From Branchiostoma floridae (lineage: Eukaryota > Chordata > Leptocardii > Amphioxiformes > Branchiostomatidae): a DNA stretch of 64,000 nt. The notes beneath the pieces were generated by a model. The model saw nothing but the letters and a program-made list of their open reading frames with translations, searched no databases and was not told where the DNA came from. Shown here in pieces: positions 1 through 64,000 of the stretch (position 1 is its first letter; the number at the start of each line of letters is the position of its first letter). The position numbers and the translations under genes are program-made. The stretch covers positions 15,358,828 through 15,422,827 of the forward strand of contig NC_049996.1 in NCBI RefSeq assembly GCF_000003815.2, in the 5' to 3' direction.

Positions 1-115
1 AATGAATGAATAAATGAAGGCCATTTATTGCACACTTGCCCCATTGGGCTAAGTACAGGTCACATGTAAAAATCATATATAGGTAACAATGGAAACAACC
101 ATACACATCTATATA
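1..115 (-). mobile_element. 3' end of a CR1/L2-like LINE (fragment)
   Basis: Read on the minus strand, this segment ends in a short unit of the form TGCAATAAATGGCCTTCATT followed by ATTC-like tetramers. That is the kind of 3' terminus seen in CR1/L2-type non-LTR retrotransposons. No reverse-transcriptase reading frame is present, so this is only a 5'-truncated tail running to the window edge. The family assignment is by general resemblance and was not tested by a search. Confidence 0.4.
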
Positions 116-285
116 TACAGATATGCGTCTAATCTATTCTAGGAGATTCGACTTCAACTCGCTTAATATAATACATACTAACAAACGGGAATACCACGGT
201 TCTCGGTTGTCATCGGGAATTTGATACCTTCCGATTTCTACGTTCAATATATGACTGCAGAGTTTTGCCTTCCTGGGTACTGTAC

Positions 286-440
286 TAGTCTCTACCAGAC
301 TCCGGATCGCTGGAAAATTTAGAAATGGAACAAATAGAGGAGTCGTCAGCCGGCCAGAGGGATATAGCCGGCTAGGGAACAGTGGATCGCGTGCTGTTCC
401 CTAGCCAGCTATACTCCCATGGCCTGCTGACTCCTCTAGC
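286..440. mobile_element. Truncated copy of palindromic MITE family A (TAGTCTCTACCAGACTCC ends)
   Basis: The left arm matches the complete copies at 3485-3690 and 22275-22470: TAGTCTCTACCAGACTCC, then GATCGCTGGAAAA, then a segment resembling GAAATGGAACAAATAGAGGAG. The right arm stops inside the palindrome, near CTGACTCCTCTAG, so the terminal ~50 bases are missing. It is a non-coding, deleted relative of a foldback element. Confidence 0.7.
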
Positions 441-709
441 TATTACAGCACTGTACTGTACCACTTCAAAATGTGTAGTCGAAAAGTACACACACATGAC
501 ATATATATGTGTCAGCTGGTAGACTTTGCAGCTTGATTGACGGGTGACCTGCGATGCACTCTGACCCCGAGCCCCCCACAGTGTGTTGTGAATCAAGGTT
601 GGGAACATACCTGCACCGGAAGGGTCAGAGGTCGCGTCACCCCACATAATTGGCGCGCCAGGTACGAACCCCCGGGCCACTCAGGGGGCATGTGTTTCTG
701 AACAATGAA

Positions 710-879
710 TACTGTAAATGCAGAATCTTCACCGCAAACGTATAACCACCGCGAACATTTTCCATGGCAGTAAGAGACTACAGTGCATGGTGCTACCGCG
801 AACTTAAAACCACAGCGAAAAGTCCTTTTTCCTGCTACCGCGAAATTGAATCCCCGCGAAATTAAATACATTTACAGTA
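710..879. mobile_element. MITE family B (TTCGCGG-rich foldback), copy 1
   Basis: The element is bounded by TACTGTAAATGCA on the left and its inverse ending TTTACAGTA on the right. The interior has several TTCGCGG/CCGCGAA blocks in opposite orientations and the marker GCACTGTAGTCTC (here inverted). Other copies are at 2164-2308, 6964-7175 and, more diverged, near 34477-34677. It has no coding capacity; it behaves as a short non-autonomous DNA transposon. Confidence 0.75.
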
Positions 880-1110
880 CGTCCGTACATGTACTGTAAC
901 ACAGAGGTGGTGGGGCGGGGCAATACTGTTGTCTTCGATAAAGAAATCATAAGATTGCTTTGCTATTCTGTTTTAATTTCAGCAAAGGAACAGGTCCGAA
1001 TTCTGAAAAAAAGCGCAACATTGTACAATTTGAATAAAGGAAAACATAAACTTTCTTTGTCATTCAGTACTTTTCTTTCAGACATGGAACTTTTGCTTCC
1101 CATTCCATAA

Positions 1111-1440
1111 TTAATTTCTTGAGTACGTAATTTAATGAAATGCCAATAGTTATTAAGAAACGTGTAATATTGCACACGGGGCTGTAGTGTTTGGATATGT
1201 GATATGTAAAATCTGCGTATCATTAATTTCTTGAGTTCTTGATTTTATGAAATGCCAATAGTTATTAAGGAACGTGTGATATTGTACACGGGGCTGTAGT
1301 GTTTGGACATGTGATATGTAAAATCTGCGTATTATTAATATCTCGAGTTCTTAATTCAATGCAATGCCAAGAGTTATTAAGGAACGTGTAATATTGCACC
1401 CTGGGCTGTAATGTTTGGACATGTGATATGTAAAATCTGC
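1111..1440. repeat. ~111-bp minisatellite, three tandem units
   Basis: Three consecutive units of about 111 bp each contain TAATTTCTTGAGT-like starts, AATGCCAATAGTTATTAAG, CGGGGCTGTAGTGTTTGGA and GATATGTAAAATCTGCG. Units begin near 1111, 1223 and 1334. They differ by a few substitutions and carry no open frame. Nothing links the array to a gene. Confidence 0.85.
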
Positions 1441-1549
1441 GCAGTTATCGGCTTGGGGGCTCTCTGCAGCTTATCGGAATGAGCAGGAGGCTTATCTGCG
1501 GCTAGCTTCACTCCTGAGGTTTTGACGCACACGACGCCTGGATACTCTG

Positions 1550-1775
1550 TGTTCTCTGTGCGTGTGTTTGTCTGTGTGTGTGTGCACGCGCGTCTGCATG
1601 TTTTTCGTGTTCGTGTGCGCGCGTGTATGTGTGTGTGTGTGTGAGAGAGAGATAGAGTTTCTGTGTCTGTGAGTGTGTGTCTGTGCGTGTGTGTGTGTTT
1701 GTGTGTGTGTGAATGTGTGAGTGTGCGTATGTGTGTGCGTATGTGCGTCTGTGAGTGTGCGAGTGTGCGTGCGCA
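1550..1775. repeat. GT-rich microsatellite with GA interruptions
   Basis: Long irregular GTGTGT tracts interrupted by GA runs and GTGC variants. The histidine/threonine-rich frame seen on the opposite strand is a by-product of CA repeats and is not a gene. Confidence 0.9.
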
Positions 1776-2163
1776 AATGAAACAAAATATTGAGTTCAAA
1801 TTTCTCAGCACCCACCTCAAATGAAGTAAAAGAAAAACTCGTGACACGAACTGTATGATAATCACACTCTTTTCGGGAAACTGTAGTTTGCCGTTTTTAA
1901 GCGGGGCAGTCTCTCTCTCTCTACATATATATAAACCTGCCATCATATTTTCCGTTGACAGGCCAACCTCCCCTCATCCACAATTCCCCATCCCTCTTCA
2001 CCCCCGGAACAGTACTGGATCATCCCTTAATATCCACTCCATTATCTCACATGTCAAAACATCCCACAATATTGAACACGCCGCGTTTTTACCGCAGTGA
2101 CCTCCGGGGAGTTGTGCGAGTTCCGCACCGGCAGCAGTCCACACAGACGCCGCGATACAGCGT

Positions 2164-2308
2164 TACTGTAAATGCATTTAAGTTCGCGGAGATTTGATTT
2201 CGCGGTAGCGGGAAAAGGGACTTTCAATTTCGCGGTAGTACCATGCACTGTAGTCTCTTACTGTTATGGAAAAATGTTCGCGGTGGTTTTAAATTCGCGG
2301 TATTTTTT
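2164..2308. mobile_element. MITE family B, copy 2 (right end missing)
   Basis: It starts with TACTGTAAATGCATTTAAG and TTCGCGG. The central marker GCACTGTAGTCTCTTACTG follows, then TTCGCGGTGGTTTTAAATTC. The terminal inverted copy of TACTGTAAATGCA found in copies 1 and 3 is absent here. Confidence 0.75.
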
Positions 2309-2395
2309 CCAAGCCTCCTTCACCGGCGTCTCTGGGGATTTTGGCGTAATTTATTTTTATGGGGGGGGGGGGGTGCGATACAGCGTCAGGCCACG

Positions 2396-2830
2396 TTCAT
2401 GTGATTATGTGGATGACATCTTCAGGGAACCCCCAAACTGATGCGAGCGTGGGAATAACCACCAAAAAAAAGAGAACCAAATAAAAAAAAGTTGCCTTCA
2501 TTATGAAATTGTTCATTATGGAACCCCAAAGCTGATGCGAGCTAGCCTGAGTACCATCCTCCGTACCACACAGAATATAATATGCCGAACAATAGATTCT
2601 TCATTTTTGTTGTATCACGTTCCCTTTGACCTTGGAATATTCTATCATATTCTATGACATTCGTATACGTTTTCCGATATATTGTGTTGCAATCCACGGC
2701 ATAAATTTGCTTATTTTTAAGCTGTTTTTATGATTTACAATATGGTTAAAGACTTTTTTATTTTTATTTTTGGAAAAGGCCGAAAACTGATGCTCGCGCG
2801 GATGTCATCCATAGAATCAAATCAGCATGG
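2396..2830. mobile_element. MITE family C (GATTATGTGGATGACAT ends), copy 1
   Basis: The left end GTGATTATGTGGATGACATC and the right end GGATGTCATCCATAGAATCA are inverted relatives of each other. A second copy with the same ends lies at 35262-35548, and a right-end fragment lies at about 34160-34230. The interior is AT-rich and non-coding. A run of about 12 G at 2350-2362 lies just outside the left end. Confidence 0.6.
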
Positions 2831-3484
2831 CGTTATTTTCCCCCGAAACTCCGCGGATAGAAGTGGTGTTTGATGGATCGCATCGGATCCCGTCAGAGCG
2901 GACTCCGCGGAGGTGATGGATAGGGTGCCGGTGGATCTGGACCAAATCCCGTAGAGAACTCCACGTCACTTAGCGGGCGTGTAGCGGTTTCCCGTTTTCC
3001 GCTGGGTGGTCGTTTGTTTTAGCTTCCTCTCAGGCAAGTAAAGATACCGGAGAAAACAGTCTGCTAGGGGCGACTCAATGATGTCTCTGTGGTAAATACT
3101 TATCATATGACAACGAAACGTTGATGTTTTTTTTTTTACAAACCAACCATAGCTAAACCCATACAGTCCGACATTTTCACCATTACCAAGAAGCGAGAAA
3201 AAGCCGAACTTCTGTGTTAGACAAAATTTGTGGTACAAAACAAGCCAGAGATCTGCTTAGAGATTAACACTTGCACACATGTTTCTCGTGTGGCATGGCC
3301 TTGGCGTGTCCACCTCTTCCATCATTAATGGATCACCCCTCACCGTATCAGCATTTGGCGATTTTCAGCGAACCGCGAAACCCTGTCCATCCGTCATCTG
3401 GTTAATCCCCCACTCTCGTCACAATCAGATAACCCGTGTTTAAGACATTCTTAACACCTGCTCGGAAGTCGGGCCCAAAACCGC
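2831..3484. other. No gene seen
   Basis: Unique-looking sequence with a few short open frames. None has recognisable protein similarity, splice context or repeat structure. Confidence 0.5.
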
Positions 3485-3690
3485 TAGTCTCTACCAGACT
3501 CCGAGTCGCTGGAAAAATCGTAGAAATGGTACAAATAGAGGAGTATGCCGGCCAGAGGAATATAGCCGGCTAGGCAACAGTAACGCGACCGCGGATCCTA
3601 GGATCGCGAGCTGTTCCCTGGCCGGTTATATTCCTCTCTATTTGTTCCATTTCTACGATTTTCCAGCGATCCGGAGTCTGGTAGAGACTA
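3485..3690. mobile_element. Palindromic MITE family A, complete copy
   Basis: An almost perfect foldback element beginning TAGTCTCTACCAGACTCC and ending in its inverse GGAGTCTGGTAGAGACTA, with the centre near GCGGATCCTAGGATCGCG. It is flanked by CAAAACCGC and CACAACCGC, a 9-bp target-site duplication with one mismatch. Nine-base duplications are typical of Mutator-like (MULE) elements; that superfamily assignment is inference. Confidence 0.85.
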
Positions 3691-4314
3691 CACAACCGCG
3701 GCACAAGTCGTTAACTAACGCGCGCTTGACGTATATACAGACGACACAAATAGCCCAGAAACACGTGTTAATCATGACCAACCCTGGGCGACGTACTTAG
3801 ACCATATGGAACGTGACGTTTTCCAAAACGCGTTCTGGAAATGATTTTTAACAGGAGTGTTTTAATTGGCTGTTGGGCATCGCACAACATTCTGCTTGAT
3901 TTGCGTCATCAACTTTTCGGCTACAGGCAGAATGAGTAAGGTTGGAAGTGGAGAAACTGTGTAAAACGTCGAAGAAAGAGTGAATCTAGCGTTTTGTAAT
4001 GAAAAATTGCCGAATTCTCGTCCTCTAATCCTGATTAGATTGTTGCATTCTCTCCAGAAAGGTGTCCTTTGCGGAATGTTATCCTCGCCCGAGGCATGAC
4101 GGGACTTGAGACAAAGGAGGGCTGATGATGGATAACTTGTCGGTCAGGGGGTGACGCGGCTCCGCACAAATCACTCCGCCACAACAACAACAACAACAAC
4201 AATGCACAACACCGTAAACAACAAGTCTCTAGACAGACGTGTCAGCTGGATAAAAAAAGTAGACGAATCTGGCCAAATAGGGACAAATAAGTTACTATGG
4301 GTTTTCAGTCCGTC

Positions 4315-4440
4315 TTTTGCAGTCTATCCGGCCGGTCAATTCACTCCTAGGCCAATTAACTCCTAGCCTACTAGCCTACCTTGGATAAATTCCCCTATTG
4401 TAATACTATTCGGCCAGGCAGGAGTCTGGTAGAGACAAAG
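4315..4440. mobile_element. Degenerate right end of MITE family A
   Basis: GGAGTCTGGTAGAGACA near 4419 matches the right terminus of family A. Upstream, CACTCCTAGGCCAATTAACTC and GGCCAGGCAG are weakly palindromic. No left terminus is recognisable, so this is probably an eroded copy. Confidence 0.45.
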
Positions 4441-5370
4441 TAGTGTTGCTGTAGGGAATTTGAAATAGTTTAGAAATACTTTGTGTTGGTCCTTGTGATT
4501 TTGTATTATCAAACATGAAAGACTGTTGAGCTATTTTTGTAATGGCTATATAGTGCACACAATCTTATTTGTTGATAAACAGTCACCCACACTTCCGAAG
4601 ATCATTTCATCAAGTTGGGAGGGCATTGGGTAATGGAGTTTTCTTTCTCAGAACCAGTAAAGTCTCACCTTAGTACCTGCTTACGTTTCTGTACAAGTTA
4701 ATGTTTTCTTTTCAGCAAATAAAATCCCCCTGCCTGTAACATAGTGGCGTTCGGTCCAGTTTCAACTTGCTCTGCCGAGAGCTTCACAAAGAAGCTAACG
4801 TCCCTATTCAAAGTCTCTGAACTAGATCAACACTGCTGCACAGACGTAACAACACCAGACGTAACACTGCAGTACCACGGAAAGCCGACAGGAGGCCCTT
4901 TGATTTACAGACACCCACCGACATACCAAAATATTCATCCATTATTCTTCGAGTTATATGCTGTCTAAAGACACACGTACGTACAAAAAAAACATACAAA
5001 TGAAAACATAACCTTATTAGCAAAAACAAAAAACAAAAACGAATGAACGTAAAACATCAATATTTCCGGACTGCGGAACCATATTTAAAGACCCAAAGAA
5101 GCACCACACTAAATCCCGGCTACCCAGCACTCCGCATCCCATCCTCCCGCCAGAGCACGGACATTACTTATACAGCCATTTTTACGGCACCTTTGTTAGT
5201 ATGCGCTAATAACAACGGTCTTATTGGGCCCTGCGCAATAACATGGTCAATCTATTACTCCATCGAGCGCGATGCGAATAGACGTCTATGTCCATCAAGA
5301 GACACCATTTCCCGGGACTTTATTACACGGGTTAATGGAAATCTTATTGAGGCTTAGCGTGGAGAGCTCG
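4441..5370. other. No gene seen
   Basis: There are a few open frames of 70-104 codons on both strands. None shows a domain, a signal peptide or convincing splice sites. Treated as non-coding. Confidence 0.45.
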
Positions 5371-5375
5371 CGGGG

Positions 5376-5451
5376 CTGTCGTTACATCGGGGTAGTCACG
5401 GGGAATACTGAGTAGGGCGCACAGCTACTCTCCATGCTTAGTTAGGCTCCG

Positions 5452-5493
<42 letters not shown>

Positions 5494-5597
5494 GGGGGCG
5501 TGAAAACCTCCCGGGGCTGTCGTTACATCGGAGTAGTCAGGGGGAATACTGAGTAGGTTCGCACTACTCTACAACACAGGTTCTTAGGCTCCCGCTA
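5376..5597. repeat. Direct repeat pair around a GA/poly-G tract
   Basis: A segment containing TGTCGTTACATCGG, AGTAGTCA and GGGAATACTGAGTAGG occurs at about 5376-5455 and again at about 5516-5597. Between them lie a GA dinucleotide run and a run of about 14 G. Both copies run into homopolymer-rich sequence, so the second may be genuine or an assembly duplication beside the gap. Confidence 0.7.
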
Positions 5598-5719
5598 AAA
5601 AAAAAAAAAAAAAAAGAAGGGAAAAAGGAGGGGGGGAAATATTGGGGAGACTTATAGAAAAAAAGGTGGAAAAAAGGAAAAAAAAAAAAAAAAAAGGAAA
5701 AAAAAAAAGGGGGGAAAGG
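5597..5719. other. Homopolymer-dominated, probably low-quality sequence
   Basis: Only A and G runs with a few other bases, immediately beside the run of N. The composition looks like low-quality read consensus rather than biology. Open frames here consist of poly-lysine/phenylalanine and unknown residues and should be ignored. Confidence 0.75.
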
Positions 5720-5987
5720 NNNNNNNNNNNNNNNNNNNNNNNNNNNNNNNNNNNNNNNNNNNNNNNNNNNNNNNNNNNNNNNNNNNNNNNNNNNNNNNNN
5801 NNNNNNNNNNNNNNNNNNNNNNNNNNNNNNNNNNNNNNNNNNNNNNNNNNNNNNNNNNNNNNNNNNNNNNNNNNNNNNNNNNNNNNNNNNNNNNNNNNNN
5901 NNNNNNNNNNNNNNNNNNNNNNNNNNNNNNNNNNNNNNNNNNNNNNNNNNNNNNNNNNNNNNNNNNNNNNNNNNNNNNNNNNNNNNN
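5720..5987. other. Assembly gap
   Basis: A run of N of 268 positions. Nothing can be said about its contents; the true size may differ. Confidence 0.99.
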
Positions 5988-6221
5988 CCATGACGGACGG
6001 CCATTCAAAGCGGAACTGTATCGTCTGTACTCTATAAATTGAGTTATCTTCTTCTTTGTTTCTTTTCATAACACGTATAGAGAGGGAAAAATAAAATAAT
6101 ATTTGGTATGCAGGTTCGCACACTGTATCGTCTGCACTCTTCATATTGAGTCATCTCCTTATTTGTGTCTTTTCATATACACGTAGTAAAAAAATTATTT
6201 CTCTCTGTCTCTTCTATAATA

Positions 6222-6300
<79 letters not shown>
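6222..6300. repeat. (TA)n(GA)n compound microsatellite
   Basis: About 18 TA units followed directly by about 20 GA units. A further GA-rich stretch lies at about 6618-6690. Confidence 0.95.
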
Positions 6301-6303
<3 letters not shown>

Positions 6304-6963
6304 GAAGTGATATGTGTTTTATCCCTCTAACTGATTGTTTGGAACTGCAGGTGCCTTTTTGTCGGAAATTTTGGATCTCATGTTATTTTTCTGATGATCT
6401 CTCTTGTCTTGATCTTTTCCTTAACGCATTTTTTCCTTTTTCTGTTCTCAAAAATCAGAAAGCCGCTTTGGTGTATTCCTTTTCGTCTCTAGAGGCTCTA
6501 GTTGCCATTCGCTACAGAATGAGTCATTTCGTATCGGGTTTAATGGGGGAAGCTGAGGAACATGAGAAAGAGTGCGTGTTTCCAAGATGGGTGATGGAGA
6601 TATATAGATAAGATATTGAGAGAGACAGAGACTCAGAGACAGAGAGAGGGGGGAGAAAGGAGAGATAGAGAGAGGGAGGGAGAGAAAGAGGAAAATGAAA
6701 GACCGAGGACCGCTTAGGCTAGCGTCACATTTCGGTCGGGCTGTTTGTTGAAACAAAAAATAGAAATGTATACACAAAATTTTGCCCAAATTAATAATGC
6801 CCACGACTATTCTCTTAACGTCTTGTATAGTTTGGTGTCTTTTATATCATACTTTTCGTTCCCGAAGGCCGGGCCCCGGTTTGAAAATGTGACGTAGGCC
6901 TTAGGTGAAAGACCTTCCCTACATCATTCCCAACCCCACCGACCGTATAAAAGCTACTTGGTA

Positions 6964-7175
6964 TACTATAAATGTATTTAAGTTCGCGGGGATTTAATTT
7001 CGCGGTAGCGAGAAAAGGGACTTTTCGCGGTGGTTTCAATTTCGCGGTAGCATCATGCACTGTAGTCTCTAACTGTTGTGGAAAAATGTTCGCGGTGGTT
7101 TTAAATTCGCGGTGAAGTGGCCACCGCGAAAACCGCGAAAATTAATCCACCGCGAACATTTCTGCATTTACAGTA
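6964..7175. mobile_element. MITE family B, copy 3 (near complete)
   Basis: The left end TACTATAAATGTATTTAAG and right end CTGCATTTACAGTA form the terminal inverted repeat. The interior carries opposed TTCGCGG/CCGCGAA blocks and the marker GCACTGTAGTCTCTAACTG. It is the most complete family B copy in the window. Confidence 0.8.
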
Positions 7176-9050
7176 TCCCATCCTTCCACCATCAGTACAC
7201 GTATATGCATGCGTATCGACCGTAAATTTATGGCCGGGCTCTAAAAGCGAGTGTCGACTTCCCTTGTTGAGTTATTGACTAGCTCGTGCAAGAGTGTCTC
7301 CAAGGGGGGCACCCAGGTCGCGCAGACACACATATGAAAACAGAGCATCCAATATTTCAGGTTCGGGCCTGCTTTCACCTCTGATGGATCGCCTCTTGTA
7401 TCTGGACAATCATCTCCGCAAGCTCCATCAAAAATCGTAATAATCGATGTGCCGTAAATGGGCACCCCGCTGCGCGATACGCGAGTCGGAGTCGTAAAAT
7501 CAGGCGAATGAAACAAGCCGTGGGTGACAGGTCATAAATCCGACGGGCCAACCCCCCTTCGGGCCGGACGGCAAGTCCGCGGGGTTTGGGAACTACAAAT
7601 GTCTTCACAGAAGGACGGGAACGACCGTTACTGCTTCTGGACAAAGGGTAGGGAACAGCTAGAGCAGCGTGAAGTAACGCCAAGGAGGGTCCAGTTGTTC
7701 AGTTCTTCAACAACTGCATGGACCGTCCCCTGTTCACTCTAGCGACCCCAGTTCCGAGAACCAATGATGTTTTATGAAGAAAACTGCGGCAAGACAAAAA
7801 TTGGTCCCGTTTACACGGAAACAGATTGACTCAGGTTCCTAGAAACTGAAGAAAGGGCAAAGTTTCTTCTGTGCCAAAAATCAACTGTTGTTCTTTCCGG
7901 TAACGACCAAATTCAGGACTCAAGACGAGTCAAGACGAAATATGCTGCTCAGGAAACCGTACCGGCAAACCTGTTCTGACTGAAACTTGAATACAATTCC
8001 AGCTTCCAGTATCTAGATTTATGTACGGCCTCGAGTCTTGGATTGAACCCGACTTCTTCACTAAACCCGTTTTGACCTAGGAACTGTCAGGGCGATGAAG
8101 ATCATCAATTCCAAATGGCTGGCTAAACTCTAACTCCCCGCTGTGCGAGTAATCTTTAACACTAACTTCTTACACGGTTCATTTAGTCCCAACCACAACG
8201 TACGTTTCTCGGTCAGAACACGGCCAGTTGTAGTCTAGAACGCAGCCTGTGGGGAGTTGCGTAACCAAGGAAGGGTGAATGACTCACGTTCGAAAAGTAC
8301 ACCTGAAAAATTCAGCCCTGCCAAGATGGCGCCGCCTCCAGGCTATCAAATCGACGGGAAAGAAACGCTTCTGATTTTTCGTTCCCCCTGTTTGATTTTT
8401 ATGATATAAATGTATAACCCAAATATATATTTTGTTGAGCATTTCAGTTGCTTTTTGTATTTTTTTACTCTACTTTATTTCGCTGGACTTCAGAAACCCA
8501 AACTATGTTTCAAGTCCATACCGAGAACGGGGTGGGGTTGGGGTGAAACTTCAGTACACATGACGTGCCCCCTTTTACCTTATCTCTTCGTCATTGCTGT
8601 AAATCCCCAATGTTTTAGTTGTAAAATGTATCAGTTACAAGAAGTGGTTTGAGTTGATACGGTGTTTCCGCTGTAAGCCCGGTTAAGGTTTCCAGAGGAA
8701 TAAGACTACGACATACTCAAGGATGCAAATACAAGTCGTACGTAATAGCGCTTGCAACAGAAACTACCCGTACAGTATTACCCGCCCTCTTGACTTTGCA
8801 CTTGTCCAAGGTTATACAAATCAATGCTCACACAAAATCCGCACAACCGATCACGTAGCGGGTAAATCCGCGCTACTCAAGGCAAGATCCTTCAAGGGGA
8901 CTTCCTTAAACCCAGCGCCTTAAGTCACATCAAGGAGGTGCCGAGTCCCCAAGCTTAGCTAGCGACTTATGGGTATAACGTCACCTTAGATTGTCTGTGG
9001 TAATCTTAGATATGAACCTCAGCGATTAAGGCGTAGGTGGTAGGACGCGC
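7176..9050. other. No gene seen
   Basis: Open frames up to about 100 codons exist on both strands, but none carries a recognisable domain or a credible exon context. No repeat family from elsewhere in the window is detected here. Confidence 0.45.
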
Positions 9051-9262
9051 GTGTTTGTGTGATTGTGTACGTGCTCTGTCTGTCTGAGTGTGTGTGTGTG
9101 TGCGTGAGTGTGTATGTATGTGTGTGTGTATGCGTGTGTGTGTGTGTGTGTATGTGTATGTGTGTGTGATTGTGTGTGTGTGTGTGTGTGTGTGTGTACT
9201 CGTATGTGCGTGTGCGTGCGTGCGTGCGTGTGCGTATGTATATGTATATGTATATGTGACCG
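9050..9262. repeat. GT-rich microsatellite
   Basis: Irregular TG/GTGC/GTAT tracts of about 200 bp. The cysteine/valine-rich and histidine/threonine-rich frames over it are repeat translations, not proteins. Confidence 0.9.
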
Positions 9263-12200
9263 TGTTGTATCACAGGTGCCAGGCGGTGTTTAGCGCAGTG
9301 TAACCCGGCCCTGTGCTGTTGACACACCGGTAACTCCACCGTACCTCGGGTCGCGCTCGGGAATTTCAATGAGGCACAGCTGAAGACCGAGGAGGTGCCT
9401 CCATCCCCCTGCCAGGAGAGGAGAAACCGAATCCCACCCGAACTGCTACATGTTGCATGTGTAGGAGATGTGGCCAGAATCCTGAGTATTCTCGTTAAAA
9501 CCACTGACGGGGAAAATGGGTCTTGACGGTGCAAAAATGTCAGGTATCTAATTAGAAGCCGTCAGCAGTCAGGCTAGGGGCGCAGCACAGCTTCAACCTA
9601 AAACACGTTTCCTTCTCCAAACGTGTACGGAACTGCAACTTTAAAAACGCCAGGACAAAATCGTGTCCAGAAATACGCAGAAAATGTCCACAGACATCCG
9701 CTAACCGTACTTTAACATGGCTACACGCTTGTTAATGCTGCCTCACATCTGATCTGTATCGCCACACCGCATGTGGTGCACGGAATAGGGTAGCGACAAA
9801 TTTGAAACAAGGCATTTGCTTACCTGATAAATCAGAGCTGCAGCAGGTAGCCACATCACTCCTTACCCCCTGGGATCACGTCTTCTCCCGCTCCAGTGCC
9901 TCTACTTAGCTCCCACTAGGTGTCTTGTAGTGCTTACTTGGCTTATGAGGCAAGGCGCATTAAACGTTTGGACGCGCGCCCAGGCATATATAGACGGTCT
10001 CTAGCCTTTACCAGGTATATATGGGCACGACAGGGTGTCTACTGCCCCTGCCATTAACAATTACTACCAAGCCAATCTATAAGTCCAGATGGCATAGAAA
10101 CAAGGCCCTCCGGAACACTAGTAAGGGTTTTCTCGTAGCTTACCGTACTGAGGTTGGGTTGCAGGCGGCTTGGTAGAAGCCAGGCGCCGAGAGTGGAGAC
10201 TGGACGGGCCGGGACCCTCCCGTGAACGAAAAGTGATTTTCTGGGTCAGAAAGTCAGATGAAGTCTACGTCCCGATGTGACAGGTGATCATATGGTGAGA
10301 TCCTTAGCATCAACGTCAGCGACAAGCGGGAGGAACCAGAAACTATGCGGGGGGGGGGGGGGGCAGATAATTTAAGGGGAGGGACGGTATTATGTAGTCG
10401 ATGCTATCATAACTCAATAACAAACTCGAGCTGCGTGTTTGTCTAGAGAGACACGGCTTAAGGCCTGCTTTTGGAACTAAACCAACATATCCGGAGGGAG
10501 GACAGCATCTTTCATGGCCAAACCACATTCTACAAAAAAGGGGCTGTCAGCTCCAATTTTATACACTAATCTTTTCTTTTTTCCAACTCGATGAGGTAAT
10601 GATACGTAAAATTGTGAGGACAGGACAGGAGATGGGATTAGCACACGGAAAAGTGCACCTTTTTAAATGGCGTGACAGAGGGAGCGAAAATTACAGCAAT
10701 TATCCCGCCCTGCTCTACAAGCTGTCTGTCACACGTGCCAAACTGCCAACCCCAGACGGGCGTCACATCGCTCACAATCGCGCCATGTTAACGTCTGTGT
10801 ATGAAAACATGTCGAGATATGATTATGCTTATTTCTTAACGTTCAGTCGCCTTTTGTGTATGCTGTGTGTTATGTTTCGTGACGTGAACAGCAAACAGGG
10901 ATTATATCAGCACGCTATAGAATCATTCCTTTGTCTCCTTAATACATTGGCTAAAAACATAATTACACAACAGCCCGAGCTTGAATGAAACCCCAAGACT
11001 ACGAGGTTCATTCTTTCTCGTACGACAGCTTCTAGAAAAGACCACACGACAGTTTCCCATGCCCATAATTTGATCGGACAGCCAGGCTAGCACACATGAC
11101 CGGCGCTAAAATGAGCGCAAAATTTCCAAACGTCCAAGGCCTCCAACTGTAGACAACACGACCGCCATGAGATATACGATCCTGCCACAGGCCAAATAGT
11201 CCACATCGCTCTTTGACAACCCAGCTAAACAACTGCAGTATTTACGACGGCTAGCATATCTTTTCCGAATCATTAATCTTAAAACCAACAGCGCGAAACG
11301 CACAAGCTAGGAGAAGAAACCACTGTGCATTTCGCCTTAACAAACAAAGAAATTTCGACTTAAGTTTTGTGAGAACAAAATCTTTAAATTTTGAACGTGG
11401 GAAAAGTCGATTTATGTGAACGTTTCTGTCGTTTCCTGACATTCTTCGCGGTACTTAACGCATCAACATACGGCTTGATAAAGGACACATGTCTGCGCGC
11501 AGGCGGATCGGGCTTCGCCACTGCGTGCGGGTATGAAAACAGTTGTCTTTGCACGGGGCAATGTTTGGGCTGATCGAACCCAACCAACTGACCTCCAGTC
11601 GAGCGTGATTCATCGACAAATTGTTTTTCGGGACGGAAATTAACTCTTAAAGGCGCCCCACCAAACTTTGAATGAACGCAGCGCAAGTGTAAAGCACCGT
11701 TTCAGTATACAAGTGCTTTGACTAGGTTCTAGGGGTGGTGTTAGTTGAAGATTTGACGAACGGAGGGGTTAAAGTGATTGACAGGTGGCTAAACTCGTCT
11801 GGAAAGCCAGGATTGACGACATGCCGTGCGAACATGCCTGCCTTTCCGCCTCAGGTCACCTACCCACTGACTTAACACGCTGTGAAGCGACACACCCCGA
11901 ATCAACCCCCTGTTGGGGACCTAAACAAGCTCCAAATCACGCCAATTCCTACAAAAACAAACCCAGGCTGAACTTCGGATTTGTTCTCCGGCGAAGTGGG
12001 TGATAAAAGCCCGCAAACAGGTGTCAGAAAACCCCAAGTCAAACACCGAGTCACAAACCCCGGAAGAGACACCTACCTGAAAGTTCACTCACATTCTCCG
12101 CCATGTTGACATGATTACGATAACGTAATTAACGACAGGTCAAAGGTCACATGAGAAGCGCATCTCCCCACAAACTATCTAATCTTATAGGTCTAAAAAG

Positions 12201-12780
12201 CCAAACGTTTTCACTACTCACCGGAAAGTAGACCCGATTCTCTAGGTAAATCTCCTAACATCTGCTCTCTGTCAAACATTGCCTTGAATGGGAAACAGGA
12301 AGAAAATCGGACGACAGTTTGCAGTAGTGCCGCAAAACGGGCTGGTCCAGTAATGGAGATTTTTATCAGCACAAGTTGGGTGAGTTGTCCGTAACGTTCG
12401 CCGGTTGTTGCCGGGATTTAAGAACATGCAGACCAGCAAATCCCCTTCCTTCGCTGGTCGATAAGGGAAAGGATACTTCTAAGTGGTCAAAGAAGAGTTG
12501 ATTGGACGCTGAATGGTGTTTATCGATTCGTAAAATGACCCTCCGTGTGGCAAAAATTGCAGCCCTTGTTTTTTGGCGCGCGAAAACGTCGATTCGGTGG
12601 CAATTAAATTTTCCCTACCCGTATGATTAGGACTTCTGCCGTCGGAAAGTAAAAATGGACCAATTTTAGACCTTTAATCTTACCAGAATGGGTCGTAGGG
12701 CCGATTTAAATGCCTCTGCAGCTGCGTTTTAGAATGAATCGAAGATGATGTTAGGGGGAGGGGGGCATCGAAAGATGACA
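9263..12780. other. No gene supported; scattered short frames
   Basis: The longest frame is 129 codons (10599-10988, +). I do not recognise it, and it has no signal peptide, domain signature or clear splice context, so it is not called. A poly-G run of about 13 lies at 10350. Low-copy regulatory sequence cannot be excluded. Confidence 0.4.
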
Positions 12781-12789
12781 GCATATCTA

Positions 12790-12975
12790 GAAGAAACTTA
12801 TTTCGGTATGTCAGCGGTTGATCCTATCAAGTTGAAAAGCAGACATTTTTCCACTGTTGACAGCATGATCCTGTCAATAGTGGGAAATTGAACTACAGAC
12901 TGAATGATTTATCCTGTCAGTTACAATTTGTACCATATGTTATTGACAGGATGATCCTGTCAACAGTGCAAATAT
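12790..12975. repeat. Cluster of GACAGGATGATCCTGTC-type palindromes
   Basis: Inverted words recur several times: TTGACAGCATGATCCTGTCAA, CCTGTCAGTTA, and TTGACAGGATGATCCTGTCAA near 12940, with CCACTGTTG/CAACAGTG and CAATAGTGGG around them. The arrangement can fold on itself and looks like an eroded foldback element. The exact ends and any target duplication are not clear. Confidence 0.6.
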
Positions 12976-15900
12976 TACCCCAAATGATATTGTGATATTT
13001 GTAACACATTGTATAACGTTTCTGTTGTTATCGTCTGCACAAGAATTTTCCTCCATGGATCAAACTCGAAGGAGCAAATTAAAGTATGTACTGTAATTGA
13101 CAGGTGATCCCTGTATTGTAAATAAATGACAAAAGGGTCTACTGTATGTAATATGTCATAGAGATTCGGACAAGAATATTTCACTACATTTGGCACGGCA
13201 TTGCACCACAGTGACATTAACAGATTAACTGTCCATGTAACAATTACATTTGTAAATACTTTCACTTTTTTTTGGGACTACATCTGTTAGCAGCGCCACC
13301 TATGCTGCAGTACAATGGTGAATTACTAGTCAGAATTGCCCTGAAGAAAGTGACAGATGGTCACTGAAATGTTGGTTAAAAAACACTGTAGTGTAAAATT
13401 TTGTTATATGTACAGTGAATTGCCAACCTAATAAAACTGTTCACGGACATACTTTAAATACAAATGTAGTCTTTTGCTTGAATGCAAGTTGTCAAATGCC
13501 TTTGCTAGAATTACTGTTCAACTTGTCATATGTTGTAACAAACAACTGTTGAACAATAGAGCCATTATGTATATAGACTGTCCACAAAGGAGCCATAATT
13601 AGCTACATAGACACTATGGAGTCTGTCATGTGTATTGGCAACCATAAAGACAACATTTACAGTGTTTGTATTGTGATAATTGTCATAGCATTTGTGAGTA
13701 TGATAAGACCAGCCATTGATAACAACAGATTGACCTATTCAAACATTTTATTGCTTTTACTGTCAGATTTGATTCAACTTGAACTTTAGAAATACCATTG
13801 AGCTATACATCATGTTATATGGCAATAAAAACTGTTGAACATTTAGAAGATTGTAAATTAAAAAAAGCTATCTTGATTGATCTTTATTATAACATTATGG
13901 TATATTTATAGTCTTTGGTCTTTGTGAATACACGCTTACTTTTATAGTCTTGCTTGTGGAATGTCTTGATGATTTGTTATCTATAAGTATTACTTGCATT
14001 ATGCAAATAATAGGCAGGAAGGTGTATTGCTGTAGGTATGAATGCTTACATATGGCTGTGTACCTAAACATAACATCATGTACAGGTATAGGCACCAAAG
14101 CAGAGGTTGTGGTCTTCAAATGTCTAACTTTCAATGACAATGATGATAGAAACAAAAATAATGAGTAAACAAATGTTTATTTTGATTTTTTGAGTGGACC
14201 TCAACTTCTCAGGTTTGTTTGTTTGTTTTGGTCTTTTGCCAACAATGAATTTTCATCTTTGCGATAGGAATAGCACATTTTTACTTTTAGTAACAAAGTA
14301 AGTATACATGGGAGCATAAATCTATCCATGTATAGTATCTGTAGTACGTAATGTTACATATGTATACTCTCCAAGGAGATGTTCAGCTCTTCTTGCTCGG
14401 AGATTACAGGTTAGTCTTACCGACTATTTCTTGTCTTTCACAGGTTTCTTAAAGGAAGACGTCTTGTAGCTGGCCAACATACCTAAGACCAACTGTGCAA
14501 CACCTTAGGTAAATTACAGGTGAGTTCCTCTCTCGTTTTCCTTTCCCCTCGTTAACGATTATGTGTGTCCACATCATTAGCCGTTGTCTGTCATTCTATA
14601 AGGTGTGAAGTAAGCGATTGTACTGCCCATCCCCCTCTGATGCTCCCACAATGGAGTTGTAACGATGGGAGGGAAAATTACTGATCTGTTTTACTTCACA
14701 GATTAGTTCCAACAAAAGCTCCACAAGATCATTCTCACACCACCCAGGCAGAAGAACACATTTTGGTCATTATGTGACAAATTAATTTCTTTTGTGTTTT
14801 GTGAGGGAAAATGTGTTGTAATTATAGTATTTGTTCTGGCTTCTGTGTGGGTGCATTTGGTGCTTTGTGAATAACAGTGGGACTTATTTCTCCATTTGCT
14901 AATTCTATTGTTGAATGTATGAAGTCATCCATGTTTTCCTGTGTTGCATGTAGACTACTGTAGTAGACACTTCCTCACATCCTGTCATACGTCCATTTCT
15001 GTCGTTTTCCCCATATTTGGTCATATCTGTCAGCCTTACTTTGTGTACAACTTGTTTCAAGGAAGCCAACAATCTTGTTAAACACATTGACTGTGTCTTG
15101 GAGAAACCTATAAATAGTTCTATTGTGCATGTAATTTCTCAAACTGCATTACTGGATATGCAGTTTTAAACTGCAAGAATGGGGACGGGTTATCTTGTGG
15201 TTAATTGTTTGCTTTATGGTTTCAACCATTTGAATATTAACAAATGTGTGCTATTATCATTGATAAACATTCAATGTAGAGACCCAAACATGAACATTGC
15301 ATGTAAGTTTTTTTCTAACAAATGAGTTACTTTATGTGAAATGATGCATTGGCATTGGTCTTATTATCATAAAACGGTAATGGAACAGTACAGTGCCTTG
15401 GGTATTGAGTAACATTATTGTAAGTTTGGATGGCACTTAAGACAGTTATAGAGCACTATCTAGAAATCAAAGTACAGTTTAAAGCCTTTGTTTCAACCTA
15501 ATACTTTCACAATGGCCATTGTAACCTTGTTCCAGCAGTAGATGCATGCTACAAAATAGGTGTGAAAAGCTTGTTTTGTGCTACCCACAGATTTTCAGGC
15601 TGTTAGTTTTGTCTGCGATGATGTGAAATTGTCTGCAAAGACCCACGCTGTGATTACACTATAACAGTAATGTGGCTGAAACAATGATAGAAGTAATTTG
15701 GGGAGTGCTGATAGAATTGGGTCCTCTTTGGAGACAGATGTTTTTGCAGACTAGTTGCAGTGTGTGTCTGGGTTCTAGGTACGATGGTAATGGCAAGGTA
15801 GCAAAGTGACCAATCAGGGGATGGTGTGGAAGGGGCTGTTAACTCTTCCACGATGTGGAGAGAATTAGGAAATGGGAGATGAAATGTTGACATTATTGTA

Positions 15901-16570
15901 ATGGTATTCATACCTGTTTACACTGCTTGTGATTAGAAGGTCTTTTGTCAGCTTGGAGGGTCATATCAACATTTTTTTACAGTGGGTCTGATATTGTAAT
16001 GTAAATACTAACACAGTTTTACAGAAATAATAGCATGGTAGCTAGAATCTTGTGTATAAAAGTTTGGTTTCCATAGAAGTGGACGTGTAGGCAAGCATAC
16101 ACATCAGACAATTTATTGGAGTACAGTATGGTACAAAGCTCGGGCTGCGTACAAAATGTTACATCAAGTACAGAGGTTTAGGTACAGGTCTTCAATGATA
16201 ACAGAAAAAGTAAACAAGACTGTTTATTCGGACTTTTGCATATCTAGTGCAAAGAACCAACTCTCACAAGAGGATGTTAACTTAAATCAAATATACAGTT
16301 TTTTTACATCTCTCAAATGCTCAGTTATCAACTCTGTGGTTGGAACTGCACACTGGTAGTATCAGAATAAGTAGATATTTGAGGAAGTATATTCCCCTGC
16401 AATTGTAGATTTTTTCCCTGTAATTTGCAGGCAGTATGTGTGTATTTTAAGCCAGGTGAATGCCTCAATCTCTATATACAGATATACATTTATAAACATG
16501 TAGTGGTAGATGTGAACAGAGTAACTGAATGTTACAAGCATTGATTACCTAATGGCATAGAAATATAACA
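12976..16570. other. No coding gene seen upstream of TTI2; possible 5' exon
   Basis: AT-rich sequence with no supported coding region. A strong donor-like site (CAG then GTGAGT) after 14519 could end a non-coding first exon of the TTI2 gene, whose coding exon begins after an acceptor at 16825. Nothing in the sequence proves that join. Confidence 0.35.
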
Positions 16571-16578
16571 TTGTAGTA

Positions 16579-16755
16579 AAAGATGTTTTCACCCACAAAT
16601 GAGGATCAACATGTCTACCGTCTCTGAATCAAAAGAAATCACGCTAGTTTGAAATGGCTTAGAAATATGTCTGTGTAGAGATGTTTTCACCCACAAATGA
16701 TGATTTAGATGGTCTTCTATCTCTCAATCAAAAGAAATCACAGCAGTTTGACTAT
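16579..16755. repeat. Two-unit tandem repeat upstream of TTI2
   Basis: The words GATGTTTTCACCCACAAATGA and AATCAAAAGAAATCAC occur in the same order twice, at about 16583-16640 and 16680-16741, giving a period near 97 bp. It ends within 100 bp of the TTI2 coding exon, in the presumed intron or 5' region. Confidence 0.75.
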
Positions 16756-16843
16756 CGTGGTCCTCTGTCTTACTCTACATTGTAACATTCAGCTCCTCTG
16801 CTTACACTGACACTGTTGTTTACAGGGAGCGATAACGTCCGCT

Positions 16844-18415
16844 ATGGCTGACCGCGTGGCCAACTTACCGCGCTTGCTCGAGCAGTTAGGTTTGAGCGAA
16901 ACCTCTGGAGACGACAACACCCGATCCGACCGTGACCACGTAGATTTCATCCTGAAAACGTACACTGTTGCAGAAGTACTGTCCGAGTTGTGTGCAGAAA
17001 TAGGGAAGGATGTTCCAAAGAAGGCGTCACTTCTCGATAAATCTTCACAGATATTCCAGCAAAGTCCTACAAGCTGGTTAGTACCAGATGACACTAACAC
17101 TGAGGCATTGTCCACACAATACGTTGCCTATGTATGCAGTCTTCTGTCCGCCATTCGAATCTCAGACCAAAGACCAAGTGAGGAGGAAATCATTCATGAT
17201 GAAGACTTTACAAATGTTCAGGAGGTGACACCAGATGTTCTTAAAGTCATTTGTGAGCTCCTGAGGGCCTTGGATAGAAATGAAGACTCCAACTACTGGC
17301 AGAGACTTCAAGACTTGAAGGGAAAGGTCTTTAAGAAAATTGCACCCAGTGTTGCATGTGGCTGTATTGCATACCTTGGAGCAAAACAGCCGTGGAGTAA
17401 TGACCGTTGTGCATCTTGTGCACAGGATACTCTGTCGCTAGTCATGCGATGTTGCGACTTTGAAAACGAGTCTGAAATGCTTTGTGGAGATGACGCGGGT
17501 AAAGTCGGCATCTTTGGCTCCATTCTGAGCTTGCTAAAACCAAACCTTGGGAGAGACACCTGGAAGAAGAATCTGTCCACTAGACATGTTTTCCACTGGT
17601 GTGTGCTCCGTGTAGCCCGCCCTCACCTGTCTGACTACGTCAATAGTGTCCTCCCCCCTGTTCTGTTGTTCTTGGACGATCACCAGCTGGAGAACAGACT
17701 GCTTGGTGTTGACTGCCTACAGCATGTGCTGAGGAACACCCCCGCTGCAGAGCTGAGATGGTACAACCGTGCTGGGGTCATCTACGATGCTCTTCAAGCT
17801 ACGCTGTACTCGCAGGAGCCGCGACTGGTAGAGAAAGCCGTGCCATGTTTGCTTGACGTTTGTGCAGTCTTGGAGAAGGTGCAGAATGAAGAAGGAGTTC
17901 CTCGAAAGGCGAGCCAATCGGACGCTTTACTCCGCCATATACTGAGTAACATGCAGCACGAAGGGAAGATAGCCATGAGACGTGCGTACTGCAAGCATCT
18001 GTATCTCATCATACAACACATGGGTATCCGCTGCGTGCGGCACCTGAACCGACTTCTACATGTGTTATACGAATATCTGGAGGTTTGTGACGGACCTGTA
18101 GAATCCGCGCGAAAAGACGTACTGATGGCAACGAAGACGATGATCATACACACATGGCCGCGTATGCCGTACCACGCACAGCCGTTAGCAAAAGCCTTGC
18201 TAAAGCTCTTGATCGATATGTCGATGGATGAGAGTAGGACGCCGGAAAATGTTCGGGAAGAGATCTGTGTGTCTGCCACGGAGTGTCTGGTGCTTTTGAA
18301 CAGATGTTGTGGAGGGAGGCTAGCAGATGACATGAGGGGCGTTGGAGAAGAACTAGGGATTGATGCAGTAAAGAAGTGTGTCAGAACAGTTTTGGAAGAC
18401 ATGGAAACTCCGTAA
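16844..18415 (+). CDS. TTI2: TELO2-interacting protein 2 homologue (TTI2)
   Basis: A single 523-codon reading frame encodes a TTI2-like protein. TTI2 joins TELO2 and TTI1 in the TTT complex, an HSP90-linked co-chaperone that stabilises PIKK kinases such as mTOR, ATM and ATR. I recognise the family mainly from residues ~240-330, which include HVFHWC, the segment RVARPHLSDYVNSVLPP, DDHQLENRLLGVDCLQHV, and AELRWYNRAGVIYDAL. The rest is helical and HEAT-like. The length is close to vertebrate TTI2 (about 500 residues). The start is placed at the first ATG after a clear acceptor (TTTACAG, exon from 16826) in acceptable context (CCGCTATGG), so at least one upstream non-coding exon is likely. The remainder of the coding sequence has no introns. 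The 3' end is duplicated immediately downstream. Confidence 0.88.
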   Translation: MADRVANLPRLLEQLGLSETSGDDNTRSDRDHVDFILKTYTVAEVLSELCAEIGKDVPKKASLLDKSSQIFQQSPTSWLVPDDTNTEALSTQYVAYVCSLLSAIRISDQRPSEEEIIHDEDFTNVQEVTPDVLKVICELLRALDRNEDSNYWQRLQDLKGKVFKKIAPSVACGCIAYLGAKQPWSNDRCASCAQDTLSLVMRCCDFENESEMLCGDDAGKVGIFGSILSLLKPNLGRDTWKKNLSTRHVFHWCVLRVARPHLSDYVNSVLPPVLLFLDDHQLENRLLGVDCLQHVLRNTPAAELRWYNRAGVIYDALQATLYSQEPRLVEKAVPCLLDVCAVLEKVQNEEGVPRKASQSDALLRHILSNMQHEGKIAMRRAYCKHLYLIIQHMGIRCVRHLNRLLHVLYEYLEVCDGPVESARKDVLMATKTMIIHTWPRMPYHAQPLAKALLKLLIDMSMDESRTPENVREEICVSATECLVLLNRCCGGRLADDMRGVGEELGIDAVKKCVRTVLEDMETP

Positions 18416-18849
18416 TGAACGTCAAATTTTTTCAGGATGTTCAAAGATATGTTAGCAGAAGACATGAGGGGCATTGGAGAGGAACTAGGGATCGATGCAG
18501 TGAAGAAGTGTGTCAGAACAGTTTTGGAAGACATGGAAAATCCGTAACGAACGTCAAATTTTTTCAGCACGTTCTAACATGTGTTAGCAGATGACATGAT
18601 CATGAGAGTCATTGGAGAAGAACTAGGAATAGATGCAGTGAAGAAGTGTGTCAGAACAGTTTTGGAAGACGTGGAAAATCTGTAACGAACATCAAATATT
18701 TTCAGGACGTTCAAAGATATGCTAGTAGTTTAAAGTGAGTAAAAAAATCTATCACGATGCAGTGAAGAAGTGTGTCAGAAGTTTGGGAAAACATGGAAAA
18801 TCCATAACAAACTTAAAATTTTTTCAGCACATTCTAATTTCTAAGATAT
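18416..18849 (+). pseudogene. Three decayed tandem copies of the TTI2 3' coding end
   Basis: The last ~100 coding bases of TTI2, its stop and ~30 bases after it are repeated three more times at about 18450-18582, 18583-18720 and 18721-18849 (period ~134 bp). In the original frame the first two extra copies still read GEELGIDAVKKCVRTVLED and then end in an in-frame TAA. The third copy is deleted and diverged. Each copy is preceded by a TTTTTTCAG/TATTTTCAG tract resembling a splice acceptor. These segments are not separate genes. Confidence 0.85.
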
Positions 18850-19636
18850 AGTAATAGTTAAAACCAAAACAAAAATCTTTTCTGTATCTTTGTTGTATAG
18901 AGTGGTGCCTCTCTCTATATGTAGCCCCTGGGCCACACAGTTGTATGAGCGCTACAGCAGGTGTCTAGGCCACTGGTAGTCTAAAATATGATAAAAAGAA
19001 GATAAAGGAAAAGAGGAAAATTGTCCAGTTTGCATCTTCTACATCAAGCTAGTAGTAGTATGTTTTATGGAGAACCCTGTGCAAGTTCTAACTTCTAAAA
19101 GATGAATATGCCTTTGCTGAAAATTTTTTAGTAAACGAAATATGATAACATTAAAACTAAGGCAAATAACATTAAGTATTCAGTACATATTCCTTTCCCT
19201 TTTGATTCTCCAAAACTCTATCTTTTATCACTGTACACCAACATAGCACAACTGTCCTTGTGTAACTTTAAGTTGTAACTTTACTTGTATAACTAATAAC
19301 TTTGTGAATCCCTAAGTCACGTAAGTGAAAGGAAAGTTCTATAATGCTCATCTGCTGTAATAGTCACATATCGGTACAACTCCATCAAAAATGCATTAAA
19401 GTTAATGACATCAAATCATCTACTTCCTCTTTATAAAAAGAACATTCCTTATTCTCTCTAGATTACTATCGTTACATTAATACATAATTATAGTGCTGTT
19501 AATTACATGCAATTTTATTTCCAATCTACGGGGAGACATTTTGATTGCTTTTGCCCGCACAGCACTCAAGTCAGGACCTCATAGGTGGCATAAATATTAA
19601 AATTGGCGCCTGATGGTTCACAGTAGGCGATGGGTA
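18850..19636. other. No gene seen; TTI2 downstream region
   Basis: AT-rich non-coding sequence after the TTI2 repeats. No clear polyadenylation site or repeat family was identified. Confidence 0.45.
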
Positions 19637-19659
19637 GGGTGTAGGGGGACTTGTTGTAA

Positions 19660-20041
19660 GGCCTAGGAAAAAAAATGTTGTGTTTCCTGTTTCCCTACCT
19701 ACCCTAGAAAACCTGCCGACCCTAGACTTTTTTTCGTTGGGCAGTGGAGCCACATGGCTTCCAGTTAGAATTTTTATTCAGCCTGCTGCCTGTTGAAGTA
19801 AGAATGCTGCTTGACCTATCTAATGAAGGATAAATTATCTTTTTATGCACAAAATTTAAAGTTTAAGAGACAAGTATCCTCATGCTACATTTCAGTTTAC
19901 TTTGATCAACTGTATTGTAATATGTCACACTCGAGTTTTGGCCAGCCTAAAAATATTACAAGAAAAAAAGATAATCCCTACCTACCGACCCTAATTTCTT
20001 CAGGATCGAAACTGGAAACACAACATTTTTTCCAAGGCCCA
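19660..20041. mobile_element. MITE family D, copy 1
   Basis: The left end GGCCTAGGAAAAAAAATGTT with GTGTTTCCTGTTTC and the right end GAAACTGGAAACACAACATT with TTTTCCAAGGCC are inverted repeats of about 33 bp. CCTACCTACC with GACCCTA words occur inside both arms. A second copy is at about 35611-36045. It is non-coding. Confidence 0.75.
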
Positions 20042-20119
20042 ACATAATTTGTTCCAATCCCTGAAATTTTGTCATCGAACAAGTTCTCTGGAACCTATTC
20101 CTTACTTTGCTGGTCAATT

Positions 20120-20326
20120 GATGTTACCACCAAAAGGTTTGAATGCGTAAATCTCCAGACGGATAGCAGAAGCGAACATAGGAGAAAACTACTCTCTGGA
20201 TGGTACTAAGGCTAGAGGGTAGCCTGGGTACTATCTGACTTCTCCTTACACTCGCTACCCTAAGTATTTTTTTAGGGAAGCGAGTGTAAGGAGCCCCGGT
20301 AGAAATCGGATGGTACCCAGGCTAGC
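20120..20326. mobile_element. Small element(s) with AGCCTGGGTACCATC-type ends
   Basis: At 20220-20324 an element begins TAGCCTGGGTACTATC and ends GGATGGTACCCAGGCTA, with an inner inverted pair CTCCTTACACTCGCT / AGCGAGTGTAAGGAG. Just upstream, about 20120-20213 is the inverted equivalent of the left ~100 bp of the recombinase-bearing segment at 47534. It shares GGATGGTACTAAGGCT, the word for CTATGTTCGCTTCTGCTA and CCTTTTGGTGGT. These look like non-autonomous relatives of the larger element. Confidence 0.65.
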
Positions 20327-20550
20327 TAGAGGGTGTAGGGGGACTTGTTGTAATCTTGTGCCGATCTTGATAAGACCACCTGTGGGTACAACATGCCCCA
20401 ACGAGGCACTAATTACTTCATCACAGATGACTGGGTGGAGCTCCACACAAAGGAGGATGTCCCCCCAACAATGCGCACAGATAAGGGTGCAGATGTGTTA
20501 GGGCATTATGGAGAATTACAGCAGATAAGGGTCGTCTAGACAATGATGAG

Positions 20551-21420
20551 CTAAGTGTGGGGCCTTTTGGAATTCTGCAGTGGAGGATGGATAACGCTGT
20601 GGTCAGACTCGTCATGTCGCATAACCTTATGCTGGGACATCATCTACATGGACGGAGATCTTTCATCATGGAGATGTTAGAATAAGGCCCAATCTAGACA
20701 CAGTTTTTACTGATATCTGTGGGGATGTCGGGAGGGATCTGGAACGTTGGCTGCGGGACACCCGTGGCGCTTGCAGTCATAAACAGCTATGTAGCCTAAT
20801 GAGCCCGCATTATATGCTAATGAGCCCTCCCGAAGTCGGGACACATCTACACGCGTGCGGAAGCTGTCGGGGACACCTGCTAAGCTATCGTACGAATGGT
20901 CCGGACCTTTCGGGAGAAATTTTCCCGATATCTTTATGGCGATATTGCAGTTCCATCTAGACGCTGAAAAAAAGCTGTCGGCGAGAGGTTGTTGGCTCGC
21001 CGATATTGTGAAAATCCGTGTCTAGATTGTGCCTAAGTGTGGGGCCTTTGGAATTCTGCAGTGGAGGATGGATAACGCTGTGGTCAGACCACAGGCGGAA
21101 GGCCATCCAGATTTTGTTGATATCAGTATTACTTTGCCATATTATTAAAAATCAAACTCAAACAGTGTGTACTTGTTCCACAGAGATTCCCAAGAATCAT
21201 ACACTACCCTTAACACACGCTGTGTAAACCGAAAGTTTCCCGAGAATCGGACACTAACACACACTGTAACGTTACTTTGGTCCACTGTGTGTTGAGTGTA
21301 TACGTGTGCAAAGAAAGCAACAGAGATTTTGACAAAAACTCTTATGTCCTATCGGTCAGACTTGTCATGGCACATAACCATATGCTGGGACATCATCTAC
21401 ATGGACGGAGATGTTAGAAA
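20551..21420. repeat. Locally duplicated segment interrupted by a MITE
   Basis: A ~58-bp stretch (CTAAGTGTGGGGCC, TTGGAATTCTGCAGTGGAGG, ATAACGCTGTGGTCAGAC) lies at 20551-20608 and, with a one-base indel, at 21033-21089. The following part (ATGCTGGGACATCATCTACA, TGGACGGAGAT) at about 20620-20660 recurs at about 21371-21411. A MITE occupies 20694-21034 between them. Confidence 0.75.
20694..21034. mobile_element. MITE family E (AGGCCCAATCTAGACAC ends)
   Basis: The left end AGGCCCAATCTAGACACAG and the right end CGTGTCTAGATTGTGCCT form terminal inverted repeats of about 18 bp with one or two mismatches. The interior is CpG-rich and contains short palindromes (CTCCCGAAGTCGGGA, GGCGAGAGG...CTCGCC) but no reading frame. 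The right end coincides with the start of the second copy of the duplicated flank. Confidence 0.7.
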
Positions 21421-22265
21421 AAGCAATCTTTCGTTGTTCATCATAAGTTACGTGGTTGGCCATGCCTCCTCCACTCCTGGAGAAAGAGATCCCTTCAGGA
21501 TGATGTCAAGTTTATGTGGTGCAGGCATATGGCTAGCCTGATTTAATCGCGCTTCTTAGGCCCGTCCTACATTGCCGCGCCGGGGAGTAGGCTACAAGCT
21601 CCGGATAGGGGAGTTTGCATTACACAGACTAGCACTGCCACTGAGTGGTGCAACCAATTATCAGAGATGACAGACATCAAAAGCAAGTTGCAAATGACTT
21701 AGAATACTCTACACAGAAAGCTGTTGCATAATTTGAAAAGGGTAAATAAGTGTCAAAATACTAGTCTCTGTATCTATATAGCCGATATAACCACCCTTTG
21801 GCATAACACACCATATTAGTAGTCATTCCCTATTGGCTGTCAAAATGTCTTCTATTTTCTTGTTTTGTGAACAGTCCACCACATGTCTTTCCCTCCTTGA
21901 ACATGTTTTCCCAAAGTCTTAACCCCCTTGACAGTAAACGGACAGTTTATTTACTTTCGCCCCCCTCCCCACCCCCAGATTTGCACAAGTCACCTTCCCA
22001 GGGGGTCAGAGGTCACAGCTGGCAGCTGGAAGATCTCCCTAACGAGTGGGGCGGGGAGTTTACACTATTAAAAGTCAATTTGGTTGAGGAGGCTGATAGA
22101 CTGGGACCATCTCATCAGTTCGGATGTTCTTCTCAAAGACATTTTCTAGCCTCCAAGCAAAACAGTTAACTAGTGTCTGTTCCGGTAGAGACAGATGATA
22201 AAATGTCATTTTTAACAAATGACAGATTAGGGAGTGTGTTTCTTGATACGTAAGTGTTTCTTTTG
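21421..22265. other. No gene seen
   Basis: A frame of 100 codons at 21867-22169 (+) has no recognisable domain. No splice or repeat structure is convincing. Confidence 0.4.
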
Positions 22266-22274
22266 ACTAAGACT

Positions 22275-22470
22275 TAGTCTCTACCAGACTCCGGATCGCT
22301 GGAAAATCGTAGAAATGGAACAAATAGAGAGGAATATAACCCGCCAGGGACAGCTCGCGATCCTAGGATCGCGTGCTGTTCCCTGGCCGGTTATATTCCT
22401 CTGGCCGGCTTACTCCTCTATTTGTTCCATTTCTACGATTTTCCAGCGATCCGGAGTCTGGTAGAGACTA
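22275..22470. mobile_element. Palindromic MITE family A with perfect 9-bp target duplication
   Basis: A 196-bp nearly perfect palindrome runs from TAGTCTCTACCAGACTCC to GGAGTCTGGTAGAGACTA. It is flanked on both sides by ACTAAGACT (22266-22274 and 22471-22479), an exact 9-bp target-site duplication. The centre carries GCGATCCTAGGATCGC. The perfect duplication and near-identity of the arms suggest recent insertion. The target length fits Mutator-like transposases, which are not encoded here. Confidence 0.92.
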
Positions 22471-22959
22471 ACTAAGACTACTGATGACCCCACGTTTTTG
22501 TTGTGTCACTCGGTGCATGTAAAATCACAACAAGGTGACATTGGTGCAAGACTGTCTCTAAGACCTGCGTCCTAGTTCGGAAACTTTCTTGTTGGGACAT
22601 AAATAAAATGCAGGAAACAACAAAGATTGATTGCACAGAGATACAGAAACATAGTGAAACAAAACGCTGAAAGGTTCACTCTTTTTCAATAACTTCATCT
22701 GCCATTTTACTCCATTTTGAGCTCATTTTTAATTCTACATTTGCTGTCAAGAAGGGCTCTCCATATGTTTCGAAGATTGAATGAATACTGGTAAATAAAT
22801 AGATGTTGTGGCAGCAGGTGCGCGTAAAAAAAATAAGTCTGCGATTTATTTGTTGTCGGTAATGATAAGTTCATGTTACAGTCGTCACCGTGAAAATCGT
22901 GAACATAAAAGTACACCGAAAAAAAAAAAATCAGCATTTACAATATACAAAAGAAATAA

Positions 22960-23425
22960 AGGCTGACAAACTGAAAGACTATTGTCTGTTTTTGAAGATG
23001 ATCCGTTTAACCTGAAGAAATAATAGTTACGGACAAACTGAGTGACTGTAGTCTGTTTTTGAAGATGATCCATCCACCAATAGTTGACCTGAAGAAATAA
23101 TAGTGAACCTGAAGAAACAATAATTAAGGACAAACTGAGAGAATGATGTCTGTTTTTGAAGATGATCCGTTTAACCTGAAGAAATCAGGACAAACTGAGT
23201 GACTGTAGTCTGTTTTTGTAGATGATCCATTCACCTGAAGAAATAATAGTTAAGGACAAACTGAGTGACTGTTGTCTGTTTTTGAAGATGATCCATTCAC
23301 CAATAGTTAACCTGAAGAAATAATAGTGAACCTGAAGAAACAATAGGTAAGGACAAACTGAGTGACTGTTGTCTGTTTCTGGTTTTTGAAGATGATCCGT
23401 TTAACCTGAAGAAATAATAGCTAAG
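22960..23425. repeat. Complex minisatellite (TCTGTTTTTGAAGATGATCC units)
   Basis: About six imperfect units contain GACAAACTGAGTGACTG, GTCTGTTTTTGAAGATGATCC and AACCTGAAGAAATAATAG. Unit length varies between about 60 and 130 bp because the CACCAATAGTTAACCTGAAG portion is optionally present. No exon is seen within or next to it. Confidence 0.9.
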
Positions 23426-23429
23426 GACA

Positions 23430-24019
23430 TGTCTCCAGCTGGGGCAGAAGGCATCACGCCTCACAGTTAACAGGGTTAGGATTCATTCACTCGTGAGATG
23501 ACTTCATTAGGATTATAAAAGCCTCATTTCTGACGGAAAGGGCAAAATGAATTAAATCTTATCATGGACCAGATGGGAATAAATCTGTTATGATAATTGC
23601 TGTGTTTGATATCTCTAAGCAGATGTAGGGGTCTGGCTAAGTCACAGTGTTTTACACATGCCTTTTCGACAAAAAAGGTGTATTACAGTAAAGAATTACT
23701 GTAGAAGAATAAGATAAAACGAATGATCCTGTATCTTCTTGGAGATTATACTGTATTGTGGTTATACCACCAATAGAGGTGCTGGTATGAAATTTGCTTC
23801 TTAGGTGTATACAAATTTTACCACATCTGTCCAAAAAATCTGAACATTGAATTGATAAAAATGTATTTTTGTAAGCTTAAATGACATTTGACAAAAAATA
23901 ACATATTTGATTCTGAAAATGCCCTTAAACAATGAGTGGGACGGAAGAAAATTCAAAGCTGGAGACAGCCCTGATGAATAAAAAGCAATATTGCATTTTT
24001 AAACCATTCTATGAACAGT
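23430..24019. other. No gene seen
   Basis: AT-rich non-coding sequence without recognisable repeats or open frames of interest. Confidence 0.45.
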
Positions 24020-24200
24020 CAATGAAGGTTAGACATCTAGGTAATGAGATACGGCAAAGAGCAAGTACAACTGGATATGTCACCAACGAAAGGTAGTGGA
24101 ATCTGCCTGAAAGTTTTAGTGAAATGTGTGACAGTTTCCAAAATCATATCCAGTTGCTTGAGTAATTGCTATTTGGCGCATTCTATGAACGAACATCAAA
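24020..24200. mobile_element. MITE family F (GAAGGTTAGACAT / CATATCCAGTTGCTTGAG), copy 1
   Basis: The left part reads CAATGAAGGTTAGACATC, GGTAATGAGATACGGCAAA and AACTGGATATG. The right part reads CAAAATCATATCCAGTTGCT and TGAGTAATTGCTATTTGGC, the inverse. Related fragments are at about 29605-29680, 33958-34030, 39722-39815 and 50660-50965. It is a non-coding foldback element. Confidence 0.65.
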
Positions 24201-24569
24201 ACATTTTTCTTGTTTTCAGTTTGATGTAGAATTAGTTTCCCTGTTTGTACTTCGATGTAGAAGCACATGTATGAGTAGTTCCTTGTTTACTGATTTCCTT
24301 CCTGTTTGCTCTGAAAAACTCCGCTGCGTCATTTTTGTGCCAGTCAGCAAATATTTCCCCAGACAGAATGTTTAGAATACCGTGTACCGTTCAGTAGCAT
24401 TCCTGGCTGTAGCATTTTGCCGGGAAGTGTATTTTTAGAGCTTTGTTGCTGGAGTCTTGGTCAATGTTTGTGTGTGTGCTGGCATGTTGGTGTTACAGTG
24501 TGAGGGAGATCTTGTGTAAACTCTGATTCTGTGTTTGAAGTTTTAAGGGAAACATGCTCTTGTAATAGT

Positions 24570-24720
24570 GGGCTTCAAGTAATCTCCAAGCAGATCCTAC
24601 GGTGCCATAAGATAGTATCAAAGCTGGCCAAGGAGTGTAGCTGGCTAAGGGAGTCAAACGGGCACGGGAAGTTTGATACTATACACTCCGCACCGTGGAT
24701 CTGGTTGGAGACTAGGCTTC
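24570..24720. mobile_element. MITE family G (AATCTCCAAGCAGATCCTAC), copy 1
   Basis: AGTAATCTCCAAGCAGATCC, then TACGGTGCCATAAGATAGTA and TCAAAGCTGGCCA, is answered on the right by TTTGATACTAT, CACCGTGGATCTGGTTGGAG and A. A second copy with the same left end lies at 38107-38285. The palindromic layout indicates a non-autonomous DNA element. Confidence 0.7.
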
Positions 24721-24749
24721 AAGTGCCACCATCTGACCAGGCCAATGGG

Positions 24750-25320
24750 TCTGGACATTTTGGCTTAGTGGTTAGGGCACGGTCACATGTAGGTCATTCG
24801 ATCGTCGATCGATTTTGATAATAGGATTTGTAAACAGGCAATCACATAGCCAGCCACCCACAAGGATCCAAGAGAGGGTTTTTTTGAGCAAGACAGCTGA
24901 ACATTATAGGACACATGCATGGCTGTCCTAAAAATGCCTCAAGTTAGCGATCGTAGGGCGATCGCACCAACTATGTGACAGCGCCTTAAGCGCATTGGTT
25001 TGTGAACTGGTGGTCCCGGGTTCGAATCCCGGAGGCTAGGAGACTTTCTACTCGCCTCTTGTGTTTCAGTGGTTCCCATGCCGACCCCGTGAGTAAAAGG
25101 CAAGATGTGTGACACAGGGATGTCAAGCTCAGAAATTTGAGAACGAAAATCAAAAAAGAGAAGACAAGAGGGAGTAGAGTAACAGTGGATTTCAAGTGTC
25201 GCTTACTGACCAGGCCAACAGGTCTGAACCTTTTGGCGCAGTGGTGATGGTGTTGGGTTAGTAAGCCTGGTGGGTCCAGGTTCAATTCCTGGGAGCCAGA
25301 CGACTGTTTCTACTCGATTC
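24750..25320. mobile_element. tRNA-derived SINE-like units
   Basis: RNA polymerase III promoter-like boxes recur here. A-box-like TTGGCTTAGTGGTTAGGGCA is near 24760. B-box GGTTCGAATCCCGG is near 25018. Another unit near 25232 has GGCGCAGTGGTGATGG followed by GGTTCAATTCCTGGGAGCC. The spacing and surrounding sequence do not fold as a functional tRNA, so these are read as SINE heads. The upstream phrases (AAGTGTCGC/AAGTGCCACC, CTGACCAGGCCAA, GGTCTG) repeat between units. Confidence 0.6.
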
Positions 25321-25439
25321 AGGGGCGCGACTAAATTAATCTAACCCCGTAAGAACTTCCCCCGGCCTGTACCAATTAACTGTACGGGCGGTCACCCCTA
25401 CACCACCGAGCGCCTCAATGGTATGGTTCCCAGGCTAGT

Positions 25440-25705
25440 GTTTCACCCTCCTGTCCATAGTATTAGTACATTTGGCAGGGTGTTAAGCCCAGAAGCCAGA
25501 GGTCCTGGGTTCAAATCCTGTCACTTTACATTACTTTTCTCACTCTACCCATGTGAAGTAATGGGTACCTGACTTTGGTTGTGGAGGTAAAGGTGGTGGA
25601 AGGAGAGGGTTGGGCTCCGCCTCCCAATACCGTGCCCTAGACACAGTAGATAACAGACCACTGCTCCTACAGCCTCAAAAAGGCTGTGGGACTACCTTTA
25701 CCTTT
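25440..25705. mobile_element. tRNA-derived SINE-like element with conserved tail
   Basis: A B-box-like AGGTCCTGGGTTCAAATCCT is followed by TTTCTCACTCTACCCATGTG and AATGGGTACCTGACTTTGG, then a region ending GGCTGTGGGACTACCTTTAC. Related bodies occur at about 29300-29390, 31355-31500 and 41425-41620. The head-plus-shared-body structure is typical of SINEs; the exact family was not tested. Confidence 0.6.
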
Positions 25706-26180
25706 ACCTGGAGCTAAGGAAGCCCCTCCAAGACGACCCCCGGTCAAGCGACTGGTAAGCGGTAAGGAAGCTTGCAGGATGCAAAGCACAGTGGAAAAAG
25801 ATGAAGAAAGACTGAATGCAGCTATAGGACTTTCCAAAGACTGTAGAATGCAGTATGCAGTGACTGGTGGTGGTGGTTACCTTTAGCTTTAGCTTTGCAA
25901 ACACACACAACAGTAGACACAGTGGATAACAACCCACTGCCCCTCACTCACTCATTGACAGCCCATAACCACAGTGGTCATAGGGGCTCCACAACATCCA
26001 GCAACGGTGCCCATCTTCTTCTGTCCTCTGCCTCTCTGATGAGCTGTTCAGTGCTTAGGCCAGTTCAGACCTTTATGTTGTCCAGCCACGTCTTCCTAGA
26101 CTGCCCCTACTGCCTCAAAAAGGCTATTGGACTACCTTTACCTTTATTTATGTTTACAAACACACACAACAGTAGACTGT
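25670..26180. repeat. Direct repeats bracketing an interspersed-repeat fragment
   Basis: GCCTCAAAAAGGCT with GGACTACCTTTACCTTTA occurs at about 25671-25705 and 26112-26147. CAAACACACACAACAGTAGAC occurs at about 25898 and 26157. The interior (CATCTTCTTCTGTCCTCTGC and similar) resembles an interspersed repeat. No open frame is credible. Confidence 0.55.
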
Positions 26181-26529
26181 GGCGACCTGACAGGAAGCTA
26201 TGTCCCCACCATGGTTTGTTTGACACCCCGCTGCTTGTGGTCCCCCCCAGTTTTGACAAACAGTTCCTGTGAAGACTCAGTCAGTTTCCCAGCAGCGATG
26301 ACAGGAAGCGAGCAGAGATGGAATGTCCGACATGCTCTGTGCTTGATTTATTTACTCCTTACCTCTACTGGTAGTCCATAGAGTTCACAGCAGGGGTGTA
26401 CTCATCTTTTTTTACTATAGCTACTTCAGTAGGGTAATAGTAGAGTAGGCGGCCTTCCCAGTGTGAGTGGCTCAAAAACTTGCTGTCCTTTGGTAGCACA
26501 TGGGGCAATTGCAATTGCTGTCGTATTGA

Positions 26530-26720
26530 GGTCACTTGAGTAGCGCTGAATGGCAGCCGCTCCAGACCCTTGCAACAGTCGTGTTGAGGTCATGATCACC
26601 TGAGTAAGCGCCGAATGGCAGGTGCTCCAGACCCTTGCGATTTAGCCTATTGTAAGATCCTCTCAATTCAGCCCATGGCTGCCAAGAGAGAGTAGTCATC
26701 GCACCCAATAACAATAACAA
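26530..26720. repeat. Short direct repeat (GGCAG..GCTCCAGACCCTTGC) and ATAACA microsatellite
   Basis: TGAATGGCAGCCGCTCCAGA and CCCTTGCAACA at about 26548 recur as CGAATGGCAGGTGCTCCAGA and CCCTTGCGATT at about 26611. A short (ATAACA)n tract follows at about 26705-26735. Non-coding. Confidence 0.6.
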
Positions 26721-26744
26721 TAACAATAACAATTAGCCAATATC

Positions 26745-27715
26745 TTAATTTGAAAGTTCAACTGTGTTGGTAAAGTCATCCTGAATCAGAATACAATTTG
26801 TAACTTCCAATACCAAAATAATTGGACTTGGTCTTTTGTTTGCATTTGTTACCATGTTTGTAGATGAACAACATAACTCAAGAAGCCATCGATAGATTGT
26901 TAACATGTATGTGATTAGGTTTTGACCTATGAAAAGAATGATTAGATTTCGGGACCACTGGTGACCTTTTCTTCTTAGCAAAACTTACTAGAATCAAGTA
27001 TATATTACAAGGAAATTGATACCAATTCAACTGACTGCAATATTAGACTGCATAAAACTCCTTTAATGTTGTTTGATTTCATACCAACACATATAGGTTA
27101 CGTAAACTTACTCCTAAACAAAAGGCAGAACATGAAATGTGAGAAAATCGTTCACAAGAGGGAGCCATGGGAAAACTAGAGGCCTGTCTCCTCACGATTG
27201 TGACTGACAGTGCTATCGCCCCCAACCCCACGGAGACAGACACTTGATCAGAGAAGTATTTCTCCTGTTGAAATCCTGGCAAGGTTTTGAAGGATGAAGT
27301 GCTAGAATGGTATGTTATCTGGTGTGCTAGTGCCTATAAATACCCCGTTGATGGAGTTGTTTAAGTTAGGGTTGAGTGATGGATGATTGGGGAACAGACA
27401 GGTCAGCAGTTGTGATGCTGTCAAGATGCAGCTGCAGTTTGAGGCTAATCTGATAGAGGGGGCAGCTGTACTGGTGTAACACCATCATACGTAATGGGGG
27501 TAACTTGGGTAGTTGAATTACCGAATAACAATATTCTTTATTCAGAATCAGGGAGTAACATTACAGCCAATGTTACAGCGCCAGTTGATAATCGATGGAA
27601 GTAAGCGGTTATGTTTTGCCTCATCTACAGTGTTCTTTCTAAACCCTGCTCATAAGCTATACTGTCATGTAGTAGTGCAGTGTTATAGAAAACATCAGTC
27701 TAGCTGTTAACACTG
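26745..27715. other. No gene seen; upstream region of BTB-TLDc
   Basis: No supported coding exon. The promoter and any non-coding first exon of the BTB-BACK-TLDc gene should lie here or further upstream, but no specific site can be defended. Confidence 0.4.
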
Positions 27716-27717
27716 CA

Positions 27718-27880
27718 AATATCTTGTATTTTCAGGTAGGCTTTCACTGCAAGGGTAACCATGGGAACACAGGTTCCGCATTCCGCGTCGCTTCCCGACG
27801 GCCTGTTCTCGGGGCTGCCTAGCCTGTTTATTGTCTCCGTTTTGTTGTGTAACAATATCTGTATATGTGACAATATCTAA
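27718..27880 (+). pseudogene. Partial duplicate of BTB-TLDc exon 1
   Basis: An acceptor-like TGTATTTTCAG, 5' untranslated bases and the first 22 codons of the BTB-TLDc gene are duplicated ~456 bp upstream of the true exon. The copy starts ATGGGAACACAGGTTCCGCA at 27761 and stays nearly identical to GGCTGCCTAGCCTG. It then diverges and stops at 27880, a 39-codon frame in total. If transcribed with the main gene it would act as an upstream open reading frame with the same first 22 residues. A third copy of only the acceptor (AAATTTTCAGGTAGGC, in slightly different form) is at about 28084. Confidence 0.8.
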
Positions 27881-28216
27881 CACTTGGGAGGACACTTGAC
27901 AGCAACATCTTAACTGCAGTGCAAAGTGAAATTGTCAGAATTGCCTTGAGGAAGGTCGCAGATACGTCAGCTCTTATGTGACTCCCTTGTTGTGGATGAA
28001 GAACACTGTTGTTCTGCCTTTGAGATTCCACCACATACGATTTGAGACTATGTGTCTGATACCATACTTTTTTTTGTTGAAAATTTTCAGGTAGGCACCA
28101 CAAATGTTACCTGTCATGCCTTTGAGATTCCTGGATTTAAAACTATGCATGTAAGTCTGACATTGCAAATATCTTGAATTTTCAGGTACTAGTAGGCTTT
28201 CACTGCGAGGGTAACC

Positions 28217-31200
28217 ATGGGAACACAGGTTCCGCATTCCGCGTCGCTTCCCGACGGGCTGTTCTCGGGGCTGCCCAGCCTGGTCTCTGACCTTCAGAAG
28301 CTTCTGGACGATCGCGACACGGCAGACGTGATGTTCGTGGTCGGGCGGGAGGAGGTTCCTATGTACGCACACAGGCTGATCCTGTGGGCACGGTGTAAGG
28401 GGTACCAGAGGTACAAGAGGGACTTCTGGAGCAAGGTAGGTTTAAGATATAGATTTAATTTGATATACTTGTTACTTTGTACAGTCATGACATCAAGCAT
28501 AGAAAAATAGAGGCAATAATGAGAATTCCATTCCTGGAAGTGAAAATGCATATAAAAGTGACATTTGAATTTTGGGCAAATGAAAAATCAGTTGGGGCAA
28601 GTCAATTTTTTATGTGCTTGCCCTATAGTAAAAGTGAATTTTTGGAAACTTGTCCAACCCTGGTACCAGAGATACAAGAGGGACTTCTGGAGCAAGGTAG
28701 GCCTATTTTAGGCACTTTCTTCTAGAATTATTCAATGTTCAAAGATATACGCAGTACCTTTGCTACACTAAAGTCTTGTAAAACAGAAATATGCACACCT
28801 AACAAAGGGAGACTTTTTCAAATATCTAATGTCATCAGCTAGCTACATGTACAATTTGATAACTGTAAGTTCGTCTTCACAAGTTTTACTGAGAAGAGGG
28901 AAGAAGCATGTTGAAATATAGATACACATTTTTTTTTGTATAAGTAGAACATAAAATATTTCACCTATCATTCTCTTTGTAAAGTTTGTATGCAAATTAC
29001 TGCATTTAGCCCCAAAGGTATGAGAGAGACTTCTGGAGTAAGGTAGGTTCAGGGTTGTGTTTAAAACCGGTTGTGTCACTCAAAAGTTAGAGATTCTGGG
29101 TTTGAATCCATTTGTGAGCAGGTCTCAATTTTTTTTCAATTCAGCTTTAGGGCTGCCTACCAAGGCTTGTACATGTACATTTGAATTGTTTTTTGAATGA
29201 TAAACCAGTCATCATCATCATCATCGTCATCATTTTTTTTTAAACAGGTTTGTGCCATGGAATAGTTTTGAATGCCTGAGGCTGAGAGGTAGCATTTTGC
29301 CAGCATTACACAACAATGCTATGCCCTTGAGAAAGGCACTTAATACGAACTCTCACTCCACTTCGTTGAAAATGAGTAATACTATCTATATTTAGTATTT
29401 TCAGGGAATTTTTGTTAACGTTACAACATGTCTGTCCATTTTACAGCTGTTGCCTCATTGTGCTATTTTCCAGGTGACAGGAATGAAGGGAATCATGACC
29501 ATCAAACAGCCCAAGTACAAACCTGAGGTCTTCAGGAGTGTTCTCAACTACCTGTACACAGGAAAGGTAGGGGCTCACTATTGTACAGACTACAATGGAA
29601 AATAGCAGTTACTCAAGCAACAGAATATGATTTTGGTGGCATATCTTATTACCTTGATGTCTAATCTTTATCGACGTACAGAGAAAGATATAAGGATGTG
29701 CAGCATGTACAATGTATCTTGTGTAACACTTGCATAACATTGCAAAGACTAAGGTACAAATTGTACAATGTAGGCACTTCATTCAGGTTTAATCCTCTAC
29801 CTATATTTCGTACAGATGACACTGAATGATACCAGTGTTTTAGATAGTTAACTGTGATGTTGTGTGCTATATTTTGTACAGATGACGCTGAATGATACCA
29901 GTGTTTTAGATAGTTAACTGTGATGTTGTGTCGTATATTTTGTACAGATGACACTGAACGATACCACAGTGTTTTAGATAGTTAACTGTGATGTTAATGT
30001 GTGCTATATTTTGTACAGATGACACTGAATGATACCAAAGTGTTTTAGGTAGTTAACTGTGATGTTGTATCCTATATTTTGTACAGATGACACTGAATGA
30101 CACCACAGTGTTTGAGGTGTTAGTGATAGCCCAGGACATGGGGGTACCAGACTTACAGTACAGCTGTGAGGAACACATCTCCAGTCAGCTGACCGTCCAA
30201 AATGGCTGCTTCTTCCTGGCGAATGCTTTAAACACTGTTCCCACGCTGACCACCAAAGGTTGGTTCTGTATTTTGAGATCTGTTTCTTTCTAGAGATATG
30301 TTCTGTCGGTCAGACTAGTTGACATGTTTTAGATTTTTGATAATTGAATGTAAGGCCACACCAATTTAATTTCTTGGTTCACGGATTTTTTCATAAAGAA
30401 TATGGAGCGAGAGGGCGAAATAAAAATGAAAATAAAAATTGTAAAATGGTTGGGGTAAAGGTAACGGCTAATCCAAAACATAAAGAAAAAAAGTTTTCAG
30501 CTTGATAAAAGTACAAAAACACTATTTTTGTACAGTAACAGCACCTGTACCCACACTTTAAGGAGCTTATGATATAAAGGCCAATTTGCTACACCAGAAA
30601 GTTGGTGAATGGTTTCATTAATGGTGAAAATTTGCTGAGTGGTAATTTTTATTTTTATTTTTTTTCCCAAAAAATAGGATTGAGCGAATCCGTGAACCAA
30701 GAAATTCAATTGGTGTGGCCTAATGTCAAGATTTTTTTGGGCACCCAATTTCTTTGGCAACCCTGCCAAATTATAGACTAATAGAGGCCTTCTCCACATC
30801 TATAAGACGTCTTTTAGGATTCAGCAACGTACCTATGATCTAGAAAACTTTTTAATACTTTAACAGTACACAGATCTATAAAGATTAGAAAAAACAAGGT
30901 TTCTTACATGCATATGTGATCCTTTTCCTTTTAACATCTTTATTTAAAACTTTCTTAAGAAGGAGCCAAAGAGATCTACCTCCTTAGGTTAGAAGAGACA
31001 GTCTTTTTTTAATTTGTGCATTTGTGAGAAAAATCCTTTTTACTTTTGTCTTGACATCTATAAACTTTCTTAAGGAGGAGCCACAGAGATCCATCCCCTT
31101 GTTGTCAGATGTCTTCACTTCATCGAGGAAAATGCAGAAGACTGCTTGAGAACGGAAGGGTTCTTACAGCTGCCGAAGGAGTCGGTCATCAGACTTGTGT

Positions 31201-34200
31201 CCAGTGATCAGGTCAGTTGCTGTTGTATTTTGCCCCCAAACTTATGAAGAAAACTAACGTTGACAATCTTGTGATTCAGCTAGTTAACTCCATATTAACA
31301 ACTTTACTTTGGTTCAGCTCCTGCTCGATCCAAGCTTGAAAGCCCCGTGATATCGTGCGGCGCTGTGGCAGTGTTTGTCGCATACCCTAGAGGTCCTGGG
31401 TTCAAAGCCTTTGATATGTCACCAACCTTGCGCCCTTGGAAAGGCACTTAACATGACTTTCCTCACTTCATTCAGGTGAAAATGAGTACCAAGCTTTAGC
31501 TAGGGCCATCCCTCAGATAGGACGTTAAATGGAAGTCACATGCTTGAGGAGAGCCACACCTACATAACTGACTACATAACAACATAGCAATAAGTAACAC
31601 TGAGACTGTAAAGTTGTGCCTAAGTTCCTATGTAATCGATAAATTTTCCAGAAAAAACAATCTTGGTTGTCCAGGCACTTTTTGGCAATACAGCCACAAA
31701 ACAGTTTCCTTAAGCCCCGTTTACAAATCAAGAATTTAGCTCGGCCGAGTTGTCAGCGAGCTCTAAATTACGGGGCTTTACCACATGGTGTAGTATAATT
31801 TTCCATAGCAGCTACATTATTCTGACAAAAATAGGAGAGAAACTACCATGAGCTCAAATTAGTTTGCTAAAGAAACAGTGACTAGGTTAACAATGTAATC
31901 AGTGACTTAAAAAAGTTATGGTTTAAAATGCGAAGTCTTAACATTTTTACCAAATATTTCAGTCTATGATCAGTTCAGTCTATGATAATGTTACATTTAT
32001 GAAAATTTTTTGAGTAATGTCCATTTATCAGACTGTTCTCAAGCAACTTTTACTAAATTTGATCAGGTAAGTTTGATAGTAAAATAAACGTTAAACCCAA
32101 GTAATACCAACAACCTTATCAAATATCAAGGAGACCTTATTAAGTAACAAGTAAGTAGTAAAAACCAACAACTACCACAACCTCTTAGAAAAATCTTAGT
32201 CTGATGTCAAGATGTTACAGTTCTAAATCATGCTTTACCAAACTCGGTAATTTCTGACTTTCTGTCTAACTACTGTGCCAGGTTTGATTTACCTAACTCA
32301 GTCAATGCACCAAAGAACCAATTTGCCCAACTTTGTGCAGTGGTCTATCAGCTCTACCTGCCTAACTATTGTAGTATACGAATCGGTGTTCCAGAGTAGG
32401 TTGCGTTTTGCCATATCTTGACATGACACTAGTGCCTATGTACTCTGTTTTCTTTCTGTATATATATAGAGACGGGCAAGTCCATCTTGCATGTCTGATA
32501 ATCTGCCTAACTATTGTAGCATGTGAATCAGCATTCCGGAGAAGGATTTGTTCGGTCGTATCTTGACGTGACAGCAAGTGGCGACTATGGCATAGACAGG
32601 AAGTGGGCTTCTCTTCAGAGCTTGCCTAACTGTGTGCAGAGTCTGTTCTGTCAGCTCTGTCTGCCTAACTATCGTAGCGTGTGGATCAGCATTTTGCAGA
32701 GAGGTTGCTTTAAAACTTAAATGGCTGTATCTTGACATGACAGTGCCTATATTCTCTGTTATTTTCTGTATAATATATAGACGGGAAGTCTATCTTGCTT
32801 GTCTATCTGCCTAACTATTGCACCCAGACACGATGCTGGGGATTGAGCTCTATCTGCCTAACTATTGTAGCATTTGGATCAGCATTGCAGAGAAGGTAGC
32901 GTTGGGCCGTATCTTAACATGACAGTGCCTTATATACTCTATTTTCTTTCTGTATATATATATATATATATATATAGACAGGAAGTGGACTTCTCTTCAG
33001 TGTTTGCAAAGTCTATCTTGCATGTCTATCTGCCTAACTATTGAGAATTTCAGAGAAGGTTGCATTTGGTCGTATCTTAACATGACAGCCAGTGGCGTGT
33101 AGTACTACATGATACATAAACAGGAGGTTAATTTGCCTGCATATGTGCTCTTGTGCTCTTAGCTCTATCTGCCTAACTATTGTAGCGTGTGGATGAGCAT
33201 TCCGGAGAAGGTAGCATTGGGCCGTATCTTGACATTCTCCTTGACGCGGAGCCAGACGCGATCCCGGGGGTTGAGCTGCAGGTACAGGGAGTTGCTGGTC
33301 ATGGCGTGGCCAGACATGTTCATGCCCTGCTGGGGAGGGGGGCAGAACACAAAAGTTTAGGATTCCAATCGAAGGACATGTTCCAATGTTCAAGGTCATG
33401 AACTTCAAGGCACAAGGTTTGCCCTGACTGAGCACTATTGTGCAATGTTCTGAATGATACCCTACTGGGGAGGGGGGCAGAACACAAAAGTTTAGGATTC
33501 CAATCGAAGGACGTGTTCCAAAGGTCAAGGTCGTAAACTTCAAGGCACGGCTCTTCAATAAAGATTTGCCCTGACCAAATGTTGTAGAGGGCTGAAGTTT
33601 CACATGTATGATGATGGCGTGGCCGGACATGTTCATGCCCTGCTGGGGAGGGGGGCAGAACACAGAGGTTTAGGATTCCAACTGAAGAACATTTTCCCAA
33701 GGTCAACTTGACACTAATGCATTTCAATAAAGATTTGCCCTGACCCTCTATTGTAGAATACCCTGCTGGGGAGGGGGACAGAAAACAAAAGTTTAGGATT
33801 CCAATTCAAGGGTATTTTCCAAAGGTCAAGGACATGAAGTTCAAGGCAATTCAATAAAGATTTGCCCTAAAACACTTTTTTGGAAGGACAAAGTTTCACA
33901 GGTATATGTATGATGATACATGAACATATCGTCTCTGTAGGTCAATGAATTAAGTCTAAACCTTTGATATGTCGATGAAAGTTTGACAGACGAGTATATA
34001 ATTAAGATATGCCAAGTAACAGTTAATCAAGCAACTGAATGTGAGTTTTGGCAAATCCTATTTGTTTCCAAAATAAATGATGTTTGGCGAATCCTCTATA
34101 GTTCCTCTTTTAGGACTCTATAACTCACTTTTGTCCAGGATTCCAGAATGACATATCCATGAAAATTTTTTTTTTTTAAATTTTGGAAACGGCCCAAAAT

Positions 34201-37200
34201 TGATGCGCACGCGGATGTCATCAACATGGCCTAAAACAACTCCAATGACCGGCAAAGGACATACCTGCAGGGACACGATGGTGACGCCGTTTCTGACCAG
34301 CTGGACCGGTTCGTACTGGTTCTCCGGGTGCTCGCACAGAACGTGGAACGTGAAGAAGTAGATGCCGGGCTTCTCTGACGTGAAGCTGTGGCCATCAAAA
34401 CCTGCAATAACAAATGGGATCCACCTCAGATGAAGTCAATTTTAGGATGTTTTTATTTTCCTGGGAATACTGAAGATGCAGAAATATTTGCAGTGGTTTT
34501 ATGTTTGCATTTTTTTTTGCTGTGGCTGCCTCACTGCGAACTCGGAACCACCGCGAACATTTCCATTATAATTTGTAGTATGTGCATGGCGCTACTGCAA
34601 ACACAAATCCACTGCAAACACTCCAATTTTCTTGCTGCCGTGAAATAAACCCCGTCAACATAAATGCATTTACAGTAGATATATCTTAATCTTTAGATTA
34701 CTTTCTTTTCCATACACAATGTGTTCCTTAATTGTTATTCCGATATTTCCAGACAAGCATCTTTCTTAGTTAATCTTTTTGTCAGGTTTACTGAGTGCAG
34801 CAGTTGAGTAGTAGAGTATCATCTTACTCCTTTCTTGACGTTTCATGCATATTCTTCGGACCACAAGTTTTTTGCTAAAAATGCTGACTGTTTCCAAATT
34901 CAAGAAAACGTAATATTCAATATCTACATAAAAGATCAATAGTTCCATGTTATGATTTTAGCCTTGTTAAACCTTGTACAGTTAAGAACTTCTAGAATAC
35001 TTCTTGCCCATTGCTTGTGTACGACAGCTTTGGTTAGTTGAAGACAAGAGAGCAACCATTGATTCCTTGTTGCCATCCAGTAAGGGAAAAAGGACACTGT
35101 CATAGCAAAGATCAGCATGTCACTGGAGAGACTACTATAATTACTTTCCATTTAATGCCCATTTGGACTTCATTTCTGCATGCCCCCTAACATGCTGCAG
35201 ACACAGTAAGAAGAATGCATGTACCCCAGCTTTCTGTCAGTAAGGCCATATTGATTTGATTATATGGATGACATCCGTGCGTTCATCAGTTTTTTTCCGT
35301 CCTTAGGAAAAGCAAGTTTTCAACCATATTATACTTTTATAGATAGTACAAAGTAGCTGTAAAATGCTGTATATTGCAAAAAAATATCGGAGAACAGACG
35401 CTAATGTCATACATTGTACAATGCCAAAGTCAATTTCAAAGTCAATGTCAAACAAAATTAAGAATCTATTGTTCGATGTCTAATTTTTTTGGTCAGTTTT
35501 AGAATTCCCAGAATATGTCATCCATATGATCAAATCAGCCTAATGTAAAACATTTGCACAAGCTTGGTTAAAGGTTTTAACAGCCCAGCAAGTCGGGAGG
35601 GGGGCAAGATTTAGGCCTAGGGAATAAATGCTGTGTTTCCTGTTTCCCTACCTACTCTAGAAAAAATTGCAGACCCTAGACTTTTTTGGATGGGCAGTCA
35701 CATAACTTCCAGTTAGAATTTTTATTCAACCTACTTCCTATTGAAGTAAAAAACACTGCTTGTCCTATTTTCTTCTTCTTCAGGTTGAGATGGCCAACAT
35801 CGTCATATTGATGAATATGCTAATGAAGGATAAAAACTATCTATTATGCTCAACATTCAAGTTTGACATTGAAAGACAAGTGTTGCATGCATTTTCTCTT
35901 TTGTTCAACTGTATTGTGATATGTATCACTAGAGGTTTGGGCCAGCCTTAAAGAAATCACAAGAAAAAAAGATAGCCCCTACCTACCGACCCTAATTTTT
36001 CAGGACTGAAACAGGAGACAACATTTTTTTCCTTTGCCTTATTAAACCTAAGTTAGGTTTTAACAGCCCGGCAAGTCGGGAGGGGGGCATGATAATGATT
36101 AAGAGCAAAATCAAGGCTGGCTGTGTCAAGACCACCCACCTCCTGTTCCCCGGTGACCTCTTGGTCGAGGTTTTTCTGTGAACAAAGTTAACAATGTGGA
36201 AACTTTAATCTGTTCAGTCAGGCTGAAATTGGTCAAGTTTAAGTCTTAGAGTATATCATCGGGACTAGTTAGTGATGCTTGCGCATTGCTGAAAGTTCAG
36301 AGAAAGATTGTATCATAGTTTTCCTAACATTTTAAGCGTTGAAACACCACCTGCAAAGCAGGTTAGTGCAGGTTGTGCACTGTTGTAACCTGCATCTAAT
36401 ATGTGCCAGCCACATGCAGCATTCAATAATTTGACAGCATATAAGGTGGCATCAGGACCACATTTATACATTTTTTTATGGACTGTAAGAAATCAAAAAG
36501 AGTAAGAATTTGAAAAAATTGTAAAATATTAGATTATACAATGTATCTATCTGTGTAGTTGCACATTTGAGAATGGTTTGACTATAGAATGAGACTGTTG
36601 AATACTAAGCTTCAGAAGGAGTGATCTGTGTGCATTTGCTCACCTGTTCCTGTGTTTATAAGCACTTTGTCGAAGATGATCCTATCCTGTCCGCTGGGCC
36701 CGCTCCCAGTGTGCACCGCTGAGAACACCACTGGCACAGTATCCGGTTTTGGGGTCACCTCAGGTCGTCGTCGCTGCGGGAATATCCGCTTGATGTCCTC
36801 CTCGCTGAGGCCAGGTCCAGGCGGCCCCGGCGGGCCAGCGGGACCCTGCGGCCCAATCTGCCCGGGTAACCCGGTTGGGCCGATCCACCCCTGTTCGCCT
36901 TTGCTGCCGGGAATGCCCGGGCCGCCGATGGGACCGGGGCTGCCGGGAGCGCCGATCGGGCCTGGGGTTCCCGGCGACCCGGGTTGACCCGGGGGTCCTG
37001 GTGGCCCGGGGTAGCTGCTGTAGCCAGACTGCGAGCCAGGCTGGGTGTACCCGGGTGTGCCCGGGGGACCTGGGTCGCCGCGGGCTCCTTTGTCTCCTTT
37101 TGCGCCCGGGACGCCGGGAGCACCCAGCATACCGGGTGGGCCGGGGACTCCGGGTTGGCCAGGTGGCCCGGGTAGTCCCGGACCTGCAGCGCTGGGATTG

Positions 37201-40200
37201 AAGCGACCGGTTGTAACGGAGGTGCATTCCTTGCAGAGACCAGGTAATCCTGGGGGGCCGGGGGGTCCTTGTGGGCCAGGGGGGCCTGGTCGGGCGGGTC
37301 CGGCGGGTTGGTCAAAATACGGACTTCCGTACGGCTCTCGTGGGCCAGCTGGTAACGATGGCCCCGGAGGGCCAGGCGGGCCAGGAGGTCCTTGAGGGCC
37401 ACTTGTGCCAGGCGGGCCAATCACTCCGGGTGCGCCGACAGGGCCAGGAAACCCCCTGGGGCCCCCTGCTGACCCCTTCTGCCCGGTTAACCCAGGTGGA
37501 CCCGGCTGCCCGGGTGTACCCGGGACCCCAGGCGACCCGGGTTCTCCAGCTGGGCCTGGGTCACCCTTCTCCCCCACGATAGGCAGGCTCACCCCGCCCT
37601 CCGTACCGGTGCACCGGATCTTACAGGTGGGCTGCGGTCCCGTGCTCTGTGTGGGCGGAACTGCAGGCTTATCGTCGTCAAACAGGAACCCCAACGTTAA
37701 CGGAAATGTCCAGAGCAAGAGAATGCACGTCTTCAAATCCATTGTACACTGAGAATGTCACCCTTGCAGCTTGACAATGTCTTGTTTCTGTGAAGCTTTT
37801 CTGTGAAGCTGAGCCACACTGAAAATGTTTGCCATATACTGAGAATGTCACCCTTGCAGCTTGTGTTGTCTCTGTGAGGCTTTATCTCTCAGAGTGCAGG
37901 AAATTTCTCAAAGTCCTGTGGCAGGCAGACCGTAGAACCCTGAGGCAGAGAGATGGACATAGAATAATTACCATTCCTCACTGGTACAAGACGTTGACAA
38001 CTTTAACATGCATAGCAGCACTAATCAACCATTCCTTGTTGGTACAATTGTGACAGCTTTCAAGACATGGGAGGGGTGATAAATGAGTTTGCGCCTCACC
38101 AAAAGGTAATAAGTAATCTCCAAGCAGATCCTACGGTAGCACAAGATAGTATCAAAAGCTGCCAGAGGAGTGAAGCTGGCCTAGGAGTGTGTTTGGCTAC
38201 CACTGATGACTCCTTTTGGCCAGCTGTAGTCTCCTTAGCCTGCTTTGATACTATCTTATGCCACTGGTAAATCTGCCTTGAGATTAATGATAAGGTACAA
38301 AACTTAAACTTCAGTGCATAATTATTAAGTAGAAAGCCTTTGATGAATGTCTACCAATTTTCAAATCTTTGTACCCCATTTTGCAGGTGACACCCAGTAA
38401 TGTTAGGTGAGTAAGACTGCAAACTGTGACCTTACATTTTGGGTCAGTTTTGCTCTGCTGAAAGTCAGATACCCACTTCTTTCTAGTTCAAATACAAAGG
38501 GAATCCTCATTAAACATTTTGACAATGTCTTCAAAGATTTGATGGCATGAGGAACTCGACTCACACAGCTCTGATCACAGATCATTGATCATGATGATTT
38601 GAAATCAGGTGGATATTGATTAACGACCTCATTACATGATTTTGCCACAAAATTTTAGTTCTATCTGCACCTTATTTCTGGGTGAGACCAAGAACTTATT
38701 GATCACCCCTTGTAACAGCACCAAGCAACATGCCACATATACATATTTTGCACTGGACACTTTCTGCTGCAGAAAACATAAATTTATTGTACAACAATTG
38801 TACAAGGTACCAAGCATAGCATCTACTGAGACTAATCTACTTAATACAAGAGTGCATAATATATAGTATGGGATGAAAATGGTCTTTTACAATCATTGGA
38901 GGCATTTGTAGCATCTAGACATTCTTTGATATATTTTCCTAAGTATACCGTGCAGGGGTTGTCGCATACTTATAGCTCAAGAAAACTGTAACTGTTGTGC
39001 TAAACATTGTATAAAACATTTTATCGAAAGAAAAGAGTTGTTTCTTGAATACATACCATCCAAAATGTCAGTTGCAATGGGAGAACTGGTCTTCACCCAG
39101 TGACACTTATGTCGGGGCCATGTGGGGGATAATCAGATCCTTTCCTCTGTTTGAGGGTGGGTAAGGGGTTTGGAGAGCCCTGCTATGGATGTTTTATTCA
39201 CATCATTCTAGTGAGTACCTCCTGTGTTTAGTATGTGTATTGAAGCCTAGTGCTGACTATGATGATTGAGAAAAATAGTCTGGTTAAATGTTGTGTTTGT
39301 AGACATACATGTACATTTGTACTACCATATCATAACCATAGAACTCAATAAAAGCAATTTGATAAGTTTTTCAAAGAAACTGGATGTATGTAAGTCAAGT
39401 AAGTCAAGGATGTATGCAATTGAATACATGGTAAAATCAAGAAGGTTATTATTTATTAACCTCCTTGGTAAGAAACTGGCATCCAAAACTGAATTCGATA
39501 GGGAAAATTTTTTAATGCCTTGACTCCCTTGAAAAGGACCCTTGTGTTGTATAGTCCCAAATCAATTCAATATGCGACAAGATTGACCATTGCCTTCCTC
39601 TCTTAAACATTAATATTATGATTTGATTGTGACTACAGTGAACAACCCTCAAGGAAAAACAAAATTAACAAAACTAGAGGTCTGTAGTTCCAAAAACCCT
39701 GAAGAAAAAAATAAGACATCATGTTATGTCAATGAAGGTTAGACAATGTCAGCTAATAAGATACGCCGAAAAGCAGTTACTCAAGCAACTGGATATGATT
39801 TTGGAAACGGTCAGCCATTCGGTGTTTTTACTTAAGACATCATGTTCCTTGGTAAACCCCAACACATCCCTAGCAAGTGCAGACCTGCTTTTCTTCCTGA
39901 CAGCCGGCGTGTTTACTGACCAACTGTAATAAACACAAGATATGGCAACAATCCGAGGCATCTGTTACGTTAGACAACACAAACAACTCTGCAACTGTTA
40001 CCGCAACGATTTTACCAGAAAAAATGTAAACTCTCTTTAGAAATATCACAACTTTTTCACAAGAAAACCTCCTTTTTTCAATTGAAAGTCTCTTAGAAAT
40101 AGTTCTGCTGACAATCTTCAGTGACATTTAGAACTTTAAACTTCCTACGTTACACCAAAATTTGTTCCAGACAACCAGTGTAGTACAACCATCCTGTGGA

Positions 40201-43200
40201 GCTGCTTAAATTTTTATTTTCTGCATTTGTGGGGAAGTCTAGGGGCCATAGGTGGGATTCCAAGGCAGACCCTATCTTTACTGTGAGTTTAAGACCATGG
40301 TGCACTCAATGTATCTAAATCAAATCAGGCATGCCTTTTTCTGTTAGACCTATTGAGCTATTTTAATTCACCATTAATCATATATATCGTTGTATAATAC
40401 CTAAAGATAGCACAAAGAAATGATTCTTGTCAATATAATGGTTCAAAGACTACCACTACCATTTAGACTCTTATTTTAGGAAAGAAGACCTATTTTGCAT
40501 TACTCTGTCGGTTGGAAACCAGATACTAGGAAACTTCTAATTGAAATTTGCTCTGTGGGTTAAAGTTTCAAGTTTTGTATCCTGACATTTTGATCTCTGG
40601 GTTAATATTCTTATTAAGATTCGGATGTTAGAATAGATAGATGAAGTACACATTGCAATATTTAAGTATAGCAAAGGTGACAACAAAGAAATATGTCATT
40701 AGAATTTTTTAAAGGAGATTTGTCATGCCATTCCTCACAAAAATGCTTCACACCACATACCAGTAAACAAATCAAGATAACTTTAGCGTTGTGCAGTTTC
40801 GGCTGCATGTCTGGCTTGCAAAAGCATGTTATGGCTTAAGGCCTTACCAATTGTATACATCGCTTATCAGCACTGTTGAAATAAAGATCATAATTTAGCT
40901 TTATTTCTCTTGTAATGTTGTATTGTTTCAAGTTTAAACTACAGCAGTTTTTCTCATCTAAATTAGAGAATTTATGTGACATGTAAACATGTCATTATCA
41001 CCTAGTCTTTCAGGTGCTGGGATAAAATCTCTGCAGTTTCTATAAAACTACAATCAAGAAAAGTTTGGACTATCCTCCAGCAGCTATTCATTGCAAAAGG
41101 CATGTGGTTAAAATTTAAAAGTACTGCAGCTCACCATGGCTACAAAGTTTGCCCCCCTCCCACTGTGACACCAAGTGTAGTGCCTCTGAATAAGGACCCC
41201 CTTGCCCTTAATTCACTGCGAAGTCAAAATCACGTCTGTGGAAATGTGAATTGGTTTAAAGTAACTGTTGCCAGGCCTTGCCATATGACCCGTCAAAGGC
41301 TAAAAGTACTGTCTTTACGTCTGCACACACATCTACGAATGTTCTAGATGTGGTGAGTTATGGGGACCTGTGTTGCATTATGCTTCTTTGTCTCTTATTG
41401 TCACCAGGTTTTTCTGGTTACAGTAGCAGGTTATCAGGTGTAGTGAGCATTGGGCTCAGAACCAATAAGTCCCTAGTTCAATACTTGTGCCCTTGGGAAA
41501 GGCTCCCACTCTGTCTCAGAGTGAAAACAGGTATCTGATTTGGGGTGGGGAGGTAAAAGGCAGGAGAAGGAGAGGGCTCTGTCTTGCCCTTCCAATAATG
41601 TACCCTAGACACACTGTCTATTCAGGAAGCTATGTATGCCACATGGCTGCCTCATCATATACTATTAGATGTTTCATGCCCGGCTGGGTGTCAGCCTTTT
41701 TAGCTTTACTCTGCTCTCTCTGTCTCTTTCCTACATGTAGTTACGTAAGCGGAACAAAGCTACATGTATACGAAGGCAGGCACCCAGGCTATGTTTCCTA
41801 GCTGCAAGAGACTTGTATTATATTGTATTATCATGGTTACATTCTGTGTTCTTTGTCTAAATACAGTTACAAGTCATTGGACAGATATTTAAGTTAAAGA
41901 TGAGATGCCAAAACTACATTGTGTAATATTAGACTGTAAGTTTTGTTATTTGTACATTGCCATACATTGTCACTGATGCAATTGTTGCACAATAGATCCA
42001 TCCATCAATCCATCCATTCCTAATCATAATCATAATCAATGCTTGTGTTGCTGCAGCTTGCCCTGGAGGAGGAGGAGGTGTGGAGACGGGTGCTGGCCTG
42101 GGCCAAGTACCAGGCTAAGGTGGAGAGCTCCCCGCAGAGATGGAGCCCTGAGGAGAAGGCTCGGGTGTGCCAGGTAGGTTCACTTTCTACAGGTGTGCCA
42201 GGTAGGTTCACTTTCTACAGGTGTGTGGCAGGTAGGGTCACTTTCTACAGGTGTGTGGCAGGTAGGGCCACTTTCTACAGGTGTGTGGCAGGTAGGTTCA
42301 CTTTCTACAGGTGTGTGGCAGGTAGGGTCACTTTCTACAGGTGTGTGGCAGGTAGGGCCACTTTCTACAGGTGTGTGGCAGGTAGGTTCACTTTCTACAG
42401 GTGTGTGGCAGGTAGGGTCACTTTCTACAGGTGTGTGGCAGGTAGGGCCACTTTCTACAGGTGTGTGGCAGGTAGGGTCACTTTCTACAGTTGTGTGGCA
42501 GGTAGGGCCACTTTCTACAGGTGTGTGGCAGGTAGGGCCACTTTCTACAGGTGTGTGGCAGGTAGGGCCACTTTCTACAGGTGTGAGGCAGGTAGGGTCA
42601 CTTTCTACAGGTGTGTGGCAGGTAGGGTTACTTTCTACAGTTGTGTGGCAGGTAGGGCCACTTTCTACAGTTGTGTGGCAGGTAGGGCCACTTTCTACAG
42701 GTGTGTGGCAGGTAGGGTCACTTTCTACAGGTGTGTGGCAGGTAGGGCCACTTTCTACAGGTGTGAGGCAGGTAGGGTCACTTTCTACAGGTGTGTGGCA
42801 GGTAGGGTCACTTTCTACAGTTGTGTGGCAGGTAGGGCCACTTTCTACAGGTGTGTGGCAGGTAGGGCCACTTTCTATAGGTGTGAGGCAGGTAGGGTCA
42901 CTTTCTACAGGTGTGTGGCAGGTAGGGCCACTTTCTACAGGTGTGAGGCAGGAAGGGTCACTTTCTACAGGTGTGTGGCAGGTAGGGCCACTTTCTACAG
43001 GTGTGAGGCAGGAAGGGTCACTTTCTACAGGTGTGTGGCAGGTAGGGCCAATTTTTACAGGTGTGTGGCAGGTAGGGTCACTTTCTACAGGTGTGTGGCA
43101 GGTAGGGCCAAGTACCAGGCTAAGGTGGAGAACTCCCCTCAGAGATGGAGCCCTGAGGAGAAGGCTCGGGTGTGCCAGGTATGGTTCACTTTCTACAGGT

Positions 43201-46200
43201 TTCTCCAGGTTGCGGGAAAGCAGAAATGCCCACTTGCACACTTACACACTTACACTTACTTAGGGAGTGAGTGACACTTACAAACACAACCACATTTTGC
43301 TTGGTGCAACATGGCTGAAAAAAAACACTAGTGCCAGGTACAGTCACTTTCCACAGGCTTCTCCAGTTGTCACCACGAGGGGGATGACAGCAAATTTTCC
43401 CTAGCTTTTCCTTTGTAAAGTCAGAAGAGTAACGACTTTGTATACATTGCACCAAACTATAGCATGATAGAAGGCACACAGATATTACTTAATGACAGTA
43501 ATCTCAGTTCTATGCACCTCCTTACTTCTTACTATGTTAGACATTCATCAGAAAGATAGATGACAAATAACCTTTGTGTCTGTTTCTTTCAGCACCTGTC
43601 TGGAGTGATAGAACATGTGAAACTGCTGCTGATAGACAGTAAGGTGTTTGCTGAAGAGGTGGAGCCCACTGGAGCTGTGCCCATGGAGCTATCACTGGAG
43701 AGGTAAACAAATAATTCAAAACCTAATAAAAGAGTATCTTCATTTTTCTGGTCTGTCTGCACTGTACCAGACACATGAATAAGTAAACTATATAAATTAT
43801 GTGTTCACACTGCTTTGACTTTGTTGCACTTTTGACAGCCCAGAAAGACCTTCCAGGGTACTGAGAACATTTGGTTTAGGTAGACAGGTGTGGTCACTTA
43901 TTACTATTAGACAAGATTCTTTTAAGAATGCTTGCTGTGTCATCAAAAAGTGGTCACATTTCCAAGGTCATCTTTATGTGGAGGTGGGTACTTGTACGGG
44001 TCTTTCTGAGTCAAATGCTGAGTGCTTAGGCAAGAAAGCAGCATGTACCCTTTGCTATGATGTACCCCACTCAATAGATAAAGGTTCCAACCATCCATGA
44101 CTCGGTGGGGATCAAACTCATGACCTACCCAACACTCTCCAGGGCTCGAAATTCATTTTGGGGATTAGGTGCACTGGTGCACCCAGCTTAAAAAATTGGG
44201 TGCACCAAAAACATTTTGGGTGCACCACTTAAATTTCAGTAATAACCTTATAATAAAACTTGGTTACAAGCTATCAAATCCTTAAACAAGTACCATGACA
44301 GACATTTTATTCTCTTTCTAACACTTAGAATATGATGCATACTAGTATACTTTGATATCTTTACATACATAAACCTAAGAAAATATTTGGGTGCACCCTG
44401 TGCACCCACAGAAAATAATTGGGTGCACAGCTCCAATTTTGTGTGCACCTAGTATTTCAAGCCCTGGCTCTCCAATACAAGTCAATAACAACAGGATTGT
44501 GATGCTTTGTCCCCAGGTATCGCATTGCAGCTGTACCCACAGGACTGAAGAACAGCAGAGACAGGAGGCTGACCCCCAGAGTCTCCCACAAACTCTTCAA
44601 AGGGACAGACATCCTGAGCAGGGAGAGACTGCCTCTACAGAGGGTACTCAACCAATGGTAAGGACCTGCCTCTGTAGAGCCTTTTGATGTAATGTGTTAT
44701 CTACAGTTTTGACCATGTTGGTGTCCCCATTAGCATTGGACAGACATTCTGAGCAGGGAGAGACTGCCTCTGCAAAGGGTACTCAACCAATGGTAAGGAC
44801 CTGCCTCTGTAGAGCCTTCATGTAATGTGTTATCTACAGTTTTGACCATGTTGGTGTCCCCATTAGCATTGGACAGACATTCTGAGCAGGGAGAGACTGC
44901 CTCTACAAAGGGTACTCAACCAGTGGTAAGGTCCTGCCTCTAAAGAGTCTTTTCATGTGATGTTCTGTCTACAATGTCAGCCATGTTGGTGTCCCTATTG
45001 GCATTTTATTATATCATAGCTGAAACATGTTTGGATGGACATTCTGATCAGGGACAGACTGCCTCTACAAAGGGTACTCAACCTATGGTAAGGTCCTGCA
45101 TCTAAAGAGCCTTTTAATGTAATGTGGTGTCTGCTTTGTCGACCATGTTGGTGTCCCCATTAGCATTTCATTATATCATAGCTGAAACATTTTTGGACGC
45201 ACATTCTGATCAGGGACAGACTGCTTCTGCAAAGGGTACTCAACCAGTGGTAAGGTCCTGCCTCTATGGAGCATTGTAAAATGTGACCTGCACTGTGTTG
45301 GCCATGTTGGTGTCCCTTAAAGTCATAGCTGAAACATATTTGAACAGACATTCTGAGCAGGGAGAGACTGCCTCTACAAAGGGTACTCAACCAATGGTAA
45401 GGGCCTGCCTCTGTAGAGCCTTGTCAAATTCAAATGATGTAACCATGTTGGTCTCCCTATTAGCAATATATATCTGAACCATTTGGAGCTATCAAGCAGC
45501 TTTCTGTAAAACTGTATAAAAAGTTTGATCAATAGCATTATGCAGTGTTGTAAGCAGTAAGATTGTTTCCCAAGCTCTTAAGGTAGACAAGCCAGAAGTT
45601 AATAATTGCTAATCAGGTACAAAGGAAAATTTAGAAAGAAGAGGAAAAGTAGACCACACAACCTTGGTATACCTCAGTATGTTAATTAGGTAATGTAATC
45701 CGAGTTGTTCTTTGAGTGTCTACCATCTTGCTCCATAGTGCAGCCCTGCTGTAATAAAGGTCCACGTTGTGACAGTTTCTGAGGGACCCCTTTGCAATCC
45801 TTGTGTACTTAACTGGTGTTATGTTTTCCCGTTGTGTTTAACCCCAGGTACGGGGACAGTAAGCAGGAGTGGAGACTGCTGTACAAGGCGTCCAGAGACG
45901 GTTACACGGCCGATGCATTCCACCAGAACTGTGACGGTTTCAGCCCCACCATTGTGCTCATCCTGGTGAGTTGGTCGTTTCACATGAGCGCCACCTAGTG
46001 ACTTTTGCTATTATTACATAAGTCTGGACTCTTATGAACATGTTTAATATGTTACTATCATGTCCTGTTGATATATCTGCCTATGTTGGTCAATTTATAT
46101 ACAACTCTTTTAAAAACGGGGAAAATATCATACTGTCCTGAAGCAGCACATAACGTTAGCCTGATTGTTAATCCTATTATCATTCGTAAAATAGATTAGT

Positions 46201-49200
46201 TTCTTGGAATTTTTTGGATATTAGCAACTCATGTAGTTAAACTGTTCTGTATGTATTGTATGTACAAGTTGCCACACATTGTAACCTTTACAGTTTCGTG
46301 CAATTAAGTTCTATCTTCTTCATGTATAAAAATAGAAGTACAGTATTTCTAAACAGCATTGTTATATAATTACAGTGGGTGAATATACACATCATGTACT
46401 GTTTTGGGTGTGCAGCTGGGTTTGGGTATATATCTCAAGAACCGCTGGATGGATTGTGATGGTTTCTGGTGGGTAGGTGGGGTGATCCCGACAGTGAAGC
46501 TTGATTTTGGGCCTCCTGGTGGTTGACTTTGGTACTACAGCAACAATTGTTTTGCATACATTTCGTCCTGGATGTGCTGTGGTGTTTAATTTTTGGTGTT
46601 GACATAAAGATCAAGTATTGTAAATTTTGGCCCCCTAGCTGTGGATCTGCTGGGTCATATTGTGTTTGTTTGTTTGTTTGTTTGTTTATTTATTCGCACA
46701 CAAGTATTACATTAAAACACAAAACGAAAACAATGGATAAAACAGGTGCAGGAGGAGGGAAAAAGCTTGTGAAGCTTATACTTAGCTCCCTCCTCCTTTA
46801 AACTAAACAAAATTGATTATGATATATAATAATAAAGTAAAGTAATACATAGAATGATATTGATACAATAAGGATAAACAAGTAATTAATGGTATGAATT
46901 AACAATGAATGATAAAGTAACGTAATATGTAGAAAATAATAATGATGCAATAAGGATAACCATGTAATTAATGGTTTGACTTAACAATAAATAATAAATC
47001 ATGTGTTAATGTGTGTCTATCCTGTCAAATATCTTAAGAACAGCATTTCTAGACAGCATTGTTAAACCTGTTTGTCCTGTACCCTGTATTGCTGTAGGGC
47101 CACAAGGGGAATGTGTGTGGGGGATTCAGTGATGTACCCTGGACAAGTAAAGCCCCCGCACAGGGGAAGTACATCGCTTCAGACAGGTAAGAGTGATGTA
47201 CAGTTTTTTACAGCAGTCAGATGTGCAAAAGTTAGGTGTGACTGGTTGCTCAGTGTATAATATGACCAACTGCTGCCGTGCCGCGTTCCTGCGAAGCTGG
47301 TGTGTTATGCGGAAGGGCAGTTGTACCGGCTATACAGATACAGATAGTTTTTGTTTTGATAGATTTTTTGTTGTTAGGGGTTGATATTCTTGGCTAATTC
47401 ATATGGCATTCCAAATGAACAAAAAAGTACCAAAATGTGCAAAATATTACACAATGATGTCCTGAACTGAACTGAACTGATGTCCTTTGACTTCTAACTC
47501 TTCTCTCTTTGACTTAACAATATGTCAATATGATAGCCTGGGTACCATCAGGATAGCTGTTTTCTCCTATGTTCGCTTCTGCTACCCGTCTGGAGACATG
47601 CACATTCACACCTTTTGGTGGTTACGTCAGTTCATGGGAGTGGGTTCTAGAGCACTCATTCGATGACAACAGGCCCTCCCGCAAGCGGACGGAGGGCCCT
47701 TCGGAAAGGCCTGTTCGAACGAGCGCTTGTACTCATACCTTAATTTGCTCATATGTAGGGACCAATCACCACCTGTTCAAAATTTGGACGATTAAAGACG
47801 TTAACATGGTTTGGGATCCCAGACAGAATGGCAGAGAAGCTATATATATAGTGTATAATGAATGTCAGAGCTAGAAGTGACTGTATACATAGAATACAAC
47901 ACGGTGTATTCTGTATCGCCCAAGGTATCAGCCTGACCGCGGGTTGGATCGCCCGACGGCCGAAGGCATATCATGCCAACCTGAGAAAACTCATGTTTAT
48001 CGCAAAAAAAGAGCAAAAACATGTCCTTGATGCACGTTGCGACAACAACTTTATTCGTCCATTCGAACAAAAGAACAGGGTAAAGGAACAGGCTTCGAAC
48101 TGGTTAACGGAACAAACTTCTATCTCACTACGAGTTCACCTGAGCTCAGCTAAATGTAAATTCATAATAACAGCTTGATTTGTTGCAACATTTGAAACAT
48201 TTGAAAGGCACGGCAGTCATAAGTTTCTACTGAATTTGAATCTGCTGGCTAGCCAATGCGCTGGAGCTCGAGGAAGAGCCGCCGAAGTTCCAGGTTCCCC
48301 CTTGGATCGTTGCTCCGGCAAAAGTTATGTGGACAGTGGGCTGCGTGGAAGGGGTCGGGAACACAGGCGATGGTGCTGGCGGTTTCTCGGCACTTCCCAT
48401 GATGATGTCATTCATTTCCTTTTGTTGCTCCTCAGTAGCACACGAGTAGTTGTTGACAGACTGGAGGTTCTTGTGCCCAGACAGCTGCACGATTCGCGTA
48501 GGGGGGAGGTCGGCGGACACGAGCGTTTGCATCATTGTCTTTCTTGCACTATGGTTGACCTTACAGCCCGACAGACCTGCTTTCTCAGCCATGGTGCGCA
48601 TGATGCTCCCGATTTTGTTCTTCCCCATCGACAAACCATACTTCAGCACCAGCTTTGCGCGCTTGGTTGATTCCAAGGTAAAAATGTGCCGTTGGATGCA
48701 TCTGCGTCATTGGTCTGCGCTTTCGGTACTCTCTGTACAAGTTGACGGGACATGGAGACGGGCGCTCCGGACATGCGTAGGCCCGTGGCCGAAATGGTCG
48801 TGAATCGGAGGTTGCACCGGTCCTGGTTTTAGTCGCCCGCTCACTGTACTCTAGTACACTCCGTCCTTGGCTGTCGGTTGTTTCTTCTATGTCCCCCCAG
48901 AGCATGGTGCAATGCTCCGCCCGGGACCGCATGCCAAACAGCATGGTGTTATTCAGCCACAGGGCGCTGATGAGGCTTTCGGGGTTGTACGGCCCAATAA
49001 GCCTCTTTTTTTCCAAGAGTTTCATTTGGGCTGCGCTCAGTGGCTCCGCACGGTTTGGCTTACTTCCCTTCCCTTCCTTCTTCAGGCTCTTCCGCTTCGC
49101 CACAAGGCATTCACGTGAATGCGCAAAACGGCGATCAGTCATGATCTCTGCTGGGTAGGCCTTCTCTTTTAGATAACGGGCAATGGACCGATGCTTGCTG

Positions 49201-50641
49201 GTTAAGCTGTCTGGCTCATATTCTTCGCCACTATCCTTGCGTATGCCTATGAAGAATCTTCCCAGCATCTCATCCAAGTCTTCCTCCGACATGTTCTCCG
49301 GCCTCCTCTCTTCTCCATTTGCCTCCAGGAACAACACGAAGTGACTGATTTCGGCCTCTGTCTTCCTCTTCGTGTTGAGGTTCTTCTCATTGTCAATGTA
49401 ACTCGAGCTTGAAACACTATCATACTCTTGGAAAAGAATACTTCTCTTCATCTTGGATGCTGCCATCGTAAAAATGTAACAATTTGGTTCGAGAAGCCAG
49501 TGTTCGATCGAATTTTCAACGGCGCGTTCTGTTTGATCGATGGGACCCTGTGTGATACAACTTTCGAACCCGGGCCGTACGGATAGTTATCATCCAGTCC
49601 GGACTACCCGTATCAAACGTTTTCGCGTCACAGGTATGATATAAATAGTATATAGTGAACGTCGGAGCTAACTATTTTCCGGATGGTACCCAGGCTACCT
49701 GGAACGTGTAGGACGTCCGTAAAGTTGGAACTTTTAACGCCTGATAGCCACATACCTGCAGATATAAATCGAAATTTACTCTTGATCTCTTGTAGGGCAT
49801 TTCTGTTCACCCTGGTAAACCAACAAGGGGTGGAGCCGACACGTTTCCACATCCTTAACAAGAAGTTTGCCACATCACACCATCCAAAGTAAGTATTAGC
49901 AGAGTTGGACAAGTTTTCTAAAATTCACTTGTCCTATCGAGCAAGTACATAGAAAATTTACTTGTCCGAACTATCTTTTCACTTGTCCGGTAATTTAAAT
50001 GACATTTGTCAAGTATTTTCAATTCCATCAATGGAATTTGTTTATTGTTGACTCAATTTTTCTGTGTTAAGCAATGCTTGATGCTATGACTGAAAGGTCA
50101 CATGTATGTCAAAATCTCTCTCATGGAAAAATCTTACTTGTCCGATCGGACAAGTGGCCATGCACTCACCTGATCAGCATTTTCACTTGCCCTGGACAAT
50201 CAAGCTAGTGGACTTGTCCAACCCTGATTAGCTGACAGCATTGTCCATGGAGTGTTGAGAAATATTTAAGCAATAACCTGATAGAAAGACGATTCCATAA
50301 GATTCTAAACTTTTATTTGTCTCCTTTTGGATGATAAGAAAGGGCATCTGGAGTTACTGTATTGATATCTTTCTATATAATCATACAGTATTGTAAAGTA
50401 TACATCATTGAGTATCATGTACTTTGACTTATGACAGGTCTTCACTCTGTTCTGCAGTTTTGGACCCATCTTCGGAGCGGGCGCGGACCTCTATATCGCT
50501 AACAACTGCCACACAGGCACGGAGTGTTACTCCAACTTACCGCACTCGTACAGCGGCGACAATGCCTCCTGCAGTATACTCATGGGGGATTATTACTTCA
50601 ACGTTCTAGACTACGAGGTCTTCACTCTGGGCGACCATTAA
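28217..50641 (+). CDS. BTB-BACK-TLDc domain protein (11 coding exons)
   Basis: Exons joined by eye: 28217-28435, 29474-29566, 30087-30258, 31078-31211, 42057-42173, 43593-43702, 44517-44657, 45848-45965, 47098-47186, 49796-49888, 50458-50641. All junctions are GT-AG and phases match, giving about 489 residues. The N-terminus is a BTB/POZ fold ([26 protein letters not shown]), followed by a BACK region ([44 protein letters not shown]). The C-terminus is a TLDc domain ([44 protein letters not shown], ending FTLGDH). BTB-BACK proteins usually act as CUL3 adaptors or oligomers. TLDc domains occur in oxidation-resistance and V-ATPase regulators. The role of this combination is unknown to me. The start has good context (AACCATGG). 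Introns hold a collagen-C1q gene, a recombinase copy and exon-derived repeats. Confidence 0.85.
28550..28660. mobile_element. MITE family H fragment (CTTGTCCAACCCTG end)
   Basis: It ends with AAACTTGTCCAACCCTGG and shows internal GGGCAAGTCA/GCTTGCCC inversions. It matches the right end of the element at 49905-50229 and lies in intron 1 of the BTB-TLDc gene. CAGGGTTGGACAAGT-type termini recall hAT elements. Confidence 0.5.
28662..29047 (+). repeat. Copies of the 3' end of BTB-TLDc exon 1 inside intron 1
   Basis: The exon 1 terminus (GGTACCAGAGGTACAAGAGG, then GACTTCTGGAGCAAG and GTAGG) recurs at about 28661-28700 and, shorter, at about 29017-29047 (AAGGTATGAGAGAGACTTCT, then GGAGTAAG and GTAGG). 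Both copies retain the 5' splice donor, so intron 1 contains three possible donors in related contexts. Confidence 0.8.
29290..29400. mobile_element. SINE body fragment
   Basis: CCCTTGAGAAAGGCACTTAA, then CTCTCACTCCACTTC and GAAAATGAGTAATACT, resembles the body found after the tRNA-like heads at 25500 and 31430. It lies in intron 1 of the BTB-TLDc gene. Confidence 0.5.
29605..29680. mobile_element. MITE family F fragment
   Basis: AGCAGTTACTCAAGCAACAG, GGCATATCTTATTACCTTGA and TGTCTAATCTTTATCGACGT match one arm of the family F element. It is a short fragment in intron 2 of the BTB-TLDc gene. Confidence 0.55.
29801..30110 (+). repeat. Minisatellite built from the intron 2/exon 3 boundary
   Basis: Five units of about 64-70 bp start near 29801, 29868, 29932, 30003 and 30071. 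Each has TATATTTTGTACAG (acceptor) followed by ATGACACTGAATGATACCA and TTTTAG. Only the last unit is the functional exon start, reading [12 protein letters not shown]. The first four run into an in-frame TAG (GTGTTTTAG) plus TTAACTGTGATG. The array therefore offers four decoy acceptors that would truncate the protein. Confidence 0.9.
30353..30722. mobile_element. MITE family I (AGGCCACACCAATTTAATTT ends)
   Basis: The left end AGGCCACACCAATTTAATTT with CTTGGTTCACGGATT and the right end AATCCGTGAACCAAGAAATT with CAATTGGTGTGGCCT form terminal inverted repeats of about 35 bp with one mismatch. The element is AT-rich and non-coding, and lies in intron 3 of the BTB-TLDc gene. Flanking bases are TA-rich, so the target duplication cannot be fixed. 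Confidence 0.85.
30940..30980 (+). repeat. Short duplicate of the intron 3/exon 4 boundary
   Basis: AAAACTTTCTTAAGAAGGAG and CCAAAGAGATCTACCTCCTT repeats the junction at 31060-31095, where AAACTTTCTTAAGGAG precedes GAGCCACAGAGATCCATCCC. One weak copy only, about 115 bp upstream. Confidence 0.6.
31212..32340. other. Intron 4 of BTB-TLDc, first part; SINE-like unit
   Basis: A tRNA-like unit at about 31355-31500 carries GCGGCGCTGTGGCAGTG, GGTCCTGGGTTCAAAGCC, GAAAGGCACTTAACATGACT and GTGAAAATGAGTACC, like the SINE bodies elsewhere in the window. The remainder shows no gene or repeat that I recognise. Confidence 0.55.
32343..33176 (-). pseudogene. Tandem decayed copies of the C1q terminal exon end
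   Basis: About six imperfect repeats follow (on the minus strand) the stop of the collagen-C1q gene. In plus-strand order they lie near 32357, 32503, 32660, 32807, 32854 and 33030. Each starts CTGCCTAACTATTG, which is the reverse complement of the stop-codon region. Each then continues through GGATCAGCATTCCGGAGAAG-like and CGTATCTTGACATGAC words corresponding to the last ~20 codons. The unit near 32807 keeps a different part of the exon (CCAGACACGATGCTGGGG, TTGAGCTCTAT). They do not encode complete domains. Confidence 0.8.
33177..37742 (-). CDS. Secreted collagen-C1q protein, nested gene
   Basis: Three exons on the minus strand: 36644-37742, 34265-34401 and 33177-33329, joined in phases 1 and 0, give about 462 residues. 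Residues 1-18 are a signal peptide ([18 protein letters not shown]). A short cysteine-containing segment follows (PTCKIRCTG). Then come Gly-X-Y collagen repeats from about 60 to 325, broken near 165-185 by [15 protein letters not shown]. The C-terminus is a C1q domain from about residue 345: [50 protein letters not shown], ending [12 protein letters not shown]. Such proteins trimerise and act in matrix or innate recognition. The start is the only ATG before the signal sequence. The whole gene lies inside intron 4 of the opposite-strand BTB-TLDc gene. Exon 3 could begin at 33329 or 33326. Confidence 0.87.
33310..33860. repeat. Array derived from the C1q intron 2/exon 3 acceptor
   Basis: Four related units begin with or near CATGCCCTGCTGGGGAGGGG and continue GGCAGAACACAAAAGTTTAG, GATTCCAATCGAAGGAC, then TTCCAAAGGTCAAGG and CTTCAAGGCA. 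They start at about 33321 (the functional acceptor), 33461, 33637 and 33761. The third also repeats part of the exon (GGCGTGGCCGGACATGTTCA). On the minus strand each supplies a polypyrimidine tract and AG acceptor. Confidence 0.85.
33958..34230. mobile_element. Fragments of MITE families F and C
   Basis: TCGATGAAAGTTTGACAG, AAGATATGCCAAGTAACAG and CAAGCAACTGAATGTGA resemble family F. GGCCCAAAATTGATGCGCAC and GCGGATGTCATCAACATGGC resemble the right end of family C at 2780-2830. Both lie in intron 2 of the collagen-C1q gene. Confidence 0.5.
34477..34677. mobile_element. MITE family B, diverged copy 4
   Basis: CCACCGCGAACATTTCC, TGTGCATGGCGCTACTGCAA and ATAAATGCATTTACAGTA match family B, but many TTCGCGG words have become TTTGCAG, consistent with CpG decay. 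The left end is uncertain. Located in intron 1 of the collagen-C1q gene. Confidence 0.65.
35262..35548. mobile_element. MITE family C, copy 2
   Basis: TTGATTTGATTATATGGATG and ACATCCGTGCG on the left are answered by ATATGTCATCCATATGATCA and AATCAGCC on the right, an inverted pair. The same ends occur at 2396-2830. It is non-coding and lies in intron 1 of the collagen-C1q gene. Confidence 0.7.
35573..36093. mobile_element. MITE family D copy 2 inside a 38-bp direct repeat
   Basis: GGTTTTAACAGCCCAGCAAG with TCGGGAGGGGGGCAAGAT at 35573-35610 recurs at 36056-36093 with two mismatches. Between them lies a copy of the element at 19660-20041. It begins GGCCTAGGGAATAAATGCTG and ends near GAAACAGGAGACAACATTTT with TTTCCTTTGCC. 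As with copy 1, the flanking duplication is much longer than a normal target site. Confidence 0.75.
36094..36610. other. Intronic, nothing recognised
   Basis: Lies within intron 1 of the collagen-C1q gene and intron 4 of the BTB-TLDc gene. No repeat family or reading frame is convincing. Confidence 0.4.
37764..37870. repeat. Short direct repeat upstream of the collagen-C1q start
   Basis: ACTGAGAATGTCACCCTTGC and AGCTTG occur at about 37748 and again at 37838, and TCTGTGAAGCTTTTC is doubled at about 37789-37808. The region would be the 5' untranslated or promoter region of the nested gene. Confidence 0.55.
38107..38285. mobile_element. MITE family G, copy 2
   Basis: AAGTAATCTCCAAGCAGATC, CTACGGTAGCACAAGATAGT and ATCAAAAGCTG on the left. 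The inverse, GCTTTGATACTATCTTATGC, CACTGGTAAATCTGCCTTGA and GATTAATGA, on the right. More complete than the copy at 24570. Confidence 0.8.
38286..41420. other. Intron 4 of BTB-TLDc, no gene seen
   Basis: AT-rich intronic sequence. A family F fragment lies at about 39722-39815 (ATGAAGGTTAGACAATG, AGTTACTCAAGCAACTGGAT, ATGATTTTGGAAACGGTCA). No other exon was found on either strand. Confidence 0.5.
41425..41620. mobile_element. SINE-like element
   Basis: GTGAGCATTGGGCTCAGAAC, CCCTAGTTCAATACTTGTGC, CCTTGGGAAAGGCTCCCACT and a GGTAAAAGGCAGGAGAAGGA / GAGGGCTCTGTCTTG body match the SINE body at 25440-25640. The tRNA-like head is decayed. Confidence 0.55.
42174..43106 (+). repeat. 30-bp minisatellite carrying the BTB-TLDc exon 5 splice donor
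   Basis: Two 28-bp units (GTGTGCCAGGTAGGTTCACT with TTCTACAG) are followed by about 29 units of 30 bp (GTGTGTGGCAGGTAGGGTCA with CTTTCTACAG). The first unit is the end of exon 5 plus its donor. Every unit thus holds a donor-like CAG/GTAGG and an acceptor-like TTTCTACAG, 11 bases apart across the unit joint. Variants TTCA, GTCA and GCCA alternate in order in the first third, giving a 90-bp higher-order period. There is no stop codon in three frames, so long frames on both strands are repeat artefacts unless the array is retained in mRNA. Confidence 0.95.
43107..43200 (+). repeat. Second copy of the 3' part of BTB-TLDc exon 5
   Basis: Bases 43107-43178 repeat the last 24 codons of exon 5 ([20 protein letters not shown] and RVCQ) with one amino-acid change (S to N), followed by a donor GTATGG. 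The copy has no acceptor of its own; the array precedes it. The coding distance from the exon 5 acceptor (42057) to this second donor (43178) is a multiple of three and free of stops. Confidence 0.85.
44145..44465. mobile_element. hAT-like MITE (CAGGGCTCGAAAT / ATTTCAAGCCCTG)
   Basis: Terminal inverted repeats CAGGGCTCGAAATTCA and TATTTCAAGCCCTG enclose multiple GGGTGCAC/GTGCACCC words in both orientations. CAGGG-type termini suggest hAT ancestry. CTCTCCA occurs next to both ends, but an exact 8-bp target duplication is not clear. Located in intron 6 of the BTB-TLDc gene, ending about 50 bp before exon 7. Confidence 0.75.
44600..45480 (+). repeat. Array derived from the BTB-TLDc exon 7/intron 7 boundary
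   Basis: The exon 7 end (GACAGACATCCTGAGCAGGG, AGAGACTGCCTCTACAGAGG, GTACTCAACCAATG, donor GTAAGG) is repeated five more times, starting near 44738, 44871, 45032, 45195 and 45342 (period 133-165 bp). Linkers read CTGCCTCTGTAGAGCC and GACCATGTTGGTGTCCCCAT. All copies keep a GGTAAGG donor. None has a recognisable acceptor. Confidence 0.92.
46440..47000. repeat. Repeat-rich intron 8: TTTG microsatellite, hairpin and AT-rich tandem pair
   Basis: A (TTTG)n tract at about 46668-46690 is followed by GCAGGAGGAGGGAAAAAGCT, TGTGAAGCTTATACTTAGCT and CCCTCCTCC, a hairpin that may be the 3' end of a retroelement. AATGATAAAGTAACGTAATA-like units repeat twice at about 46825-46995 (period ~93 bp). No exon is present. 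Confidence 0.5.
47534..49697. mobile_element. Candidate composite element bounded by AGCCTGGGTACCATC inverted repeats
   Basis: TAGCCTGGGTACCATC at 47534-47549 and GATGGTACCCAGGCTA at 49682-49697 are exact inverted repeats ~2.16 kb apart in intron 9. The left ~100 bp also occurs inverted at about 20120-20213, and both ends occur on the small element at 20220-20324, which marks these termini as mobile. Inside lie a recombinase copy and a pair of direct repeats (ATATAGTGTATAATGAATGT-like with CAGAGCTA at about 47845, and ATATAGTGAACGTC with GGAGCTA at about 49651). The latter may mark the limits of a Crypton insertion. Confidence 0.55.
48227..49466 (-). pseudogene. Crypton-like tyrosine recombinase (DUF3504 type), one frame break
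   Basis: Two overlapping minus-strand frames, 48585-49466 (start ATG, 293 aa) and 48227-48676 (150 codons), together cover a tyrosine recombinase. The first has [10 protein letters not shown] and [17 protein letters not shown], which supplies the first catalytic Arg, then [13 protein letters not shown]. The second has [22 protein letters not shown] (His-x-x-Arg), LSGHKN and the Tyr in VNNY. All expected catalytic residues are therefore present, but the frames differ by one base in their overlap near 48660-48680. The break could be a decayed copy, a sequencing error or, less likely, a tiny intron. This domain type is found in Crypton transposons and Crypton-derived host proteins (e.g. ZMYM, QRICH1). 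It lies in intron 9 of the BTB-TLDc gene, opposite strand. Confidence 0.75.
49905..50229. mobile_element. MITE family H (GTTGGACAAGT ends), hAT-like
   Basis: The left end CAGAGTTGGACAAGTTTTC and right end GACTTGTCCAACCCTG are inverted repeats, with ACTTGTCC/GGACAAGT repeated internally. ATTAG flanks both sides, part of a possible target duplication. It sits in intron 10 of the BTB-TLDc gene, starting about 15 bp after the exon 10 donor. Confidence 0.75.
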
Positions 50642-51978
50642 ATATTCGGGTTCTTTTCCGCATTCGCCAAATAGACTATTACTCAAGCAACTGGACATGA
50701 TTTTGAAAATGGTCAGACGTTTCAGGTAATAGCCACTACCTCTTGGCAATGACACTTGTTGAAGAAGAGATTTTATACCCTTACTATGAATGGTTAGGGT
50801 ATAGTTAGGGTAGAAAATCTGCTTTTCAACAAGATCATCTCAGTGTCACTGACAAAAGGTATTGGATGCTACCTGAAACGCCCGACCGTTTCTAAAATCA
50901 TATCCAGTTGCTTGCTATTTGGCATATCTTATTACCTGGATGTCAAACCTTCATCGACGTAGCCTTTCCACATTGTTTAGGTATGCAGCTAAAAGAAATC
51001 CCTATGAATTATGGAAAAGTTTTTTTATAGTTGTAACATTTGAGCGTTGTTCTAACAGAAAAGAAACACTCACCCTGAATTTTCAGTTGATCTCGCCGAC
51101 CCGCCGTCATAATATAATATATTGCCAGATGTTTGTCCCCATTCCCCTGGTTATATTCAACCAGAAGAAGAAAAAGAGTTCAATGGACACAGACGTTTGT
51201 CAAGAACAACACACATCAAAGCCTACGAAGAATACTTGAAGTTCTTTATTACATTGGTGATGCTGCCGGTAATCAAATCATATTACTGAACCCAAGTTAA
51301 AAAGCCTCAGCTAAGACGTACGAACTGTGATTTGCCAAACCATTATACGTGTCTAAAACTTGTAGGTTAGTCTCCAATTAAGATTACATTTGATAATGAA
51401 TTCTAAATATTATTAGAATAACTATCTGGTATTGCAAAGTAGTCTTTGAATTCCTTAGAAAGATTATTAAGAAAGACACATGTTCATGACTTAAGGATAA
51501 CGAACTCCCAAGGGCAGGAACTCTCCGAGGATAAACTGAAGTGGACTGATGCGTCATCATGATCGCTTACATCTCGTTGATGCATCAGAACTAAGTCTAC
51601 CTGCATGCAATTCAGACGTAATTAAACTCTCTAACAGCTACTACATTTACAATGTTGTACAATTGTTTAAAAAATGTTTGCTGGCATAACACACCTTGAG
51701 GAGAAGATTCCACCTTACTATACATGTGTATGACGAGTATCAGTTAAGCGCACAATAGTGTGTGATGATACATGCTGACATCTTAGAATCAACTCACAAT
51801 ATGAAAAGGCCCTTTCTATGACACGGACAGCAATATTAGAACAACACGGTTGAACACGTTTTCATATTCCATTATCGCCGTATTTGCATGAGTTTCTAAT
51901 ACAATGAGAAAATGCATTTTCTCGGCATGACTTGTACTGTGGATTAGACAGCAATATCCCAACAACACGATTGAACAT
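50642..51978. other. Intergenic; MITE family F near 50660-50965
   Basis: GACTATTACTCAAGCAACTG, GACATGATTTTGAAAATGGT and CAGACGTTTC on the left, and CGACCGTTTCTAAAATCATA, TCCAGTTGCTTGC and GGCATATCTTATTACCTGG on the right, form the most complete family F foldback. The remaining sequence up to the first kinase gene shows no gene. The BTB-TLDc and kinase genes are convergent here. Confidence 0.6.
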
Positions 51979-54858
51979 TCAAACTGTGGTTTCCTTTTCC
52001 GTAATCATCGTGTGACACATTTGCATGAGTTTCGTCTCTAGAACATTCGGAACCGGCCTTTCTGGTGGACTTTCCCGCCAACACGACATCATGACGTCAT
52101 ACATCTCTCCGGAACAATCCGGAGGCCTCCTCAGCCGGACTCCCCTCCGGAGTGTCCTGGCGAGCTGGTGGCAGGTTGGTTGGTTGTTGCCACCGTAACG
52201 CGGTTCTCGTCCCAGCGTGGCGATCTCCCACAGCAGCACGCCGAAGGACCAGACGTCACTCTGACAGGTGTACTCGCCTGTCTCTAAAGACTCCACAGAC
52301 ATCCAGTTCAACGGCAATACTTCATGTCCTACGTTGTTTGTATCTCGATCAGCCGGTTCTTTGCCACGTTTATCATTGGACACGTGTTGGACAGTGGTAT
52401 AGACGTCACGGGCCTGTCCGAAGTCGGCCAGCTTGGCCACGTTGTCGGCAGTGATGAGGACGTTCCGAGCGGCCACGTCACCGTGAGTGAGAGCCAGACG
52501 CTGGAGCTCCTGAAGAGCGCGGGCAATGTGTACGGCGTAGCGGAGATTACTATTATATGGGAGAGGCTGTGCGTGTGGTCGGTTTTGCCGTCGTTTCTGT
52601 TGCAGCAAACGTAAAAGGCAGCCTTTGGAAGCGTATTCCATGACGATATACGTTTTAGTCGACTCATTGACCAATGCCAACAGCTGGATGATGTTGGAGC
52701 GAAGGTTGTCGTGATGCCGATCCTCGTGCACGGCTACCAAGATGGCTGCCTCCCTGAAGAAGCTGCGGTAACACGGACCGTCTCGTGTGCGAACCTCCTT
52801 GGCAGCAACGGTGACGTCCCCGGCAGATGTCTTGAGCCTGGCCCGAATGACGTGACCGAACCTGCCCATACCTACCAGCTGACCGAGTGTCAGATGTCGG
52901 CTGGTCGTGCCCCAGCGCCTGAGCCAGCCCGGTCGGACGGCCTGCGCCAGATCTGACTCCACCTGCTCCAGCTGCAGAAGGGCTTCGGTCTCTCTGTCTC
53001 TGTCTGGCTGTCCACAACACAACTGTCTCCTTTTGTACAGCATTATTATTGTCGCTACGCATGCAGCCAGTACGATTATGGATCCAACTGGCACAAGGCT
53101 CTCCAGTAGTGGCACTGTTTGTTCTGCTCGCTTTTCGTCACAGTTCTTCCCTGTCCAGGGCGCAACGCACGTGCAGCTGCCGTCCACGTTGTCGCAGGTG
53201 GCGTTGTTCTTACAGGTGCAGGTCAGTTGGCATCCCAGACCGTGCCTGTATCTCGGACAGGGTACGTCACACCACAGTCCGTACCAGCCGGCCGTGCAGG
53301 TACACTTGCCGTCGCTGGGGCTACAGCTCGCACCGTTTCGGCAGCGGCACTTCTTCAGACACCGCTCGCCGAAGGTTCCGTTCCGGCAGGTTGCCTGACA
53401 CCTGGTTCCCGTCCACCCCGGGGGACAGACGCAGCCATCCCGCCAGTCACAGGCCGCGCCTTGGAGGCAGTCACAAGCTTCGTCACAGAACTCGCCTTTT
53501 CGATTAGGCGGGCACTTGGCAATGTCAACTACAATGGTTGCATTGAAGACATTTCCATTGGCGTCTGAAGCCTGGCACTGGTAGAGACCATTGTCTTTCA
53601 ACCGTATGTTGAAAAGAGTTTGTTCTAATCGAGTAGCATTGCTCCTAGCAATCTCTGATCCGTTTGCAAGTCGCAATACTAACATTGTGGCACTGACGTG
53701 ATGGACTTGACAGTGAACAGTGACGTTAGCGGAAATGTAGATATCAGAAGGGTCGCTAGGTATCGTCGTTACAGAAACACCAGGCTTTGGAATGTCACAG
53801 GCGACACCTTGCCACCCGGCTGTACATTTGCAGGCACCATTGAAGCCATGGCAACGGGCACCATTTTTACAGATGCAGATCTGATCACAAATAACGCCAT
53901 ATTTATCGGGATCGCAGCCGACCGGCGTCAAATCAAAAGTTAGGGTTTCAACATGCACAATGACGATTCTTCCAAATTGTTTTTGTGAAATTTCGACAGG
54001 ATCCAGCAGTGTCGGAAATTGGCAAACATAATGAGTTTTGCTTTTCTTTGGAAATGCGAAGGAAAATAACCATATTAAAATCGGATTCTGAAGTTTTTCT
54101 TTCAATTGAGGGATCTGCTGTTCTAAGTAACGCAGGTCTTCCCTTTGACTTTTGTGATTGTGGATAAGCTCTATTGACAGTTTTGGCAGTATGTCATCAG
54201 ATTTAGCACTACATGATAGGTACGAATTCTCTATCCTCTTCCACTGTCCTGACTCAAAGGCAAAGTCATCCAGTCTATGGACTGCGATTGCTATACGAGC
54301 CTGACACCTACTGTCTGTTGTAATTAAAATAGTAGGATCGTCCGTGTTCCATTGCTCAAGAGGTTTGCTAATTGTCTGCTCAAAAGAAACAACATCTCCG
54401 TCAGCTGTCTCAGCTTCTGCACTCAGCGAAATACTGAATAGAAATTCCTTAGACCGGTTCCCGTTAAGGTTGACCGGTGTTGCACACGTCTCGTTGTACA
54501 CAGGAGGATAGCCCAAAACGTTTCTCACATTTACTTTGATACTGACGACATGGTGACCAGGGTCTTGGAGCCCTCCGACACGAACCTTTAAAAGATACTC
54601 TGACTGTACTGACCAGTCCATCGGCCTGGCCACCACAACTGTACAGTTCGTACTCACAGAGAAGCGACCATAGCGATCCCCCTCCAACATCACACACGGA
54701 AGTTCCGCTTTCTTCTGTCCAAGCAAATTCGGCAAACTGACAACTCCTGTTCCAATCTCGGCATTTTCAAACACAGAAACAGTGAAGTTGGTGCCTTCAT
54801 CGGCCCGGCAAAGAAGAAAATATAGATCCAGCAGAAGTATGACACCTTTGATTGCCAT
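51979..54858 (-). CDS. Receptor tyrosine kinase, copy 1 (intronless)
   Basis: One 959-codon frame from the Met at 54858; an in-frame Met 26 codons upstream is less likely because the signal peptide (MAIKGVILLLDLYFLLCRA) starts here. In order: cadherin-like region ~24-119 (SVFENAEIGTGVV, PPVYNETC), unassigned ectodomain ~120-312, EGF ~315-355, Ig ~358-446, three EGF-like modules ~449-573, transmembrane ~588-609, kinase ~656-945. Catalytic residues are intact: GMGRFG loop 663-668, Lys687, Glu703, Asp794 and DFG 812-814. The catalytic loop is HGDVAARN instead of HRDLAARN, as in STYK1. APE is replaced by SVE. It presumably signals at the plasma membrane; the ligand is unknown. It lacks the intron present in copies 2 and 3. 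Confidence 0.88.
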   Translation of the reverse strand: MAIKGVILLLDLYFLLCRADEGTNFTVSVFENAEIGTGVVSLPNLLGQKKAELPCVMLEGDRYGRFSVSTNCTVVVARPMDWSVQSEYLLKVRVGGLQDPGHHVVSIKVNVRNVLGYPPVYNETCATPVNLNGNRSKEFLFSISLSAEAETADGDVVSFEQTISKPLEQWNTDDPTILITTDSRCQARIAIAVHRLDDFAFESGQWKRIENSYLSCSAKSDDILPKLSIELIHNHKSQREDLRYLEQQIPQLKEKLQNPILIWLFSFAFPKKSKTHYVCQFPTLLDPVEISQKQFGRIVIVHVETLTFDLTPVGCDPDKYGVICDQICICKNGARCHGFNGACKCTAGWQGVACDIPKPGVSVTTIPSDPSDIYISANVTVHCQVHHVSATMLVLRLANGSEIARSNATRLEQTLFNIRLKDNGLYQCQASDANGNVFNATIVVDIAKCPPNRKGEFCDEACDCLQGAACDWRDGCVCPPGWTGTRCQATCRNGTFGERCLKKCRCRNGASCSPSDGKCTCTAGWYGLWCDVPCPRYRHGLGCQLTCTCKNNATCDNVDGSCTCVAPWTGKNCDEKRAEQTVPLLESLVPVGSIIVLAACVATIIMLYKRRQLCCGQPDRDRETEALLQLEQVESDLAQAVRPGWLRRWGTTSRHLTLGQLVGMGRFGHVIRARLKTSAGDVTVAAKEVRTRDGPCYRSFFREAAILVAVHEDRHHDNLRSNIIQLLALVNESTKTYIVMEYASKGCLLRLLQQKRRQNRPHAQPLPYNSNLRYAVHIARALQELQRLALTHGDVAARNVLITADNVAKLADFGQARDVYTTVQHVSNDKRGKEPADRDTNNVGHEVLPLNWMSVESLETGEYTCQSDVWSFGVLLWEIATLGREPRYGGNNQPTCHQLARTLRRGVRLRRPPDCSGEMYDVMMSCWRESPPERPVPNVLETKLMQMCHTMITEKETTV

Positions 54859-54936
54859 ATTGCGGTCACGATTGTGCTCTATATCTAGACTTCCGCATCT
54901 ACAAACAGCGCTTCCTGATTTTGTTGAAGATATCAT

Positions 54937-56066
54937 GTGTCAGTCATGGTTGATGAAGCAAAGGCACTGTATGCAACAATTCTGACCTTATATCACCCGG
55001 GAACATGGTTCGTTGCATTAAAACATGAGAGAGTACTTTTTTAAAGGAAAGCTTGCTCATTTCCTATAATTAGCCTACCGCTGCATTATAACGTCTAAAC
55101 GTATTGACTAATTTTTAAAGGCCGTTTTTTTTGGAGGACGTCGATTGGCTTGGTTGAAAATAGAAATTAATAGAATACTTGAAATCCTTGGACTTGAATA
55201 ATCTTGAATGTCATTTTACTTATTTTTAGCACACGGAAGTTCCGCTTTTGTCATATTCTGTTGACAGATCCTCAACGGACATAGCTTGTTCGTGTCACGT
55301 GGCTTTTCAGTCCTAATGATGTGGCAACAATGATACCATTTGGGGTACTTGGGAAGTCCTTATATGGTAAACTTCACCGTTACACTAGTGACAGCGGTGC
55401 TGGTGGAATTCTGGAAGGGCGTTTTGAGCCAGTATGTAAGATAACGGCAAGATAACATGTGGAACCTCTGTCTTATGTTACTACGAACTATATTGCATCA
55501 TCGAACTCCTCCCACTTTCACCTTTACATGTGTTCCTTATAAGGTGAAGTAAGGGGTAATAATGCCTGCCTGACACAGGTGTGATAATGTAAGAAACCTC
55601 ATGATCACAGTCAACCCAACTTAAAGAAATCACTGTGGACTGTTCCTCTTCAAAACGAAAGATTCATATATACCATAGAAGTCATGAGTACATCTGTTTG
55701 ATCAGGCAATATCGCATAAAATTCTTGTTTTATTCAGTCCATACCTGTAGGTTTTTTACAATTTAAATAACCACTTTGATCATCATTATGATTATGTAAG
55801 TGTTTTTATGCATGTGACGCTGTATGTTTCAGTCAGCTGTGCACATGGCCAAATATTTTAATGAAATGTATTTTAAATCCCTAACAGGTACGAAAACAAG
55901 TTATCGACGATAGTATTCACTGTATAACACCCTACTAAATCCTATAGACAGTTCTGTTATGATGGTACCCACCGAATTTTAGCACGTTTGTTCAACTTAC
56001 GAAAAGTCGCTAGCCTATTTGACTAATATGTGATGGACAGTAGCCCTCAACAACACACTTGAACAT
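54937..56066. other. Intergenic spacer 1 of the kinase array
   Basis: Homologous to 59401-60623. Shared words include AACATGAGAGAGTAC, TTTAAAGGAAAGCT, GTGACAGCGGTGCTGGTGGA and GAACTCCTCCCACTTT. It contains a 19-base copy of a coding fragment (CACACGGAAGTTCCGCTTT at about 55233). Promoter elements of copy 1 should be here, but none is defined by sequence alone. Confidence 0.6.
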
Positions 56067-59000
56067 TCAAACTGCCGTTTCCTTTTCCGTGATCATCGTG
56101 TGGCACATTTGCATGAGTTTCGTCTCTAGAATATCCGGAACCGGTCTTGCCAATGGACTTTCCCGCCAACACGACATCATGACGTCATACATTTCTCCGG
56201 AACAATCCGGAGGCTTCCTCAGCCGGATTCCCCTCCGGAGTGTCCTGGCGAGCTGGTGACAGGTCGGGTGGTTGTTGCCATCGTAACGCGGTTCTCGTCC
56301 CAGCGTGGCGATCTCCCACAGCAGCACGCCGAAGGACCAGACGTCACTCTGACAGGTGTACTCGCCTGTCTCTAAAGATTCCAGAGACATCCAGTTCAAC
56401 GGCAATACTTCATTTCCTGCGTTGTTTGTATCTCCGTTAGCCGGTTCTTTGCCACGTTTATTACTAGACACGTGTTGGACAGTGGTATAGACGTCACCGG
56501 CCTGTCCGAAGTCGGCCAGCTTGGCCACGTTGTCGGCAGTGATGAGGACGTTCCGAGCGGCCACGTCACCGTGAGTGAGCGCCAGGCGTTGGAGCTCCTG
56601 AAGAGCGCGGGCAATGTGTACGGCGTAGCGGAGGTTATGTGGGAGAGGCTGCGGTCCGTTTTGCCGTCGTGTCTGTTGCAGCAAACGTAAAAGGCAGCCT
56701 TTAGAAGCGTATTCCATGACGATATACTTCTTAGTCGACTCATTGACCAATGCCAACAGCTGGATGATGTTGGAGCGAAGGTTGTCGTGATGCCGATCCT
56801 CGTGCACGGCTACCAAGATGGCCGCCTCCCTGAAGAGGCTGCGGTAACACGGACCGTCTCGTGTGCGAACCTCCTTGGCAGCAACGGTGACGTCCCCGGC
56901 AGATGTCTTGAGCCTGGCCCGAATGACGTGACCGAACCTACCCATGCCTACCAGGTGACCGAGAGTCAGATGTCGGCTGGTCGTGCCCCAGCGCCTGAGC
57001 CAGCCCGGCCGGACGGCCTGTGCCAGATCTGACTCCACCTGTGTAATTCATTGATGAATATGATATGATACATTATTGTTAAACGATGCTATTGATTGAG
57101 GTTAAATCATGTTGATTTGTATGTATGTGTGTTTGTGGACTAGATTACTCGAGGTTAGTTCTAATGGATAAAATGGAATTTCCAACTGCTACAAACACGT
57201 TCATGCAGTCGTTTGCTTTTGGGGTAGGCATGTTCTCTTTAACAATACATGGATGAGACCTTAAAGTCTTGAATAATGACATGATTACTTGGCGAAGGGA
57301 TGTGTTCTTAGAACGCTAGTTGATTGATGCTAAACGTGTAATTTATTGTATTATTATTAGTAGACAACTTTTCGCAAATAGTAGTTAATGGAAGAGGACT
57401 CCAGGAAGAGTAGTGGATGTATTTCAGCACTAATGGAGTCTCCTTGATGAACAAACAAACCAACAAACCTGCTCCAGCTGCAGTAGAGCTTCGGTCTCTC
57501 CATCTCTATCGGGCTCCCTGCCGCACACCTGTTTCCTTTTGTACAGCATTATTATTGTCGCTACACAACCGGCCAGTACGATCATGGATCCGATTGGCAC
57601 AAGGCTCTCTAGTAGTGGCTCTGCTTGCTTTTCGTCACAGTTCTTCCCTGTCCAGTGCGCCACGCACGTGCAGCTGCCGTCCACGTTGTCGCAGGTGGCG
57701 TTGTTCTTACAGGTGCAGGTCAATCGGCATCCCAGGCCGTGCCTGTATCTCGGACAGGGTACGTCACACCACAGTCCGTACCAGCCTGCCGTGCAGGTAC
57801 ACTTGCCGTCGCTAGGGCTACAGCTCGCACCGTTTCGGCAGCGGCACTTCTTCAGGCACCGCTCGCCGAAGGTTCCGTTCGGGCAGGTTGCCTGACACCT
57901 GGTTCCCGTCCACCCCGGGGGACAGACGCAACCAGCCCGCCAGTCACAGGTCGCGCCTTGGAGGCAGTCGCAAGCTTCGTCACAAAGCTCGCCTTTTCTA
58001 TTGGGCGGACACTTGGCAATGTCAAGTACAATGGTTGCATTGAAGACATTTCCATCGGCGTCGGAAGCCCGGCACTTGTAGGGACCATTGTCTCTTGACT
58101 GTAGGTTGAAAAGAGTTTGTTCTAATCGAGTAGCATTACTCCTAGCAATCTCTGATCCGTCTGGAAGTCGCAATGCTAACATTGTGGCACTGACGTGATG
58201 GACTTGACAGTGAACAGTGACGTTAGCGGAAATGTAGATATCAGAAAGGTCGCTAGGTATCGTTGTTACAGAAACACCAGGCTTTGGAATGTCACAGGCG
58301 ACACCTTGCCACCCAGCTGTACATTTGCAGGCACCATTGAAGCCATGGCAACGGGCTCCATTCTTACAGATGCAGATCTGATCACAAAGAATGCCATATT
58401 TACCTGGACCGCATCCGACCGGCGTGAAATCTAATGTTAGGGTTTCAACATGCACAATGACGTTTCTTCCAAATTGTTTATGGGAAATTTCGAATGGATC
58501 CAGCAGTGTCAGAAATTGGCAAACATAGCGCGTTTTGCTTTTTGTTGGAAATGCAAAGGAAAGTAACCATATCAAAATCGGATTCTGAAGTTTTTCTATC
58601 GCCTGAGGGATCTGTTGTTCTAAGTAACGCAAGTCTTCCCGGTGATTTTTGTGATCGAAAAGCTCTATTGACAGTTCTGACAGTATGTCATCAGATTCAG
58701 CATGACATGATAGGACCTGGTACGAATTCTCTCTCCTCTTCCACTGTCCTGACTCAAAGGCTACGTCTTTAAGATTACGGACTGCGAATGCCATACGAAC
58801 CTGACAGTTGTTATCTGTTGTGATTACAAGCTTAGAATTGTCGTCCATTTTCCATCTCTCAAAAGGTTTGCTAATTGTCGTCTCGTAAGAAACAACATCT
58901 CCGGCAGCTGTCTCGGCTTCTGCACTCAGCGAAATACTGAATTGAAATTCATTAGACCGGTTCCCAGTAAGATTGATCGGTGTTTCACACGTCTCGTTGT

Positions 59001-59361
59001 ACACAGGAGGATAGCCCGAAACGTTTCTCACATTTAATTTGATCCTGACGACATGGTGACCAGGGTCCTGGAGCCCTCCGACACGAAGCTTTAAAAGATA
59101 CTCCGACTGTACTGACCAGTCCAGCGGCCTGGCCACCACAACTGTACAGTTCGTACTCACAGAGAAGCGGCCATAGCGATCCCCGTCCAACATCACACAC
59201 GGAAGTTCCGCTTTCTCCTCTCCCAGCATCTTCGGCAAACTGACAACACTTGTTCCAATCTTGGCATTTTCAAATACAGACACAGTGAAGTTGATGCCTT
59301 CATCGGCCCGGCAAAGTAGAAAATATAGATCCAGCAGAAGTATGATACCTTTGACTGCCAT
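56067..59361 (-). CDS. Receptor tyrosine kinase, copy 2 (two exons)
   Basis: Exon 1 is 57469-59361 (631 codons: signal peptide MAVKGIILLLDLYFLLCRA, cadherin-like, EGF, Ig, EGF-like x3, transmembrane segment IVLAGCVATIIMLY). Exon 2 is 56067-57038 (kinase). The junction is phase 0, CAG/GTTTG donor and TTACACAG/GTGGAG acceptor, giving 954 residues. Glycine loop, Lys, Glu, HGDVAARN and DFG are as in copy 1; the activation segment reads DFGQAGDVY rather than DFGQARDVY. The segment between the cadherin-like region and the first EGF is the least conserved part among copies. The next gene upstream is copy 3 at ~4.5 kb, same strand. Confidence 0.88.
57039..57468 (-). other. Phase-0 intron of kinase copy 2
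   Basis: A 430-bp intron between the juxtamembrane LQLEQ and VESDL codons. It is clearly alignable with the 451-bp intron of copy 3 (shared TTTCCAACTGCTACAAACAC, GAAGAGGACTCCAGGAAGAG). It is absent from copy 1, where the codons are contiguous near 52968. Confidence 0.9.
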
Positions 59362-59400
59362 ATTGCGGCCACGATTGTGCAAAGAAAGTAAGCAAAGCAA

Positions 59401-60623
59401 GTAAGCAAGCTCTATATCTAGACTTCCGCTTCGACAAACAGCACTTCTACAAACAGATCATGTGTCAGTCATGGTTGATGAAGCAAAGCAAATAGTCCTG
59501 GGAGCCACTGCATGCAAGGTTTCTAACCTTTTCACTCGGGAACATGGTCGGGTTAAAACATGAGAGAGTACCTTTTTAAAGGAAAGCTCGCTCACTTTTT
59601 AATTAGCATACCGCTGCATTATAACATCTAAATGTATTGACCATTCTTTTTAATGACGTTGTTTTGGAGGAGGTAGATTAGGCCCTTGGAGAATAGAATA
59701 CTTGAAGTCCTTGGACTTGAACGTCACGTTGCTTATTTTAAGTACACGGAAGTTCCGCTTTTGTCATATCCTATTGACAGATCATTTACGGACGTAGCTT
59801 ATTCGAGTCACGTGGCTTTTCAGTCCTAATGATGTGGCAACGTTAACAGTGATATCATTTGGGGTACTTGGGAACTCCTGATATGGTAAACTTCACCGTT
59901 ACACTAGTGACAGCGGTGCTGGTGGAATTCTGGAAGGGCGTTTTGGGCCGGTATGTAAGACAACGGCAAGTTAGCATGTGGAACCTCTGTCTTATGTTAC
60001 TACTATTTTGCATCACCGAACTCCTCCCACTTTAATAAATTTCTCTTTTACATGTGTTCCTCGTAAGGTGAAGTAAGGGGTAATAATGACTGCCTGATTC
60101 AGGTGTTATAATGTTTACAGGATGCCGCAATCACAGTCAACCCAAGAAAAATCACTGTGGACTGACAGGTGTGATAATGTAGGATGTCACAGTCAACCCA
60201 ACTTAAAGAAATCACTGTTGTATGTGCCTGGAAGTCATGAGTACATCTGTTTGAATCCGGTGATATCGTCTTTAATTCTTGTTTCATTGACTACATTGGT
60301 TTGTTACAACATAAATGCCTACTTTGATCATCGTTATAATTATGCAAAGTTTGATGCTTGTGACGCTGTACACATGACCAAATATTTGAATAAAATGTAC
60401 TATGTTAAATCCCTAACAGGCACTAAAACAAGTTATCAAGGAAAGTATTCACTGTATAACACCCTAGTAAAGTATATACACAGTTATGGTATGATCAAGG
60501 AGCTTTTATACTCCTTTGTATGTTGGTACAGTCTGAAATTTAGCACATTCGTCCAACTTGCGAAAAGTCCATTCTCGACTAATATGGGATGGACAGCAGA
60601 ATCTCAACAACACGTCTGCACAC
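59401..60623. other. Intergenic spacer 2 of the kinase array
   Basis: Homologous to the spacer at 54937-56066 along most of its length, so the tandem unit includes gene plus 5' flank. A short tandem duplication (CACAGTCAACCCAA, AAATCACTGTGGACTGACAG or its relative) lies at about 60130-60215. A 183-codon frame on the plus strand here overlaps the array and has no recognisable domain. Confidence 0.6.
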
Positions 60624-63600
60624 TCAAACTGTGGATTCCTTTTCTATTATCATCGTATGACACATTTGCATGAGTTTCGTCTCTAGAATATCAGGACCCG
60701 GTCTTGCTGGTGCACTTTCCCGCCAACACGACATCATGACGCCATACATCTCTCCGGAACAATCCGGAGGCCTCCTCAGCCGGACTCCCCTCCGGAGTGT
60801 CCGTGCGAGCTGGTGGCACGTTGGCTGGCTGTTGCCATCGTAACGCGGTTCTCGTCCCAGCGTGGCGATCTCCCACAGCAGCACGCCGAAGGACCAGACG
60901 TCACTCTGACAAGTGTACTCGCCTGTCTCTAAAGACTCCACAGACATCCAGTTCAACGGCAACACTTCAATTCCGTTGTTTGTGTCTCGGTCAGCCGGTT
61001 CTGTGCCACGTTTTTCATTAGGTACGTGTTGGACAGTGGTATAGACGTCACCGGCCTGTCCAAAGTCGGCCAGTTTGGCCATGTCGTCAGCAGTGATGAG
61101 GACGTTCCGAGCGGCCACGTCACCGTGAGTGAGCGCCAGGCGCTGGAGCTCCTGAAGAGCGCGGGCAATGTGCACGGCGTAGCGGAGATTACTAGTATAT
61201 GGGAGAGGCTGTGGTCCGTTTTGCCGTCGTGTCTGTTGCAGCAAACGTAAAAGGCAGCCTTTGGAAGCGTATTGCATGATGATGTATTTTTTGGTTGACT
61301 CATTGACCAATGCCAACAGCTGAATGATGTTGGAGCGAAGGTTGTCGTGATGCCGATCCTCGTGCACGGCTACCAAGATGGCTGCCTCCCTGAAGAAGCT
61401 GCGGTAACACGGCCCGTCTCGTGTGCGAACCTCCTTGGCAGCAACCGTGACGTCCCCGGCAGATGTCTTGAGCCTGGCCCGAATGACGTGACCGAACCTG
61501 CCCATACCTATCAGCTGACCGAGTGTCAGATGTCGGCTGGTCGTGCCCCAGCGCCTGAGCCAGCCCGGCCGGACGGCCTGCGCCAGATCTGACTCCACCT
61601 GTGTAATTCATTGATGTATATGATATGATGCATGTATTGTTAAACGATGCTATTGATTGATGTGAAATCATGTTAATGTGTATGTATGTCTTTGTTTGTT
61701 GACAGCAATACTCGAGGTTAGTTGGAATGGATAAAATGGAATTTCCAACTGCTACAAACACGTTTATGCAGTCGTTTGCTTTTTGGGTAGGTATGTTCTC
61801 TTTAGCAATAAATAGGTAAGACTTCAACGTCTTGAATAAAGACATGATTATTTTGCAAAGGAATGTGCTCGTGGGATTCTAGTTGATTGATGTTAAACGT
61901 GTTACTTATTGTATTATCGTTTTTAGATGGTAAGTGTTAGTAAGACAACGTTTTGCAAATAGTAGTTAATAGAAGAGGACTCCAGGAAGAGTAGTGGATG
62001 TATTTCAACACTAATGGAGACTCATTAAGAAACAAAGAAACAAACAAACCTGCTCCAGCTGCAGTAGAGCTTCGGTCTCTCCATCTCTATCGGGCTCCCT
62101 GCCGCACACCTGTTTCCTTTTGTACAGCATTATTATTGTCGCTACACAACCGGCCAGTACGATCATTGATCCGATTGGCACAAGGCTCTCTAGCAGTGGC
62201 TCTGCTTGCTTTTCGTCACAGTTCTTCCCTGTCCAGGGCGCCACGCACGTGCAGCTGCCGTCCACGTTGTCGCAGGTGGCGTTGTTCTTACAGGTGCAGG
62301 TCGATTGACATCCCAGGCCGTGCCTGTATCTTGGACAGGGTACGTCACACTGCAGTCCGTACCAGCCTGCCGTGCAGGTACACTTGCCGTCGCTAGGGCT
62401 ACAGCTCGCATCGTTAAAGCAGCGGCACGTCTTCAGGCACCGCTCGCCGAAGGTGCCGTTCGGGCAGGTTGCCTGACACCTGGTTCCCGTCCACCCCGGG
62501 GGACAGAGGCAACCATCCCGCCAGTCACAAGTCGCGCCTTGGAGGCAGTCACAAGCTTTGTCACAGAGCTCGCCTTTTCGATGAGGAGGACACTTGGCAA
62601 TGTCAAGTACAATGGTTGCATTGAAGGCATTTCCATATTCGCCTGAAGCCTGGCACTTGTAAGGACCCTTGTCTTTCAACTGTATGTTGAAAAGAGTTTG
62701 TTCTAATCGAGTAGCATTGCTCCTAGCAATCTCTGATCCGTCTGGAAGTCGCAATGCTAACATTGTGGCACTGACGTGATGGACTTGACAGTGAACAGTG
62801 ACGTTAGCGGAAATGTAGATATCAGAATTGTCGCTTGGTGTCGTTGTTGCAGTAACACCAGGCTTTGGAATGTCACAGGCGACACCTTGCCACCCAGCTG
62901 TACATTTGCAGGCACCATTGAAGCCGTGACAACGGGCACCATTTTTACAGATGCAGATCTGATCACAAAGAATGCCATATTTACTGGGACCGCATCCGAT
63001 CGATGTCAAATCAAATGTTAGCGTTTGAACATGTTGTACACTATATTGAGGAATCCTGAATGAACTCAGATATGACGGGAAATCGCACACATGCGTTTTG
63101 CTTTTTGTCGTAAATGCAAAGGAAAATAACCAGATAAACATCGGATTCTGAAGTTTGTCTATCACTTGAGGGAACTTTTGTTCGAAGTAACGTATTTTGT
63201 GCCATTCGCGTTTGTAAAAAAGCTCTATTAACAGCTCTGGCTGCATATCATCAGATTCTGCACTACATGATATGTTAAGATTCCATGCCCTCTGATACAG
63301 TTCTGATGCAATGGCTAAGTCTTTCAGACTACCGACTGCGATTGCCATACGAGCCTGACAGTTGTTATCTGCTGTGATCACAAATTTATTATTGTCCATG
63401 CTCCATCTCTCAAGAGGCTTGCTAATTGTCGTCTCGTAAGAAACAACATCTCCGGCACTCGTCTCAGCTTCAATATTCAGCGAAACACTGAACAGAAATT
63501 CATTAGACCGGTTTCTGGTTAGATCAACCGGTGTTTCACACGTCTCGTTGTACACAGGAGGATAGCCCAAAACGTTTCTCACATTTAATTTGATACTGAC

Positions 63601-63915
63601 GACATGGTGACCAGGGTCTTGTAGCCCTCCGACACGAACCTTTAAAAGATACTCCGACTGTACTGACCAGTCCAGTGGCCTGGCCACCACAACTGTGCAG
63701 TTCGTACTCACAGAGAAGCGGCCATAGCGATCACCCTCCAACATCACACACGGAAGTTCCGCTTTCTCCTCTCCCAACAAAGTCGGCAAGTTGACAACGC
63801 CTGTTCCAATCTTGGCATTTTCAGACACAGAAACGGTCAAGTTGATACCTTCATCGGCCTGACAAATTAGACAGCAAAGACCCAATAGAAGGAAAGTCTG
63901 GTAGTTACTTGTCAT
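60624..63915 (-). CDS. Receptor tyrosine kinase, copy 3 (two exons)
   Basis: Exon 1 is 62050-63915 (622 codons) and exon 2 is 60624-61598 (kinase), phase-0 junction as in copy 2, total 946 residues. The signal peptide differs from the others (MTSNYQTFLLLGLCCLICQA), while the following ADEGINLTVSVSENAKIG aligns. The order of domains is the same. The ectodomain between the cadherin-like region and the first EGF is the most diverged of the three (HKIRYFEQKFPQ versus EDLRYLEQQIPQ). The kinase exon is nearly identical at nucleotide level, with HGDVAARN and DFGQAGDVY. The start lies 85 bases from the window edge, so promoter and any further array members are outside. Confidence 0.86.
61599..62049 (-). 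other. Phase-0 intron of kinase copy 3
   Basis: A 451-bp intron, donor CAG/GTTTG and acceptor TTACACAG/GTGGAG, in the same position and largely alignable with the copy 2 intron. Confidence 0.9.
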
Positions 63916-64000
63916 GGTGTAGCCGATGCGCTAGATCTGGACACGCTCGTACAACACATCTAGCACTTCATTCATTGTGTTCTGAAGAGATCTTGTGTCA

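Follow-up and report, generated by a model that had tools for sequence, protein, structure and literature searches.

Tandem repeats straddling exon edges of a BTB-BACK-TLDc gene and its neighbours in Branchiostoma floridae

The 64-kb stretch of Branchiostoma floridae DNA analysed here, hereafter the window, holds a single-exon TTI2 gene, a BTB-BACK-TLDc gene (BTB-TLDc) and a C1q gene that is nested in BTB-TLDc intron 4 on the opposite strand. Based on self-comparison, Tandem Repeats Finder (TRF) and exon models, nine exon edges in this window are crossed by repeats. The features are as follows.

16844..18415, + strand: TTI2 coding sequence, single exon, 523 aa (open reading frame; Pfam Tti2, 3.2e-21)
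18321..18834, + strand: TTI2 132-bp array, 3.9 copies, with the final 95 bp of the coding sequence, the stop and 3' flank (TRF, self-match)
27710..27826, + strand: start-side copy of BTB-TLDc exon 1 (of 28160-28282), single, 91%, 66 bp of exon inside (self-match)
28217..28435, + strand: BTB-TLDc exon 1, coding part (exon model)
28662..28701, + strand: copy of the exon 1 donor (of 28401-28440), 98% (self-match)
29012..29049, + strand: second copy of the exon 1 donor, 87% (self-match)
29474..29566, + strand: BTB-TLDc exon 2, no local edge copies at 75% (exon model)
29800..30113, + strand: 66-bp array with the exon 3 acceptor and the initial 30-36 bp of exon 3 (TRF, self-match)
30087..30258, + strand: BTB-TLDc exon 3 (exon model)
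30947..30985, + strand: exon 4 acceptor copied once over 39 bp, 87% (self-match)
31087..31211, + strand: BTB-TLDc exon 4 (exon model)
32320..33083, - strand: C1q exon 3 stop end, several degenerate copies downstream, 68-91% (self-match)
33177..33329, - strand: C1q exon 3 including the stop (exon model)
33457..33868, - strand: C1q exon 3 acceptor region copied three times (72-87%), with 8-29 bp of exon (self-match)
34265..34401, - strand: C1q exon 2 (exon model; Pfam C1q, 7e-20)
36644..37742, - strand: C1q exon 1, collagen-like, nested in BTB-TLDc intron 4 (exon model)
42057..42173, + strand: BTB-TLDc exon 5 (exon model)
42165..43107, + strand: 30-bp array, 31.5 copies, 9 bp of exon 5 inside; 29 decoy donors scoring 5.8-6.5 (true donor 6.5) (TRF, self-match)
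43105..43178, + strand: second copy of the final 74 bp of exon 5 after the array, 72/74 identical, in frame with exon 5 and followed by a donor scoring 4.9
43593..43702, + strand: BTB-TLDc exon 6, no local edge copies at 75% (exon model)
44517..44657, + strand: BTB-TLDc exon 7 (exon model)
44603..45422, + strand: 133/162-bp array with the exon 7 donor and the final 50-55 bp of that exon; five decoy donors (TRF, self-match)
45848..45965, + strand: BTB-TLDc exon 8, no local edge copies at 75% (exon model)
46828-46998: 82-bp array in the intron before exon 9, stopping short of the exon (TRF)
47098..47186, + strand: BTB-TLDc exon 9, no local edge copies at 75% (exon model)
49796..49888, + strand: BTB-TLDc exon 10, no local edge copies at 75% (exon model)
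50458..50641, + strand: BTB-TLDc exon 11 including the stop (exon model)

Of the 28 splice sites annotated in the window, 6 have close copies on the non-coding side, three being donors and three acceptors; five of the 6 are among the 20 splice sites of BTB-TLDc and one is in C1q, while the other 22 sites lack a local copy at 75% identity. Beyond splice sites, copies also exist of the TTI2 and C1q stop ends and of the start side of BTB-TLDc exon 1. At each of the nine edges the extra copies are found on the non-coding side, and each repeat straddles the boundary, its outer edge lying 8-95 bp within the exon. A preliminary description of this DNA had claimed arrays that begin exactly at exon boundaries, on donor and acceptor sides alike and in unrelated genes. 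The repeats at exon edges are real and both kinds of splice site are affected, whereas an exact start at the boundary is refuted by the straddling. Arrays or repeats had been listed for BTB-TLDc exons 1, 3, 4 (weak), 5 and 7; among the six copied splice sites, those of exons 3, 5 and 7 do belong to TRF arrays, but exons 1 and 4 have only one or two spaced copies. Likewise, the repeat at the TTI2 3' end is present, yet it covers the stop and 3' flank of a single-exon coding sequence and involves no splice boundary. Three genes are indeed hit; however, six of the nine edges belong to BTB-TLDc and two more to the C1q gene inside its intron 4, and the nine edges are therefore not independent loci.

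Where a repeat unit straddles an exon edge, splice sites or the stop are copied into the intron or the 3' flank. We counted as decoy any site with 72% or more similarity to the true site across 18 bp, and scored all sites with a matrix of the general splice-site consensus, not trained on this species. Exon 5 has 30 decoy donors, exon 7 five and exon 1 two, and decoy acceptors number four for exon 3, three for C1q exon 3 and 21 for the P-loop exon of a myosin gene elsewhere in the genome (L035). Most score near the true site, the single exon 4 copy being weaker. Once every decoy is ignored, the exon models give a complete BTB-BACK-TLDc frame of 486 aa. Of the 15 decoys at the five window sites outside exon 5, 14 run into a stop when read through; the 30 at exon 5 give no stop, but 29 of them are out of frame with exon 6. 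Repeats are notably dense at exon edges here, and the gene reads as intact.

Exon 5 differs in having duplicated 3' parts of the exon on both sides of an array rich in splice signals. Since this array is open in the frame of the exon, it could be translated, giving an exon at 42057-43178 with an additional segment of 335 residues, mostly 10-aa repeats. We hold this extension to be improbable. It would fit the lack of any stop over 310 array codons, the second donor at 43179, which is in phase, and the choice of the long exon by a simple gene finder. However, another frame of the array has only one stop, so that the open frame follows from the 30-bp unit itself, and the first donor outscores the second (6.5 vs. 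4.9). The translated segment would also lie 18 residues past the matched part of the BACK domain, and the BACK profile was matched only to position 75 of 103.

Structures of this kind have been described before. Tandem repeats across exon-intron boundaries of amphioxus genes, termed 'mirages', are reported for the globins BflGb6 and BflGb9, with Adh3 and other loci cited (PMC3087553), and for PGBD5, with Adh and TnC cited (PMC3902484). In the excerpts of both papers considered here they are minisatellite-like, lie at 5' or 3' boundaries and have units of 10-160 bp, many of which carry AG/GT signals; for some loci, splicing is reported to be undisturbed and alleles to be unstable (PMC3087553, PMC3902484). 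The preliminary description had mentioned such mirages at single loci: they are in print, yet from several. The window repeats resemble them in that the unit spans the exon-intron boundary, donors and acceptors are both hit and splice signals are carried along. This match to the published mirages (PMC3087553, PMC3902484) makes the kind of repeat a known one. Unlike the published cases, as far as the excerpts describe them, five of the 20 splice sites of one gene are affected here, copy number reaches 31.5 (22 in L035) and stop ends are copied too. What is new is thus the density, together with a first, small test; the kind of repeat is already known.

We consider it probable, at about 0.8, that the window repeats are mirages of the amphioxus type, that is local tandem duplications straddling exon edges, some of which have grown into minisatellites. 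They may have arisen through replication slippage or microhomology-mediated duplication, and unequal exchange could have enlarged the arrays. Extra copies would persist because they sit in removable sequence, and exon definition would lead the spliceosome to keep the site nearest the exon, which is the first of the donors or the last of the acceptors.

Two related systems invite comparison, each on the basis of partial accounts. Intron gain by tandem genomic duplication, an idea credited to Rogers (PMC3087553), has a case in the potato RdRp gene (PMC4974935). Its copied AG/GT signals recur here, and the exon 5 parts flank their array on both sides; in contrast, the arrays of the window, compared on the gene structure of this genome alone, lie within existing introns. 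In the amphioxus immune gene VCBP3, introns contain copies of exons, whole or partial, that have canonical splice sites (PMC2632668). Copies of exon parts with splice sites in amphioxus introns are common to both, but VCBP3 is described in terms of exon copies in an immune gene and not, in the excerpt considered, of short tandem arrays.

Whether repeats favour exon edges is a separate question, since a minisatellite-rich genome without such attraction would also produce chance overlaps for a reader to notice. We regard this as possible, though we lean against it. It is in line with the background: at 75% identity and within 1.5 kb, 8.2% of the 40-mers of the window have a local copy, and the mean of 20 preset 10-kb stretches, including one all-N stretch entered as zero, is likewise 8.2% (median 4.0%). 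It was expected from chance that 2.3 splice sites would carry copies, compared with the 6/28 observed (circular shift at 75%, P 0.039), a count that falls to 5/28 when the test windows are moved by one base; P was 0.077, 0.33 and 0.26 at 70, 80 and 85%. TRF arrays lay on 3/28 splice sites of the window against 1.65 expected by circular shift (P 0.27), or on 4/40 against 2.35 with gene ends added (P 0.25), and counted per array, 3/10 reached a splice site against 1.16 expected (P 0.08). An automated search gave an exon-edge score of at least 15 to 9 of 50 arrays compared with 10.5% of 1960 null intervals, no clear excess, and scores of 20, 25 and 30 to 3, 2 and 1 of the 50 arrays compared with 7.7, 6.9 and 5.8% of the null, in each case below it. 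This search is insensitive, however, because it missed the likely cases L014:2785 and L035:3635.

Placement of repeat clusters along gene spans speaks against chance alone. In the gene span of the window, 6 of 15 clusters cross an exon edge while 1.35 would be expected (P 0.001), a P value biased by the fact that the window was flagged on account of these very repeats. Six myosin gene pieces, chosen for compactness from 142 match rows with their own repeats unseen, gave 4 of 9 against 1.15 (P 0.016) and, at 85%, 4 of 6 against 0.98 (P 0.007). The placement test was designed with the L035 arrays already known, while L037 and L038 were fetched later with their own repeats unseen. Three of the four crossing clusters fall in L035, where one array comprises 22 copies of the P-loop exon acceptor; without L035 the count is 1/3 (P 0.20), and two genes from the preset stretches gave 1/4 (P 0.29). 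For the first four myosin pieces, 17 of 18 match rows were used (one L034 row was left out) and 29 of 34 sides had a candidate splice site, as had 6 of 8 sides in L037 and L038; 17 hand-picked open reading frames yielded 11 exons (22 boundaries), two giving no exon and four low-scoring ones being omitted. Outside the window, 6 of 57 sampled splice sites carry copies, four of them in one gene, and with both the window and L035 excluded 2 of 51 do, against 0.85 expected. Eight other C1q loci (L001-L008) had no clear exon-edge array. Copies at 75% were present at 12 of 85 splice sites, where matched control positions in the intron, at a distance of 60-400 bp, led to an expectation of 6.74 (ratio 1.8, gene bootstrap P 0.002), values that are unsafe at face value because the same arrays largely fill the control positions; at 80% the counts were 8/85 against 6.15 (P 0.16, offsets of at least 40) and 9/85 (P 0.011, offsets of at least 20). 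The data suggest, but do not prove, that repeats are enriched at exon edges, and the earlier claim that ordinary minisatellites would not hit exon edges so often is weakly upheld by the placement tests, but not by the automated array test or by the circular shifts at 70, 80 and 85%.

Detectability probably accounts for some of the apparent excess: with one copy held by selection on the exon, a pair at an exon edge may be recognised for longer than a pair lying free in an intron. At exon 7, agreement with the first copy is 46-52 of 55 positions in the exon and 25-28 of 33 in the intron for four of five decoy offsets, the fifth having fallen out of register. Two of the four decoys at the exon 3 acceptor show no higher conservation in the exonic than in the intronic part of the unit, which counts against a simple effect of detectability. 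The excess in the placement tests would also be expected if exon edges in this lineage were especially prone to tandem duplication, as mutational hotspots, for example through CAG/GT microhomology or DNA exposed by splicing or transcription. We find this rather unlikely. While the exon 5 array contains 64.7 AGGT per kb compared with 4.27 in the window, the arrays of exon 3, exon 7 and TTI2 have just 0-3.7 per kb, and AGGT as a general seed was rejected, being rich in only one of the four exon-edge arrays tested. Hairpin-prone units were rejected as well, none of the four units examined having an unusual hairpin. Moreover, repeats also affect the TTI2 and C1q stop ends, which have no connection to splicing, and the excess rests largely on two genes; detectability could supply part of it. 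An assembly artefact, with repeats collapsed or falsely expanded, is very improbable. Tandem arrays are a common site of assembly errors, and in a published amphioxus case copy numbers differ between two assemblies; the excerpt nevertheless states that new sequence data upheld the repeats of that case (PMC3902484). In four arrays of the window the units differ from one another (81-93% matches by TRF), which false expansion of one read would not yield.

More far-reaching is the idea that exon edges are true hotspots, with decoys at approximately one in ten splice sites, a standing supply of intermediates for intron gain or alternative exons, and a spliceosome forced to choose among many near-equal sites. 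We view it as doubtful. An array that places as many as about 30 splice sites of near-equal score beside a working exon is a natural experiment on splice-site choice. Should duplication truly be commoner at exon edges than inside introns, intron gain and exon change could be followed in amphioxus as they happen, and the frequency of such duplication would be measurable with ordinary annotation and long reads.

A DNA search of the genome, which skips simple repeats and very common words, returned one match each for the exon 3 array and the L035 array, namely themselves; with no copies found elsewhere by this search, they are unlike a dispersed repeat or transposon. One copy of the exon 3 region was found in the assembly. 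Structures similar to those of the window occur in the same genome at the loci L014, which we take to be DMXL-like, L033 and L035.

Based on comparison of each exon with its own surroundings, supplemented by TRF, nine exon edges in the window were found to possess copies, comprising six splice sites, two stop ends and one start side. The exon models behind this combine open frames, dinucleotides at the splice junctions and matches to protein domains. TTI2 consists of a single coding exon with a Pfam Tti2 match, and the BTB-BACK-TLDc gene of 11 coding exons, the modeled frame running uninterrupted over 486 residues up to the stop. The third gene concerned is:

36644-37742, 34265-34401, 33177-33329 (-): C1q gene, three exons, long collagen-like exon, located within intron 4 of BTB-TLDc on the opposite strand

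In BTB-TLDc, the copied splice sites are the donors of exons 1, 5 and 7 and the acceptors of exons 3 and 4, while the sixth is the acceptor of C1q exon 3; the copied stop ends belong to TTI2 and C1q and the start side to BTB-TLDc exon 1. The extra copies are without exception found on the non-coding side of the edge. The preliminary description, which reported at least eight arrays or repeats at exon boundaries of unrelated genes, stands in its central observation, with corrections. Its assertion of an exact start at the boundary is incorrect, as the repeats span the exon edge and extend 8–95 bp into the exon. At exon 5 of BTB-TLDc, 31.5 copies of 30 bp precede another copy of the exon's last 74 bp (72/74 identical). 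Exons 1 and 4 are accompanied by one or two spaced copies only, and for 22 of the 28 splice sites in the window no copy was found at 75% identity. An exact 13-bp copy links 50437-50449, just before the acceptor of BTB-TLDc exon 11, with 50617-50629 near the end of that exon; this may be a tiny exon-edge copy or a coincidence.

Decoys were defined as sites sharing at least 72% identity with the true site over 18 bp, and they were scored with a simple splice-site matrix that follows the general consensus and is not trained on this species. In most cases decoys score near the true site: 30 decoy donors of exon 5 reach 4.9–6.5 (true site 6.5), five of exon 7 4.6–5.0 (5.0) and two of exon 1 5.1–5.8 (5.8), while four decoy acceptors of exon 3 score 1.0–2.0 (1.9) and three of C1q exon 3 6.2–7.0 (7.0). 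The copy at exon 4 scores poorly (−8.7 vs. −4.1). Continued past the decoy, the frame runs into a stop for 14 of 15 decoys at the five window sites apart from exon 5. None of the 30 exon 5 decoys leads to a stop; exon 6 would be out of frame after 29 of them and in frame after the last, which follows the second exon copy. This open frame is weak evidence for translation, since it follows from the 30-bp unit and another frame has only one stop. Unusual single-stranded DNA folding was absent from the four repeat units examined.

With regard to origin, the exon 3 array and an array of the myosin gene piece L035, each searched alone against the genome (513.4 Mb, 431 contigs), matched only themselves in a DNA search that disregards simple repeats and highly frequent words. 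This speaks for local products and against dispersed elements. When the exon 7 array was searched as part of a longer query, at least 41 matches were listed, itself and 40 others (40 of 1222 candidates were scored), all 40 confined to the query's first 78 bases, outside the array. Within the exon 7 unit the exonic part is better matched (46–52/55) than the intronic part (25–28/33) at the four in-register offsets, a pattern to be expected where selection maintains the exon copy, while the exonic part of the exon 3 unit was not consistently better matched. Selection on the exon copy would keep exon-edge duplications recognisable for longer, and such anchoring could explain part of any exon-edge excess. 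Dispersed-repeat pieces are present at 29599-29698 and 44400-44477, with at least 52 and at least 40 genome matches listed, respectively (40 candidates scored each).

Tandem repeats spanning exon-intron boundaries have been published for amphioxus as mirages (PMC3087553, PMC3902484). The former treats the globins BflGb6 and BflGb9 and cites Adh3 and other loci; the latter describes repeats of 60 and 108 bp that cover PGBD5 splice sites and cites Adh and TnC. For VCBP3, PMC2632668 mentions introns that contain partial exons together with splice sites. Among the titles and abstract beginnings listed from a largely open-access library (in two listings 25 of 45 and 15 of 62 records), none gave a genome-wide count of these repeats. 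The window repeats add a dense, well-formed set to an already known type of structure, and of the novelty previously claimed the density remains.

The background of local copies is high. Copies of at least 75% identity within 1.5 kb account for 8.2% of the window 40-mers, while 20 preset 10-kb stretches gave a mean of 8.2% and a median of 4.0% (one all N, counted as zero, others with some N) and the four stretches adjoining the window a mean of 15.7%. Six of 28 window splice sites have copies at 75% identity vs. 2.3 expected (P 0.039); at 70, 80 and 85% identity P is 0.077, 0.33 and 0.26, and TRF arrays alone gave 0.27. These P values flatter the finding, because the window was picked for these repeats.

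The sample from elsewhere in the genome includes six pieces of myosin genes (L033–L038), chosen via Pfam matches with their own repeats unseen. Under uniform placement as the null, a test devised after L035 had been seen, four of nine local-repeat clusters cross a known exon edge vs. 1.15 expected (P 0.016), and at 85% identity four of six vs. 0.98 (P 0.007). However, three of the four crossing clusters lie in L035, without which one of three crosses (P 0.20; at 85% one of one, P 0.16). L034, L036 and L038 held no local-repeat clusters and L037 two, neither crossing a known exon edge. In L014 and L022, genes from the preset stretches, one of four clusters crosses (P 0.29). TRF gave five rows for L035, four at exon edges and one with a 17-bp unit. 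The arrays are:

L035, 653-1046: exon-edge array
L035, 1121-1287: exon-edge array
L035, 1832-2930: exon-edge array, 22 copies of 50 bp
L035, 3635-3753: exon-edge array
L014, 5619-6086: array over a predicted exon donor
L014, 2785-3636: array similar-looking by sequence, exon assigned by eye

The acceptor of the L035 P-loop exon has 21 decoy copies. Of the 57 splice sites sampled beyond the window, 6 have copies altogether, and without L035 2 of 51 vs. 0.85 expected from nearby intron positions; an automated exon-edge test of 50 arrays gave no clear excess. Thus mirages recur in the B. floridae genome and cluster in some genes, while a general excess of repeats at exon edges is suggested, not established. 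The earlier statistical argument is only weakly supported. In L035 (1-4601) 40.6% of 40-mers are locally duplicated, and one exon has separate arrays on both sides. L010, the 10-kb stretch left of the window, contains seven tandem arrays (period 59–154 bp), two of which touch a weakly scoring predicted exon.

Other aspects of the window were observed as well. An intergenic, near-perfect inverted repeat of about 190 bp (22279-22470, by eye), with similar-looking sequence near 3400-3700, is perhaps a dispersed hairpin element. An open frame at 10413-10988 (+) comprises 191 aa, its 129-aa ATG part being without Pfam match at 0.01. Intron 9 of BTB-TLDc holds ORFs at 48227-49466 (-), among them 48585-49466 (-) with a DUF3504 match (4.4e-15) and a QRICH1 match below its cut-off, which resembles a Crypton-like mobile element with a tyrosine recombinase. 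The window further holds:

51979-63915 (-): three receptor tyrosine kinase copies in tandem

An intron interrupts the LLQLEQ/VESDLAQ junction in copies B and C, whereas copy A (51979-54936) reads through and is intronless there, which suggests that an intron was lost or gained between these paralogues.
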